Assembly: GCA_002118135.1 (NCBI GenBank)
Contig: BDIU01000088.1
Location: forward strand, 124,001-188,000
Direction of reading: 5' to 3'
From: Trebouxia sp. TZW2008
Lineage: Eukaryota; Chlorophyta; Trebouxiophyceae; Trebouxiales; Trebouxiaceae
Length of the DNA: 64,000 nt
Shown: positions 1-64,000 of the stretch, one piece after another
Numbering within the stretch: position 1 is the stretch's first letter
Layout of the letters: the number at the start of each line of letters is the position of its first letter
Made by a program: the position numbers and the translations under genes
Notes under the pieces: generated by a model
What the model saw: the letters and a program-made list of their open reading frames with translations, nothing else
Told to the model about the DNA's origin: nothing
Databases searched by the model: none

Positions 1-2139
1 AATGCGCCATGATGTCGCCGGAGAGCACCAGCGATCGTACGCTTGACAAGCGTTCTCGAGTCGCGTTGTGCTCGTGAAAACGCTTAGAGATAACATCTTT
101 TGGCTCCGAAACCACGAAATGCTGAATGCCTTCTACCCTGTGCTACTTTCTTCAAGCCAGTTTGTTTGTGCCCTGTGACGTAATTCGCGAGCGAATGTAC
201 GCCTCAGCTGGTGAGTTGAGTGGATCTGAGGGTGTCTGCAGTTGAGATTGAAGCTGTCTGTGCTGTCTGCTGCGCTGCCGCTGTCGTGCCAGCTATTCGT
301 TCAAATTTGAGAGACAACGGTCACTTGGACATGCGAGTATCTGCACAAGCTGATGCTCGCACAACCCTGCAGACAGTATAGTCGTTACGGGTGTCGCTGC
401 CAAGGCTCTTGCATCTGTATCAGCTGAAATCTGACAGAAGCTTTGCTGTAAATTACTGAGCATCAGTTGTGAGCATTAAGCTGATCATTTGAGCCAGACC
501 TCGATGGCATCAGGTCTGTTACCATCCACGCATTGTCAAGTGCCACTCTGAGGATGCAATGCCTGTGTTTTGCAGGTGTCTTGAATCATATGCATGTGGA
601 TGCGCATCTATTCTGCATGATCAAATTCATGACAAACTGTGCAGCACAAGTAGGCCTGCACTGTGTACTTCACAACAGGCCTTATGAAAATGCGTGTCCA
701 GTAACACAATGTCATGATGGTTGAATCCCATGCCTCAACCGGTCAAACTCTCTGTTTTTTTGCATCAAAATTACTGCTAGCAGCGCTGTATCCCTGAACG
801 ACCTGAGGAGCAGAAACACAAGCCAAAATGCTGCTGCAACACATGCACTGTAGCTCGCAAAATGTTCACACCATACAGTTGCATCATTCTGCATAACCCA
901 GAATGCTGAAGGCAGTGGCCTGCATGTGAAATTCACACAGTTTCACACAGTCGCAAAAAGCAAATACCTGACAGGGCTGATCAAAATACGACCTGCCAGC
1001 TGTAGTTGTCGGCTAGACAAACTGACCAACTGAAGTTGGCGTGTTGCAACTGGCATTGCACGCTGCAAGCTGCCTCGCTGCCTGAGACAAACAAATTCTC
1101 AAGATTGCTAGGCAGAACTCAACAGTGTAGTCACTTCATATCAATTGTGCATTCATTGTGATTCCCTCTTCTGCTTTGCCTGACCAAAAAGTATGTCGTC
1201 AGTTATTTGGCCTTTCCTGCACACGATACAACAAAGCTCAACATCATAAATTGCAAATTTTCTGCAAGCAAAGCTCCAGCAGCGAGCGGCCGAGCGGCCA
1301 TCACCTAGTATACGCCCAATTGCCCTTGATAGCTGCTGGACAGGGTCTATACGCCTTTATAGGAAACCATCCAACAAGAGCGCCAAGACCACCAGCAACT
1401 CTCCCTTGCCCATCGCAGCTAAGCAGCAAATTTACTGGTCAAGCTTTTCAAATTGTCAAAGTATGATCTGTGAAAACGGGGGCGCAGTGGTCTGCTGCTC
1501 ACCCCTTGGGTCTAGAGGCGTTATCTATGCCGCAGGTCGGACATACGTCTGCTGACTTTCGCGGGGTCGTGCTGCTATTGGCTTCCTGTGAAGTGCATGG
1601 CGGTATGAAGGGTCGACACTGTCAACAACGACGCGGAAGCTTATTGCAGCTCCGCAAGACCCCGCATTGCTTGCTCTGCTCACCTCGGCTGCTGCCCTCG
1701 CCACTCGTGATCGAGTGCGTCGTGCGAGTTTGCTAGCTGCGCGAAATGGCACATTTCGTCTGCACGTCGGCTGATATACTATCGATTGCGCTTGCAACGC
1801 TGTGTGCATATCTCAGGACGGATGCAGTGCAGGCTTATTTGCGCTGGGCGATTGTGGAAACCTTGCTTGTTGCTGAGATGAACCGAGATACGGATTGCGT
1901 GCAGGCTATACGGCAGTGACGGAATGCATGACGGGCTCCGGATTGTTGCGATTGAGATGGCAACCGACTCCGTTGGTACGGAAACCGCAGCCGGACCGCC
2001 TTAGCCAGCTGGCAAAACCCCCTTTCTGGTTTCGTTGTTACGCGATTCCACTTTCAGCGGTCTTTGGCGTTTTGCAATTGCTTGTGCTTTGCATAACTCG
2101 TCAACTCGCTCGGTGCGAATACCAGCCAGTACTGCAAGC
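1..2139. other. Left flank, no supported gene
   Basis: I see no exon with recognisable protein similarity here. Short open frames exist on both strands but none shows a family motif or a convincing splice pattern. The last few hundred bases before 2140 are presumably promoter and 5' UTR of the epimerase/reductase gene. A CAT at 8-10 could be the ATG of a gene running left out of the window, but only three codons are visible. Confidence 0.4.
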
Positions 2140-4200
2140 ATGGTGTCCGGTGTCGCAAACGGTCATGCCAGCGGCCTCGCCAACGGCTCCGCCAAGGAGC
2201 AGGTCAGTGCAAGTGATCGTAGGAAAGTTTACCCCGCTGCTCTGCTGGCAGCGTCGTGGAAACTTGGCATATCTTTCTGCAGGTCTTCCTAGTGTTTGGC
2301 AAGAGCGGCTGGATCGGAGGTCTCATTGGGCAGCTACTGAAGGAGCGCGGTCTGAAGTTTGAGTACGCGAGTGCTCGTTTGGAAGACCGTTCTGAAGTCA
2401 TCGCAGATATTGAAAGGGTGTGTGCTGCGCATTGTTTGTGCTCGCCATCGTCGCATTTTGCTCAGGTGCCTTCGTGGACTGTAGCCTGTTGTCTTACGAT
2501 GACTTGCTGTGTTAGGTTAAGCCCACGCACGTTCTCAACGCTGCTGGCCTGACTGGGCGTCCCAACGTCGACTGGTGTGAGGACCACAAGGTAGGCCACA
2601 GTGCAATCGAGGTTGCAATGCTGCCAGAAAAGGCTGCATACATATACGGCATTTCAGGGGTAAGGCATCCCGACAGACAAACTCAGTTGTGATCTTTTGT
2701 GTGCAGTTGGAAGTCATCAGAGTCAATGTTCTGGGCATGCTGAACCTGGCAGATCTTTGCGAACAGCGTCAAATACACTTGACGACCTATGCAACTGGTT
2801 GCATCTTTCATTATGACGATGACTTCCCAGAAGGAAGCGGCAAGGGCTTTACAGAAGATGACAAGCCAAACTTCTTTGGATCTTACTACTCTAAGACCAA
2901 GGTACTGTACATCCATTTAACATAAACATCACAGTCCATCACTTCTAAATCTGAATCTCAACCATGCACTTGGACAACAAGGAATCAGCATGCCTAAAAT
3001 AGTCTCTGATGCGATGTCATGACTTGCGCAGCTGTTCCAAAGCTCAAATTCTGCTTTGCTAGCTTATATGCCTACCGTGCGAAGCATTTCACTCATATGT
3101 ATTGGATGCGCAGGCTATGGTTGAGGATCTGCTCAAGGAATACCCTAACGTCTTGACTCTGCGAGTCAGGATGCCTATTGTTGCAGACTTGACATACCCC
3201 AGGAATTTCATCACAAAGATCATCAAGTATGACAAGGTATGCAACATAGAGCATATAAGCTGACGTTTATGACTTGGCCTGGCAAGACAGGCCTCAGGCC
3301 ACACACACTGTGTGTCAGAACTTCTTCTGTTATTGACTGTTACTTGTATAGCAAGCATTTAGTGTGCTTTGTGCTGGCTGCAGGTTGTCAACATTCCAAA
3401 CTCCATGACAGTCCTTCCTGAGCTATTGCCCATGTCAATTGAAATGGTGAGCACACTCCTTTTGCCTCTCTGATTATGTGCAACATTGCGGGATGTTGCT
3501 GAATTGGTCAAGCGGCCGCAGCAAACGCTAAGCGCTGTTTTTGAGTTGTTTCATCGTCTGCATTAACTGTTGAGCGCTGTTGTTGAGCTATTTCAGCGCA
3601 GGCCGCAGATGTTGAGCGTTATTGTTGAGCTCTTTTGGCGACTGCAGCAAATCTTGAAGCTTCACTGTGCCTGCAGGCTCAGAGAGGTTTGACAGGCATC
3701 ATGAACTACACCAACCCTGGCACAGTCAGTCACAATGAGATTCTAGAGATGTACAGGGACTACATTGACCCTGACTTCAAATGGTCAAATTTCACTATTG
3801 AAGAGCAAGCAAAGGTCATTGTTGCGGCACGCTCCAACAATTTGTTGGACACCAAGAGGGTAAGTTGATTTCTTGTGCCGAGCAAAGCCTGACAAGGGCA
3901 GTGTACGCTGTTGTGTTCCTTTGTATGTAGAAATCATGTAGCAACCAATATGGAAAGTTGCTCACTCGTAATATGGTCAAGTCATACCTGCACTGACATC
4001 ATTCTGTTGTAAAGCGAGAGCTATTGTGATACCATTCATCTGGTCAAGTCATTGACGCTGATATTGTGTTGTTGCAGATTGAGAAGGAGTTTCCTCACAT
4101 ACTGCCCATCAAGGAGTCTCTCAAGAAATATGTGTTTGAGCCCAACGCAAAGAATCAGACACAAGTGCTAGCTGCAGTGAAGGAGATGCGGGGCCGATGA
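2140..4200 (+). CDS. UDP-4-keto-6-deoxy-glucose 3,5-epimerase/4-reductase (NRS/ER, UER1-like)
   Basis: This bifunctional enzyme completes UDP-L-rhamnose synthesis by converting UDP-4-keto-6-deoxy-glucose by 3,5-epimerisation and NADPH-dependent 4-reduction; the plant homologues are cytosolic. Eight exons fit: 2140-2202, 2283-2417, 2516-2590, 2707-2901, 3114-3236, 3384-3446, 3677-3859 and 4078-4200, giving about 319 residues, the normal length for the stand-alone enzyme. The Rossmann motif GKSGWIGG lies at residues 27-34. The family signatures LNAAGLTGRPNVDWCEDHK, TYATGCIFHYD and PEGSGKGF and the catalytic YxxxK (YSKTK, residues 152-156) are all present, as are NIPNSMTVLPELLP, GTVSHNEILEMY and a KYVFEPN C-terminus. 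These match the C-terminal half of plant RHM proteins closely. The start is the first in-frame ATG, with A at -3 and G at +4. A 4,6-dehydratase domain is absent, so the first step must be encoded elsewhere. Confidence 0.95.
3500..3665. repeat. Degenerate tandem repeat in intron 6 of the epimerase/reductase gene
   Basis: Three imperfect units of about 55 bp contain variations of 'gctgttnttgagnt(g/a)tttc'. They lie just upstream of exon 7 and do not copy coding sequence. Confidence 0.6.
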
Positions 4201-5373
4201 GGTGATTGAAGCCTTTTCTGAAACATTGCGCTGTTTTGCTTTGAGTCTGTGACCACCAGTGTTCAGTAGAGTCGCAGAGATGTCCATCATGTGTTAGGTA
4301 AGACAAAGCAGTTCTGATCTTTGACACTGCTTTCAGAATTACAGCAAAGCAGGTCTTAGCTGTCTTCTCGTGACCACCACCTTGTAGCAAATTGTTATGG
4401 TGTTGATGTTTCGTTATGGTCAGCTTAGCTCGAGTGCAAGTGTCAACAATGCTTCCTTCTCAACCATAACTGTAATCAAGAAAAAAGCGACGCTACCAAG
4501 GGTAACAATTCTTCAGACAGCGTGCCACATCTGGCGGCTTGTGCAAAAAGCGTAGCTTACACAGGTAGCTTCCGATTGTATGGATTGCAATCTGCATGCC
4601 TTGCTCTTATGACCAGACCGTCATACGTGAGCACAATGTCATGTCCACAGCCTCAACGTCACTGTGCCACAAGAAAGTGATTTGCAGTAAGCCTAACCCC
4701 TCAAGCTGAGCACTGTCTTGTGGGAGCGATATTCACTCACAAGCATGAAGCTGGTGCTCCACACATGTCAATGCATGGGCAAGAAACCCGCTGCTGTACA
4801 CGACTTGGGTGCTGACTGCAGCAGATGCACATGTTGTTCAAGTTGAACAGTGTAACCCCAGCACCATTGTCAAGTCAGGCTTGATTGCCTGCTGTCAAAC
4901 CAAGGGTTGCACATGCTGAAACCGCCATTTGTCCCAGTGGTACATTATGGAGCAGGTGAAGGAAAGCATAGAACGCTTTTGCTGGTGACAGCATTGCTGC
5001 ACCCAGCAGGCGGAGCAATGTGACTGATTACATGACCACCATTGCGTGCCGCATATCTATGCGCTCAAACTCAAGCAATAAACACCAACTCTGCACTGCC
5101 CTACTGTACTTGTGCTACATTCCATGACAGCAAAATTATGAAAAGCAAAGTCATTGCTCTACCAGCAAGTGCTCAAGCCAAATAACTCTGCTGTGCAATA
5201 CACACTGTGCACAGCTGACTGCAACACTCAGACAAAGCCATAAAATTCCCAGCACTGTAGGTGCAAACTGACAGCAACTTGCTGTGAACTAAATCATGAA
5301 TTGAATGACAGCTTGACACAGTGCTCAGCATACCACTTTGCCAGTGATAAATAAGTGATATCTTGCAACATCT
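4201..5373. other. Convergent 3' intergenic region
   Basis: Two genes end facing each other here (stops at 4200 on + and 5374 on -). The stretch should hold both 3' UTRs. A TGTAA at 4471-4475 is a candidate green-algal poly(A) signal for the + gene, and its complement TTACA at 5029-5033 is a weaker candidate for the - gene. I see no coding exon. Confidence 0.5.
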
Positions 5374-7416
5374 TTACTTCTTCTGTGGTTTGGCAATGCC
5401 ATTCTGAATGAGTGTGGTGGCCATATCCACAATGGTGTCCTGGTAAGGAATGATCTGAACACCAAGCTCTTGCTGCACCTGCGCCACAGGCAGCACTGTC
5501 AGTATCACAACAAGCACTGTCGGTTGCAAAGCTTCAAAAGCCATTTCTAGCAGCTAATGAGCACAGTCTCAAACAGCAATCTTTGCACAGCGTTTGCTGT
5601 ACGAGAAGACACTTTGACAGCTGGTGTGCAGAACAAGCCTTGCATACAGTACACTGCATTTTCAGATGTGATTGTGTCTTGCCATTGACTACGACTATGA
5701 CTTTGCTTCATGATGCAACTGGAGCCATATTGCAGCAGCACTTGGAACCATAATGGCTTACTGAAATACTAACTTACCTTTTTGTTGTCAAGCACTGGCT
5801 TAGCATCTTCCTTCTGAGCATCCTTGAATTTGAGGCCAGGGAAGCGCTCCTTCAGCACAGCTATGACTGCACTGTTGGGCACTGTGTCTGAGTTGGACAC
5901 AAGGTACCGCTGCCCCTTGGCCTTGGGAGTGATGGCTGCTTGGATGTGGGCTTGAGCAATGTTGCGCACATCCACGACAAATGGGAAGGGCAGAGAGTCT
6001 GACTCTCCCTCAACAATGGCCTGCAAACCAGAACGCTATGTTGACAAATGTTGTGTGGACAGAAAGCCAAAAAAACAACATGGCTACATTAAAATCTGCC
6101 ATCAGAGTGGCTGTCTTTCTTATGTGAGCTACTGTTCTCGTATGGATAGCAAGTTTGCTGGAATCAAGTGATTAGCACTGTCAATGCAATTGGCCATTAC
6201 ACCAAGGAATGTCACCTTGAATGCATTGATGCTGGTTCCATCTGGGCGGCTGCCAGTAACAGGACCCAACACCAAGGAGGGCATGATGGTCGCCAACTCA
6301 AAGCCATGCTGCTTGGACAGTTCCCACGCCTTCTTCTCAGCAACAGTCTATACATGAGCACAGACTTCATGTCAGCAAACCGCAATCAGGACTGTATCAG
6401 CACTGCACTGATGCAGCTGTGTGCTTATGTGATAACCCGGACAAAGCAGCGCGTGACAAATGCTGAGCAGCGCGTTGAACAGCAGCATTGATGTGCAGTG
6501 TGCAATACAGAAACAATGAAAGACACAAGTGTACCTTGCTGTACATGTAGCCACCCTCTTTGTCTGCCTCAGAGTCTGTGTTCCAGTCTTCCTCTGTGTA
6601 CAGCTTGCCATTCTTCGGCCCGTTCTTCATCTTCAAGGCAGCTGCATGGCAACATAAACAACCTGATTCAAGGCAGTCCAACACACGCTACCACAGACAA
6701 GCGCAAAAGGTACACTGGCAGGCAAGCAACTCTAGCTTAAGTGCATCAGTGCAGAGAGCAGCACAAATGTGCACAGTTCATAGCGTCAAACAAACTTGTC
6801 TGCAGCAGCAAGCTTCACAATCATATCACGGTGGATGGATATAAAGGTGTCTCACCTGCAAAGGAAGAGGTGAGCACAACCCGCCTGACAGTGTCCTTTG
6901 ACTTGGCTGCACTTTCCAGTACAGTGCTTGTGCCCTCAAGTGCTGGGTCGACCAACTCTTTCTGGGTATCTTCCCAAGAAGACAGAAATGGTGACGCCAT
7001 GTGGAACACGTAGTCAGCACCCTGCAGTACACCGGAGACAAGCATCAGATACGGCACGCAGGCGATGCGAACTGCTGATGCGAGATGGGGCCTCACGCTC
7101 GCGGCACGACCGGGCAGCACTAGCAACTCAGAAAAGATGCTGTTGATGCAAACGGGCTTTCGCATCTCACCTTGACGACCTCATCGAAACTGCCCTGCTT
7201 CAAAAGGTCAGCCTCGTGCAAAGTCAGCTTGCCGGGAAGTGCTTTGCCCAACGCTTCCAGATGTGCAACCTTGTCCTTTCTTGACAAAGAGCGAACCGTG
7301 CCTCTGACATTCCAGCCCTTGTTGAGAAGCTCCTTGACGACTTCGGACGCGACAAATCCGCTGGCGCCGGTGACGACGGCGGTGTAAGGGCCGGCGGACT
7401 GCTGAATAGGGGCCAT
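5374..7416 (-). CDS. Extended short-chain dehydrogenase, dihydroflavonol/aldehyde-reductase-like
   Basis: This NAD(P)H-dependent reductase belongs to the extended SDR group that includes dihydroflavonol 4-reductase, cinnamoyl-CoA reductase and yeast-type ketone/aldehyde reductases. Six exons read on the minus strand: 7416-7171, 7021-6856, 6641-6535, 6347-6216, 6020-5778 and 5478-5374, giving about 332 residues, typical for the family. The nucleotide-binding TGASGFVAS sits at residues 16-24. Further landmarks are GADYVFHMASP, RRVVLTSSFA, the active-site YMYSK (YxxxK, residues 169-173) followed by TVAEKKAWE, and ATIMPSLVLGP. The C-terminus ends GIAKPQKK, with no organelle-targeting sequence evident. 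The ATG is followed directly by the cofactor-binding strand (AVVTGASG), as expected for a complete N-terminus. The substrate cannot be read from the sequence, and a flavonoid role in an alga is unlikely. The gene lies head-to-tail behind the SNF2 gene, with only 219 bp between that stop and this ATG. Confidence 0.9.
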
Positions 7417-7635
7417 GTTTGCTAATATCTAAACAAGCGCGACTGTGACAACCGAAGCACTTCAAAGCTTCCGGCAAATCGGGATGTACAAGCAACTAAT
7501 CACAGCTTGGATGGTTAAGCCTTAACAAGTCTTAAAAGACGTCTTTAATACCGCTGCACGTTTGCTTAAGCTGGATTTGCGTAATGCAGTGGCCCTGAAA
7601 CTGCCAAGAAGGCATCTACTAATCCTACTAATCCT

Positions 7636-10600
7636 TTACTGATCGGCAGCTTGCACGGCTTGCACTCGAGCCTTTAGTGCCTCTCGCTTGTCTCTTACTG
7701 CTTTGGCTTCAGCAAGCACCTGCGAACCAGTCGAACAATGCGGGAAGCCCAAGCCATTGTCTGCTCTCAAACAACAACATGCAGCAGTGGCGCTTCATGC
7801 TTGAAAGCAGTTGCTCATGCATTGTCATCATGTTTGACTCCATACAATGAAACGCTGTACACACTGTACATGTAGAATGTCCTTGATCTAGTATGGTGTT
7901 GGAGTTTCTTGCAAGCGCATGGCATATGTAGTCGGAATGCATGCATATACAGTCTGTACTCACCGCTTTACCACCATCAGGTTGCTGCTGCTTCCACTGA
8001 GGGTCATCAAGCAAGCTGGCATACTCTATCATTGTCTTCTTCATCTGTTTGATTTGCAACGTCAGCTGCTGCACTTGCCTGCCTGCTGCTCCGCTGCTCA
8101 GCTGAGCCTTTGCAACACCACCACTTTGAGCTGGGGACATGGATGGTGCCCTATGTCCCTGCCGCTGATGGGAATGCAAACTGTTAGATGCCAATTGCAC
8201 TGGCAGAGGGTGTTGGGTGATACTCTGCAGATTCTGTGCAGATTGCTGGTGCATGGCAGCACCGGTGCCGGACTGAGCCTGTGCAGGCTGCCTATGTGAG
8301 ACAGTGCTACTGTTCAGCTGATCCTGGCCAGGCTGCTTGTACACAGTAACACTGGTGTCCAGCTGATCCTGCACAGGCTGCCTGTGCATGCCAGAACTGG
8401 TACTGTGCAGATCCTGGGCATGCTGCCTGTGCATGGCAGCACCACTGCTCAGCTGATTATGAGCAGGCTGCCTGTGCATGGCAGCAGTGCTGCCACACAT
8501 GATGTCCAGCTGATCCTGTGCAGGGTGCCTGTGCATGCCAGAACTGGTACTGTGTAGATCCTGTACAGGCTGCCTGTGCATTCCGGAACCGTTACTGTGC
8601 AGATTTTGTGCACGTTGCCTGTGCATGGCAGCAGTAGTACTTTGCAGATCCTGCGCATGCTGCCTATGTGAGGAAGCACTAGTACCCAACTGATCCTGTC
8701 TGCTGAGCGATGGCTGTTCTGCCACAGGCACAACTGCCTGAGCTTGCAACCCTATGGGTTCTTGGTGGGATACAGATGATGCTGAGCTAGCGGAAACAGC
8801 CTTTGTTCCATTGGACAGACTGGATGCAGGATGCAGAAGCCCAGCAGGACACTGTTCTTGCCCAACTGCAGCCCAAGAACCTGCAACTGTACAAACTTTT
8901 ATGTGAAATTCTGCTGATTACGTTGCAGACGCGAAGTATGGCAAGCCACTTGTGGCGGTGCGGGGGAGCTGACATCACAACTATTGTGCGGCCCGACAAT
9001 CCAGGTTTGCCATATGCTGTTGCAGGATGCTGCGTATGGTAAAGCATACTTTAAAATTCAAAATTTCAAAGGACCATGCAGCAGCAAAATCGCGACAAGT
9101 GAACAACAGCGTTTGCATGGCATGCTGATTTTGGGCAGCACCTGTGGGCTGAAGCTGAGCAAGCTCTTGACGCAAGGCCGCCATTCTCTGATGCAGTTTG
9201 GCTCCTCCATCAGGGAGGCTTGCCGAGCTAGATGAGCTGATGATTCTCTTCAAGCTGGAAATATCCTTCTGCAGTCTCTCCAGCCTGCACTTGCAAGGTG
9301 AATTTGTCAAACCACAGCCACCAGATGTATCTTGGAATGGTCAAGCTGAAGTCGTACTGTTGCAGTCGTTCAATCTGTGCCTGGAAGGTGCACTTGCCAA
9401 ACCACTGTCATCACATGCATCTTGTTCGAGCTGGAGGCGTTCTGTTGTGGTCCCTGAAGCTTTTGCAGCATGCACTTGTGAAACAGTTGCCACCAGATGC
9501 ACTTTGGGATGGTCTAGCGGAAGCCTGGTCTGACTCTGACTGTGGATGGACACTGTTGCAATGCAGCCCAGTCACGATGCTCTGCACTTGCATGAGATTG
9601 CAAGCTTTGCAGAGATGCTGCAAACTTTACATGGCTGAAGCTGCAGCATTCAGTGCCAACTGGTTGCGAGCCCACTAACAAGCTAGCAAGGGACAGCTGA
9701 CACGTTCTGCAGAGAGTGCAAGCAGTCTTGCAGGCAATGAAAATTGTGTCAACCTGCGAGCAGCTGGTGGTACAACTGATGACGCAGCAGCAGTAGTTTG
9801 TGTGCCAACCCTGACTCCCACAAGCTGGTTGTAAAGCAGCTCAAGACGTTCATTGACAGAGCAAAAGCATTGTTGCAGGCAATGACAATTGTGCCAACCT
9901 GCTAGCAGCCGGTGGGGCAGCTGTCGAAGAAGCAGCAGTGGCTTGCGTGCCAGGCCTGACAAATGGGCCTTGAGAGTTGGTCGCTGCCTTGGGTGGTCCG
10001 GGGCCTCCCAGATGAAGTGTGTTGGCCAGCATGTCACTAATGTCGCTTGACCCTGACCAGCCTGCGCAATGAGACCTGCTTGTCTTTTGTGCTGCGGTCT
10101 GACAGGTGGCTGTCATAGGATGACAAAGAGCAAGCACATAGAGACAAAGAGAGAGCAGATAGTGCTGAGCTTGGCAGTAAGTCAGCACACTCTTTGTTCA
10201 ATTCTCCCAAAAAGCATATAACTTGACAACAGGCAACAGTTACAAGCAGGGTGCAGCAATCACCGACAGGCGTGTATTGACACTAGTGCCTTGTGCTGCC
10301 AGACAAGAGGATGGGATGAATGGCAGGCAATTGTGACAAAAAGCATTCAGGGTTGGGACTGGCCTGATGCTGGTGCCTTGCGCTGCCTAGCGGCTGCACT
10401 AGAGGGTGGCAGGGCAGCATGTCTGCTGTCTATGGGCTCAGGCCAGCTCTCCTTTCTGTCCATGCCGCTGTCCTCGGCCTTTTTGCTGAACATCAGGTCA
10501 TGATCACTCACACCTGAGCAGACATGCCATCACGTGCAATCCTTTTGTGACACATTTGATATTGTGTGCTGCCTAGCAGCTGTAGTGGAGGGTGGCAGGG

Positions 10601-13600
10601 CGGCCTGCCTGCTGTACACAGCTCAAATCAGCCCTCCTTTCTATGCATTCCATTGTCCTTGAAATTCTTGCTGAACATCAGGTCATGGACATTGAAACCT
10701 GAGCAACAGGCTAGCAATTGCATTTCTCTTGAGACATTGCTGATGCAGTTGGAGGTGGCAAGGAAGCCTTTTGGCTGTCCACAGGCTCAGGCCAGCTCTC
10801 CTTTCTGTGAGTTTTGCTGTCCCCAGCCTTCTTGCTGAACATCAGGTCATGGTCACTGACACCTATTCATGCATGTCATCAGTTTTATTTCTCCTGTGAT
10901 ATATCCGTCGCAGCACAAGCAAACGAGCAAGCCATTCTGTCTCAACAAGTATCAATTGCTTGCAAAGTTGCTGAGAGACAGCAGTACAGCGGCCATGTTT
11001 GTTGTAATGCACAGCTGCTCACTGTGCCTCCATGCCCTGCTATCATTCCAAGGCCACTGGAATGTTGGTGAGGAAGCAACAATCCATGATGATGTGCGTC
11101 ATCAGTCAAAAGGCATGCAGCGCAGAGCGACCCAAAGCAAGCTGCTTACCTGCATATCGCGGCAGAGTCTGCAAGAAGTCCAAGTGGTCTCTGACATAGT
11201 TTGTGGCTTTGCGCTGATCAGCATGAAGCGTATCAAGCGTCTGTTGGGTCTCAGACTTTTCCAGCTCGCTGGGAACCACCCTGAACAGATCCCTCAAATC
11301 CTGTGCCACAAGAGCTTGTGGGAACAAAGTCCATACAATGACAGATTGTAACTTTGCCCAGATTGCACTTCTTCTGTGCAATGAAGCGCATGTCAACACT
11401 ACAATCAGGTGTTTGTTTTGGAAAGCATATGATTCATGACTTCTGGGAAGACTTTTTTGAGGCTTTTTGTAGGCTACATTTTCAATCTAGTCTAGCTCCT
11501 TCAGCAGAGATCACATATGCCCGGCCTTTGTACGGAATATAGATGTGCACAGCGCCATGCTGATGACTGTATGTGCTGCAAACTTGCTTGTGCCTGTGGG
11601 TGCTTCAAGTGAGTCACTGTCAGGCAGTCAGATTAGTGGTATGCATGCTGAATTAGAGAAGACCTGGGACAAACTCCCTAGCACTTGAGTCAGAACGCAT
11701 AACAACCTTTTATTGTCAGCACTGAGCATGTCAAGGGTTCCTGTTGGGCAGGAGACTTAGATGCAATGGGACATTGGTCACCTGTTGGGAGATGTAGCGG
11801 AAAGCAACACCCTCCTCAGTGCCACTCCCAGACAAGCATCCTTTGAGGCGTGCTTCCAAGTTTGAGGCACAAGCAACAGCTCATTTGGATGCAGCTCACC
11901 TGTTGGGAGAAGTAGCGGAAGGCCACACCCTCCTCAGTCCCGCTTCTAGACAAGCCTCCCTTGAAAACCTGCTTCTTGTAGATCTTCTCCTCAACAGTAC
12001 CACAGGTGATGAGCCTGTACACCACCACGTCTTGGCGCTGCCCTATGCGGTAGGCTCTGTCAACGCTCTGGTTGTCCACAGAAGGATTCCATGCTGGGTC
12101 CACTATGATGACTCTGTCTGCAGCTGTCAGGGTTAGGCCCAAGCCACCCACTTGAGATGTCAAAAGGAACACAGGGATATCATCTCTGGTCTGGAACTCT
12201 TGCACCAGCGCCTGCGAACAAATAAAGACTGCTGTTGTCAATGCTCTGATTGCCCTCCAAAGTAAGCAGAATCCACAATCATGACCCTGTCTGCAGCCTT
12301 TAAGGCCGCAAGCAACAATGTATGAACTGCTTCTGCAATGGCATCTGCAGATTGATAGCTGATGTCCTGCTGATGTACGCGTTGAACATGCTGCATTGTG
12401 CTATTCAATGGTCTACAGTTGCATAAATGCCAATTGTGTGTATGACCTGTCTGTCTGTCGCGCTTGAGATGCTGCCATCGATGCGACAGTAGGCGTAGCT
12501 CTGCTCACTGATGGCTGCTTGCAAGATGTCCAGCATGACTCTGGACTGGCTGAAGATAAGAGTCCTATGGCCCTTTGCCACCAGCTCTGCCAGCAGCCCC
12601 ATGATGAACTCTGTCTTGCAGGATGTGCCCACTCCTGCAGCATTCTTTTGTTGTTTTGCACAGGAAAGCGACATTCTCTGGAAATGCACCAACAGAATTC
12701 TGTAGAGATGCAAGACGTCCAGCATGACTCTGGACTGGCTGCAGATGTGAGCCTTGTGACCCTTTGCTATTAGCTCAGCTAGCAGCCCCATAATGAACTC
12801 TGTCTTGCAGGGTGTGCCCACTCCTGCAGCACTCTCTTTGCTCATTGCAATTGCAGCGTGTTCAGGAAATGCATTAACAGAATTGTTCAGTGGTACACAG
12901 GCACACGCTGCCCTAGCTGGCCTGAGTTGCGTGAGTGACGACTCAAATGAGCATTTGCTTGTGCCCATTGGGCAAACAGCAGGAGGCGCAGTCCTGCAGA
13001 AGTCCCCAGGCCATGTCTCTTGTCATGTCTCTTAGTTTAATCAGGTTAAGCATAGCAAAGTCAAAGCCGGTCCCAGCATAGGCAGGCTGACATTGACAGG
13101 CACACAGCACAGGCATGCAACAGGACAAATGCTGAGTTCATGATCTGCCTCTGCATGCCATTCTGTGAGCCGTTGGGTGTCGCTAACAGGTTTCTTTGTT
13201 GCCGCATTTGCACATGGGGCTGAGGTGCAATGCAGACAGCAGGTCTTGAGTGACCCTTGACAATCTCAGTACGGCCTTGCTGCTAGCTGCGTACAACAAT
13301 CTTGATTGATTTTTTGACTGATCTAATGTTTGATCACTCAACTGATTGGTGCATTGACGGATGCGTTGACCGATTGGTGGGCACATTGATCAATTGATTT
13401 CTTAATTGTGTGCTTGTTTGATGCATGACATTACCGTTTCCATGAATGTCCTTCAGCAAGTGTGCCTCGACATCAGCAGCGTCAACATTGCCTTGTTCCC
13501 ACCAGCTGCCACCTGAGGGCGCTGCTTCTTCTTTCACCTCCTCACTGGCATCAAACCATTCTTCTTCCTCTTCATCAGACCCGTTGCTATCAGCCTTCAC

Positions 13601-16600
13601 TTTTGCCAGCCTTCCACCTGTGCCCAAGCACTTTCTCAATACTAGCTAAACGAGTGAAACTCAATTCTCTGCAAGATTGTGACAAAGCTGGGTGCAGTGG
13701 GAAGCCCTGCAGCCAACATGACTAGCACAGCACATCATGCGCTTGATTGACTCAGGTGAAACAAGCACCATCATGTGCACAAGCACCGCGTGCCTTGTCA
13801 AGCACAAAGCAAGCTGTCATGAGCATCAATTGAGACCAAATTCGTCTCTCGAGACTTTTGAGGCATCTGTCTTGATCAACCAGGTAAGTGTGCATGACTG
13901 AAATCCATGCATACCTGTGCGAGCCACCAGGGAGGCTGCTCTTTCATTGAGCAGCCTTGGATGATCACAGATCTTCTTCAGTACAGTCAGAGCAGCCAGA
14001 GCAGATCCAGTTTTGTTCAGCGCCGCTCTGACAGCAGAAGACTCCAGGAAGGCCTGCAACACAAGCAGTCATGACTGCTGACACCACTTTGTCATCATTA
14101 ATACAGAGCGTCCATTATATCACATATCTGGACAGCTGTGATGCCACTGAAGCACATGAGATAGCGCCGGCCAAAGCCATGGTATCAATGCGCTGACATG
14201 AAAGTCACTTTCAATACATGCTTTCATGGATGCCACATGCACAAGCTTTGTGCAGCAGGGTGCCGTGTAGTCCCACCTCATACACATGTCTTTGAGCTGG
14301 ATGCAGCTGCAGCCATACAATCAGGTCATTCTTGTGTCCCATGCTCTGTGGCTGTGGAGCCTGAGAGCTGTGCTGGCTAGAGCTGGCTGTCGCTTCCTCT
14401 GTACTTGAAGTCTTGTTGCTACAGCGGCACCAACTTTTGTATCAGATCATTCTTATAGAGTGGTATCAATGCACAGAGCAGGTCAAGCAGGTACATGCAT
14501 TCAAAGAGAACAGGAAGCACATGATGGAAATCTGTGGCAGCGCCTTGACCCCTTGACCCCTGAGTGATGCTGCATGCAAACAGGGCAATCTGATGATCGA
14601 GCACTGCAAGCTTTGATGAGGTCTTGCTGACAACCACAATAACACCATTTGAATAGCCCCTGTTGCAGCGCCGTCAAGGCTTGCACATACATGCCAGCGC
14701 ATGAGCAACTTTACGCCTCATGCAGCACAGGATATAGCATGCACATACCTGTCATTTGAGGGCAGCACATCTTTCTTCTCCCGCCTCAAGAAGAAGGGCG
14801 CAATGCGGGCGCGCAACTCAGCAGCCTTGGCAGCTGCGATCTGCCTGTCCCTGCCTGTGGCATCTTTGTCATTGCCAGCAGTGATGCGCTTCTCAAACTC
14901 AAGCTTGAAGGTTTTTGCATCTCCAAGCAATCCCTACAGAGTCACATTGATGCATGAGTGAATGCTTTGCTGTTGATGACCGACAAGCAAAGCAGCATGA
15001 CATACATTGCCCTGTTTAGCATGAGCCAGCATAAGCAGGTGTAATTCTCTGCAAAAATCATAAGTTAAGCGCTGGTTTGTTGTGCGGGCATGCGTTGCAT
15101 GGTCACCACCCCTAGCAGTGGGCCTCAAATGCATACCTCACAAGTAAAGTCAAACAATGCATGCATCTCCATCAGGTTGTTCTGGATGGGTGTGCCACTG
15201 ATGATGATTCGCACAGCAGCAGGAATCTCTTGTAGACGCTGCACCAACTGCATCTTGGGGTTCTTGATCTTGTGACCCTGCAAGCGGCACATATGCATCT
15301 GCACATCTTGCACAGCTATCTTTTGGTCAATCTGCAGCAAGCATGCCGTTTACGCACAAATGATGATCCCACATGCTGCCCAGTCAATGGCTTGCATGCG
15401 ATGTTTGTAACAGGGCAGTCTTGTCAAGTGCTTACTTCATCCAGAATCATGGAGTCCCAGCACAGCTGGTCATTGCTGTCCCTCAAACTTGACCTGGCAA
15501 TGCCTCGCAGGCTTAGTGCAGCAGCGTTGTGCAGCACCATGCCATAGGTGGTCAAAAGAATACCCTTTTGTGTTGCTACCCGCCTCAGTGAGTAGTCCCT
15601 ACACAAGCCAATGCTTGCTTGTTTGCAGCAACATCAGCGGTGTGGCTTGAGCAAGACATATGGAGGCACAGTGTTGGGGTTTGCCCCTTACCTGTCAGCT
15701 TGGCTAGTGCCGTAGTATTGGAATAGCAGCGATCCAAGACCACAGGTGACTAGCTCCTTCTCCCAGTGCGCCAGCAGGGTCTTTGGAGCAATGATGACAG
15801 AACGCCTTGAATAGCAATAGAGAGAAATGGCTTCAGAAGATGGCCTGGGAGTATAATGCAACATTTGCTAAGCTAGCATACCTGATAAGCCCGCTGCCAA
15901 ACATGCCAGCAAGGAAAGCGGAGCACTGCATAGTCTGCAACCAACAAGCCGTTTGATGTTCTCAATGCATAGTTGGCCTGACTGTCCTGTGAAGGGTCTC
16001 TACGCATCCCAGGAGTATCATGACAGAGCGCAAGCAGATTGGCAGGTTAGGATTGTCTTGAAGATGCATGAAACAGTACATCTGCTTCCAGAGTACCTTG
16101 CCCAGACCCATGTCATCACCTGCACCAGTCACCTGTATGTTGATTATTCGAGTGCATGTAAGCCACGGGCACCTCTGTTGGCTTTTTGCATGACACACAC
16201 GTCTGCATACCTAAAATGCCCCCACGCTTCATCTTGTGCAAACTGCGCAACCATTGTACCCCCTCAACTTGGTGTTTGTATAGCATGTTGGCGATTTTGG
16301 GCTTGAGTTGAAACTCATCACCATCTGAGCTTGATTTTGGTTCCTCGCTGTCAGCTGACGGTTCCTGCTTCTGGCTGGCTTTTGTTGCCAGTGCTGCAGG
16401 GACAGCTGCATCTTGTGAGGCTGGCAGTTCATCTGGCAGTCTGGTTGCAACTGCTGCTGCAAGAGTACTGGCTGGCTGTGGCCTTCCTGCTTGGTGGTTG
16501 ATGGTCAGATTCGAAAGGGTTTTGAGCAAAGTCCCCTCATCTGCAGCAAAGCTGTTTGGCATGGTGTCTGACTGAAGCCGGAGCCCATGTACGGCTTCTG

Positions 16601-16901
16601 CTTGTGAGGGGCGTGGCAGTTGTTCCCTTTGCTGGGACAGCCTCTTTAGCACCTTTCGCTGCTCGGCTGGCACTCCGACTTGTGAAGAGCGGAAGCTGTT
16701 ACTGGCGACATTTTCATCAGAAAATGGGGAGCCCGAGTGCGCAGAATCAGCGGCTTCCTCGCTGTCGGAGCGATCGCTGTCACTGCTACTGTCCAACACA
16801 ATACGGGAGCCTTGCTTCCTGTCGGCCAAACGCTGCAACAAAGCTCGTCGCTTCTGCACTTCCTGACTGGCTTGTCGTTGTTCTCGCTGACCGGAGTCCA
16901 T
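7636..16901 (-). CDS. SNF2-family DNA translocase, ERCC6L/PICH-like (plant CHR24-like)
   Basis: This is an ATP-dependent DNA translocase of the ERCC6L (PICH) branch; in animals it acts on ultrafine anaphase DNA bridges. Supported exons: 16901-16211, 16119-16097, 15934-15882, 15805-15692, 15598-15436, 15277-15137, 14933-14749, 14343-14277, 14053-13915, 13617-13435, 12634-12447, 12211-11900, 11300-11150, then a triplicated exon (10862, 10698 or 10513 downwards), 9284-9142, 8865-7964 and 7719-7636. Phases agree through 11150. Helicase motifs appear in order: KHQVEGVQW, DDMGLGKT, ILDEGHKIKN, SGTPIQNN, ICDHPRLLNERAA, TLIFSQSRVMLD, TSQVGGLGLTLT, DPAWNPSVDNQSVDRAYRIGQ and RYFSQQDLRDLF. GVSDHDLMFSKK and SLPDGGAKLHQRMAALRQEL match what I recall of the plant CHR24 C-terminus, so the coiled-coil end belongs to this gene. 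The N-terminus is Ser/Asp-rich and an acidic linker (DEEEEEWFD) splits the helicase lobes. Exons between 10350 and 9290 are not resolved. One candidate segment, about 10100-9880, reads SGSSDISDMLANTLHLGG. Confidence 0.9.
8241..8690 (-). repeat. Coding tandem repeat, MHRQP(A/V)QD(Q)L units
   Basis: About ten imperfect units of 17-21 residues (roughly 50-63 bp each), with consensus M-H-R-Q-P-V-Q-D-L-H-S-T-S-S-G, lie in the penultimate exon of the SNF2/ERCC6L-like gene. The units stay in frame with no stop, so the array is translated as a flexible His/Gln-rich linker between the two coiled-coil segments of the C-terminus. Confidence 0.85.
9295..9560. repeat. Three degenerate ~85-95 bp repeats before the SLPDGGAK exon
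   Basis: Three imperfect copies share (+ strand) 'ggtg(c/a)a(c/t)ttg(c/t)(c/g)aaac', followed by 'ccaccagatg(c/t)a(c/t)(c/t)tt'. They begin immediately upstream, in transcription order, of the exon at 9284-9142 and repeat its acceptor-side intron. They look like by-products of tandem duplication at a splice junction. Confidence 0.6.
9680..9965 (-). repeat. Duplicated GTQ(A/T)TAA-PPAA segment
   Basis: Two copies of about 120-150 bp read GTQATAASSTAAPPAASRLAQ (about 9960-9870) and GTQTTAAASSVVPPAARRLTQ (about 9810-9720). They are in different overall frames and share SLPA after the Gln. At least one is probably an exon of the SNF2/ERCC6L-like C-terminal region. Confidence 0.6.
10347..10862 (-). 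repeat. Triplicated exon (GVSDHDLMFSKK) in the SNF2/ERCC6L-like gene
   Basis: Three tandem exon copies start at acceptors 10862, 10698 and 10513 (minus strand), 164 and 185 bp apart. Copies 1 and 3 both begin GVSDHDLMFSKKA and accept the same incoming phase (1) from the exon ending at 11150. Copy 2 reads FNVHDLMFSKN and meets an in-frame TGA after about 22 codons, so it is dead. Copy 1 stays open for about 48 codons. Copy 3 stays open to a TGA at 10349-10347. No canonical donor is obvious in any copy, so the onward junction is unresolved. Confidence 0.85.
11779..11850 (-). pseudogene. Ghost copy of the 3' end of the RYFSQQ exon
   Basis: This segment repeats the end of the exon at 12211-11900 with an offset of 118 bp: SGSGTEEGVAFRYISQQ followed by a gtgacc donor, against RSGTEEGVAFRYFSQQ and gtgagc in the working exon. 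It lacks the 5' part of the exon and so has no acceptor of its own. It lies in the following intron. Confidence 0.8.
12708..12897 (-). pseudogene. Ghost copy of the helicase exon 11 5' half
   Basis: A tandem duplication with a unit of about 189 bp repeats the acceptor-proximal part of the exon at 12634-12447 together with about 70 bp of upstream intron. The copy reads GVGTPCKTEFIMGLLAELIAKGHKAHICSQSRVMLDV from an intact acceptor at 12823, but its homology ends before the exon's donor. The working copy reads GVGTSCKTEFIMGLLAELVAKGHRTLIFSQSRVMLDI. Use of the ghost acceptor would not give a normal helicase lobe 2. Confidence 0.85.
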
Positions 16902-17321
16902 GGCCCGTGTGAAAGTGCATCAGGAACTTGGAGTGGTTAGGTCACAATTGCAAGGCAAGGCATCACTTTCAAATTCGAACCCGTGATCTACGCGCTCCGT
17001 AGAGAGCTGTGCTCCGTATGGCAAGTCTAGATTCATGCCTTGTGTCTGCTCAACTTAAGCGTGCCTATGACCAACAGAATCAAGGCTTCTGCACAGACAC
17101 GCCCACTGTCGTCTTGCTGGCCGGACCATATCAGTTGCTGCCTCGCCGCGCAACCATGAGCAGCTGCGTTGCTGACGCAAATTTCACTTGCCTCCTTCCT
17201 AACTGATTTGTTGCGGTATCGCCCTCTGTGAAGCTGACAACATCATCGCATATCATGCCACGCCACCGTTTCAGCTAATAGCCACGATTGCGCCATCTGA
17301 CTCAGTGGCTCTGCAACTTAC
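16902..17321. promoter_or_regulatory. Divergent intergenic region, SNF2 gene / EF-hand gene
   Basis: These 420 bp separate the ATG of the minus-strand SNF2 gene from the likely ATG of the plus-strand EF-hand gene. They must contain both promoters and 5' UTRs. I cannot identify a TATA box or other specific element with confidence. Confidence 0.5.
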
Positions 17322-19093
17322 ATGTCTGGCAGCAGAGCAGACATTCCTGACGAAGAACTAGTACAGGAGTGGCCATTCTTGACCAGACAGCAGGTCCTGC
17401 ATTTCTTTGCAGCTTCTCAATGCATCATAAGTCTGGCGCACAAGTGCCTTCATCACATGTGACCGATGAACGCCAGACTTATACACGCAATCTTCTGTTT
17501 GCTTTGTTCGGCGCGCCACATTTTAAACCCTTGCAGTGAAACATGCTGCATGCAAATACATGTTTGCTTTCTGATCAAGCATCTCTGTGTGATTGTGTTG
17601 CAGTTGGAGGAGTACAAGGACGCATTCAAAATCTTTGACCGCTCAGGCACGGGCACCTTCACAAAAGAAGACATTGGCTGGGTCATGCGCAGTCTTGGGC
17701 AATCTCCCACTGAACAGCAGATAGCTGCCATCATCCGGGACATGGACCTTGACAATGACGGCGTCATTGATTTGGCAGAATTCATGATCAGGATGATGGC
17801 CTTCTCCACAAAGGTCAGAATGCAAACCTTCAGGCCGCAGTATGCACATTGAAATGCAGCAAATTGGCAAGCTTCACGGACTGCCTGTACTCACAGAGGC
17901 TGTTGTTATGATGCCTGACAGCATACAGTTCCTCTATCTTGGCAAGCTTTGACGCAAAGTGCCTTGCAGACAGCTCCAGAAGAGGATTTGAAGCATGTCT
18001 TTGATGTGCTGGACAAAAGCGGCACAGGCATGATCACTGCTGACTCCCTTCGATCAGCAATCAAGGTGCGCAGCACTCAGTGACACAGACAACAGCTGTT
18101 CTTGCGTATGTCTGCATTTCTGCCTATTACATTCAGCCCAGGCTGACGACTGTTTTCACAGACTCTCCTAGGGGTGAACCGTGCTTGCTTAGAACTTCCT
18201 CACCGCTGGCCTTGTCATATCACAAAACATGTTTTTGAGTTGACTACATGTTGGCACAACAAGCGTTGTCAAGCCCGTGTTGTTGTGTTGCATGCTGTTC
18301 TGGCAGGTCAGGCGAGACACAGCAAAAAGACAGAAGTGCCGGACATGCTCATGGTGGCATTCTGCCTGGCTTTATTGCTGGCTTGCTCATGTCTTGCTGG
18401 CCCATGCAGAACATTGCTGAGTGGGAGATGACAGATGATGAGATTGAGGTCGCGATCAAGCTCGCCGACAAGTCTGGTGATGGACAGATCGACTACGATG
18501 AGTTCATCGCATTTGTGTTTGGGCAGGCAGAATCAGTTCAACGGTCACAACCCACCGGAGCTCAGCCTGCACCTCAACAAGCTCATGCTGGACAGATCAT
18601 GGCTGCGGCAGCGGCTCAGACGCCAGCCTCTCAGCAACCCGCAGCAGAAGAAGCCTTGCAAATGCCTGCACAGGAACTGCAAGCGCAAACAGATGCATCT
18701 GACCTGGCAGAAGGCAGCTGGCAAGAAGCAAGGCAAGGGCCTTCTGATCAGCTGGCAGACCCACAACACTCCACGCAGCAACCAAGCATGACAGATGCAT
18801 GGCTTGCGTCTCAGACTGAGGGCATGTTCAGTAATCCGGATCAACAGCAGGCGGCACCATCCCAATCTCAACAAGGCACAGTCTATGACAATGCCCTGTA
18901 TCAGCCTGAAGACTTGCAATCACAATTGGCTCAGCACTCCTGGCAGCAAAGTGATCATCAGGATAGTGCAGACACTGGTCAACCTGGTGACGATGTACGA
19001 CTGCGGATCTATTCAGATGACGCAGAACCCAGTCAAGCGCTGCACCCAAGCAGAACCAGTCATGAACCTCAGCGAAATGAACATGAAGCTTTA

Positions 19094-19124
<31 letters not shown>

Positions 19125-19534
19125 CATGGCAGGAGGCAGATGGGCTACAGGATGCTGACAGCATGCAGCAAGGTGCTTTGCAAGATCAACAAAGCAATCA
19201 AAACCAAAACCTGGGAGAGGAGCTGCCTGATATGGAAACACTGGGCATTTCCAGGACAAGCCAACAGCATAAGGCTCGCAGGCAGCCTGCACCCTGGGAC
19301 ACGCCTGAAGTCTTGTCACCAGTGCCTCCAGATACTGCATCTGAGCTGCAAGAGCCTGTTGCTGCACGACAAACTGATACAACCACAGTTGCAGGCCAGG
19401 TGCATGCAACAAACAAGGGCAAGCCTGCTAAGCCATCAATACTAAAGACGGCAACAAAACCCCGGCACCTGCCACCATTGTCATATGATCAACTGTCACA
19501 GGGCATCAATCGGTCCCGTGCGGATCACATTTGA
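17322..19534 (+). CDS. Calmodulin-like four-EF-hand protein with long Gln-rich tail
   Basis: This is a probable calcium sensor. Exons 17322-17360, 17604-17813, 17970-18065 and 18410-19534 give about 489 residues, all joined in phase 0. The first ~150 residues are calmodulin-like: EF1 starts DRSGTGTFTKED (residues 25-36), EF2 DLDNDGVIDLAE (61-72), EF3 DKSGTGMITADS (98-109) and EF4 DKSGDGQIDYDE (135-146). EF2 and EF4 have full Ca-binding loops. EF1 has Asp and EF3 has Ser at position 12 where Glu is normal, so EF3 is probably weak or inactive. The remaining ~340 residues are low-complexity, rich in Gln, Ala, Ser and Pro, with a polyQ run near 19095-19122 and no recognised domain. The first exon (MSGSRADIPDEEL) is inferred: its ATG and the donor at 17361 fit the phase and the usual helix before EF1, but it carries little similarity. 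The tail's function is unknown; it could scaffold partners. Confidence 0.85.
19095..19122 (+). repeat. CAG trinucleotide run encoding polyglutamine
   Basis: About nine to ten consecutive Gln codons (mostly CAG) lie inside the last exon of the EF-hand gene, in frame. The tract is likely length-polymorphic. Confidence 0.9.
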
Positions 19535-20207
19535 TTCAAGATTCGATGGTCATTGCCATTTCTGCTTCTGAAGAGCACTCCATTGGCCCATGCACATGCT
19601 GCTATGTCAACAGTCCAGTGAGCATTGCTGTGAGCAGCAGCAAGCAGAAAGGAATGTACTCATGCAGTTGTATTTTGGATGCGTCTTTGGGGTCCTTGCA
19701 GTAATCAGTACTAGATATGCACCAGCGCACAGGCCTTCTGTTGAGAGTTACCATGCCTTGCTGGGTGAATTGCAGATTTTGTGGCATCAACCACACGTTT
19801 TGTCGTCAGTCATGGACATTTGCAACTGAATGACTCGTCACTCGTGTGACCTTTCAAACATTGAAGTACTGTGAGTAGTGTAGCTGAGAGCGTGCAGATG
19901 ACTGTTTCTGAGTCCATTGTACATTGCAGCCGCAAGTCTATGAAGCACCTCTCTATACGTGTACTATCGCAATTCCGAATCTTTTGAGATTGCCACGTCT
20001 AACATCCGGCACCTTTGCATTGCAAACAGGGTTGAATGCACATGACTCAGAGCAAATTGCATGCAGCGACTTGAAGCTGGGTGACAAGGAAAGTTTTGCT
20101 ACAATATTGGGTGCAGACTTCATGTGTGACTTCAGGTCAATTTCAGTATCCTCGAAGCTTTGAAAGCATGTTGCGGACCCCCCGCAAGCTCGCTATCGCG
20201 ACTTGCG
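19535..20207. other. Intergenic region between EF-hand gene and TRAPPC10 gene
   Basis: This holds the 3' UTR of the EF-hand gene and the promoter/5' UTR of the TRAPPC10 gene, which run in the same direction. Nothing else is recognisable. An ATG at 20168 precedes the chosen start but runs into a stop after 15 codons, so it would act as a short upstream ORF overlapping the TRAPPC10 start. Confidence 0.5.
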
Positions 20208-23200
20208 ATGGAATTTGAGGATTTTGGAGCTAGATTTTCTGTAGCAGTTGAAGATTTCTCGGAATCCTGGCCCTTGCTGCAGGAGGTAAGTCGCTGTCGC
20301 ACCAGTCTGTATCAGCGATCGTTAGCGACAAAGCATGTCGCGTGTCTGCCGTTCCTATGTGCGAAATCTGTGCTAAATCTGCTTCATCAGAAATCACGCA
20401 TCACTCTGATAAGCAAGCGCCCTTTCTCCGCTTTCGCGCGGCAGGTCGACGCGTGCTGCGTGATTGATCCTGCTTCGCTGATGCGTAACATTGCTGCTCT
20501 GCAGACCTTGCAGGGCAGGGGCCCACTGCGACACGTAACCCTAAGGACTAAAGTTGGCAATCCCGTGCCAATCACAGAGCTGCCCGTTCAGTGAGCACAT
20601 AGGAGTTTACTCTTTGCTGTGTCTGGTTGTCAACAACCCTAATCACACCCCTAATGCAGGTTCCTTCTGTCAACAGACAGCAAATTGCAGAATATCAAGC
20701 CATTTCAAAGCAGCCCTGTCACGTGGTTCCGGAACCCTTATGCAAGGCTCATTCTGGTATGCATAGGCATTTTCAATAATTGACCTGAACGGCTACAATC
20801 TGCTGTCAAAACACTGACATATGGGATAGCATAGTGGGCTGAGTCAGTTGGACAGCTGATTTGTTCTTGTTGTTGTGTCAGGTCTCTGGTGAAGATGCAG
20901 ATGATTACAAGAAGTCATTGCGGGGGCAGCTAAAAGCGTTGATTGAGCGCGAAAAAGACCCTTTGGGACCCACCGAGTGGGTAGTGTGCTATATCAAGCC
21001 AGCAGCGTCAGATCCACTATCAAAAGGTCCTCGGAAGGTCAGCAGCCAGTCACTTTGGACACCAAAAGCGCCTACATGTTGGGCGTTACTTGCCTGTTTG
21101 GTGCAGGCCTAGCCAGCCCTCTGCATCTGTGCAGACAATACGCAAACAGCAAGTCACAGCAACATCACCATGTCAGTCAATTCACTCCTGTGCCACATCC
21201 TGCACATCTGCCAAAATTTCAGCAGCATCAGCAAGCCATTTGCCTGTGCTACTGTTCAAAGCCTTGCAATTGCACATACAACATTGTGGATGCTTCCTTG
21301 CATGTGGCGCCATCATTTCATACAGGCCTTCAAATCAGAGCCACACACACACACACAGCACTTGTGCCAGCACATGTAACAGTCATCGCCGTTACCTCGT
21401 ACAGGTCTTTGATGCCCTTCGCCACGACTTCAACACACGGCGGCGTGAGAGGTGTGTGCGGCTGGACTTCCCTGTGCAGCAAGGGCAGGGCTCCATTGCA
21501 GGCCTTGAGGAGCTGGAGCAACTGCTCAAGGCAGCCGTCAAGGCCAGCTTTGAGACTAGGGCAGCTGCATATGAAGAAGAGGTGTGCACTGTCTGCCACG
21601 ACTCTGCAATTGGAACATGCAATGGCTATGAGTGTGGCTAGGACTACCTCAAGGCCAGCTGCTGTCTCAATAATGCTGCAAGTACAGAACGCAATGACTG
21701 CACACATGGCCAGGACGGCTTTGCAGTGGTTCATGGGGTGAATGAATATCAGCAATGCATCATGCAGGTGTGCTGCAAATGATTGAGATTGCATTACATC
21801 CAGCCAGCTGAACAGCTCTGCGGGCTGTTCAAGAAGTCAGATGCTGCCCTGATCAGCCAATGCCAATTTGATGCCCGTCTGAAGCTGAGACGGGTGCAGG
21901 TGCACAAGCTGATGGCACAGAGGCTGTCACAAGTCATGTAGTAATTACCCAGTTCTTTTTGGAGAAATCTAAATATTGATCATCAATCCAAATATGACAC
22001 TTGTGATTTATATAGTGATGCTGAGGCGCCAGCTCAGAACAGCGCATTTCACAGCTCAGAAGGGGACAGATCCAGTCAGAGATTACATATCACTCCTGTG
22101 AACTTTGGTACTATAGCTGAGAGGGGTGCAGGTGCGCAAGCTGATGGCACGGCGGCTGGAGCCTGGCTGGAACTTCAGCACCTTCTACCTGATCAAGGAC
22201 AGCCTGGCCATCATGATGGAGGCTGCCGGCCTGCTGGAGGACGCCTTCAGGGAGTACTTTGAGCTTGAGGCCTGCTACCTGGAGGCACTCAAGCAGGGCG
22301 GCAACATGGCAGGCAGGCAGTTTGGTGAGCAACCACTGCTTTGCTCTGTAACAAACCTGCAAGTCTGCAACTTGCGTCATTCTTCATATCCAGGTAGCAA
22401 TTGCTGTATGTCTGTTTGCTTTTGATTTCTTGCCCTGTCCTGGCCGGTGATAAGCCAGACAGGTGATTTTGTAAGAATTTGCTGTTCTCTTCTGCATCAA
22501 CATGACAGGGGAGCTTGGAGAGTTGGTGGTGAAGCCTCAGAGCAGTCCAGTCTTGTGTAAGCCTGTATTGCAGCTTTGCATGGAGATGTTGGAGGTGCAG
22601 CTTGTACACTAAAGCTGCGTGGCACAGTATTGCAAATTTGCAAGTCTGATGTCCGCCTCTTCAAGCATGTCAGCTAGTACAAATTAACACACATGTTGCC
22701 CATTGCATGTGTCACAGCATACGTGAGCGCAAGGCCTACGTGCTGGCATCCTCAACAAAAAATAGTCTGTGACTAGGTCTGTTTATATGGCAGGCGGCAA
22801 GACGGATGGAGATGATGTGGCTCAGATACTGAAGGCTGCTTGGCGTGAGACAAGGGGCAGTGTCATGCGCGGCAATGGGGTAGCAGAGTTTTATTTCAGG
22901 CAATACCTGTTTGCCTGTCAGGCGCGCTTGCTCTTCAAGCTCAACAGGCCAACTGAGGTACGTTCTGATCTATCACCTGCAATTGGCTGCTTCAGTTTGA
23001 TGCAGTTCATGCAGTACCTTGACGCTGCATGCTGTCCATCTTCTGTCTGTGGGATAGATTCATAGCTTCAAGAACAGCAGGTTGAGAGTGCAACCAGCCT
23101 CAGCACTGACATCAATTGCCTTTGGAGACTCTTGTCTACTCAAGAGCTCTGCTGGTTTTGTATGCAGCCCGCTTGAGTGGCATGTCTTCGTATGCGTCCA

Positions 23201-26200
23201 GGCTGTATTACAAACTTGTGCACATCACGCAATACCCTTGTGCAACCGACCTGGTTGCCATTTGAATTAGCAGAATCGTTGTGCAGGTGGCAGAACGCGG
23301 GCTGCAGTTTGTGCACACCTTTGCACAGCTGCTGGGGGAGCAGCAGGGCGCTGCTAGCCTGCCAGGGCTGTTCCGGGAGGCCTGGGCCTTCTCAGCCTGC
23401 ATTTCCCTGGCCACCACCACCTCCCGCCTCATGGCTGCCCCAGCTGTGGCCACCAAGAAGCCTGACCAGCCATCATCAGCTGTCAGCCAGCCCTACAGGT
23501 CAGCTACAGTGACTTCTCTTTGTAAGGACACTCGATGTAAGGACACTCCCGATGCAAGGACAATGCAATTGGTAATCAATCACTGCAGTGGCACCTCTGA
23601 GTCAGGACAGTTCAATGTCAGGACAATTTTCTTGGGAACCAAAGCAGTTGTTACAAAGAGAAGTCACTGCACCGGGTTGTCAGTTGCTAGCTGCCTGCCT
23701 GCCAGGCTGTCAATTGCTAGCTGCTTGCCTGCTGGCGGCACGTGTGTGTGATCTGTCCCTGCAATCGCTCCAACCCTCATGGCTGCCCCAGCTGTGGCCA
23801 CCAAGAAGCCTCACCAACCACCCTCAGCTGTCGGCCAGCCCTACCGGTCAGCTTGTGGTTGACGTAGGTGTTAGCACATGTTGTTGTTGTACTCACTTAC
23901 CATCTTGTGCACTCATGAGATATGCACCTGTGCAGGCGGTCTATCTCAGTAAACGAAGATGAGGGTGCAGAGCGCAGCAGGGGACTAAACCGATCACAGA
24001 GCGCCGGTGACCTGACTCAGGTGACAGCAAGCAGTGTAATCAGCACCCATGCATCTGTCCGTGCGCTCTGCCACCCTCTAGCTTGTCTGCAATGCACATG
24101 CGCATGCCAAATTTGATGCTGCACAAGAACAAGCTATGCCCCGCAGCAGCAGCTTTACCCAGATGCTTGCGCGCTGGAGCTGCAGATTCTGAGTTGTCAA
24201 TCATACTTCACAGAGTTATGCAATCGTACGGGACTGCCTTGGCGCCTTTGACTGCATTTAGGCATGTGATGGCTGCTGCAGAATCAGTCAGGCAGGTCAG
24301 ATGCTGACAGCAGTATTCCACACCGCAGCACTGCTGATCAAGCTCAGTTGGATGCGCCAGCGCTCAAGCCCCTCAAGATCAACAAGAACAACTTTGCTGG
24401 CCTTGAAGCACGAGGTCAGCATTTGTTCAATGCTATAATAGACCTCGTCACAACTTGTAAAGCTATTGCTGCACACATGTTTGGCTCAGTCAGACAGATC
24501 ACTTCACTTCTGTTTCCTCTGAACTGTTCACCATCATGTCCCTGCTTGCATGCGTGAACGCCTCATCAATGGCATCTTGATCTCAGGCTATCTTGTCCTT
24601 TTTCTTGTTTGGCCAGGTCTCATCTGCAGCACAAACAGCCAACTTCCAATCTTCCTCAATGAGCGCTGCAGGGCCGACTGCCATATCAGTGCTCCTATCA
24701 CTGCTGCACAGAACCTGTTATCTGGTCCACGACAGCTTGTGTTTTGCATGCAATCACGACCTGTGCCTGAGTTTCTACTGATGTCAAAATTGAGGCATAC
24801 CTATGTTGCCAAACTTGTGTGCAGGGTTGATAGCCCAGTTGACCCTTCCCAAGGACCGGCAGCAAGGGGCTCTGGGGGGAGAGGGCCCCGCCCCTGCCAT
24901 GCACATGGAGGTTGATTGGGATTTGGGCGTCTCTGGCCACTCTGATGATCTGCCTGATGAGGAAGAGGTCTGCTGCAGTGCCGCTTTGCTTTCATCAAGA
25001 GCATACACAAACTTGTCATGCTTGATTGCCCTCTTTGTTGCCCTTTACATGCTTGGTGGCACCTTCTGTCAGCACATTTGCAGAGTTAAGCTTCTATCTG
25101 CTGTCCAACGGCAAGCATCATTTACTTAACTCCATCACATTCAGCACGCAGGTTGCCTGTTAAGTTGTTGCAATGACAATCACCTGCAGGAGGTGGTGCC
25201 TTGGAGCCGCCCAGGAGCCATTGCCGACCTGCCATCCCCACCAGGCCTACTGGTGCCAAGCAGCAACTGCTGCTATTGTCATGATCACCGCTGTCATCAC
25301 AATCACCCAGATACCGATTGGTCTGGCATTGGTGTGCAGGAGGTGGTGCCTTGGAGCAGAACGCCCAGCAGCCATCGGCGGCCTGCCATACCTCATCAGG
25401 CCTACTGGTGCCTGCTGGGTCACCTGTACGCCGCTGCCCGTTTGGAGCTCATGCGCATGGGCCATGCCCTGCACCTCAGCCACCTCACCCCGCCAGGTCC
25501 TGCCCATGGCAATGTGAGCTTCTTGCTGCCCCACTTAAGTGCCTTGCCCCTGAGGCCTGGGGTACAGTCATGTTGATGTATAGCAACTGCACTGCTGACT
25601 CAAAAGTTGTGCTTAGCCTGATCTGTTCTTACATGGAAGCACCAACTCAGTTTGTTTGCTGGTTACTGATTGCATTGTCCTCAAAAGAGAAAGATTTTGT
25701 ACCGAGGATGCTGATCTCACGAATTTATTGGGCCTCACTCTGCGTGGTTTCAATTCCTGAGCGGCTGAAGCAGGCTCAGCTCAAAGAGAGGCCATTGGCG
25801 CTATGCTTGTGATCTCAGCTGACACCAGGTACTGACAATTTGCAGCTGCAGCCCCATTCAAGTATGAGTCAAGACCGTATGGCTTCATCACTTGTGCTCA
25901 GCTACAAGCGCTGGGGCAGTGTGCTTTGCAAATCATCATGTAACGCTTTGAAATTGTAGGCAGTGCCATCAGTCAACCTCAGCACATTCAGTCAAACCCA
26001 GCTCTCCACTGCCTATCCCCTTATGGCCATCGATTGTTTGACAAATAGTCATGACTGTAGGGAGCATCACCTAGAGCAGCCCGCCTGTCAAGCCATTCTG
26101 CCACTCCTGTGCACAGCCCAATGCCCCCTTCACCCTTCACCGTCTCCAGCTCTGCACCTGCCTCAGTCACGCCAGCCAAGCCGTTAGAGCAACAGTCAAG

Positions 26201-29200
26201 CCAGCAGCCCGCTCAGCAGAATGGGTTGCAGCTCATGCAGGTGATCTGAAAACATGATGCCTGTGCATGCAAACATGGAATCACCTTGGGCAGGGCATGC
26301 AGTGATGTCAATCGCCAAAAAGATGGTGCATGCACATGTGACCAGAGCATTGCCTTGTTTTGGACAGTTTTGTCAGTCAGCGGTGTAGATGCGTGCAGTC
26401 ATTGAAACTTCTGTGACGATTGTTGCGACGATTGTCTCCTGGCTGCAACTTTCTGACCCACGGTGCATCCCCACAAGACATGCTAGCAAGATACTGCAAC
26501 ATATAGCACTGTGCCAACAATGCTGAGACAATTTGCATGCATAGTTCTGACTTCTCCAGGCAGACAGCTATCCCTCAGAGACTGGCATTGCTGTCTTTGC
26601 ACGCAACTGACTGCTCCTGTACGTACCTAGCAGGGTCACAGAATGTCACTGGCTACATAATATGTAAATGATGATGACATATAAATGACGACGATGATGT
26701 CGTTGGTAATGTCTTTGTAGGAGCCAGCTCCTAGCACAGACTTAGGAACAGCTTCCAGCCTGAATGCTGCAGTCTCAGCTGCCAGCAGCCGCCGCCCACA
26801 GCTGCACACTTCTTCCTCCAAGAAGCTCAGCAGGTTTGCAGAAGAGTCACAACGTCAGCAGGGCCCAGGAGGTGGGGTAGAGGGTGGGCTACCCCCCCTG
26901 GCGCCCCCTACTCCCGTGACTGTCAGGGGGGACTCTGTGACGAGCCAGGTCAGCACTGGACCTGGCAGCTCACCAGCCAAAACCACAACTGATGAAGGTG
27001 CATTTGCTCACTGACTTACAGTCACTCAACAAGAAAGAGTAGTGCTTGCTCACCGGCATTCACAGGGTTGAGACAATGCTTCATAGAAGCGTTCAGCGCA
27101 TATGTGATTCAGGCTTCATGGCTCTTTGCACTGTACATAGTCGAAAGACATGTTGCAGGCTGCGAGCATGACTGCTGGCAAGTTTCTGCATGTGCGCCTG
27201 TGCCTGGCATCAGCAGACTCTGGAGTCGGCCTTGTCAGTGTTACGCTTTTGCATCAACCAACTCAGCTGTTGTTGACACCGATGCATACTCAATTGGGTC
27301 ATCAAATACGATGCCTTATGATGAGCACGCACAGTCCAGCACTAGCATTTGGTACAAATACAAGGCAAGGTCCTCCTGGACTTAGACGCCCCTGACTGTG
27401 AACATGCTCAGCAGACAATGACACGTCTCTGGCCTGCACAATGTGTGTATTGATGGCTATCTGTGGATTGTCTGTTATGCCTTGAACTTGCTGTCGCAAT
27501 CACATTTCGTGATGTGCAGGGGATGAAACAAGTAGCAATGATGGCTCCCTGCACCGCAGTGAGATTGACTACTCCACGCTAGCTAGAGCAGAGGCTGCAG
27601 CACAGCAGCAGGAGACCAGTGATGCAGCAGCTGGCAGGCTCCAGAGAACTGGAGCCCTGCCTTCCACCAGCAGTGATGCAGGCCACCTAGGGCTTCAGGT
27701 AGGCACGCCCGCTTTCAGTGCAAGAGATAAACAGGCAGACGAATAGGCAGACAAAAACATAAATCGCGCCCTGTAAGGTATCTGTTGGAAAGTCCCAGGA
27801 AGCCAACATCACACGGGGTTGCTGTGCTTAACTTGCTCTGTACTTACACTTGGTGTACAAGCCTGGGAAACATTCTTTGGCGACTAGCAGTGATGCAGGC
27901 CACTTGGGGGCTGCAGATAGACAGCCAGAAACTCCTCCATTGATGCCACACGATTAATTTACAGGCAACGCATGTGTGAGAATGTGCCACGTGAAACAAT
28001 GTGGGGTGTTTTGCCATTAGTGCTTCATGGTGATGCAGGTTGGAGAACAGCAGGCTCCAGCAGATGCAAGCGCCTTGTTATCAGCACAGCAGGTGCCTGC
28101 TGCCCAGACGGCTTCAAATGCATGGCCTTCTGGTGAGAAATCATACATGGCCTCATGCGTCGTGTTCAAGGTGGAATCATTGGGGCAGCGTACAAGCACG
28201 CAGGCAGCACTGCTCCTGTATGCACCTAGCAGAATTATGAGACCTTATTGACAAGCATGTAAATGCTGAACATGATGCCACATTAGCACAGCCCCTTGTG
28301 CATGTTGTGTCTGACCAATGGCAGCAATAGATGCATGCATTCCCCGGGGCTCACTGCCTGCAAGTGCTTTTTACCTTTCAAATCTCAGTAAGGATCAAAT
28401 GTACAGTGTGGAGCGAATTGCTGAGCCTTGCGAGCATTTGAAAGCATTCAGGCCGTACTTGCATTTAGGAAAACAATTTGTTAAGGCTGTCACTATCTGT
28501 TCAGGCCAGCTTTGAATTCTGCATTCCATGCTGCAGGCGCTTGCATATCTAGATTGATGAAAGTCCACTAACATCAGTATTTATTTCGCTTGATACACAT
28601 ACCTCTAGGATTTGAGGCAGTCCTCTGAATAAAAGCCACGTGTTTTGTTAGATCCTTTGACCTATTTGCAGGCAATGCTCTGCATAATGCAAGCAGCTCA
28701 ATCCTCAGCCGACTGTCAGACCGGCACCTCAAGCTGGCTCTAGGCTCTTGGCAGCGATGTCAGGAGCTGTGGTTGCAGCCGAGCTGCAGAACTTTGCTCT
28801 CAACGCCCAGACATCTTATTTGAGTGAAGTTGCTTGCTTCAGTTACAGTCGCAATACATTTACACTTGCACAATCTCTGCAAAATGGACCAATGACAGCA
28901 AGCCATCCAGTGCAGGTGATGCTGCAAACAGCTCTGTACCCAGCTGGCTGTCAGACTGGTGCGTCCAGCTAACTCTAGGCTCCTGGCAGCTGTCCCAGGA
29001 GCTGTGGATGCTGAGCATGCTCCAATGCTTCAACACCTGATTTACACAATGCATCCCGCTTTCAAGTAAAAAGCGTCAAATACTGTCCATGTGCAGGCAA
29101 TGCGCTGGATGCTGCAAGCAATGCAGTACCTAGCTGGTTGTCTGACTGGCGCCTCAAGCTAGCCCTAGGCTCCTGGCAGCTGTACCAGGAGCTGTGGATG

Positions 29201-32200
29201 GAGCTCAGCGGTGCAGCAGCAGCCTGCTATAGCAAGTGTGGCCGCAAGCGCAATGGAGCGCTGATGCAGGCCAGTGGAACACCACACACTCAATTTTAGT
29301 AACTGATACTTTCAAACTGTTGCATATTCCATGTTGTGAATTGACTGCAGCAGCCTGGTACAGCAAGTTTGGCCAGAAGCGCAACGGCGCGCTGCTGCAA
29401 GCTAGGGAATCACCGTGCACTCTGTTTCAGTGATTGGTACTCTGATTGCGCATTGCGTGTTACGTATTGACAGCAGCAGCCTGCAACAGCAAGTGTGGCC
29501 GCAAGCGGAACGGAGCACTGATGCAGGCCAGTGCATCGTCATACATTCTGTTCACTGACCAATACAAATTGCATGTTAATTGTTGCCGCCAGTGTGTTGC
29601 GCATTTTGCAATTTACACTGCATCTTAGTGGTGCATATATTCAAATTCTTGCATATTATGTACTGCAGTATTGCAGCACTTGCTTGGCAGAAGGACGCTT
29701 AAGATAAAGACATTTCTGATGCAAGGACGACATATTTGGGAATCACCAGCTGCATTCTGACTGCAGTGATGTCTCTGATATGTCACAGTTCAATTTCAGG
29801 ATAACTGTTTTGGAAGCCACAACAGTCCTTATATACAGTATACACTGAATTCAAGGTAATTGACTGCTGCAGTCTGACATTGTGGACGCCCTGCTGGCCA
29901 GAGGTGACACTGCGCGGGCTGGTGTGGTGCTGCAGCGGCAGTGCAGGCTGTTCCTGAGGGAGGGCTGGTGGCACTTGGCTGCTACTGCCCTGCCCCGCCT
30001 GCTGCACTGCCAGAAGCTGCTCATGCAGGTGACACCCTTCACAAGTGTCGCCCACTTTGCGAGCTGAGCGCTTGTTGAAGCAGTTGAACAGTGTATACAT
30101 GTAGCATATCAGACTTTGCGCAGGTTCAACTGCTCTGCCCTGATGTGCAGATATATACGGGCCATGCTGCTGATGCAGTCAAGTGTTGTACATGTTGCAC
30201 TGCTGCAATGATGACCTTTCACAGTATTATGGACCTATCTGCATCAATTTGCACCCGTGATACAAAAGTTGACTGCATGACAGCAAAAAATTGCATTGAA
30301 CAACTGTGTGGCAATGCAAGCTGCCACATGCACAATGAGACCCTGAAGGAAACAAATTGTACAGAACTCAATTGCTGAATAATCTGCCAAGTTTGGGAAC
30401 TTCTTTCTGCTGCAGGCTGTGTTACCAGCAACATGCTTGCAGCTGCTGGGTTTGCCCCAGCAGGCACGACAAGCACTGCAGCTGGAGCAGCATCTCACAG
30501 ACCTGCTGCAAGTCGCCCAACAACCCCCCAGGACCCACCCCTCAGCAGCCCTCTTCGGCCCCAGGGACCTCTTCAACACCTGCAACACAGGCACAGCGTT
30601 ATTTGTCAGGCCCTTAGACTCCTGCTACAGCATGTTCTCCGGACAGACAAACACTGAGGGACAGCCAGTGCTGAACTCCCACCAGTTTGTACCGTTCTCA
30701 AACTCATCTCAGACCCCTGATCGACCCCTGAATCAGACTCTACCTGGCACTCGTGCGCCACACCATGCTGAAATTCATTACAAGGGCGCTTTGGACATCT
30801 GCGTTGGCGATGCTGTGAACCTCACTGTAGAGGTGCACAGCTCCATGCCTTCAGCAGTTAGGCTAGAGGAAATAGTCCTCACTCTGGCTCTACTGCAAGA
30901 GGTGACCATTGCCTACTCACCCAAGAGCTCCACAAGCAGCCAGAATGATTTTGGTCGCACCATGAGCTCTGTCAAGCGTGCTACTGACAGCCCTATGGCG
31001 ACCAGCAGTGCTAGGTCACGCTCTGGCGACTTGGCTGCCCTAGCAGAGGACGCTGACGTCACCACGCAGTGGCAAGAGACTGAGGAGCTTGTGTGCTCGC
31101 TGACTCAAGCCCCCAGCACATGCAGTCAGTGGTTCAGTGACAGCAATGATCACAATGGGAACAGTCACAGGAACAGTGCATCTGATCTGCACCTGCTGAG
31201 CAGCAAGCATCTGCCAACAGGTTCTGCCATACTGCAGCCAGGGCAGAACCAGCTGAGCTTTCAGGCGCTGCCACTCAAGCGGGGCCTGTACACTCTCAAG
31301 CGCATGGAAGCAAAGCTTGGATGCTTGTCTCTGCACATACCTGTCAGCCTGAGTCATCCTGGGGAAGCCAGCGTGCAGCTGCAGCCACCAGCTCAACAAC
31401 CAGCTGGGCATGGCTCTGAAACCACGGGGCCTAAGGCAGCCACGCTGGGATCGGTTCTCAGTAATGGACAGATCCAGCAAGAGACTGTGGTGATGAACGT
31501 CCATTCCTGCAGGTATATACCTAGCCTGTTCTGAAACAATTTGCTGTTCAAATGAGCAACCTGTCTTGTTGCCTGCGAAAGCGATCAATCAACTTACCAG
31601 CAAAGCAGCCCACAGCAAACTAATCTATCGCGCATTGTATTCTATTGTGCATTAGAACTCAAAATTGTCTGAAGGGGCCAGGGCAGCAATTGACCAACTG
31701 CATACACATGCGACTGATGAGCTGTATACCTATGCAAGCGAGCGAGCGAGCGAGCGAGCGAGCGAGTGAGTGAGTGAGTGAGTGAATGAGTGAGCGAGTG
31801 AGTGATCAATGACGTTGCGAGCGACCGAGCAAATCAATGAGTAACGAGCAAGTCTGCACGAGTGAGTGAATAAGTGCAGGTGCAAATGTGAGTCAGTGCT
31901 TTGATGGTGGGTAAATAATTGATCAAACACATGTAGGCAGCGTGTGGCGGTGAGTGCTGCTGCGCTGAGGGGCACTTTGGTGGCAGGCCAGCCTCAGTGG
32001 CTGGCAGTAGCCCTCATGCCCCTGCATGATGCCCTTCAAGAGGCCAGCATCCATGTGGGCATGGCCAACCACAGGCATTCAGGTCAGCCTTCACTCATAT
32101 GACCTGCATCCACGCTGCTTTACTCACATTCAGGTCTAATTTGCTTGAGCTAGAAAAGAACGGTAGGAAGAGGAGTAAATGTGTCTTGGCTTGAACCAGA

Positions 32201-35200
32201 GAAGGCAAGAGATGCACCAGACTTTTCCTTAACTTGAAGGAAGTGAAAGAAAGGCAGGAGGGGGGGAGGGGGTACGGGCAACAATTTCGCATCAGCCTGC
32301 CACATGATGGTTCTGTTGACATCATGCTCTGCTGTTTTAACCAATGCAATCAGAAGCGACGAAATGCGGGCAACTCACTGCTGTGTGGTCAATCTTCAGG
32401 CGTTGATGCAGCTCTAGGGAGCAGCGCTCTGAGTTCCAGCCTAGGCAGCAGAAGCAGCACTGCCAGTACTGCCCACCTGCCTGCCGATGCAGCCCCCAGT
32501 CAGACCCCTGGCCTAGACATTCTACAGCCAGATAGGGCCGTTATTGCTCCACTGCACATCACCACGCCACAGTCACAACCCGGCAGCTCCCTTCAAAGGC
32601 CTACTGCCCAGCAATCACAACAGCAGAGTGCAAGCCACCCTACTCAAGCCAAGCTTGCTGAGCAAGGCAGGCATGGGGCGCCAAGTGCTGCAACAGCAAG
32701 GTCAAGGCATACACCATTGCCTGATGAGAGCACCACAGCAGCATCAGCAGACGAGAGTGAACAGAGTCAGCTGAGATATGATGTTGGGTCAGATGAGAGC
32801 CCAGCAGCAGCAGCATTTGATAGTGAAGGCAGTCAGCTGAGGTATGATGCTGGGCCTGAGGCGTCGGTAAGTGGCAGCAGTTGGGTGTCGCTTGAAGGGG
32901 CACAGGGGCCAAACTTGCCCTCATGGGCAGCTAAGCAACCCTCCCTGCTGTGGCTGTGGGTTCAGCCAGGTACAGTCGCAGCAGCTGCATGCAAGTGTCA
33001 TGATGGCATAGCTGATGTGAGTCACACATTGTTGATCAATGGCAGCAGTTAGGCTTGCTTGAGGGGGCTCAAAGGCCTAACTTGCCCTCTTGGGCAGCCA
33101 GGCAGCCCTCTCTGCTGTGGCTGTGGGTGCAGCCAGGTACAGTCACAGCAGCTACGTGCTAGTGTCATTCTGCTGATGCAGAGGTCATCTTTGCATTATA
33201 CTGCTGTTGACGCGTCCTGCATCAGCATCAGCACTTTCCATCTTGCAGACAGTTAGCATCCTGTCATCTGAGGAAATGAGTCGCACATCATTGAGGTGAC
33301 AGCAATACATCTGCAAGTACAAAGCCTAAATTGCCAGAAGTTGCTACAACCCTAATGTATAGGCCCTGATTTAATCGCCATGGAAGATTGAAACCATGCC
33401 TCAGCCACTCTGTGCCAAGTTCAGACCAGTGGCCATCAATGCAGCATCACGCAATGTACACGTACAAGCTCCTTGTGTTGCTCATGAAAGCTTCTGCTAC
33501 TGACAATTGCTGCTAGTAGTGACACATTTGTGCTGATACAGGTTGCCTGCCAATCCAGCATGAGACTGTGAGAGTGTGTCCCTTGAGCAGCCGAGGCTTT
33601 GGCAGGGTAGGGCCAGATGATGTGGGGGCATTTTCGTCCCCTAGGGCAGCCTGCACCCAGCCCTCTGGCAGTGTAGATGTACAGGTCAACCTGGAGTACC
33701 TTCAAGGCTGTCACCGAGCCCATGCAGCTTGGCTTACCCTCCCCATCACACCACCATTCAGGTTCGCAACTGTCTGCCTGCTGCATCAAAATTGGCATCT
33801 GCACCCAGCCCTCTGGCAGTGTAGATATGCAGGTCAATCTGGAGTACCTTCAAGGCTGTCACAGAGCCCACGCAGCTTGGCTTAAACTTCCCATCACACC
33901 ACCATTCAGGCAACTTTCCGCCTGCTGCATCAAAATTGGCATCTGCACCCAGCCCTCTGACAGCATAGACGTGCAGGTCAATCTGGAGTACCATTTGTGT
34001 TTTCCCATAAGCTTTGGCGCCTGGTGTCAATGGCCCAGCTGTGCTGTGCTCAAACTATGTACAGTGGCAAGACTAACAGATCATGCGCTGTGCTCAGGAT
34101 TCACACAGTTGCAGCCCCCAGCACGGCTTCAGGCTTGACCCATGGCAGCCCTGTGGTCAACGCTTTCTGCCTCCAACACAACACGTTTTGTGTTCAGGAT
34201 ACATACAGTTGCAAGGGAGCTGCCCATGCGGCGCATAGCAATCAAGCTGATCATCAACTCTAATCTCCCATGGGCGGCCACCCTCACCACCCTCACCCTC
34301 AACCCCCAGCATGGCTTCAGGCTTGACCCCCCTGCCGGCCAGGGGGTCAATGTGTTCCCCATCAGCTTGGCTCCTGGTGCCACTGCGTCAGCTGTGGTGT
34401 TTGTCACCAGCAAGTCAGGCGGTCGATCTGCCTCGCGCAGCAATATGCTAAGAGGGAGCAATGCTCAAGGTATGCTTTGCTGCATTTATGGTGCCTTATC
34501 ATTGTAATGCCTGCTCAAGCTAGGCTGTGCCCTTTGTTTGAAATGTAGTATACTGTTGATGTTGGGGTTGTATTTAGTACTTTTGTATCAGGTCCATCCT
34601 GTCACATCAAGATGCGCAGTTTCAGTAGTCAAGGTTGTCAAGCGTGCTACACTGCATCTGGTGAGAGGCTGCTGTGCTGCCTAGCTGCAGCCAACAGCCC
34701 AGAGGACCTTTACAACATCCGTGTGAACACTCTTATGACAGGAGAGCTGCAGGTCTGCGTGCAGTGGACAGGCACATTACAGTGATTTGCTGATGCGACA
34801 ATTGCATTGATGCCCAAGCAGCAAATGCTGTGGGGGCCCTATGTCACCTTGCCCTTACTCAGATGTACTACTGTCTGCAGTGACTGGTGTCAAATTGCAT
34901 TGTCCTTGCATTGAGGAGGTCTTGTTATAAAGTGTCTGTATGTCAAGAGATTACTGTGTTAGCCCATGCATTCCTTGTGAACACTGTCATGAAATGATCT
35001 GCAAGCAGACATGTGACAGACTGACCCGGCAGACATAATGGCAGCACTTGCTTGCGTGGTGCAGTGTGTAGCGTGGATGTGCAGTACAGAGTTGACAGCC
35101 AGGCCAGCCCTTCAGCAGCTGTCTCTGAGATGGTGCCAGAATGGGGCAGGCGCCTGCTTGATGATGCTGCTGTTCCTCTTCCTCCCCCTGCTGGCCCCAG

Positions 35201-37963
35201 CAACAGGTAGTGTATTTACTTATTTGCTGATTGAATGGCTGTTATGAGATTGTACTGACCTTGCTTCCCCTGCAAGCAGTCAGATGACTAAGTTGGTACT
35301 CATTGAGGAGGTTGTCTCTTGACTGACAGAAGCGTATGCTGAGCAGGTGGCAAGTAACTCGGAAGCTTTCCGGCCACTTTTTGCTGGTATCTGCTGATAC
35401 TTACTTAGTACTAGTGTTGCAAGTGCTTAGAGGTTTGCCTAAGTTGTGATCTTGTGCTGCACTCATCTTTGCTGAATGCATAGCAGTCTCACCACCACTC
35501 CGTGTGACATCTTGTTTTGGTGATGCAGGGATGAAGACAGGCAGGAGCTGAGCAGTAGGCACAGCTTCAACCTGATCATGGCACCTGTGGAAGGCACCCC
35601 GCGCAGCATGGTCTACATCAGGCTGCTGGGCCCCTTCTCTGCCAGGCAAGACAAAAGCAATAAGAACTAGACAAAACCAATAATGACAGTACAAAACCAA
35701 GAATGACAATTTGACGTGTAGTCACTTTATTGCTGAACACGAATGTCAGCTGTGCATGGCACCCACCTTGCCTTGACCGTGCCAGCTGTTCGGCCCCTTC
35801 TCTGCTGGGTAAGACACGACCAAAAAGAACAATTCCAAACCAGCAATATTATTACAAAACCAACAATAACAATATCCATGTGTATTCACTTTATTGCTTA
35901 GCATAGATGCTTGCTGTGTGTGACACCTGCCTTGCCTTGACAGTGCCAGCTGCGAGGGCCCTTCTCTGCCAGGCAAGACAACACAAACACCAACAGTACA
36001 ACCTGTTCTCACTTTGCTGCTTAGCATGCATCCTAACCTAAGCTCACCTTGCTGCTTGGCACACATGCTAGCTGAGCGTAGCATTTGTCTTTCCTTGACA
36101 GTGCCAGCTGCTGGGGCCCTTATCCGCCAGGCAAGACAATGCAAGCACCGACAGTACAACCTGTACATACTCTGATGGTCAGCATGAATGCTAGCCATGT
36201 ACAGCACCCATCTTGCCTCGACAGAGACAGCTGCTGGGCTCTTTCTCTGCTACGCAAGGCAGTCGACACAGTCATGGCAAGAATGACAATCGTTATATTA
36301 TATAGCAAAGCTGCCTTTTGTGCATGGCACCCGTCTTACCTAGCTGGACCTGCTGAGCCTGTCGAGCACATGTTTAGAACTCATCTTCCTTTAACAGTGC
36401 CAACTGCCATCTCAAGAGGCTGCTCCCTGCTGTTTCTGCTTGGAAAAAGTTCAATAAAGCCATCTGCAGCTGCAGTGGTATACAGTGACTTCTCTATGTG
36501 ACGGTTGCTTTGGTTATCAAGACAATTGTCCTTACATTGAATTGTTCTTAGTTAGAGGGACCACTGCAGTCAGAATCCAGTACCAATCCCCAGCTGCACT
36601 GCCCTTACATCAGACATGTCCTCAAATTGACTTACAACAAGAAGCTACTGTAGCTGAAATGCTTTAGCAGCAAAAGTATTGCCATCTGCTGGCCAGGCAG
36701 CAACTCAGAACCAGCACGTCAAGCTATAACAGCCAAGCAGCCTGCACTAAGTTTTGTCAGTATTCCATGTCATGGCTCGACCTCAGCGCAGTTGTGTCAG
36801 CATATATGTCATGCCTGAGTGTGCGTGCTTTCTGAGGCTTGTGATGCATGCATGGCAATGTCGGTCAGCTCATGCGTTTCATATGTTCTGCATGCAAGTT
36901 AGCAGACTATGCTCAAGCTGGAATCATAAAGATGTTCTCATTATACGCAGCAAGGATCCACAACAATTGTGCTGTTGTGGACCCAGCAAGGATCCACAAC
37001 AGCAGAATGTTTTGGATCCAGCACAACATGTGTTACACAGCAGGAACAACCTGCACGCACAAGTGAGTCATGCCAGCATCGTCTATCTGTGCATGCGTGC
37101 AGGCTGGGCGAGCCTGTGACACTGTGCTGGCAGTTGGACCGCAGACGCCCTGACGCTGCCTCCCAGGAAGTGAACACCCTCCAGTACGATGTGCATGCAG
37201 CTGTAAGGCACCTCAACCTACTTGAATTCATCTCATGAACATCACTGATCTGCTTGCATCCTGTTTGTCTTTTGAATGTGCCAAAGTCTTTTGGATGACA
37301 GAAAGAGACGGTGCATGGATCAGAGCTTGTTGTCATCTCCATGCAAATGCATTCCCTTTTGACAAGCACAATCACTGCATGAAAATCAGCAAACCATCAG
37401 GATACACCAATCTCATTTGATATATGGGACATTCCTGCTGGATGATGCAAGAAGGATTCGATTACTGTGTTCTGCAAGCAGTGATATCTCTAATGCAGGA
37501 CCAGTTGACGCAAGGACAAACAGCTCAATTATTTTTTAGAACAATTGCGTTACGTCAAGACAACGCCGTACAGTGACTTCTCTTTGTGATGACTGCTTTG
37601 ATTGTCCTTACAGCAAATTGTCCTTACTCAGGAAGAGCACTGCAGTCAGAATGCAGTCCTTGGATTCAATTGCATTGTCCTTGCATAAGGATGTCCTTAC
37701 ATCAAGTCTCCTTACAAAGAGTGTCTCACACCCTTGTACGAGCAAGATGATCATTGCAGGCTGAAGGTTGGCGGCCCTTGGGGGTTCGAGCGGGCTGTGT
37801 GGGCCTGTCTGCAGAGAAGGCCACTGCAACAGTGGAGGCCTCCTGGGTGCCCATCACTGCCGGCAGCCTCCCAGCACCAGAGCTGCATTTGCGAGATGAG
37901 TCTCATCAGGAGACCTTCGACGTTGGCGCCAATGCTGAGTTCATCAATGTCGTCCCTTTGTAA
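20208..37963 (+). CDS. TRAPP II complex subunit TRAPPC10 (TRS130-like)
   Basis: This is a TRAPP II-specific subunit; TRAPP II tethers and activates Rab GTPases at the trans-Golgi and in plants is needed for cell-plate formation. Exons with consistent phases: 20208-20285, 20444-20590, 20660-20756, 20882-21037, 21405-21581, 22132-22324, 22794-22957, 23287-23498, 23936-24020, 24282-24414, 24825-24967, 25340-25496, 26061-26240, 26721-26997, 27520-27698, 29097-~29270, 29873-30028, 30416-31512, 31937-32082, 32400-32969, 33542-33761, 34216-34469, 34592-34752, 35103-35206, 35529-35645, 37103-37202 and 37760-37963. Diagnostic stretches are VFDALRHDFNTRRRERC, EPGWNFSTFYLIKDSLA, EFYFRQYLFACQARLLFK, GEGW-type FLREGWWHL, AEIHYKGALDICVGDAVNL, GEPVTLCWQLDRRRPD and the TAA-terminated NVVPL end. 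Joints around 25496-26061, 27698-29097 and ~29270-29873 are unresolved. One donor (35646) is GC. The upstream ATG at 20168 was rejected because it hits a stop. Confidence 0.92.
21341..21360. repeat. (CA)n dinucleotide run
   Basis: This is a short run of about eight CA units in intron 4 of the TRAPPC10 gene, a simple-sequence repeat. Confidence 0.85.
21790..21945 (+). pseudogene. Ghost copy of TRAPPC10 exon 6 start
   Basis: The end of this stretch (VQVHKLMAQRLSQVM then TAG) repeats the start of the true exon at 22132 (VRKLMARRLEPGWNF), including its tgcag acceptor. About 100 bp upstream is also open (QLCGLFKKSDAALISQCQFDARLKLRR, split here only for description), so this could instead be a poorly conserved alternative exon. 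Confidence 0.65.
23507..23669. mobile_element. MITE-like element with 19-bp terminal inverted repeats, copy 1
   Basis: The left end CAGTGACTTCTCTTTGTAA (23507-23525) and the right end TTACAAAGAGAAGTCACTG (23651-23669) are perfect inverted repeats, bounding 163 bp. The interior has repeated 'aaggaca' motifs and no coding capacity. It starts nine bases after TRAPPC10 exon 8, inside the intron. Related copies lie at 36483-36650 and 37571-37729. No clear target-site duplication was seen, so the superfamily is not assigned. Confidence 0.8.
23774..23855 (+). pseudogene. Ghost copy of TRAPPC10 exon 8 end
   Basis: This repeats the 3' end of the exon at 23287-23498: LMAAPAVATKKPHQPPSAVGQPYR, against LMAAPAVATKKPDQPSSAVSQPYR in the exon. 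The exon's donor-side bases 'aggtcagc' appear here as 'cggtcagc'. The MITE-like element at 23507-23669 lies between the two copies. Confidence 0.85.
25190..25262 (+). pseudogene. Ghost copy of TRAPPC10 exon 12 start
   Basis: This copies the acceptor and first ~70 bp of the exon at 25340-25496 (GAGGTGGTGCCTTGGAGC shared), 150 bp upstream. The homology ends before the conserved segment LGHLYAAARLELMRMG, which only the downstream copy has, so the downstream copy is taken as functional. Confidence 0.75.
28672..29200 (+). repeat. Three tandem copies of a TRAPPC10 exon (LALGSWQ)
   Basis: Copies begin after acceptors near 28671, 28916 and 29096. They read RHLKLALGSWQRCQELW, CVQLTLGSWQLSQELW and RLKLALGSWQLYQELW. 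The third continues longest in an open frame (to about 29275) and is taken as the working exon; the first two are open for shorter stretches. Acceptor bases are repeated with each copy. Confidence 0.8.
29213..29555 (+). repeat. Three tandem copies of SKxGxKRNGAL(M/L)QA segment
   Basis: Units of about 125-130 bp start near 29213, 29344 and 29469. They read CYSKCGRKRNGALMQAS, WYSKFGQKRNGALLQAR and CNSKCGRKRNGALMQAS, each followed by a similar 'acac-tntgtttca' tract. The first copy is fused in frame to the LALGSWQ exon. This is another local duplication within the same region. Confidence 0.8.
31735..31805. repeat. GAGC/GAGT tetranucleotide microsatellite
   Basis: About sixteen tetramers, first (gagc)n then (gagt)n, lie in a TRAPPC10 intron. 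This is a simple repeat, and the apparent reading frames across it are artefacts of periodicity. Confidence 0.95.
33041..33166 (+). pseudogene. Ghost copy of TRAPPC10 exon 20 end
   Basis: This repeats about 125 bp covering the 3' end of the exon ending at 32969, its donor and about 35 bp of intron, offset 168 bp. The shared protein text is NLPSWAA(K/R)QPSLLWLWVQPG followed by 'gtacagtc'. The true exon continues in frame from upstream; this copy lacks a conventional 5' exon boundary. Confidence 0.85.
33651..34000 (+). repeat. Three tandem copies of TRAPPC10 exon 21 end
   Basis: Copies of CTQPSGSVD(V/M)QVNLEYLQGCHRAH start at 33651, 33799 and 33943 (offsets 148 and 144 bp). The second includes the LPITPPF end and donor region; the third is truncated after VNLEYHL. 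The first is in frame with the exon starting at 33542 and is taken as functional. Confidence 0.85.
35620..36330 (+). repeat. Five ~160-bp tandem repeats copying the end of TRAPPC10 exon 25
   Basis: Units begin near 35623, 35785, 35945, 36108 and 36228. Each contains a variant of 'gg(g)cccttctctgccaggcaagaca', the end of exon 25 and its GC donor, followed by a shared A/C-rich intron tract. Only the first is joined in frame to the conserved HSFNLIMAPVEGTPRSMVYIRLLGP exon. The others are intronic decoys. Confidence 0.85.
36483..36650. mobile_element. MITE-like element, copy 2
   Basis: The left end CAGTGACTTCTCTATGTGA and right end TTACAACAAGAAGCTACTG (36632-36650) are diverged inverted repeats matching the ends at 23507-23669. 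It spans 168 bp, non-coding, in intron 25 of the TRAPPC10 gene. The interior shares 'attgtccttaca'-type motifs with the other copies. Confidence 0.7.
37571..37729. mobile_element. MITE-like element, copy 3
   Basis: The left end CAGTGACTTCTCTTTGTGA (37571-37589) and right end TTACAAAGAGTGTCTCAC (37712-37729) match the family termini. It spans about 159 bp, non-coding, in the last intron of the TRAPPC10 gene. A partial relative with a similar left end (CAGTGATATCTCTAATG) lies immediately upstream near 37479-37560. Confidence 0.7.
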
Positions 37964-38641
37964 CAGTCAGTTGTGCGACACGAATTAGTGCAGACCTCTC
38001 ATCAATGCTTCATGACATGTGGTCAAGTTCTGACGCTTGGCCAGTTGACTGGCCACAGTAACGGCAAGTTTCCTAAGTGCACAGCGAGCAGGCTGGAAAC
38101 CAGAGAATTTGCTGCAATGCCATGCAATATCTCATGGCAAAAAGTATGAGTGATGCAGCACCTGCATGCTAAGGGTTTCAGAACGACATGAATCTTGCAA
38201 TTCGTGACTACGTGACGGCAGCAATTCAGGGAAGCGACAACGACTCTTTGGAAACCATACGTGTATGCTGTGTCAGGGGCATAGCACAGTTGCTACAGAA
38301 AATTGAGGCATGATATGCTGTCACTGAACTGAGCAATTGATGGAGCATTTCTAAGAAGCTGAGAGCCTACTGCATGATTAGAGCTGAGCTCACATCATCA
38401 GCGCATTTGAGTTGCAACTTGTGCATGCAAGGGTGAGCCCAATCACGCTTACCAAGGTTGGGTAAGCTAGTCCAAGCAAGTCAAAGTAAGACGATCTGAT
38501 TGGGATGTCAGTGTGTCACGTGAACATTGGGCTGCAAACATTGCACGTGCCAGCACGTTCATAAAACTTATCGCTGTGTGGCTCGTTCGTAGCACTTGGT
38601 CGACATTTGCGCTGTACCACCCAGAAAGTAACAAAACAAGC
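37964..38641. other. Intergenic region TRAPPC10 gene / peroxiredoxin gene
   Basis: This holds the TRAPPC10 3' UTR and the peroxiredoxin promoter. A TGTAA overlaps the TRAPPC10 stop region at 37959-37963. Nothing else is recognisable. Confidence 0.5.
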
Positions 38642-40512
38642 ATGGGGATCAATCTCGGAGACACCGTGCCAGACTTCAAAGCTGAAACATCTCAAGGCGA
38701 CATTCAATGGCATCAATACATTGACGGCACATGGGCTATACTGTTTTCTCACCCAGGCGACTTTACCCCAGTCTGCACGACAGAGCTAGGTGGGCAACAT
38801 CAAGAAACTTGCAGCGCAGACCCGACACAGGGAGTAAATCCACTGCACTGAGATCTGTTCCTGCAGGGCAAGTTGGAAAGCTACAGAAGCAGTTTGCTGA
38901 CCGAGGGTTCAAGCTAGCAGCCCTCAGTTGCAATGACACTGAATCACACAAAGCGTGAGTGTTGGTACCCAAGCTTGCTGACCAACAGCAGCTGTATATG
39001 GTAGTTCCTGCCCCACTGCGGCTGGTCTTGGCAGATCAACGCGCTCAGAGTGTGATACAGGTGGATCAAGGACATTGAGGCCTACACACCTGGCAGCAAG
39101 GTGGACTACCCAATCATCTCTGACCCAAAGCGAGAAATCGCTGTCCTGTGAGTCTTCTACTTACTGCCAGCCAATTTTGCCTGGCTTGACCTGCACCTTT
39201 CTGAAAGAAAAGAAGAGAAAAGTTTACGCCGTCAAGCGTGCAAACGGGAGCCTCTGTCTCAAGAGGCACCACTCTGTACACACCATCAGCAAGCGTCGCC
39301 GTGCAGCAAAGACAAACAGTTCTGACATGGTCATCTCGTATGTCAAGCCCAGAAATGTGAGCTGATGACATGGTGGTTCTGCATCTCAAGCAAGAGATGT
39401 GAGCTGATGACATGCTTGCTCTGCATGTCAAGTCCAACAATGTGAGCTGTATAAATGTCTGGGACTGCACAGGTATGGCATGCTGGATCCTGATGAGATA
39501 GACAAGGCAGGCATTCCCTTGACAGCCAGGGCTGTCTTCATTGTTGGCCCAGACAAGAAGCTGAAGCTATCCATCCTGTACCCTGCCACCACTGGTCGCA
39601 ACTTCAGCGAGGTCAGCTTCTCGCATTTAACGTTGTGCAGCCAGAATGCAGCAGCCCAATGAGACTGTCGTGATTGTGATTCAGCTCCATTGAAGACAGA
39701 CTGCATCAGTTTGACACAACTGCTTGTGCACAGCTTGGCTGGCTATTCAGCAAGAACGGGTGGCAGGACATGCATCAGACTGTAAGCTCTGTTTCATGTA
39801 AGCCTGATTGTTCCTTATAAAGACTGCACTGAGTACCAAGAAACTCGCCAGTACATCAAATTTTCCTTTCTCAGCCATGCCTTGGCAGCTGTGAACTGCA
39901 CTGTTCTTGCAGCATGAATGTCCTTACATTGAGTGTCATCACACTGAGTGATCCATGTACTAGTCAAGCGCCTTGACTTGTCTCTACAGGTACTGCGAGT
40001 GATTGACAGCCTACAGCTGACTGCCAAGTACTCTGTTGCTACCCCTGTTGACTGGCAAAACGGTGACAAGGTCGTGGTCACTCCCAACTTGTCAGATGAC
40101 CAGGCAAACCAGAAAGTGAGCTATTATGCTTGCAGTGCTGAGTGCCAAGTTGACTCATGGAGCCCTGGCCATAATCCCGCTCTTCATGCTGCTGCTGAAT
40201 GTTTGCAGTGTCTTTTTGAAACTGTTTATCGCTCAACTCAAAGATCACTTGGGCATAAGGGTATCTGCACCACTATTCACACTCAAGCTGTCGCATATGC
40301 TGCATCAAACTGTGTTTGCCAACAAAAGATGGAATAAGCGATTATGAGACTCATAATGAATGCTGTGTTTGCCGACAAAGGTGGGATTCAGGGGTTGTGA
40401 GACTAATACTGAACGCTGTGTTGTGCTGCAGTTCAGCAAAGGCTTTGAGAAGAAGGGTGTTCCATCTGGCAAAGGCTACATCCGCTTGACACCTCAGCCC
40501 AATGTGGCATAA
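38642..40512 (+). CDS. 1-Cys peroxiredoxin (PRDX6-type)
   Basis: This thiol peroxidase of the Prx6/1-Cys class reduces hydrogen peroxide and alkyl hydroperoxides. Six exons: 38642-38789, 38867-38954, 39061-39147, 39473-39611, 39990-40115 and 40432-40512, giving about 222 residues, the usual length. The peroxidatic Cys is Cys45 in [14 protein letters not shown]. Other family marks are [95 protein letters not shown] and the C-terminal GYIRLTPQP. The long C-terminal domain distinguishes it from 2-Cys enzymes. No N-terminal targeting peptide is visible before [12 protein letters not shown], so a cytosolic or nuclear site is likely, as for plant 1-Cys Prx. Introns 3 and 5 hold short tandem repeats. 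A TGTAA at 40852-40856 lies 340 bp beyond the stop. Confidence 0.95.
39325..39450. repeat. Three ~45-bp tandem repeats in peroxiredoxin intron 3
   Basis: The unit is approximately 'tgacatg-t-ctcg(c)atgtcaag-c-a--aatgtgagctga'. It is non-coding and lies just upstream of the acceptor at 39472. Confidence 0.7.
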
Positions 40513-41756
40513 GCTAAATATTAACTGTGACAACCTATTGGACCCTACTTACAGCTATTGCTTTGTGTCATTGCTTGACTCTATTGGCTGTGGTGACATT
40601 CATTATACATTTGGTCCGTTGCTTACAGTGGAGTACTTACAGACTGCGCATACCTTGTTGTCGCAAGTTTGCATAATGTCCTGCACATACAAATGCAGCC
40701 AGCTTAGGGTTGAACAGCCTGCAATTTGACTGATTGCCCTGGGTGCTGTGAGTGTAGTTTAAGTCTCAGGTTGTATAGCAGGGTCCTGTTGTATGTAGCA
40801 CCGTTGCGTACAGTATATCACACTTGCCATGATGCCATTTATACTCCCAATTGTAAAGGCATGTTTCATGCGTTTGATCCATGCTATTTCTTACACGTCA
40901 CAAGCTGCGTCTCTACTGCAGCGCTCTTGTCGTTGTCATAACTGACATTAACCTTAGCATGAATGCCTCCTGTCATAATGCTATGATGATTGCATCTGCT
41001 GCACCAACCTGAGGCATATGTCATTTGTGGCTCTGATCCTTCATTTGCAAGAAATGCTGCTGTGCCCACAGTCTTCAGGTAGGCGAATTATCCTCAGCAG
41101 CTTTCGTTTGATGCTGAGCAGATGTGCTCACATGAGATCTTTGCGTAGTGTGCTGTGTGCAGTTGCTCAACATCCGATTGTGTGCATGCCGCCACCTGCA
41201 TGTCTGTCTGGACAATCTCTTTGCTGCTTTGTGGCATGAGGCTGTGACTACACTTGTCCGCTTAAGGAGGGGCAAAGACAGCATGTCTTGGCAGCTGCCT
41301 AGCTAAGAAGCAGCTCATGTGTCCGCTTAGTCACGATGACTGGCCACATGGCGGGGAGCAATGGTTCGCTACTGCGCAAGTTGGCACAAGACAATAGACG
41401 TGCGCGCAGAGTTGCCTTGCACGGCCATTTCAGCTACAGTGCACGATCTGTCGATCGATCTCCTGCGAGCACGCCCTAGTGTATTGCCAGACTCGAGTGT
41501 CGCTCCACAGATCGCGAGCAGTTTATTCGTGAGCGTGTTGGAGCACTTTCGCAAGTCGGTCTCTGCAAGTCAGGAAAACCTCCTGTGACATTTTACAACA
41601 GCCGCTCTGCTGCCGAGCTGCGGCGACATGCCATGCCCGTTACTGGGCTGACGACCGGCTCGTGTATGCAGCAGTCGGTCTGCGAGTCAGCGGTTGAGCT
41701 CACGTAGCGCCGCAAACTACTGCCACAGATCATTGTAGCCTGTGGTTGCATGTACA
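40513..41756. other. Intergenic region peroxiredoxin gene / Fringe-like gene
   Basis: No exon is recognised. It holds the peroxiredoxin 3' UTR and the upstream region of the glycosyltransferase gene, which becomes somewhat richer in CpG after about 41400. Confidence 0.45.
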
Positions 41757-44700
41757 ATGCGCCGAAGCTGTCTCGGAATAGTTATATGTCTGTCCCTAAT
41801 ATCATATGGTCAAGTCCTCTCTGCGCCCACATCTAGACCCACATCTAGACCTCTGCCTGGCCCCAGAGCTGTCCACAAAGTTGTCAAAAAGGGCATTCAG
41901 GCCGAATTGGATGGCGTTGTGGCAGTCATCCCAGCAGGCGGACCGCACAATGAAATGGCTCTCCGAGCGTCCAGACATTGGCGAAAGGTCAGCTTGCATA
42001 GCACAATGTTGCTCAACACAATGCCTGTCATGATGGAAATGTCTGCTGTGTCCCACCTACAAACAGTCAGGGGCTCTAGCCTGGTAATTCAGTACACAAC
42101 ACAAAACACAGCTGCAGTATATAAGAAGAGTCTTTAGGTCCTCATCATTGCTGACAAGAGAAAGCACATATGAAGACAGACACCACATTCAAATCTGAGG
42201 AATACATGCAGGGCATCAAAGCTGTATTTGTGGCTGAGCTGCCGTCCACAAAGGAGCGCATAGCTGATGGTCAACAGCACAATGAGTTCTGGGGTGACTA
42301 TCCTGACATCTGGGATGAGCCCTGGGGCCGTGTGCATCGGCCCTTTGACAGCAGGTATATATGCATTGACATGTCATCATTCATATGACGATGAGGCGAC
42401 ATGACCTGTCACAAGCATAACATGACCCTTCGAGAGTTGTTGTAGCCAAAATAGGGATGCAGCATGTTTCAGCCAAAAAGAGGTGTACAGTACCCACTGC
42501 ATGCATGGAGATTGACATTCTGGTTGTGCGGACAATGCAGTATTGAAGCAGTCACTGCATTTGGACCGCAGCAATTCTTTTGAGTGAAGGCATTTGACAT
42601 AAGAACAAAACAAAAGAAAAACAAAAATGCCTTAGGGGCATATGCACATGACGTCAAACAAATCGCTGCATGTGAATGCCTGACTAGGGTTGTCATGACA
42701 AAATGATCGATTGAACAGGGCAGCCATGGCTCCCTTTGTGGCACATCAGCTGTTGAAGCGAGAGGGTGTGGACTACAAGTGGCTTCTGTATGGCGATGAT
42801 GACACCATGTGGTTCATGAGTGCTGTGGTGGATCTGCTGAGAGACTATGATGCTGATCTACCGTATTTCATATCAGGTGCAACCCTGTGCGCGTTGACAC
42901 ACAGACTTTGCCGTGTATGTGATGTGTTGGACATAGAACATGGCAATCATGCCGGTGAATGCATTAATCTCCCTGTCAAGTTGCAACCATGCCACATGTG
43001 CCACATTTGATGTGGCTCCCTTGGAGCATTTGTCAGGTCCTGTGTAGCAGCATCTCTGAATATGTCGTGCTATGCATGCAGTTTTACATCAAGCAGATTT
43101 GTACAGCTGGTATGGGCCATGCTTTCCTGCATCAGTCATCATGGGTTCAACGAGGCCCGTCAGTCCTCTCTTCTCAAAGTCAGTCAAATTGTGAATGTAC
43201 CTTACACCTCAAGAAACATCAAATGCTGGGAAGGACGTGCAACAAACTGCACAAGTCTAAATGGGTGTGTTTTGCAGACATGTACTACTTTTCAGCGCCG
43301 CCTGACCAGCAGGGCTGGAGGAATGGCATGCTCATTGAGGGCGCCCCCAGATGCCTCCCCTGCAATGTCACCATCCCAGGTAATGCCCATTCATATGTCT
43401 AGTCATGCCTGCAATCATCTCTTTGATCAATGCCCAGGTGCTTCTCTGCAACGTTACATACCAGGTCTCTGCAATGTTACATACCAGCTATCTTCATCTT
43501 TTGTGCCTATGATGCCTCACGGCATAGGCTGTTCTACTCTTCTTCATTTTTTGTTCGGATTCGCGATCTCTGTGTGCCCAATTGTGTCTTCGACCACGTC
43601 AGCAAAATGAAGTGAAGCTGTCAGCTCTTGAGATCTTCCTGACCCTGACAGGGGCTGTCAGCACAAGTTGCTGAAATGCTAGTTTGAAAGGGCATCTACA
43701 ACAGGCAGTGGCAATACATGATGGATGGTGGCGTGACGTGCTCGTTGGTCGCAGCAGTGAGTCTGCAAGAACAGAAGGCCATGCTGCAACTTGTCTGACT
43801 TCTGTGTTGTAGCACCAATCGCCAGTTGCTTTCCGTCTGACTGTTGAATCAGCCATTTACAGCTCAGCACAGGCTTGCAAGACCACATGCAAGACAGCTG
43901 GTCTCATGAGGCAACAGCTGCATGTGTACAGCACATTGCCTGAATGCACAAGCTGATGTGCACCTCTGAATGCATGTAAGGCTTTTGGCCCAACCCCTTC
44001 AAGCGCCATGCACATGCTAGCAAAGGCAAGCAGGACTTGCCTGTATCATTTCAGAGCTCCTAGAATGGGTTGAATCCTGTTGCCTGACCTTCAATCATTG
44101 ATTTGCTCCAGCTTCATCGCTACACATGCTTGCTCTGCTGACAGGATTGTTGCCGCAAGTGCATTGCTCTTTAAATGGATCATTGGTTGTGCTGTGCAGA
44201 TGAGCCCTGGCCAGAAGGGCACAACTGGGTGCCCCCAGTCGGCTGCCCCTGCACTAAGGAGCTCTTATGTGACAAGGATTACCGCATGTGGGAGTTTGCA
44301 AGGGAGCCGGTCGGGCCCTGGTCCAAGCACAACTGCACTGCACCTTGGGAAGACGATGAAGGGGACTACTACAAGAAATGGATGTACAGTATAGATGGTG
44401 GTTCCGGAGCCATCTTGAGCAGGGGCCTCATGGAAGCTATCGACCATGCAGAAGTGGAGCACTGTATACGCAACCAGTGAGTCTACCCTTCAACATGTCT
44501 TGGCTTTTCAGCTGTGCCTGTTTGCTCCATTGTGCCTGTTACTCTCTACGTTGCTTGTTGCTCTCCACTGTGCTCATCAGGCATTACGGGCAGCTTGGCA
44601 ACCAGGCATTTTGGGTATCGTGTGGCGTCCTCAACTTCAACTAGACAGCTCTCAACATCAACTAGACTAGCATACAGTTTGCACGTGGTCAGTGCTGCTG

Positions 44701-45749
44701 TTGCTGACTGTTGGCATTGGACGGCTTCTGTCGCCATGAGGAGTTGAGGTGCCCAAGTATAAAGCATTGATCTTTTGTGCATTTACATACCTCAAGCTCC
44801 ATGCTAGATACAGACCTGGTCGTGACATACAATGCCCAGTGTCATCTGCTCCAAGTGGGCTTTCTCTTCACTCACCTAGATGGCTTCCATGCAAGCAACT
44901 CTTGACTGGTAATGTCTGTCTACGCAGCTTTGTGGTGTATGGTGGTGATGCGCTCATATCACACTGCATATGGTCAGCCGGGTACGGCATGACCCAGCCT
45001 GTGCAGTCCTACTTCAAGCCCCATGTGCAGATGTTTGACCTTGGCCGCTGGGAGAGGCGACCCATGATGGACATGATCATTGACGCCACAGAAGGGGACT
45101 GCAATGAGCTGTGCCAAGCCCAGGTTAGCCTTGCAAGACTCGAGAAGCTGCAACCTCATGTCTTGCAATGTGGGCTTTGCTGCTATGATGCTACGTACTA
45201 TTTACTGTTTTGACTTGGGGCACTGGGATAGATGATTCATGATGGACATGATCGTCGATGCTATGGAAGGGGACTGCAATGAGCTGTGCCAAGCCCAGGT
45301 GAACTTACAGCCTGTTCAGGGGTGTGTCTGAAACTTCCAATGCAGGCTCTGCTCCTGTTGCACTGCACTGGGCACCAGCACGTGTGTGATGGCCATGCTG
45401 ACTGCAAAGCATATGCGTGTATATTGCCTTCTGCCTGCAGCACGCAGGCACCACGGCCTATGCCATGTCTTGCAATGTGCAGTCAGGTGTGCTGCATGTC
45501 AGCGTCCTGTCTTTCAGCTGCTGCTGGCAGAGCAGTGAGGATGTCAGCGTCTTATAAAGTAGCATTTGCCATGCTGTGCAGGCTAGGTGGCAGGTCTCTA
45601 AGCATATACGCTCGCGCTACTTCAACAACTTAGACGCAACAGAAGCTTACATCAAAGGGCTGTCCCACCTTCATGACACATACCTGATACGTGTGGGGCA
45701 CCCACTCTGTGCTGAGACAAAGCAACCACCTTGTGGGCTGTACAGCTAG
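41757..45749 (+). CDS. Fringe-like (GT31-type) glycosyltransferase, secretory pathway
   Basis: This is a type II or secreted sugar transferase expected in the Golgi lumen. Exons: 41757-41987, ~42161-42354, 42719-42876, 43278-43379, 44200-44476, 44928-45123 and 45582-45749, giving about 441 residues. It opens with MRRSCLGIVICLSLISYG, a hydrophobic signal anchor or signal peptide. The metal-binding DxD motif is KWLLYGDDDTMWF. Downstream, GWRNGMLIEGAPRCLPCN, a Cys-rich segment (VGCPCTKELLCDKD) and SIDGGSGAILSRGLM match the Fringe-type acceptor side, followed by VVYGGDALISHCIWSAGYG. The donor sugar and acceptor are unknown. The weak point is exon 2: bases 42138-42170 read well in one frame (VLIIADKRKHI) then stop, while the following conserved text is in another frame. 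I used the acceptor just before 42161 to keep the frame open; a sequencing indel is possible. Confidence 0.85.
45213..45300 (+). pseudogene. Ghost copy of Fringe-like gene exon 6 end
   Basis: This repeats the 3' end of the exon 44928-45123 with its donor, offset about 177 bp. MDMIVDAMEGDCNELCQAQ here compares with MDMIIDATEGDCNELCQAQ in the exon. An in-frame TGA upstream (45232 region) and the lack of an acceptor make it a relic. Confidence 0.85.
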
Positions 45750-46778
45750 CATGACATGACGAGCCATGTAGGCATTGATCTACATCTCTGATAATGCCAG
45801 CAGATTTGCAGAAATGATGAGAAGGCATGTGCAGTGTTTCTTCTGCAGCCATCGCAAGCAGCTGAGCGCTTTTAGGTACAATATCATGTGACTGTTCAAG
45901 ACCTGAGTGTTTGTGACTTTCTGTCTGTCCGTCTGTAGTAGCCACTCCAGCAGGGAATGTCTGTGTTATGTGTTATTTAGCGTCCTGCTAACATCCCTAT
46001 TTTGGGCTTTGTGGCTGATGACTTGATTTTTTTTGGCCAGGATGTGCCTGTGATAAGCTCCTGTATCTCATAGATCATATAATTACTTTCCTGCCGGTAG
46101 GCAGGTGCTTTTCAGTGCTTTCATCAAGTAGCTGCGAATGCAGTAGTGTGGTGCTATGATCTGCTTTGCCATTTGTTTTTCGAAAAGACCGCCAGATCTA
46201 ACAGGTCACAATTACGTTGCTGCATATCATGATTTCTGCTGTAATAGCACTGTAATCCAAAATGAATCAAGTCAAGCGCTTACGGGTTTGGATGAAGCAA
46301 TGCAGACAGTTGCCTGCTGCATCTCGCAAGTTTGGAGGATCGAAAACATTGCTGCTTTTGCTACATCCTGCGGTACTCAGTGCAAAGCAACGACAGGCAG
46401 GGCAATGCTGTTCAGTAGGTGTAAAGAAAGCCTAAAAATCTATACAAAACTGAGTCAGCTAAAGCCAGTCATGCCGCACTGCAGCTCTTGCATGTGTTGC
46501 AGACTGTCTGCTTATGTATCCTGCTCTACATATTCATTCAAATGTCAACATCCCTATGGGCACTCATGATACATCAGTTGGGGGAACAAAGCAGCTGTTC
46601 AATGTCAGCTGTGTTCAGCATCAATTGTTGAAGGAATGTGCCAACCTGCACTTAACTAGAATCTGCTGCAAGACAGAAACTACGACCAGCAGAGAACTCA
46701 AACATTCAAACAATCCTGCAGCTACAGCGTCACACCCTGCAGTACCGGGACACTCAGAACTAGACAGCAGAAACAAAT
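45750..46778. other. Convergent intergenic region between two glycosyltransferase genes
   Basis: The 3' UTRs of the Fringe-like gene (+) and the GT32 gene (-) face each other. I see no coding exon or RNA gene. Confidence 0.5.
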
Positions 46779-47765
46779 TTATGGACCCCAACTATGTGTC
46801 CAGTAAGTGATGGCATAGGCATCTGGGTATTGCTGTTTGCACCTGGCAGCATCAAAGTCAGGGTGGTTGCCTACACAGACGTTGATGGCAGCCATGGTTT
46901 CTGCATCAGCATCCAACCATGTCTTGTGCCAGTCAAATGGGTAGATGGTCTCTGAGGGCAGAATGGAGATGTCATCCCGACAGCTGGCTTTGTACTCTAT
47001 CAACGCCTCTTTAAGCATGGCTGGGCCCGTGGTCGCTTCAATGTAATCCCATCGATCATCCTCGACATGTGAAAGCATGACTTTGCTGATACAGTACCAC
47101 CAAAAGGGGTGACCTGGCACCGATGCCATGAACGCATTGGGGATGTTATGTTCCCAATCATGATCCTGACCCATGTACGCAAGCAGAACTGAAGCATTTT
47201 CTGTCAATGGGTCTATGGGGCGTAAGCTCTCAAAGTCAAGGTCAACATACAGCCCACCATACTTCAACAAGTAAAAATAGCGAATCACATCTGCCTGCAT
47301 GATGGCTTTGGGTAGTGAGTCATAGATGTCAAGGAACCAGGGGTAGTCATTCTTGATCAGATCCCGATTATCGCTGTCAGTCCATAATCTGTACTCCCAA
47401 TCTGGATGTAAGAGCTGCCAACTTTCCTGCCACTCCTTGTACTTCTGAGGTATCGTGTCATCCTTCCACGACTGATGTATGATTTTGGGTATTGCGCCAG
47501 TGGATACAGGAGCATTGTTGCAAGCGTCTTCTGGCGACATGAAGGATTGCAAAGACCCATAATGTAGCCTTTGCTCCAAACTGCCACCATGATCAACCCA
47601 GCGCAATCTACCCCTCAACACCAAGCTGTGCTTTCTGAGCTGCTCTCCTTGAATGTGTAGTGAGTGAGTGTAGTCAGCTGAGCAGATTAGGCTGACAAGA
47701 CTCAGGACAAGTGTCAATCCCAGCGAGGCTGAGAGCAACACTGTGGTGAAGCAGCATGGTGGCAT
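46779..47765 (-). CDS. OCH1-like GT32 glycosyltransferase
   Basis: This probable Golgi glycosyltransferase of the Gly_transf_sug (DXD)/GT32 family includes OCH1 alpha-1,6-mannosyltransferase and inositol-phosphoceramide mannosyltransferases. A single exon from the ATG at 47765 gives 328 residues. A signal-anchor helix (VLLSASLGLTLVLSLVSLI) follows the start. Conserved text is IPKIIHQSWKDDTIPQKYKEW, HPDWEYRLWTDSDNRDL, the donor region AIMQADVIRYFYLLKYGGLYVDLDFE containing the DxD motif, and NAFMASVPGHPFWWY. The C-terminus ends THSWGP with TAA at 46781-46779. The frame stays open upstream of 47765 without an ATG, so a longer N-terminus from an upstream exon is possible. The lack of introns contrasts with the neighbours. 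Sugar specificity is unknown. Confidence 0.9.
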   Translation of the reverse strand: MPPCCFTTVLLSASLGLTLVLSLVSLICSADYTHSLHIQGEQLRKHSLVLRGRLRWVDHGGSLEQRLHYGSLQSFMSPEDACNNAPVSTGAIPKIIHQSWKDDTIPQKYKEWQESWQLLHPDWEYRLWTDSDNRDLIKNDYPWFLDIYDSLPKAIMQADVIRYFYLLKYGGLYVDLDFESLRPIDPLTENASVLLAYMGQDHDWEHNIPNAFMASVPGHPFWWYCISKVMLSHVEDDRWDYIEATTGPAMLKEALIEYKASCRDDISILPSETIYPFDWHKTWLDADAETMAAINVCVGNHPDFDAARCKQQYPDAYAITYWTHSWGP

Positions 47766-50503
47766 AAGCACTGAGGCTGCTGCCCAAAACGCCAAAAGTT
47801 GGCAGCTGAGGGTCAAAAATTGCCACCTGAGGGCATTATCACACGTTTCATGAGTACACCCGCCACTGACACGGTAACACCATCAGCAAAACGAGTAGCT
47901 GCAGATTGTGGCGATTTGCAACGAGCAAGCTGTACCTGTGGCGGACTGAGCTGGATCAAGTGCGTAGTAGGTGTAGGAACGTTTCCGCGCCGGTTGCGCA
48001 CTCAACGCGTTGCTGTAGTGGCCGACGGACCCCTGTCGGTGTGACCGACCGTCCAAAAGCAGGGTCGGCAGAGGACTGACGCGCAATTCCAGGAGGTTGC
48101 GGGGGCCAAGATATTGGGGCGCTTTAAGGTTCCGACGCGCTGCGTGTAAAAGCTGATGTCGCCGCTGATAGTAATGCTGCTGCGGGGAACTTGCGCGTTT
48201 GGGCAGGCGGTGTGTATTTGCTTCTTTGAACGAGCTACTTGGAGATTTTCTCAGGAGCAGATGCGTCTGCAGAGCCAATGCACAATATATGCGCGCCGCG
48301 ACGTTCCGAATAGCGTAGCAAAGGAAGCGATCGGCGCAGCTGAGTGCAGTTGCCGGTTGGTTGTCACCTGGACGGTTCAAGATTCATCATTTCACAGTCC
48401 CAGGGATTTGGTCTCGCCAGCTGCAACTTCAAAGAAGGCGACACATGTGTTGAAGCAACTTTACATCATCCAACACAGAGGACGCGACGCTTGGCTTCCA
48501 GCTTCGGGCCTCATATGCAGCGATGACTCCAGCACAGCGCAATCAGAGTCTGCTACAGCAGCTGCGTTGGTTCATAGCTGTCTATGCCACCTGCCCAGTT
48601 GAGTTGCCGCTTGTAGTCGTTGCGTTGCTGATGAGCGGGGCCGGTGATGCAAACTTCTGCGGTGCTGTCTGACACTTTGAGCTGATATCCCGCGTAGCTT
48701 GACATGTATATAAAGTATGCAACGATGTCTGGAGCCTTGCTTTAGCGACCTCGACTGCGCAGTTTGCACGCTTCGCTGCAGACAGCCGCCACCGCGAGTA
48801 AACTGATCTTCTGAAGCGGCTGACATCCCTGGCACCACGGCTGCGAGTAACACAGTCTGAGCTGCGATCGAGCAGCAAATGAACGCAAAAGGTATGGAAA
48901 GCAGGTCATACTGAAAACTGCTGCGTGAGCCGCAGGGGTTTCTTGACTGTGTACACTGCTTGGTTGCATTCTTCTGAATGCTTCAACAAATTTGCGATGA
49001 GGTTGTTGGCAAGCTGCCGTGTCATATTTGCTACGTTTGATGTCATTATATTTATGAAAGTCAGTCTTGGTTGCTTTGCTGCACATCAGGCAATGGCAAT
49101 GTCAAGCTCTAGCTGTTGTTTTGCAACAAGCAGTAATCAGCACAGCTACTTGAGTGCTTTTCGGACAGAAGCTGTCTTGGCAGATTTCATGCATTGCAGC
49201 ACACATATCAAAGCAGTGCATCAGTGACAAGCGTGAAGGGTGTCAGCCAGTGACAGCACACACTTGTATTGTTGTTCCACCACCCATGCATGTTGAAGGT
49301 GTGCAAGTTCAGGTTTCCAGGTGTTCAGTAGCAATGTTGAAATGTTATGTTATAGAGGTACAGCTAGTGCTTGTATTCAGCTTGATGACATCTTCTGGCT
49401 GCGTTGTTTGGTAAGCACGTCTGTCATTGGCATGTTACAGACCTTCATCCACCTGTAGTGCTGCAGCCTCTCAGCTTAGTTGTAGCTGCTGTGCATCAAA
49501 CATCAGTGTGCCTTCTGCAACACTGGTGTTATATTAGCGTTGATATAACAGAATTTGCTAGCCATAGACCAAGCTGGCTGCTTGCTCATGGGCTTGTGTT
49601 TTGGTTCACATAGATCATCAATTTACTTGTTTCACCTGTTGCTGTCTGCAATGATCAGAGTTGATGATGACGCCACACATCAATCATGCCTGCAGCTGAG
49701 TGGGCAGTCCTCAGCCAAATAGGGCTTGCTGTAGCTGCCTAGCTCACATGTCAGCTGCAGAAGCCCACACCTGCACTTGCATTGCAATTGATTGTAGGCA
49801 AAAATGTTGCTCTTGACTGAAGTGTATTGCATAAGCCAAGACCCGCACACTCATGGCCATATGGCCATGACGGCAATGCAAATCTCTGCTGGACGACGTT
49901 GTTGCCGAACAGGGGAAAAAGCATGATCACAAAGTCATTGCAGTCAGTTGCTTTTGCAAAAACAGCCCAAAAGGCACAACGCAAGTGTGAAGAGTGGTCA
50001 GATCTGCACGAGCAAAAGAAGCATCATGATCAGCAGAATACAGCTCGCTAGCATGCTGTGTGGGACAGAGTGTATTCTTGTATGTCAAGATGCGCACAGC
50101 ATGCTAATGCATCAGGCCAAAAACTCATGATCATCAAACAAAAATTCAGTGCCCAATTTTTGCAAAAACAGCTTCGAACTCCACAGGCAAAAAGAAAGCA
50201 AGTGGGCATTGCCACAGTCAAAGTTTGCGGCCGGCCGGCATGCTCACAAAAAAATTGTCCACAGAAGCTAAAAGGCCGCGCTGGCCATCTAGCTCGAGAG
50301 TTTTGATTCGGCTTGGCTCGGAGCGACTCGAACTTCGGCGAAGTTTTTTAAAAGGCCTTCGCCCCGCTTGCCAATTGGGTCAAACGGCAACTCCGTATGC
50401 CCTAGTCGGGATTTTTCGCAATAAGTAGTGCAGGTGGACACAGTTCGTGACACATCGCTCGCAGGCTGCAGCACAACACCTGCATCACGCTGAAGCGCAG
50501 CGC
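47766..50503. promoter_or_regulatory. Large divergent intergenic region
   Basis: About 2.7 kb lie between the GT32 gene (-) and the unknown coiled-coil gene (+). The first part (47900-48400) is richer in GC/CpG and could be promoter and 5' UTR of the GT32 gene. No exon with similarity was found on either strand. It contains the 20-bp palindrome at 49851-49870. Confidence 0.45.
49851..49870. repeat. Perfect 20-bp palindrome
   Basis: TCATGGCCATATGGCCATGA is identical to its reverse complement. It could bind a dimeric protein or be chance. No second copy was noticed in the window. Confidence 0.9.
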
Positions 50504-53500
50504 ATGCACGCTGGGCCGTCAGCATCGCTTGAACTGCAGGTAAAGCCGCGCTGCCTTCAAGGTCATGAGCGGCCAAGCAATCGTGCTGGAGCCGGGAGTG
50601 AGACAGGCAGCTTTGATAGCTTTCAGGACAGTTTGCTGCGATTAGGCAGGTAATGAATGGTGTGAAACACATGCAGATGTACAGGCTGTATGTGAATCAA
50701 TGGGGCTCCAGTGCGCTAGTCTTCACGAGCGCAGTTCCTACAGGACTGCCGGATGGGAAGTAGGACATGTGCCTCTGCTAGGCCTGACAGCAGCCTTCGA
50801 GCTTTCGTTAGGACGGGTGCTTCAGCCTGTGTCTGAGGTACGTATGATCTGCTGCGTGCTTTTGACAAATGGTCTGTAAGTATACACCTGTCAACAGGTC
50901 TCATCACACGCTAATTTTTCTCAGTCGTGATGTGCACAGGGTTCAGACAAGGCAGCACCAAATACCTTCAGAGTGTCATCACAGAAGTATTTGGCTCTGA
51001 AAGGCTGGCATGTCTCCATGCACATCAGCTGTCAGCAGCACAGACCTCAGACCTAGCCAATCTGCTAGCCTGACGGGTGCCTGGAGCAGCCTGTTCAGCA
51101 GCTCTTCTGACCCTCAAGTGTCTTGGCAGAAGCCCTTGTCCCCTGCTACTGTGAACATCCTCAATGCCAATGCATCAGCAGCAGCAACAGCAACAGCAGT
51201 GCACCAGTCAGCAGCCTTTGCAGCTCTGTTTGATGACATGGTCAGCTCTCAATCAGGCGAATACTTCCTTGCACACAATTCCACTCTGCTGCAGCTGTCT
51301 GGACAGAGTTCACCAGCCAGCTTGTGTGATTCAGCAACAAGCTTCAGCTTCAAGACGCCCAGGCATGAGAGAACAGACCCTCTTGTAGCTCGTCAGAATC
51401 CTGAAGCACAGCCAGGCATTGATCATGCAGCTCAGATTCCTGGTCCCTTGATGGATTCTCTCCTCACTGCATCTGGCCAGCAGGATCTGGCAGCTACTTT
51501 GAAGCACTGGCAAAGCGGCAAACATGCTCCCACACAGCCTCAGGATGGCCAAGCATCTGCGCATCAGCAACAGTTACAGCTTGTCAAGCAGTCTACACAG
51601 TTTGCACTGCCTCAACATAAACAAGGGACTGTCTTTTGGGGTCAGCCTGTTGCAGCCAGTCCCAATTTGCATCAACATGCGGCAGTTGCGGCAAAGTCAG
51701 ATCTGATTAGGTACTCAGCTGGTGGCAATAACCTTGGCTGCAAATCCATCTCAGGAACCAAGCAGCAGTCGAGCGATGATCAGCAACCAGGCGTGAAGGT
51801 CAGAAGGCACTCAAGAGTCAGAAAGCATGAAGCCCATCAAGGTACGTCAGTGTTTCAACTATGGCTTTGTGACAAGTATTGCCCACCGTTAACAGACACA
51901 CCTCAGGCACGCTGTGATTTGACACACCCTTGTCTCACTACGCAAGGGCTCTACTCAGAGTTTAGACTTAAGATTGTGAGCGCGTTGCAAAAGTGGAACT
52001 TCGTGACAATCAGCTACAGTACAGACAGTCTGTATGCACCTATGTTGGATCTCTGGTAAAGTGTGAATAGTGTCCTGTGGGCCCCCCATTGCGTCTCTGA
52101 GAGGACGTCAATTGTAAACTGTGAAAATGTAAACTGATTGCATCAACTTCGCTGTCCATGTAATAGTTTACTCATGTTGTCCTGGGTGTCATTGCGCACA
52201 GTCAGCGCATACTTTGCACCCTTCATGTTGCAGCATATCAAAGGGGGGTTGTCAGCAGGTGGCAAACATGTCAAGCCTTGGAGGGCAGCAAAGCTCATAG
52301 GTCCGCAAGCAGCCGAAGTTGGGGTTGACCGTTATGCTGGCTCCGCAAGAGCATCCCAGGAGATGCAGATGCAGCTGAACAAGGTTGCATGGTGGCTGGA
52401 GCTGCATGCCTCTTCAACCTTCAGCCCAGCAAGCACAGCTCACAAAACTGCAAGTGTTGAAGCTTCACTCCCTCAAGCTGCGTCAACAGGGATGCAAGCT
52501 GCTGTCAAGATGCCAGTCACAGCTGCTGATTCTGCTGCTGCTGCTGCTGCTGCGAGCAAAAGCACATTCCCTGCAGCCGTGCCTGCGTCTGCAAGCAATG
52601 CAGCTCAGCCAAAGTTGCAAGACTACCCAGTAGTCGTGTGTGCAGCACCAGAGCATGCATTGTCAACAGCTGTACCTCAGCGCAAGCCTGGTCACAGCGA
52701 ACCACATGCCAAGGATTGTGCAGCCCTTGAGCAGCATTTGAAGCCACAGCAGCAAGGCCTGAAGCAGGACAAAGGGCGTACCACTGCAGCTATGCTGTTG
52801 CCCAGTCAGTCTGCATCTGCGTCCACTGAGCTGTTTCTCAAGCTTGAGGCTGCTGTTGCACATAATCCAGAGGCAAGCCATGTCAGCCAGCCAGCGCTCA
52901 GCACTGCAGCTGTCTTATCCTCAACTCATGCTGATAGTGCCACACGCAAGGCCCAAGCAATAGTTGCGCCCTCAGACCCTCAATCTTGCAGCATAACAGG
53001 GCCTGCTGCTCAGCTGTCAACAGCTGCACAAAGTGCAAGAGGAAATCAACCTGATGCTGCTGGTACAACATATAGTCACAGTCAAATGCAGCAGCAGAAC
53101 CCAGAGGATGATCAATATGCTGGACTGGAGCGTGGTAGCAACACAGGCTCAGCAGGCTTGCTGAGCACACCTCTGTCACTGCTGCCAGACGGCTTGCATC
53201 CTGCTCTGCAAAGCAGATGCAGCCCAACTGAGCCCTTCCACACTGATGCAAGCTCACAGACCATACCAACAGCACAAGGGGCTGTGGATGCAGTCACTGA
53301 AAGGGCCAGGGCTAAAGGGGTAGCGCCCAGTGCAAAGCTTGCAGACGCTCCATTGGTCAAGCAAGGCAGCTATGCTTTGGGGTTGAAGCAGGCTGAGGAT
53401 ACACTTAGTGCAAAGGCGACAGGGGCAGTACCCAGTGCGAAGGCTGCAGAGGCTACATTGGTCAAGCAAGGCAGCTATGCTGTGGCAGTGGGACAGCCTG

Positions 53501-56500
53501 AGGCACAATTTAATGCAAAGGCAAAGGTAACAGCAGCAGTACCCCATGCAAAGGCTGCAGAGGCGCCATTGGTGAAGCAGGGCAGCTATGCTGTGGCATT
53601 GAGGCAGGCTCAGGAACCAGTCACCGAAAGGGCAAAGGCTGAAGGGGCAGTATCCATTGCAAAGGCTGCAGAGGCGCCGTTGGTGAAGCAGGGCAGTTAT
53701 GCAGTGGCAGTGAGGCAAGCCAGGTGGCGGGGGGAACGCCGTCAGAGGGAGATGGAAGCGCTGCGGGCTCAGGATGCTCAGCAGCGCGCAGCCAGCATGA
53801 AGCACTCTTCCCAGGTAAGCTGGGAATTGGCAAGTCTGTTTGAAGCTGATTTCGCTGTTTGCATACTTACAAGACATGCTTCTGATGGATCACTCTGCAG
53901 TTTTGAGGCTGGGTACTGCCTTGCTGTCAACAGCTTTTGTGCTCAGACAGCAACAAGCAACTTGCAAAACTGCATAAAGCTCAAAGAACAACAGTGGCAT
54001 CTTTGCTGCCATCAGCTGACCAGTCAATACTGATTGTACATGCCTCATATACCTGCACCGTGACGATGCATGCCTTGCGCTGGTGCAACACTTGCTCAAT
54101 TTACATTATTGCACCCGACCCCTGTGCTACATATTGTATGACTTATGCAAACATTGCATTGCTGTAGGGCGAGAAATCAAAGGGCAGAACAGCAACTCAA
54201 AGAGGCCTACTGATTGGCTCTTACAGCCACCCTCCCTCTTTTCTGCCACCCATCACCCCCCAGGGCTCCCCCCCTCACATTGATAGCACCCCCAGCCAGG
54301 CCAGGCAGCCTCACACACCACTAGTCTCAAGACCATCAACAGTGGTGTCAGCCAACTATAGATATGCCTCAACACTCGCCACAGAAGCCAGCTCAACATG
54401 CAGTGAGCCTGAGCCATTGACAGCCTGCCAGTCTGTAAGCAGTGGCATAGAAACTGTAGAGCAGGAGTTGAGCAGTCAAAAGGCAGGAATGTCAAAGCGA
54501 GAGGCAGATGTACCGTCTGCTGTGGGCAATGAGGAGGCTGGAAAGGCAAAAGGGAGCAGCCGAACGTCAGGCCTTCTGAAGCAACAGGCAGCCTCTGAGT
54601 CTGGAAGGGCAAGCTCAGGCCTGCAAGCCCAGCTGCGCCTGCAGCATCCCTTCACGCCCCTGACAGCAGCAGTGCAGCAAGACCTCCCTGCCAAACCCCT
54701 CAGGGGTCTCAGCAGGGGTCCCCAAAGCAGTCCACCCTGTGTGCAACAGCCACAGCTACAGCAGCAGCAACAGCAGCAGTCACGGCAGCTAGCACTGCAG
54801 CAGCAGAAGCAACTGCAGGCACAGTCTGTTGAAGAATGTCAGCTGCTCGCATCTCTGCAGAGACTTGATGTTCAGCTGGGCGTTGCGCACCCTCAGACTG
54901 GCTCACCCCAACATGCAGCGCACCCCAGCATTCTGTCTGAGCAAGAGGGCGAAGCCAACTGCTCTAACACCACCCAGGATGCACCACTTAAGGAGCCCAC
55001 AAGCTCAAGACAAGCTTCAGTGCGTGCTGCTAAGCACAGACCGCGCATGCGGAAGCAGCCAAGCGCCCTTGAACAGCCAAAGCCAGTACTGAAAGAGCCC
55101 TCAGTGCAAAGTGCATCAGGCAGCATTGCGTCAGTCAGACGTAATGCTGTGCCTATTAGAAGGGGAGCTTGGCCTCCACCGCCACATCCAGAGCAGGGCA
55201 GGGGCTCAAAGGCAGAAAGCAGGCCAAGGACAGAGGGCAGAACAGAGGGCACTTGCCCTTCTGCCTTGCCCTCACAGCAGGGCAGCAGCAGCAGGGCAGA
55301 TGGCAGTGCCAGGGGCGTTTGCTCTTCAGCTGTGCCTTCACAACAGGGCAGTACCCCTCAGGCAGGCAGCAGGAGACAGACGGGCAAGGCCAAGATGAAG
55401 AAGCATGGCCCAGGGTCCACAGCTGCAGGACCAGGGGTGCTTGACAGCGGGAAGGATGTCAGCAGTTCAGCAGAGGAGCGCTTGCTGCAAAGCTCTCTAG
55501 CAAGGCTGGATGCTCGTCTGTCTAGTTTGGCTGCCAGATGCACAGGCAAGTCTCTGCATGCTTCTGACAACTGGCGTGATGAACGCTGACATGATGATAG
55601 CTGGCACTTCTGTATTCGCATTTCATTAAGGTGCAGGCAAAGGCGTTTTGCCTTGAGCATGCAGCGGATGCTTGTCTCCCGCGTGTCAGCTTGACGTAGG
55701 TGCTTAGTGTACAGAAGCGCTATCTTGTCTGGCTGCCAGATGCACAGTCGAGCCTTCATGTGCTGCTGACAACTGGAATTGTCACGGCTGACGAGTCTGC
55801 AGTCACACTGCACAAATGGGCAAGCATCATTTTGGTCGCTCCAAGCAAAGACAGCCTGCAAAAAAATGAGCATCTTGAAGGTCCCTTTCAAGCAAAGGCG
55901 CGTCACTTTGAGCATGCATTGAATGCGTTGAATTCAGGACGCTTTTTGCTGCAGCTCAGCTTGAAATAGGTGTGCAACGTTTAGAGGCACTGTCTAAAGT
56001 GGCTGCCAGATGTACAGTCAAGCCAGCAAAGGCTGCTTGCACCAGCCCAACGGCATTGGTCAATGCTGTAGTTGCTTGCACTGCCACGAGCATGCAAGTC
56101 CATGCTGGATCAAGATGGAGACAGTTGATTGCTTCTGTACGTACCTAGATCGGCCTGCTGAGAGCCTGCCTAGCCCACGTTCACAATGAATCAATGAATG
56201 AAGATGTTTCAGAATTCTGTGCAGTTGACTATGAATGCGCTGGTGAACACAACCTGTTGATTGCATTGCTCCTGAAGAGAGGTCCATGGCAAACAGAAGC
56301 CTCGTGTATATGATGTCCGTCTCTAGTGAGCAGAACGAAGTGTCTGGTTCTGACCAATTTACTCGCATAGTCTTTCTGTATGAAGGCTCACAAGGGCGAC
56401 CCCCCGCAGCCCCTGCATTAGCCCCACTGACCAGGCAGCCTTCCTCCTTTCTGCCCCCAACCTCCCCTTCCAGCACACCCCATGGCTGCCTTCCGCCCTT

Positions 56501-58197
56501 CCCATCAGGAGCAAACAGAGGGGCTGAAGCTGCCCATCGAAGGCTGCCTGGGTCTTCAAATGGCAAAGTGCGGCCCAGTCCATCTGGAAGCCCACTGCAA
56601 CTGCCGAGGCTGCAGGCGTGCCCATCTGTGGCTTCAGCGCCTTGTACCTCTGGCCTGACACCCTCTAGAAGGCACTCAGGTGGGCATGCATGCAATTCTG
56701 TCATCGACATGATTGCTGTTCTTTACTGTGGCTGTTCCTCTTCTGCTGACACGTCTATAGGCGTGCCCATCTGTGGTTTCAGCGTCTTGCATATCTGGGT
56801 CGGCAGCCACTCAAAAGCATCCAGGTGAGCATAAATAGGAATACATTCATTTCTGCGTATGATTGCACTTCTGCTTAGTCCCTTGGCATCCTCATCCTCA
56901 TCCTCATCTGCTTGTTGACCATCTTTGGTGTCTTTTTGTGTTGTTTCTCTCCTTCTTGCGCAACAGGCTTGTTCACTAGTCTTGTGCTTGTGAGCAATCG
57001 ACACAAAGCATGATGAAAGTCTTGCTTGAGATGTCGTAATCATTGTGCTTGACAACACATCTTGGTTTGATCTCACAAGTGCAAGCTGATTGGGCAAGGT
57101 GCTAGCTGGGGTACCAATTGTATAACGTCAATCAGCTGAGTATGTTGTAAAACATGAGTGCAGGGCTTTCAGGCAAATCTGGAGCTGCAGCCAGGGCAGC
57201 TGTGCTAGCAAGGGGCCCCAGCGTTGCACAAGGCTTGACCAGGCAGACCCCTCCCCTCCACTGTGGGGAGCGACTCCATTTGCTGCCTGAAGGCCTGCCA
57301 AGTTTTGCTAGCACCTCAAGTGCTTCTGCCATGCAACCAGGCTGGCAGATGGAGGCGCTGCAGTCAAATGGCATGACGCACTTCTTGCCGTCAGTCCCTT
57401 CCTATTGGCAGCAGCAGCAACAATGGCAGCAGCAGCAGCAGCAGCATCTACATTCGTATGGCAGGAGGGACGGCCTTGTTCAGCAGCAGTGCATGCAGCC
57501 TATGCCGGCAAGCCTGCATCCTTTGTGTAGCAACCCTCAGCAGTCATGGGGCCCTGGTGCCCTTGCTGCCCCTAGCTTTGAGCAGTCAAACGCTTGTGCT
57601 GCTCAGCAGCAAAACAGTCGCTGCCAGACATCAGCAGGACCTCCAACATGGGAGCCAAACCAGCACGCACCCTTGGTCATGCCGCATCAGGCAGCAATGC
57701 ACCAGGTGCATATGCAAGCAGGCCTGGCAGCTTACCCAGCAGCTGCCTCAGCAGTGACTTCGGCAGTCAATGCAGCAGGGTCGCCTTGGGTGCAGCATGC
57801 TTGGTACCCTACCATGCCTGCAGGGCTTCAGCTACCCGTAGGCAACCCCTATTTGCATGCTGAGCCTAGTCAATCAAGACCTCAAGCATCAGCAGCAAAT
57901 CTGCCGCAGTCCAAGGACCAGCATGTGAGTGATGGGCATGCTGAGCATGTGTCCATCAAATCAGTGCTTCAGGGTCTGGAAAGAGATGATCAGCAAGCTT
58001 GCAGTGCTGTTTCAGGCACAGAAGCTTCACAGCATCAGTCACCTCAAATGCAGACGGCACATAGGCAGCAACCTGCTGCTGCAACACCAACTGTTGATGG
58101 CTCTGCCAGTGCTTACCCTCGCTTGCGCAATATGTCAAAAGGTCCACCACAGAGGGGTGTAATCAAGGCGTACAATCTTGAAGCTTTGATCGGTTGA
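50504..58197 (+). CDS. Large low-complexity coiled-coil protein, function unknown
   Basis: I do not recognise this family. Exons with matching phases: ~50504-50649 (start uncertain), 51036-51841, 52259-53814, 54168-55545, 56386-56679 and 57164-58197, giving roughly 1730 residues. It is rich in Ala, Ser, Gln and Pro. Visible features are a conserved-looking start of exon 3 (GGKHVKPWRAAKLIGPQAA), four repeats of KAAEAPLVKQGSYAVA spaced 105-111 bp (53338-53720), a highly charged helix RWRGERRQREMEALRAQDAQQRAAS, two related short helices ECQLLASLQRLDVQLG and EERLLQSSLARLDARLSSL, polyQ runs near 54760 and 57410-57446, and a basic C-terminus. The exon ending at 55545 is followed by GCAAGT, a GC-type donor; reading through instead would stop at 55589. 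A scaffold or cytoskeletal role is possible but not shown. Every listed exon stays open and phases agree, which supports one gene rather than three. Confidence 0.7.
53338..53725 (+). repeat. Four in-frame repeats, (K/A)LVKQGSYA(V/L) units
   Basis: Copies of TTGGT(C/G)AAGCA(A/G)GGCAG start at 53353, 53458, 53569 and 53680, spacing 105, 111 and 111 bp. Each encodes A-(D/E)-A-(P/T)-LVKQGSYA followed by a Gln/Ala-rich spacer. The units are inside one exon and translated. Confidence 0.95.
55628..56035 (+). repeat. Two ghost copies of the LSSLAARCT exon end
   Basis: The exon end 'ttggctgccagatgcaca' (to 55545) recurs near 55731 ('ctggctgccagatgcaca') and near 56000 ('gtggctgccagatgtaca'). Both are flanked by further shared bases such as 'aggcgttttgccttgagcatgca' and 'caaggcgcgtcactttgagcatgca' (given approximately). 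Neither copy has an open frame joined to the gene. Confidence 0.75.
56757..56826 (+). pseudogene. Ghost copy of the exon end at 56679
   Basis: The text 'aggcgtgcccatctgtgg(t/c)ttcagcg' is shared with 56606-56630, and a donor (caggtgagc) is retained, offset about 153 bp. The reading of the copy diverges after ten codons. Confidence 0.75.
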
Positions 58198-58779
58198 CTT
58201 ATGTGTTTTGTCTGATTTGCAAGCCACAATGTCTTATGAAATTGTTTGTACAACTGTACTCCTCAAAGTATTCTCCAAGTACCAATTGTGCTTGCCATGA
58301 CATCGCTAACCAAACAGACCTGCTGTACAAACGACGCTTGCTCATGATGGTGCCGTTGCTGTTGCTTTATCTGTGTGCGATGCTTGAAGGTGTTGCTGCT
58401 GTGAAAATTTTCGGTTAACAGTGAAACAGGAGCAACAACTCAGCAACAACTAATTGTACTCACCACCAGATGACTTTGTTGATGTCTCACTCTGCATTCT
58501 TACTGGTGACTTCGTTGGAGACATAGCAAAAACGTAGACGTGTCCCTGTCTTGTCTATGTATGGAGACAGCTTGCACAGCATGCTTAGTGGCATTCAGCA
58601 GTCTCTGATGCCATCACTTCACGGCAACAATACAACAAAAGGTGTTATCCCAAAACAGGATGCTTCTGCATTTGGAACGCTGACATGTAGCTCACTCATA
58701 ATCCGCCGACTCAACACTACTGACTGCGAGGAATGTGAACAACATTTGTGAAGAGCTGCAGCCAAACATGCTCAATTCA
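58198..58779. other. Convergent intergenic region
   Basis: The 3' ends of the unknown gene (+) and the hydrolase gene (-) meet here. Nothing coding was recognised. Confidence 0.5.
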
Positions 58780-59974
58780 TCAGTCAGAGGCAAAATCTGT
58801 TGCAAAACGCATTATGACTTCTGCTAGCTCTATTGGACGACTGAGAAAAGGACTGTGACCAGCATCCATAGAATGAACAATCCAGTCCCCACCACTTTGC
58901 TTCATACTCATGTCCTGAAAGTCAACAGGCATCTGTGCATCTTGTGTGCAGCGGATGAATGCCATGTGTCCCTTGTAAGGCGAGGCTGCCCAGTCTGTGA
59001 CATAGCAAGGGCTGATATCTGTGACGCAGTTTAGTGCCATTGGACGTAAGTTTGATGCCGCATCTGAAGCCGTTGCAGCTGGAACATCTGGTGCATAAAG
59101 CTTGGAAGGGTCAGCAAAATTCCATATGCGCTTGTCTTCCTGCAGCAACAACACTCACATACAGTACTGTCATGCAGCCACATTGCCCAAGCCAATTCCG
59201 ATGCAACAGTCATGAGGCACATAGCTGAGTCATTCCAAGCATGCCCTGATTTACACCGGCGGACATTTCAATGTCCGCCGGTGTAATGATGACAATGCAA
59301 GCAGCATTGCATTTCATAGGGCGCATGCCTCTGCCGTCTGAAGCTTGGAGCGACTGCAATATGCCCTGGCTTAACTATGATGATACAACATGCAGCATAC
59401 ATGCTTTGCGCCTCAGCCAGGCATGATGATGACACCTCTTGAATTCAAGCACCATTGAGACAGCTTGTGTATTAGAACAATTTGCCGTTTTGTAAGCAGC
59501 CTTGACAGTCGTACAACCAAGCATAGAAGGTCTGAATCTCTTAAAATCCCTTACATCAACAATGAAGTCTCCAGGCCAGGAGCCATCTGGGAGCTTGCCA
59601 AATGAGGGGAGACCTTTGAATGCCAAAAAAGCGGCTACGAAGACGACACCTATAACACCTCCCATTTCTCCTCGAGCAGATCGTTCTGCCTGGCTGAAAC
59701 CTAGAGCAGCCGCCCCTCCAGCAAGACCTGCAGCTGAGTGACAGACAAGTAGGATGTCTTGATCCTTGTCTACCGAAGGCTGCAGCATCTGCCGCTGTAT
59801 ACCCACAATGTCTTTCGACATGTGACAAGCAGCAGGATCTGCAGAGTCTACGCTGGCTAATTGCTTGCAACAAACTGGATAACCGGCATCCTGCAAGGCC
59901 GTGATTAGGTCAGTCCAGTGGTGTGGTGTATGACATGCTCCCGGAACGATGACTATCATCGGTTTCGATGTCAT
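58780..59974 (-). CDS. Alpha/beta hydrolase (EstC-like)
   Basis: This is a small alpha/beta-hydrolase-fold esterase of the group that includes plant methylesterases/hydroxynitrile lyases and bacterial EstC. Two exons, 59974-59555 and 59139-58780, give 259 residues, typical length. The oxyanion-side PGACHTPHHW (residues 11-20) opens the fold. The nucleophile is Ser80 in the elbow LVCHSAAGLAGG. The likely acid is Asp207 (CTQDAQMP), and the base is His235 in MDAGHSPFLSRP, a motif shared by this group. No targeting peptide is visible. The ATG at 59974 directly precedes the first beta strand (KPMIVIVPG). Longer in-frame text upstream lacks an ATG. The natural ester or lyase substrate is unknown. 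The intron contains the perfect hairpin at 59251-59286. The gene is divergent from the nucleotidyltransferase-like gene, with only 83 bp between the two ATGs. Confidence 0.9.
59251..59286. repeat. Perfect 17-bp inverted repeat (2-base loop) in an intron
   Basis: TTACACCGGCGGACATT (59251-59267) and AATGTCCGCCGGTGTAA (59270-59286) are exact reverse complements with TC between. It lies in the single intron of the alpha/beta hydrolase gene and would form a strong hairpin in DNA or in the pre-mRNA. Confidence 0.95.
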
Positions 59975-60057
59975 GCTGCCGGAGTCCGGGACTCTGCTGC
60001 AACTCGCACTGCACCCCAGGCAGCAGTATCTTCTGCCTTTTCCGACTTGAACGTGCA
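59975..60057. promoter_or_regulatory. Very short bidirectional promoter region
   Basis: Only 83 bp separate the inferred start codons of the hydrolase (-) and the nucleotidyltransferase-like gene (+). Transcription start sites must lie inside or overlap the opposite gene. No TATA box is evident. Confidence 0.55.
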
Positions 60058-61230
60058 ATGGCAAGAAGTGCACTAGTCATAACGCCTGTCGTAAGTCGTC
60101 TTCCTGCCGCTTCCTCCAACTTCCTGCAGTCCGACTGCAGTCATTCTGAAAGTCAAAAGCGATGCACAACTTCCCCCAAGATCTGCAACAGCGGCATGGG
60201 CGGTTCCGCACTGAGCCAAAAAGCTCCCAGACTGTCAAGGGAGGAGTATAGCCGAGTTGTCGCTGAGCTGAAACCGTATCTTGCGCCGGAGTTTTATCTA
60301 CTTGTTGAGGAACCTCGCAGCTTCGCATCGAAAACGTCCTTTGGGGATGTTGACTTGCTTGCGACATCATGTCAAAAGGACTACAATGCTGTGCAAGTCT
60401 TTGGAAGCTCCGAAAGCAAGCGAAACCACAACATAAAGCACTTCGACTATCAAGGCTACCAAGTTGACGTGATCGAGATAGCTGAAGATCATATGGACCT
60501 CGCACGCTGGTTCTATGGCTATGGTGATACAGGGATGATAACAGGGATGTTCGTGCGCAATCTCGGGCTCAAGTTTGGTCTGGACGGCCTGACCTACAAA
60601 TGTGAAACCTACAAGGTCAAACTGTCTCATTACCTCAGGGACATATTGCATTTTTTGGGCTTAAGTCATGACGTCTGGAAGCAAGGTTTTGACGATCAGG
60701 AGGCTTTTTTCCGTTACATGGCGTCCAGCAAGTACTTCCGCCCATACTTCTTTTCCAGAAAGAACCCAGAAGTGCTTGAGCTAGATGCCGACAGGCGCAG
60801 AAAGGGCACTGCTGTCTTTGAAACCCCGACCATTTGGAATCATGAGGCGCGCTGTAGGCTTGCTGAGCGGCCAATGTTTCACAGCTGGATTGAGTTTGTG
60901 GAAACCCTGCCTGATGCAACTGACAAAGTAGATCCTGAACAGGTCAGGGCTGAATCTCTCAGGGTCTTTGGCAAAGAGGCTGTTGTCCAGGGCTTTGAAG
61001 ACGAGTTGAGTTTGACGAGACGTGTTAAGGTCAAGTTCAACGGTAAGCTTGCCATGGAATGGACCAACCAGCAAGTGAAAGGCAAAGATTTGGGCAACCT
61101 GACTGCAGCATTCAAGTCTGTATTCCCATTGGCACGGCTAGACCATATGTCACAAGATCAAATCCAGGAGGCTTTTGTCAGCTTAGAGAAAGGCAGACAC
61201 ACTGCTGCAGTTGAGGGACTAGCAACTTGA
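60058..61230 (+). CDS. Nucleotidyltransferase-like protein, intronless
   Basis: This single uninterrupted reading frame of 390 residues starts at the ATG at 60058. The first ~55 residues (MARSALVITPVVSRLPAASS) are Ser/Arg/Ala-rich and resemble an organelle transit peptide. The body shows a polymerase-beta-type nucleotidyltransferase pattern: SFGDVDLLAT with Asp97 and Asp99, and a third acidic residue in the strand YQVDVIEI (Asp137). LARWFYGYGDTGMITGMFVRNLGLKFGLDGLTY then follows, a segment I recall from uncharacterised nucleotidyltransferase-like proteins of large phages and giant viruses. The usual Gly-Ser before the DxD is replaced by KTSFGD. The later part (FRPYFFSRKNPEVLEL, FGKEAVVQGFEDE) has no known domain to me. 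The lack of introns in an intron-dense neighbourhood suggests retroposition or transfer. A TGTAA at 61353-61357, about 125 bp past the stop, is a likely poly(A) signal. Substrate and role are unknown. Confidence 0.75.
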   Translation: MARSALVITPVVSRLPAASSNFLQSDCSHSESQKRCTTSPKICNSGMGGSALSQKAPRLSREEYSRVVAELKPYLAPEFYLLVEEPRSFASKTSFGDVDLLATSCQKDYNAVQVFGSSESKRNHNIKHFDYQGYQVDVIEIAEDHMDLARWFYGYGDTGMITGMFVRNLGLKFGLDGLTYKCETYKVKLSHYLRDILHFLGLSHDVWKQGFDDQEAFFRYMASSKYFRPYFFSRKNPEVLELDADRRRKGTAVFETPTIWNHEARCRLAERPMFHSWIEFVETLPDATDKVDPEQVRAESLRVFGKEAVVQGFEDELSLTRRVKVKFNGKLAMEWTNQQVKGKDLGNLTAAFKSVFPLARLDHMSQDQIQEAFVSLEKGRHTAAVEGLAT

Positions 61231-62976
61231 GGCAATGCATATCTTGATAGCTTGAGTTGTACAAACAGCGTTGTACAGACAGCAATAGTAGTTGTGGTGC
61301 AGGATCATGCAGCTGTAGAGCAAACTGGAACTTGTACTGCATGTACATTTTGTGTAATGAACATATGTGACCCGTGCACAGCTCAGAGACATGTCAGTTC
61401 TGCCACTGTTGTTGAGGGTTGATATTGTCAGATGTCAATGTTGTCAAAGTTTATGGTCAGCCCAATGGGTCTGCTCAGCTTTCTGCACACAGCAGGGCTA
61501 GTCTTGACAGCTGTTTCGAGACAATTGAGTGATTTGTATCAATATAAACCCAGAAGGGTCCAAAACCGATTGATTTTGTAGCACCGAGGGATCCTGCACT
61601 AATGCCTTACAGCTGAGTACAGCATCCAGGACTTCTGCATCAGTAATGATCTGCAATACAGTGACTCGTGCCTGCGGTGTCTCTGGCAATCTCATAGCAG
61701 TTAGCTGTCCTTCCTGAAGGTAGTGTGGTTTGTGCCTGTAATTGTGCACGTTGCAATCATTATGCCGTTCATGTTGAGATGCAAAGTCTCAATGCAATCT
61801 CCACTTTTGACCAGATGATGCACATGCATGCTGATTGCCATCTAAACAAGGTGTCAGAGCAATGCTGTGGCTAAAGAACTGTTTGCAAATGCTGACAGCC
61901 TGCGGTGTGATCTGCCTGCCAAGGCTTGGACGTAAGTCTATATTATGCATTTGCTGCATGCGTGATCATGCCTATAAGCAGATAAACAAGAATGCAAGGT
62001 TGATGTTAGCATTTGCAGGAGCTGCTCGCAGATGCAGCGTGTTGCCGAGTGTCAGACCCAGATTGATGAGCCGCCCCAGCTTTGCTTGGTACATGCAACA
62101 AGTGACACGCCCTATGCAACAATTCAAGCAATTGCTGTCAGCAATGATGCATGAAAGCTAGGCTGCATGCCCACACTCAAGGGTCAGACATGTGCCTGCA
62201 CTTAGGCAAAGGTTACCAGGTCTAATCCTGTAGAAAACTTGGCTTGCATACATGTTTGACGAGAATCTGAAGAACATCTGGTGCTCTCAAGGCAGCTGTG
62301 CATCACGTCTGATTCTGCATCTGGAATGCCAAAAGAATGTAAAAAGCAACAACCTTATTACAACTGTTTGGGGAAGATTGAACCAAGCATCAAATCAGCT
62401 GAACAGGTCTTGGAAGCTGTTTGACGACAGTTATTTCAGCAAGGCTGCAACAATACATCACTACTTAGGTGGGCACAACAAAGTCTCTTGGTTTGTTGGG
62501 CTGCATTTCAATCCACGAATAACCTAAACCCGCTGCTCAACGCCAACTGAGCCCTGAAAGAGAGGCTGCAACCTTATTCAGACCAAAGGCAGCCTTCATT
62601 GCTTGCTTATTCAACTTAAAAGTCCAACAAGAGAGTGAGCTGAGTGACTTCAATTATGGTCAACTTGACTGTCTTTATTGGTGGTCAAGGGGTCTGCTGA
62701 GGCCATGACTCAGCGCCTCAGTAGTTGTGAGGCTGACCGGTCAGAACCTGCATTGCATCAGCTGGTCATCTATCTGCTTGCTGAACAGCATGTGTCTAGA
62801 CACATTGTGCAAGAACGCGTGGCCATGATTGCATTTGCCCCCAGTAACTACACAGTAAGCACAAAGAACAAGCCAAAAGCATGCTGATGCCGGACCAAGC
62901 ACTGCATGTTTGCTTTATGTCACAAGTCAGTATTGGGGATTAAACAAACAATGACTACGCACAAGCCAGTATGTAC
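61231..62976. other. Region with no firm gene
   Basis: This holds the 3' UTR of the nucleotidyltransferase-like gene. On the minus strand 61749-61498 there is an open stretch (PETPQARVTVLQIITDAEVLDA and onward to TAG at 61498) that could be the last exon of the gene on the right, but it has no recognised similarity. A plus-strand open stretch at 62678-62887 is similarly unsupported. Confidence 0.3.
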
Positions 62977-63698
62977 CTGTGCTAGATGAAGCCAATGAGG
63001 CTTGGCTTGCGTTCTTGGCATGACCGCTGCTTGCATCCTGCTCCTCGTTTGCATCTATTGCCTGCAAGACACGTGACATGTCAATGCTCAGCCAAGCTGC
63101 ATTTGGCAAAGTAACAATCTACAGAATAATCAGTGATAGTCCCTGCAACAACTGGATTACCAGGCATATCACTTCATGACATGCTGCAAGCAATGCTCAG
63201 GTCACATCAACTACTTGAATTTGCAAAGAGAAAGTTTCATTGCAGCAGAGCGCACTCCAATCATGCTCTGGCTCACCCATCTTCAGCTTATGTACAGGCA
63301 CATACAGACTAACAGCAAATGTGTTGAGATGCTTGCATGCTGGCTGGGCACTGTGCTCAGCCTCCACGCTGTAGCCATGGCAGCACTGCTCAGACATTCT
63401 GTGCTTATGTATGTCATGACAGCAATGCTCAATAACATGCAGAGGCATACTATAGACTTACAGCAAATGTGTTGAGATGCTTGCGAGCTTGCTGAGCATC
63501 AGGGGCAGCCTCCAGGCTGTAGTCATAGCCACGACGGGTAGACTGTGTGGACAAAATGCTTTCAGTGCGGCCCAGATCCCTGAGGGGAGCCCTCCTTGCA
63601 CCCCCTGGCCAAGCTGAGCTGGGCTGAGGGGCTGTTACATCTTCAGACAGGGCATAGTTGGGCCTGTTGTTCCTGCGCTCTTCCTCCTCTTCAGCAGC
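62977..63698 (-). CDS. Unknown gene, internal exons only (runs off right edge)
   Basis: Two exons look real on the minus strand: 63698-63462 (79 residues, beginning AAEEEEERRNNRPNYALSED, with PLRDLGRTESILSTQSTRRG and KHLNTFA) and 63061-62977 (AIDANEEQDASSGHAKNAS). Both have tgcag acceptors and gtaag/gtaca donors. The text is charged and Ser/Ala-rich, with an acidic-basic helix at the start. I do not recognise the family. The 5' end should lie beyond 64000, and the 3' end is not located. A partial ghost of the first exon sits between them at 63302-63380. Confidence 0.5.
63302..63380 (-). pseudogene. Ghost copy of the exon ending KHLNTFA
   Basis: It shares 'cagcaaatgtgttgagatgc' and 'cagcctcca-gctgtag-cat' with the donor end of the exon at 63698-63462, offset about 148 bp. 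The copy carries a stop and lacks an acceptor. Confidence 0.7.
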
Positions 63699-64000
63699 CT
63701 GCAGACGTGTCAATGCTGATTAACAGGGAGATGCTGTGTCATGCAGGTTGTGGCCAAGGGTTTCTTGCTCCCATAGCCGTCACAAAGATGAGCCAGACCA
63801 TGAAATGCTACATTTCACAGTGAAGCAGGCAAGACTTGCGCATCCAATCCCCAAATGATGTATGCTGACGAGTGTTCATGATGTTCCAACTCATGATGGT
63901 AGTGATGCTGTCAAACACAGCTTGTTGAGTCAGCATATGCAGCGCATTGCCTTGTTTGTCTGCCCCATGATAGGTGCTGAACAGCCACAGCTTGCCATAG
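63699..64000. other. Right edge, probable intron of the minus-strand gene
   Basis: No exon was recognised. It is likely an intron of the gene whose exons lie at 63698 and below. Confidence 0.35.

Follow-up and report, generated by a model that had tools for sequence, protein, structure and literature searches.

The exon fragments that recur in the introns of this Trebouxia genome probably record a history of short in-place tandem duplications, with units of up to about 230 bp, that were placed regardless of splice junctions. Where genes are compact and introns short, most duplicated units would cover an exon edge. Duplicating such an edge would do no harm: the copy of the splice site that stays attached to the remainder of the exon still functions, and the other copy turns into intron. 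This intronic copy, here called a ghost, would then decay neutrally, staying recognisable because its partner exon is held constant, and each event would lengthen the intron by about one unit. Units lying wholly within an exon would tend to persist only if the reading frame was kept and, rarely, an exonic unit carrying AG|GT would give rise to a new intron.

The analysis covered 254 kb, comprising the window (the whole stretch of 64,000 nucleotides presented here) and 19 stretches of 10 kb from the same genome, which amounts to 68.5 Mb in 527 contigs; its size and GC content agree with those published for Trebouxia 'A48' (69.1 Mb and 49.7% GC; PMC12712428). One of the 20 stretches fetched (L006, C17:50001-60000, on a 65-kb contig) was left out for its GC content of 40.5%, against about 50% elsewhere, and may be organellar or foreign. 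Gene structures were predicted ab initio with a self-trained hidden Markov gene model, and two genes were compared with homologous proteins. A first self-trained model, which over-split the genes (median exon 29 bp), was dropped; its replacement learned splice sites only from introns flanked by exons of at least 60 bp and converged on the donor CAG|GTRAGY and the acceptor TGCAG|G, with median exon and intron lengths of 157 and 340 bp. Pfam matches back the SNF2 gene (PF00176, PF00271), the TRAPPC10 gene (PF23036), an EF-hand gene and others, and weakly the Fringe-like gene (PF02434, E 3.6e-05). The best named matches of the SNF2 protein were in Trebouxia sp. C0004 (80% identity), C0006 (80%) and A1-2 (77%). 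The last exons modelled for the Fringe-like gene were wrong, as the proteins P0001 and P0007 put its next exon near 45570. The model also joined the EF-hand gene (17322-19399, + strand) to the downstream TRAPPC10 gene, and the exon that follows the EF-hand gene holds a glutamine-rich stretch.

An earlier note on this window had described tandem copies of exon edges, and these copies are real. When the window was aligned with itself at E<=0.01, repeats separated by less than 1 kb formed 41 same-strand pairs and no inverted pair; at E<=1e-4 it held 20 local direct-repeat arrays (Table 1). Fifteen of them combine an exon with a copy in the adjacent intron and two sit at the edge of a gene or have a part beyond the predicted genes; the other three are purely exonic, and the description as exon edges does not extend to them. 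The best pairs of these arrays are only 69-93% identical, so that they are not assembly duplicates.

Table 1. Direct-repeat arrays of the window and candidate gained introns of the sample (positions in the window unless a stretch is named; spacings in bp).
Feature	Position	Strand	Spacing and remarks
SNF2 gene, purely exonic in-frame repeat, no exon-edge duplication	8218..8698	-	unit 45, best pair 135; in P0025
SNF2 gene, ghost 9720-9815 of exon edge 9865-9960	9720..9960	-	145; ghost without counterpart in P0025
SNF2 gene, exon 10364-10513 and two intron ghosts	10379..10881	-	offsets 186, 349; neither in P0025
SNF2 gene, ghost of 3' edge of exon 11900-12211	11778..11964	-	118; not in P0025
SNF2 gene, exon 12447-12635 and ghost 12709-12884	12520..12884	-	189
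TRAPPC10 gene, predicted 232-bp intron 21900-22131 with copied flanks	21883..22158	+	232; candidate gained intron
TRAPPC10 gene, exon 3' edge and ghost	23427..23853	+	348, about twice 174
TRAPPC10 gene, exon edge pair	25185..25412	+	150; model takes both copies for exons
TRAPPC10 gene, exon segment in three copies	28664..29216	+	successively 235, 190
TRAPPC10 gene, exon 3' edge and copies in next intron	29214..29552	+	period 131
TRAPPC10 gene, purely exonic repeat	32723..32854	+	69
TRAPPC10 gene, donor-side exon edge pair	32872..33168	+	168
TRAPPC10 gene, donor-side exon edge, 2.3 copies	33651..33992	+	period 148, 90% identity
TRAPPC10 gene, short exon/intron pair	34112..34329	+	188; 30 bp
TRAPPC10 gene, exon edge and several intron copies	35622..36251	+	period 163
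Fringe-like gene, exon 3' edge 45034-45125 and ghost 45209-45300	45034..45300	+	175; in-frame stop in ghost
Coiled-coil/disordered gene, purely exonic repeat	53280..53724	+	105 (35 codons)
Repeat pair at gene edge	55518..55776	.	202
Repeat pair, doubtful predicted exon/outside predicted genes	56614..56832	.	145
Right-edge gene, exon edge and ghost	63290..63529	-	147
Candidate gained intron, stretch L004	4880..5102		
Candidate gained intron, stretch L018	4945..5114		
Candidate gained intron, stretch L015	6756..7051		
Candidate gained intron, stretch L010	7063..7539		

The genome-wide recurrence that the same note had anticipated was borne out across the 254 kb, where 230 direct pairs were separated by less than 1 kb, against none in order-3 Markov copies made from those sequences. 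Only one direct pair was separated by 1-1.5 kb and none was farther apart within any locus, while inverted pairs numbered 12 within 50 bp, one at 400-500 bp and seven beyond 5 kb (one in the Markov control). The direct pairs group into 114 arrays, of which the window, with 20 (0.31 per kb), is poorer than the other stretches, with 94 (0.49 per kb), at an overall density of 0.45 arrays per kb (bootstrap 0.35-0.55), and 24 of the 26 units of up to 10 kb contained at least one. If the sample is representative, the genome would hold about 24,000-38,000 arrays by extrapolation. Detected duplications covered at least 20 bp in 103 of 309 introns, which have a median length of 400 bp versus 329 bp in the rest.

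The duplications are also bounded in size. Spacings in the window ran from 69 to 232 bp, with one further case of 348 bp, and in the whole sample 104 of the 114 arrays had spacings of 63-232 bp; the other ten ranged from 292 to 990 bp and none fell at 240-290 bp. After correction for detectability, the rate climbed up to a spacing of 170-190 bp (32.3) and dropped beyond it, to 14.7 at 190-210 bp, 7.2 at 210-240 bp and 1.4 at 290-360 bp, where some may be double units. The lower edge of the size range is unreliable, since the detector missed every simulated unit of 30 or 45 bp, and an alignment-free count of 11-mers found repeats at 20-60 bp too. The spacing was divisible by three in 24 of the 81 exon-involving arrays that are not confined to one exon and in six of the nine same-exon arrays.

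An excess of junction-spanning duplicates over random placement, whose absence the earlier note had named as refuting its reading, was seen in the larger sample. Counting an array as junction-spanning when an exon-intron junction lies inside a matched copy, and taking the expectation from rotated annotation, we found 64 such arrays among 104, versus 43.5 expected (sd 4.6), whereas in the window alone the excess was not significant (11 of 20 versus 7.6, P 0.086). In the same rotation test, intron-intron arrays (7 versus 18.1) and intergenic arrays (4 versus 20.2) fell below expectation, and exon-exon arrays numbered 9 versus 7.1. Altogether, the shares of exon-involving, intron and intergenic arrays were 0.89, 0.07 and 0.04 (93, 7 and 4 of 104). 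Neutral decay at present intron lengths was rejected as the whole explanation of these figures: at the best-fitting age (K 0.13), simulated identities, codon pattern and edge positions agreed with those observed, but the exon-involving share reached only 0.49-0.53, and the median ratio of match length to spacing was 0.65-0.68 in place of the 0.79 observed in the arrays, some of whose flanks show no visible homology. More indels or older ages raised the share to 0.8 and above, but mostly misfitted exon/ghost identity or match length, with few detections. With non-coding DNA reduced to 25% of its present length (K 0.13), the simulated shares became 0.89, 0.06 and 0.06, compared with 0.75, 0.17 and 0.08 at 40% and 0.61, 0.24 and 0.15 at 60%. 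Random placement in a compact ancestor is therefore consistent with the observed shares under this model, and together with neutral decay it would make a preference for splice junctions as such unnecessary. Such an ancestor is a fitted quantity and would mean that a large part of the non-coding DNA arose after the duplications.

The alternative that deserves the most weight is that duplications arose, or were retained, preferentially at exons or splice junctions, for example through exon-seated nucleosomes or breaks in transcribed DNA. The rotation test and the gap between the observed exon-involving share and that simulated with present intron lengths speak for such a bias, as does the distribution of the junction excess, which peaks among the most alike pairs (20 of 27 at an identity of at least 85%, versus 10.4 expected) and is weak below 75% (14 of 20 versus 11.4), a trend not expected if only the visibility of old copies were at work. 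Moreover, 11-mer repeats at 140-180 bp were rarest in intergenic pairs (26.9 per million, versus 99.2 for intron-intron, 115.1 for exon-intron and 208.4 for exon-exon pairs), and per position pair the exon-exon repeats remained commoner at 140-220 bp and the intergenic ones rarer. On the other hand, intron-intron repeats were about as frequent per position pair as exon-intron repeats at 100-220 bp, spacing and exon length were uncorrelated (Spearman -0.07, n 80), and the compact ancestor yields the observed shares with no bias. We consider a bias unlikely, and grant it some weight because the excess in pairs of high identity points towards it.

The ghosts look neutral in their differences across codon positions, in how often the splice dinucleotide is kept, in their stops and in their spacing. 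Differences between exon and ghost amounted to 0.152, 0.116 and 0.221 at codon positions 1, 2 and 3, with an intron/intron identity of 0.80, and the neutral simulation at K 0.13 gave 0.146, 0.114 and 0.223. A Jukes-Cantor correction puts the neutral share at about 0.116 per copy, which leaves 0.05, 0.01 and 0.15 for the exon; this remainder is the pattern expected of a coding exon, and a coding ghost would push the value at position 2 much lower. Columns in which both copies were called exon resemble the exon/ghost values (0.143, 0.123 and 0.230), which suggests that many of the second copies are probably ghosts too. In-frame stops occurred in 12 of 66 ghosts. The splice dinucleotide was retained in 76 of the 98 ghost rows not called as junctions, compared with an expectation of 0.787 under one-sided neutral decay and a measured value of 0.66 for intron-intron dinucleotides. 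Acceptors (AG, 45 of 52) outlasted donors (GT, 31 of 46) with P 0.03 over array rows that are not independent; this difference speaks against strictly neutral ghosts, and decoy donors may be selected against. In some ghosts the match stops at the splice site and no homology is visible past it, although the share of sharp edges was within the simulated range. Ghosts with little intron homology also had a codon pattern (0.157, 0.104 and 0.215) similar to that of the rest (0.153, 0.125 and 0.221), and conserved ghosts or gene conversion, considered for the matches that end at splice sites, were not needed.

Transcript-derived products were compared with the gene structures as well. The 919-aa product P0025, whose longest contig measures 4130 bp, has its coding parts spread over window positions 14930-7639, a span of 7.3 kb with 11 introns, and is thus the product of a spliced RNA. 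It reproduces the SNF2 gene exons exactly, save for stretch ends running into introns, and lacks the ghosts of all four SNF2 exon-edge arrays (those starting at 9720, 10379, 11778 and 12520). These include the ghost 12709-12884, part of which (12761-12823) was called an exon by the ab initio model; P0025 uses only the copy at 12441-12635. In P0001 (420 aa, contig 2151 bp), which comes from a relative, the Fringe-gene exon edge likewise occurs just once, although the genome of that relative may lack the ghost. Both P0025 and P0001 represent main products, and rare inclusion of ghosts is possible. The transcript comparison covered the SNF2 and Fringe-like genes, as the TRAPPC10 protein search returned three proteins at low coverage.

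It is much less probable that selection keeps the ghosts, whether as alternative exons, as poison exons or as decoy splice sites with a regulatory role. The high retention of acceptor dinucleotides, the ghosts that stop at a splice site and the ghost partly taken for an exon by the gene finder could be read in this way, but the codon-position differences fit a neutral ghost, in-frame stops are present, the combined dinucleotide retention is neutral, spacing modulo three is flat and P0025 omits the ghosts of the four SNF2 arrays. For these reasons, the suggestion that the copies create alternative exons was not supported; neither codon constraint across the sample nor mRNA use in the one gene compared marks them as cassette or mutually exclusive exons.

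We also found it hardly credible that exon pieces were carried by mobile elements or introner-like insertions. Introners are known to create introns in a minority of eukaryotes, according to the excerpts of PMC9860276, but the copies described here are nearby and on the same strand rather than dispersed, with a single direct pair beyond 1 kb within loci. When the best copy of each array was searched against the 254 kb, 110 of the 114 had no match elsewhere and four did, and a whole-genome search with the TRAPPC10 ghost array at 33651-33992 returned one place only, itself. The sites L008:4344-4513 and L012:6585-6677 stood apart, the unit of one array giving 64 matches outside its own surroundings, in another locus; this unit is a low-complexity or dispersed repeat, unlike the other arrays. 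An assembly artefact can practically be discounted, since, even though the assembly method is unknown and the contigs number 527, the best pairs differ by 7-31%, the differences are codon-structured and arrays occur in nearly all sampled units.

The duplications of in-place origin appear to be mostly old. Across the 114 arrays, the best pair per array was 69-93.3% identical, and only five single pairs reached at least 95%, namely four in L012:629-1098 and a 25-bp pair in L021. As a steady process should give many young copies and few were seen, the bulk of the duplications looks old, and the idea of an ongoing process found no support, although assembly collapse of near-identical copies could conceal some young duplications. 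The array L012:629-1098, the only one with pairs of 95-100% identity over 30-87 bp, is possibly a recent expansion.

An effect beyond the earlier note is the apparent gain of introns. The donor and acceptor flanks were mutual copies in register (score of at least 12) in five of 302 introns, versus none of 3041 control pairs, and such copies are described as a signature of intron gain by tandem genomic duplication in the portions of PMC3443670 and PMC4974935 available to us. In two cases the intron length equals the duplication spacing (232 bp in the window, 223 bp in L004), and the three best candidates (170, 223 and 232 bp) are within the size range of the duplications. Judged by their sequences, these five introns look like candidates made by the same duplication process. 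In terms of scale, five candidates in 254 kb of one genome compare with the 188 unambiguous events in seven taxa given in the 2012 review, as excerpted (PMC3443670).

This kind of process is already known. Internal gene duplication (Gao and Lynch, 2009, as cited in sections of PMC3443670 and PMC4974935) is likewise local and intragenic and can include exons, introns and junctions; in the present case, many units are part-exon, the copies are 69-93% alike, relics persist in introns and there is a ceiling near 230 bp. Short tandem duplications also arise at breaks with 3' overhangs, and the duplications from repair of staggered ends in the consulted passages of PMC8355091 (with Vaughn and Bennetzen, 2014, cited there) are similarly short, local, head-to-tail and free of mobile elements. 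By analogy, the copies in Trebouxia would have originated at breaks whose long staggered ends were filled in and joined, as in the break-repair route through Pol alpha-primase/CST fill-in; such an origin was demonstrated in mouse cells and is inferred for rice. The overhangs induced in the work of PMC8355091 went down to 43 bp, whereas the breakpoints in our arrays are too old for microhomology to be read. Among the matches listed by searches of open PubMed Central papers, we found no description of such duplications in Trebouxia, and in the searchable text of the 'A48' genome paper (PMC12712428) the word 'tandem' was absent and 'intron' occurred once.

These results suggest that random local duplication is a route for the growth and occasional origin of introns, and its relics are so frequent that one small genome would suffice to date and count them. 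In a bolder version, which we hold tentatively and regard as doubtful, a process with a hard ceiling near one nucleosome repeat (about 200-230 bp) would have rebuilt the non-coding parts of genes, lengthening a large share of the introns from roughly 100 bp in the ancestor, creating perhaps a thousand new ones (extrapolating from five candidates in 254 kb) and leaving behind exon relics that could be dated, in the tens of thousands. A size ceiling that held throughout the genome would limit which repair or replication intermediate can produce short tandem duplications. Besides, gene finders may take a ghost for an exon, as happened once here, which calls for care in annotation.

In addition to the duplications, the window contains an intronless 344-aa reading frame at 60196-61227 (+ strand) that had no Pfam match. 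Its residues 45-205 resemble a phage family labelled DNA polymerase (phrog_24943, E 2.6e-20), and this similarity suggests that the frame is possibly of viral or bacterial origin.
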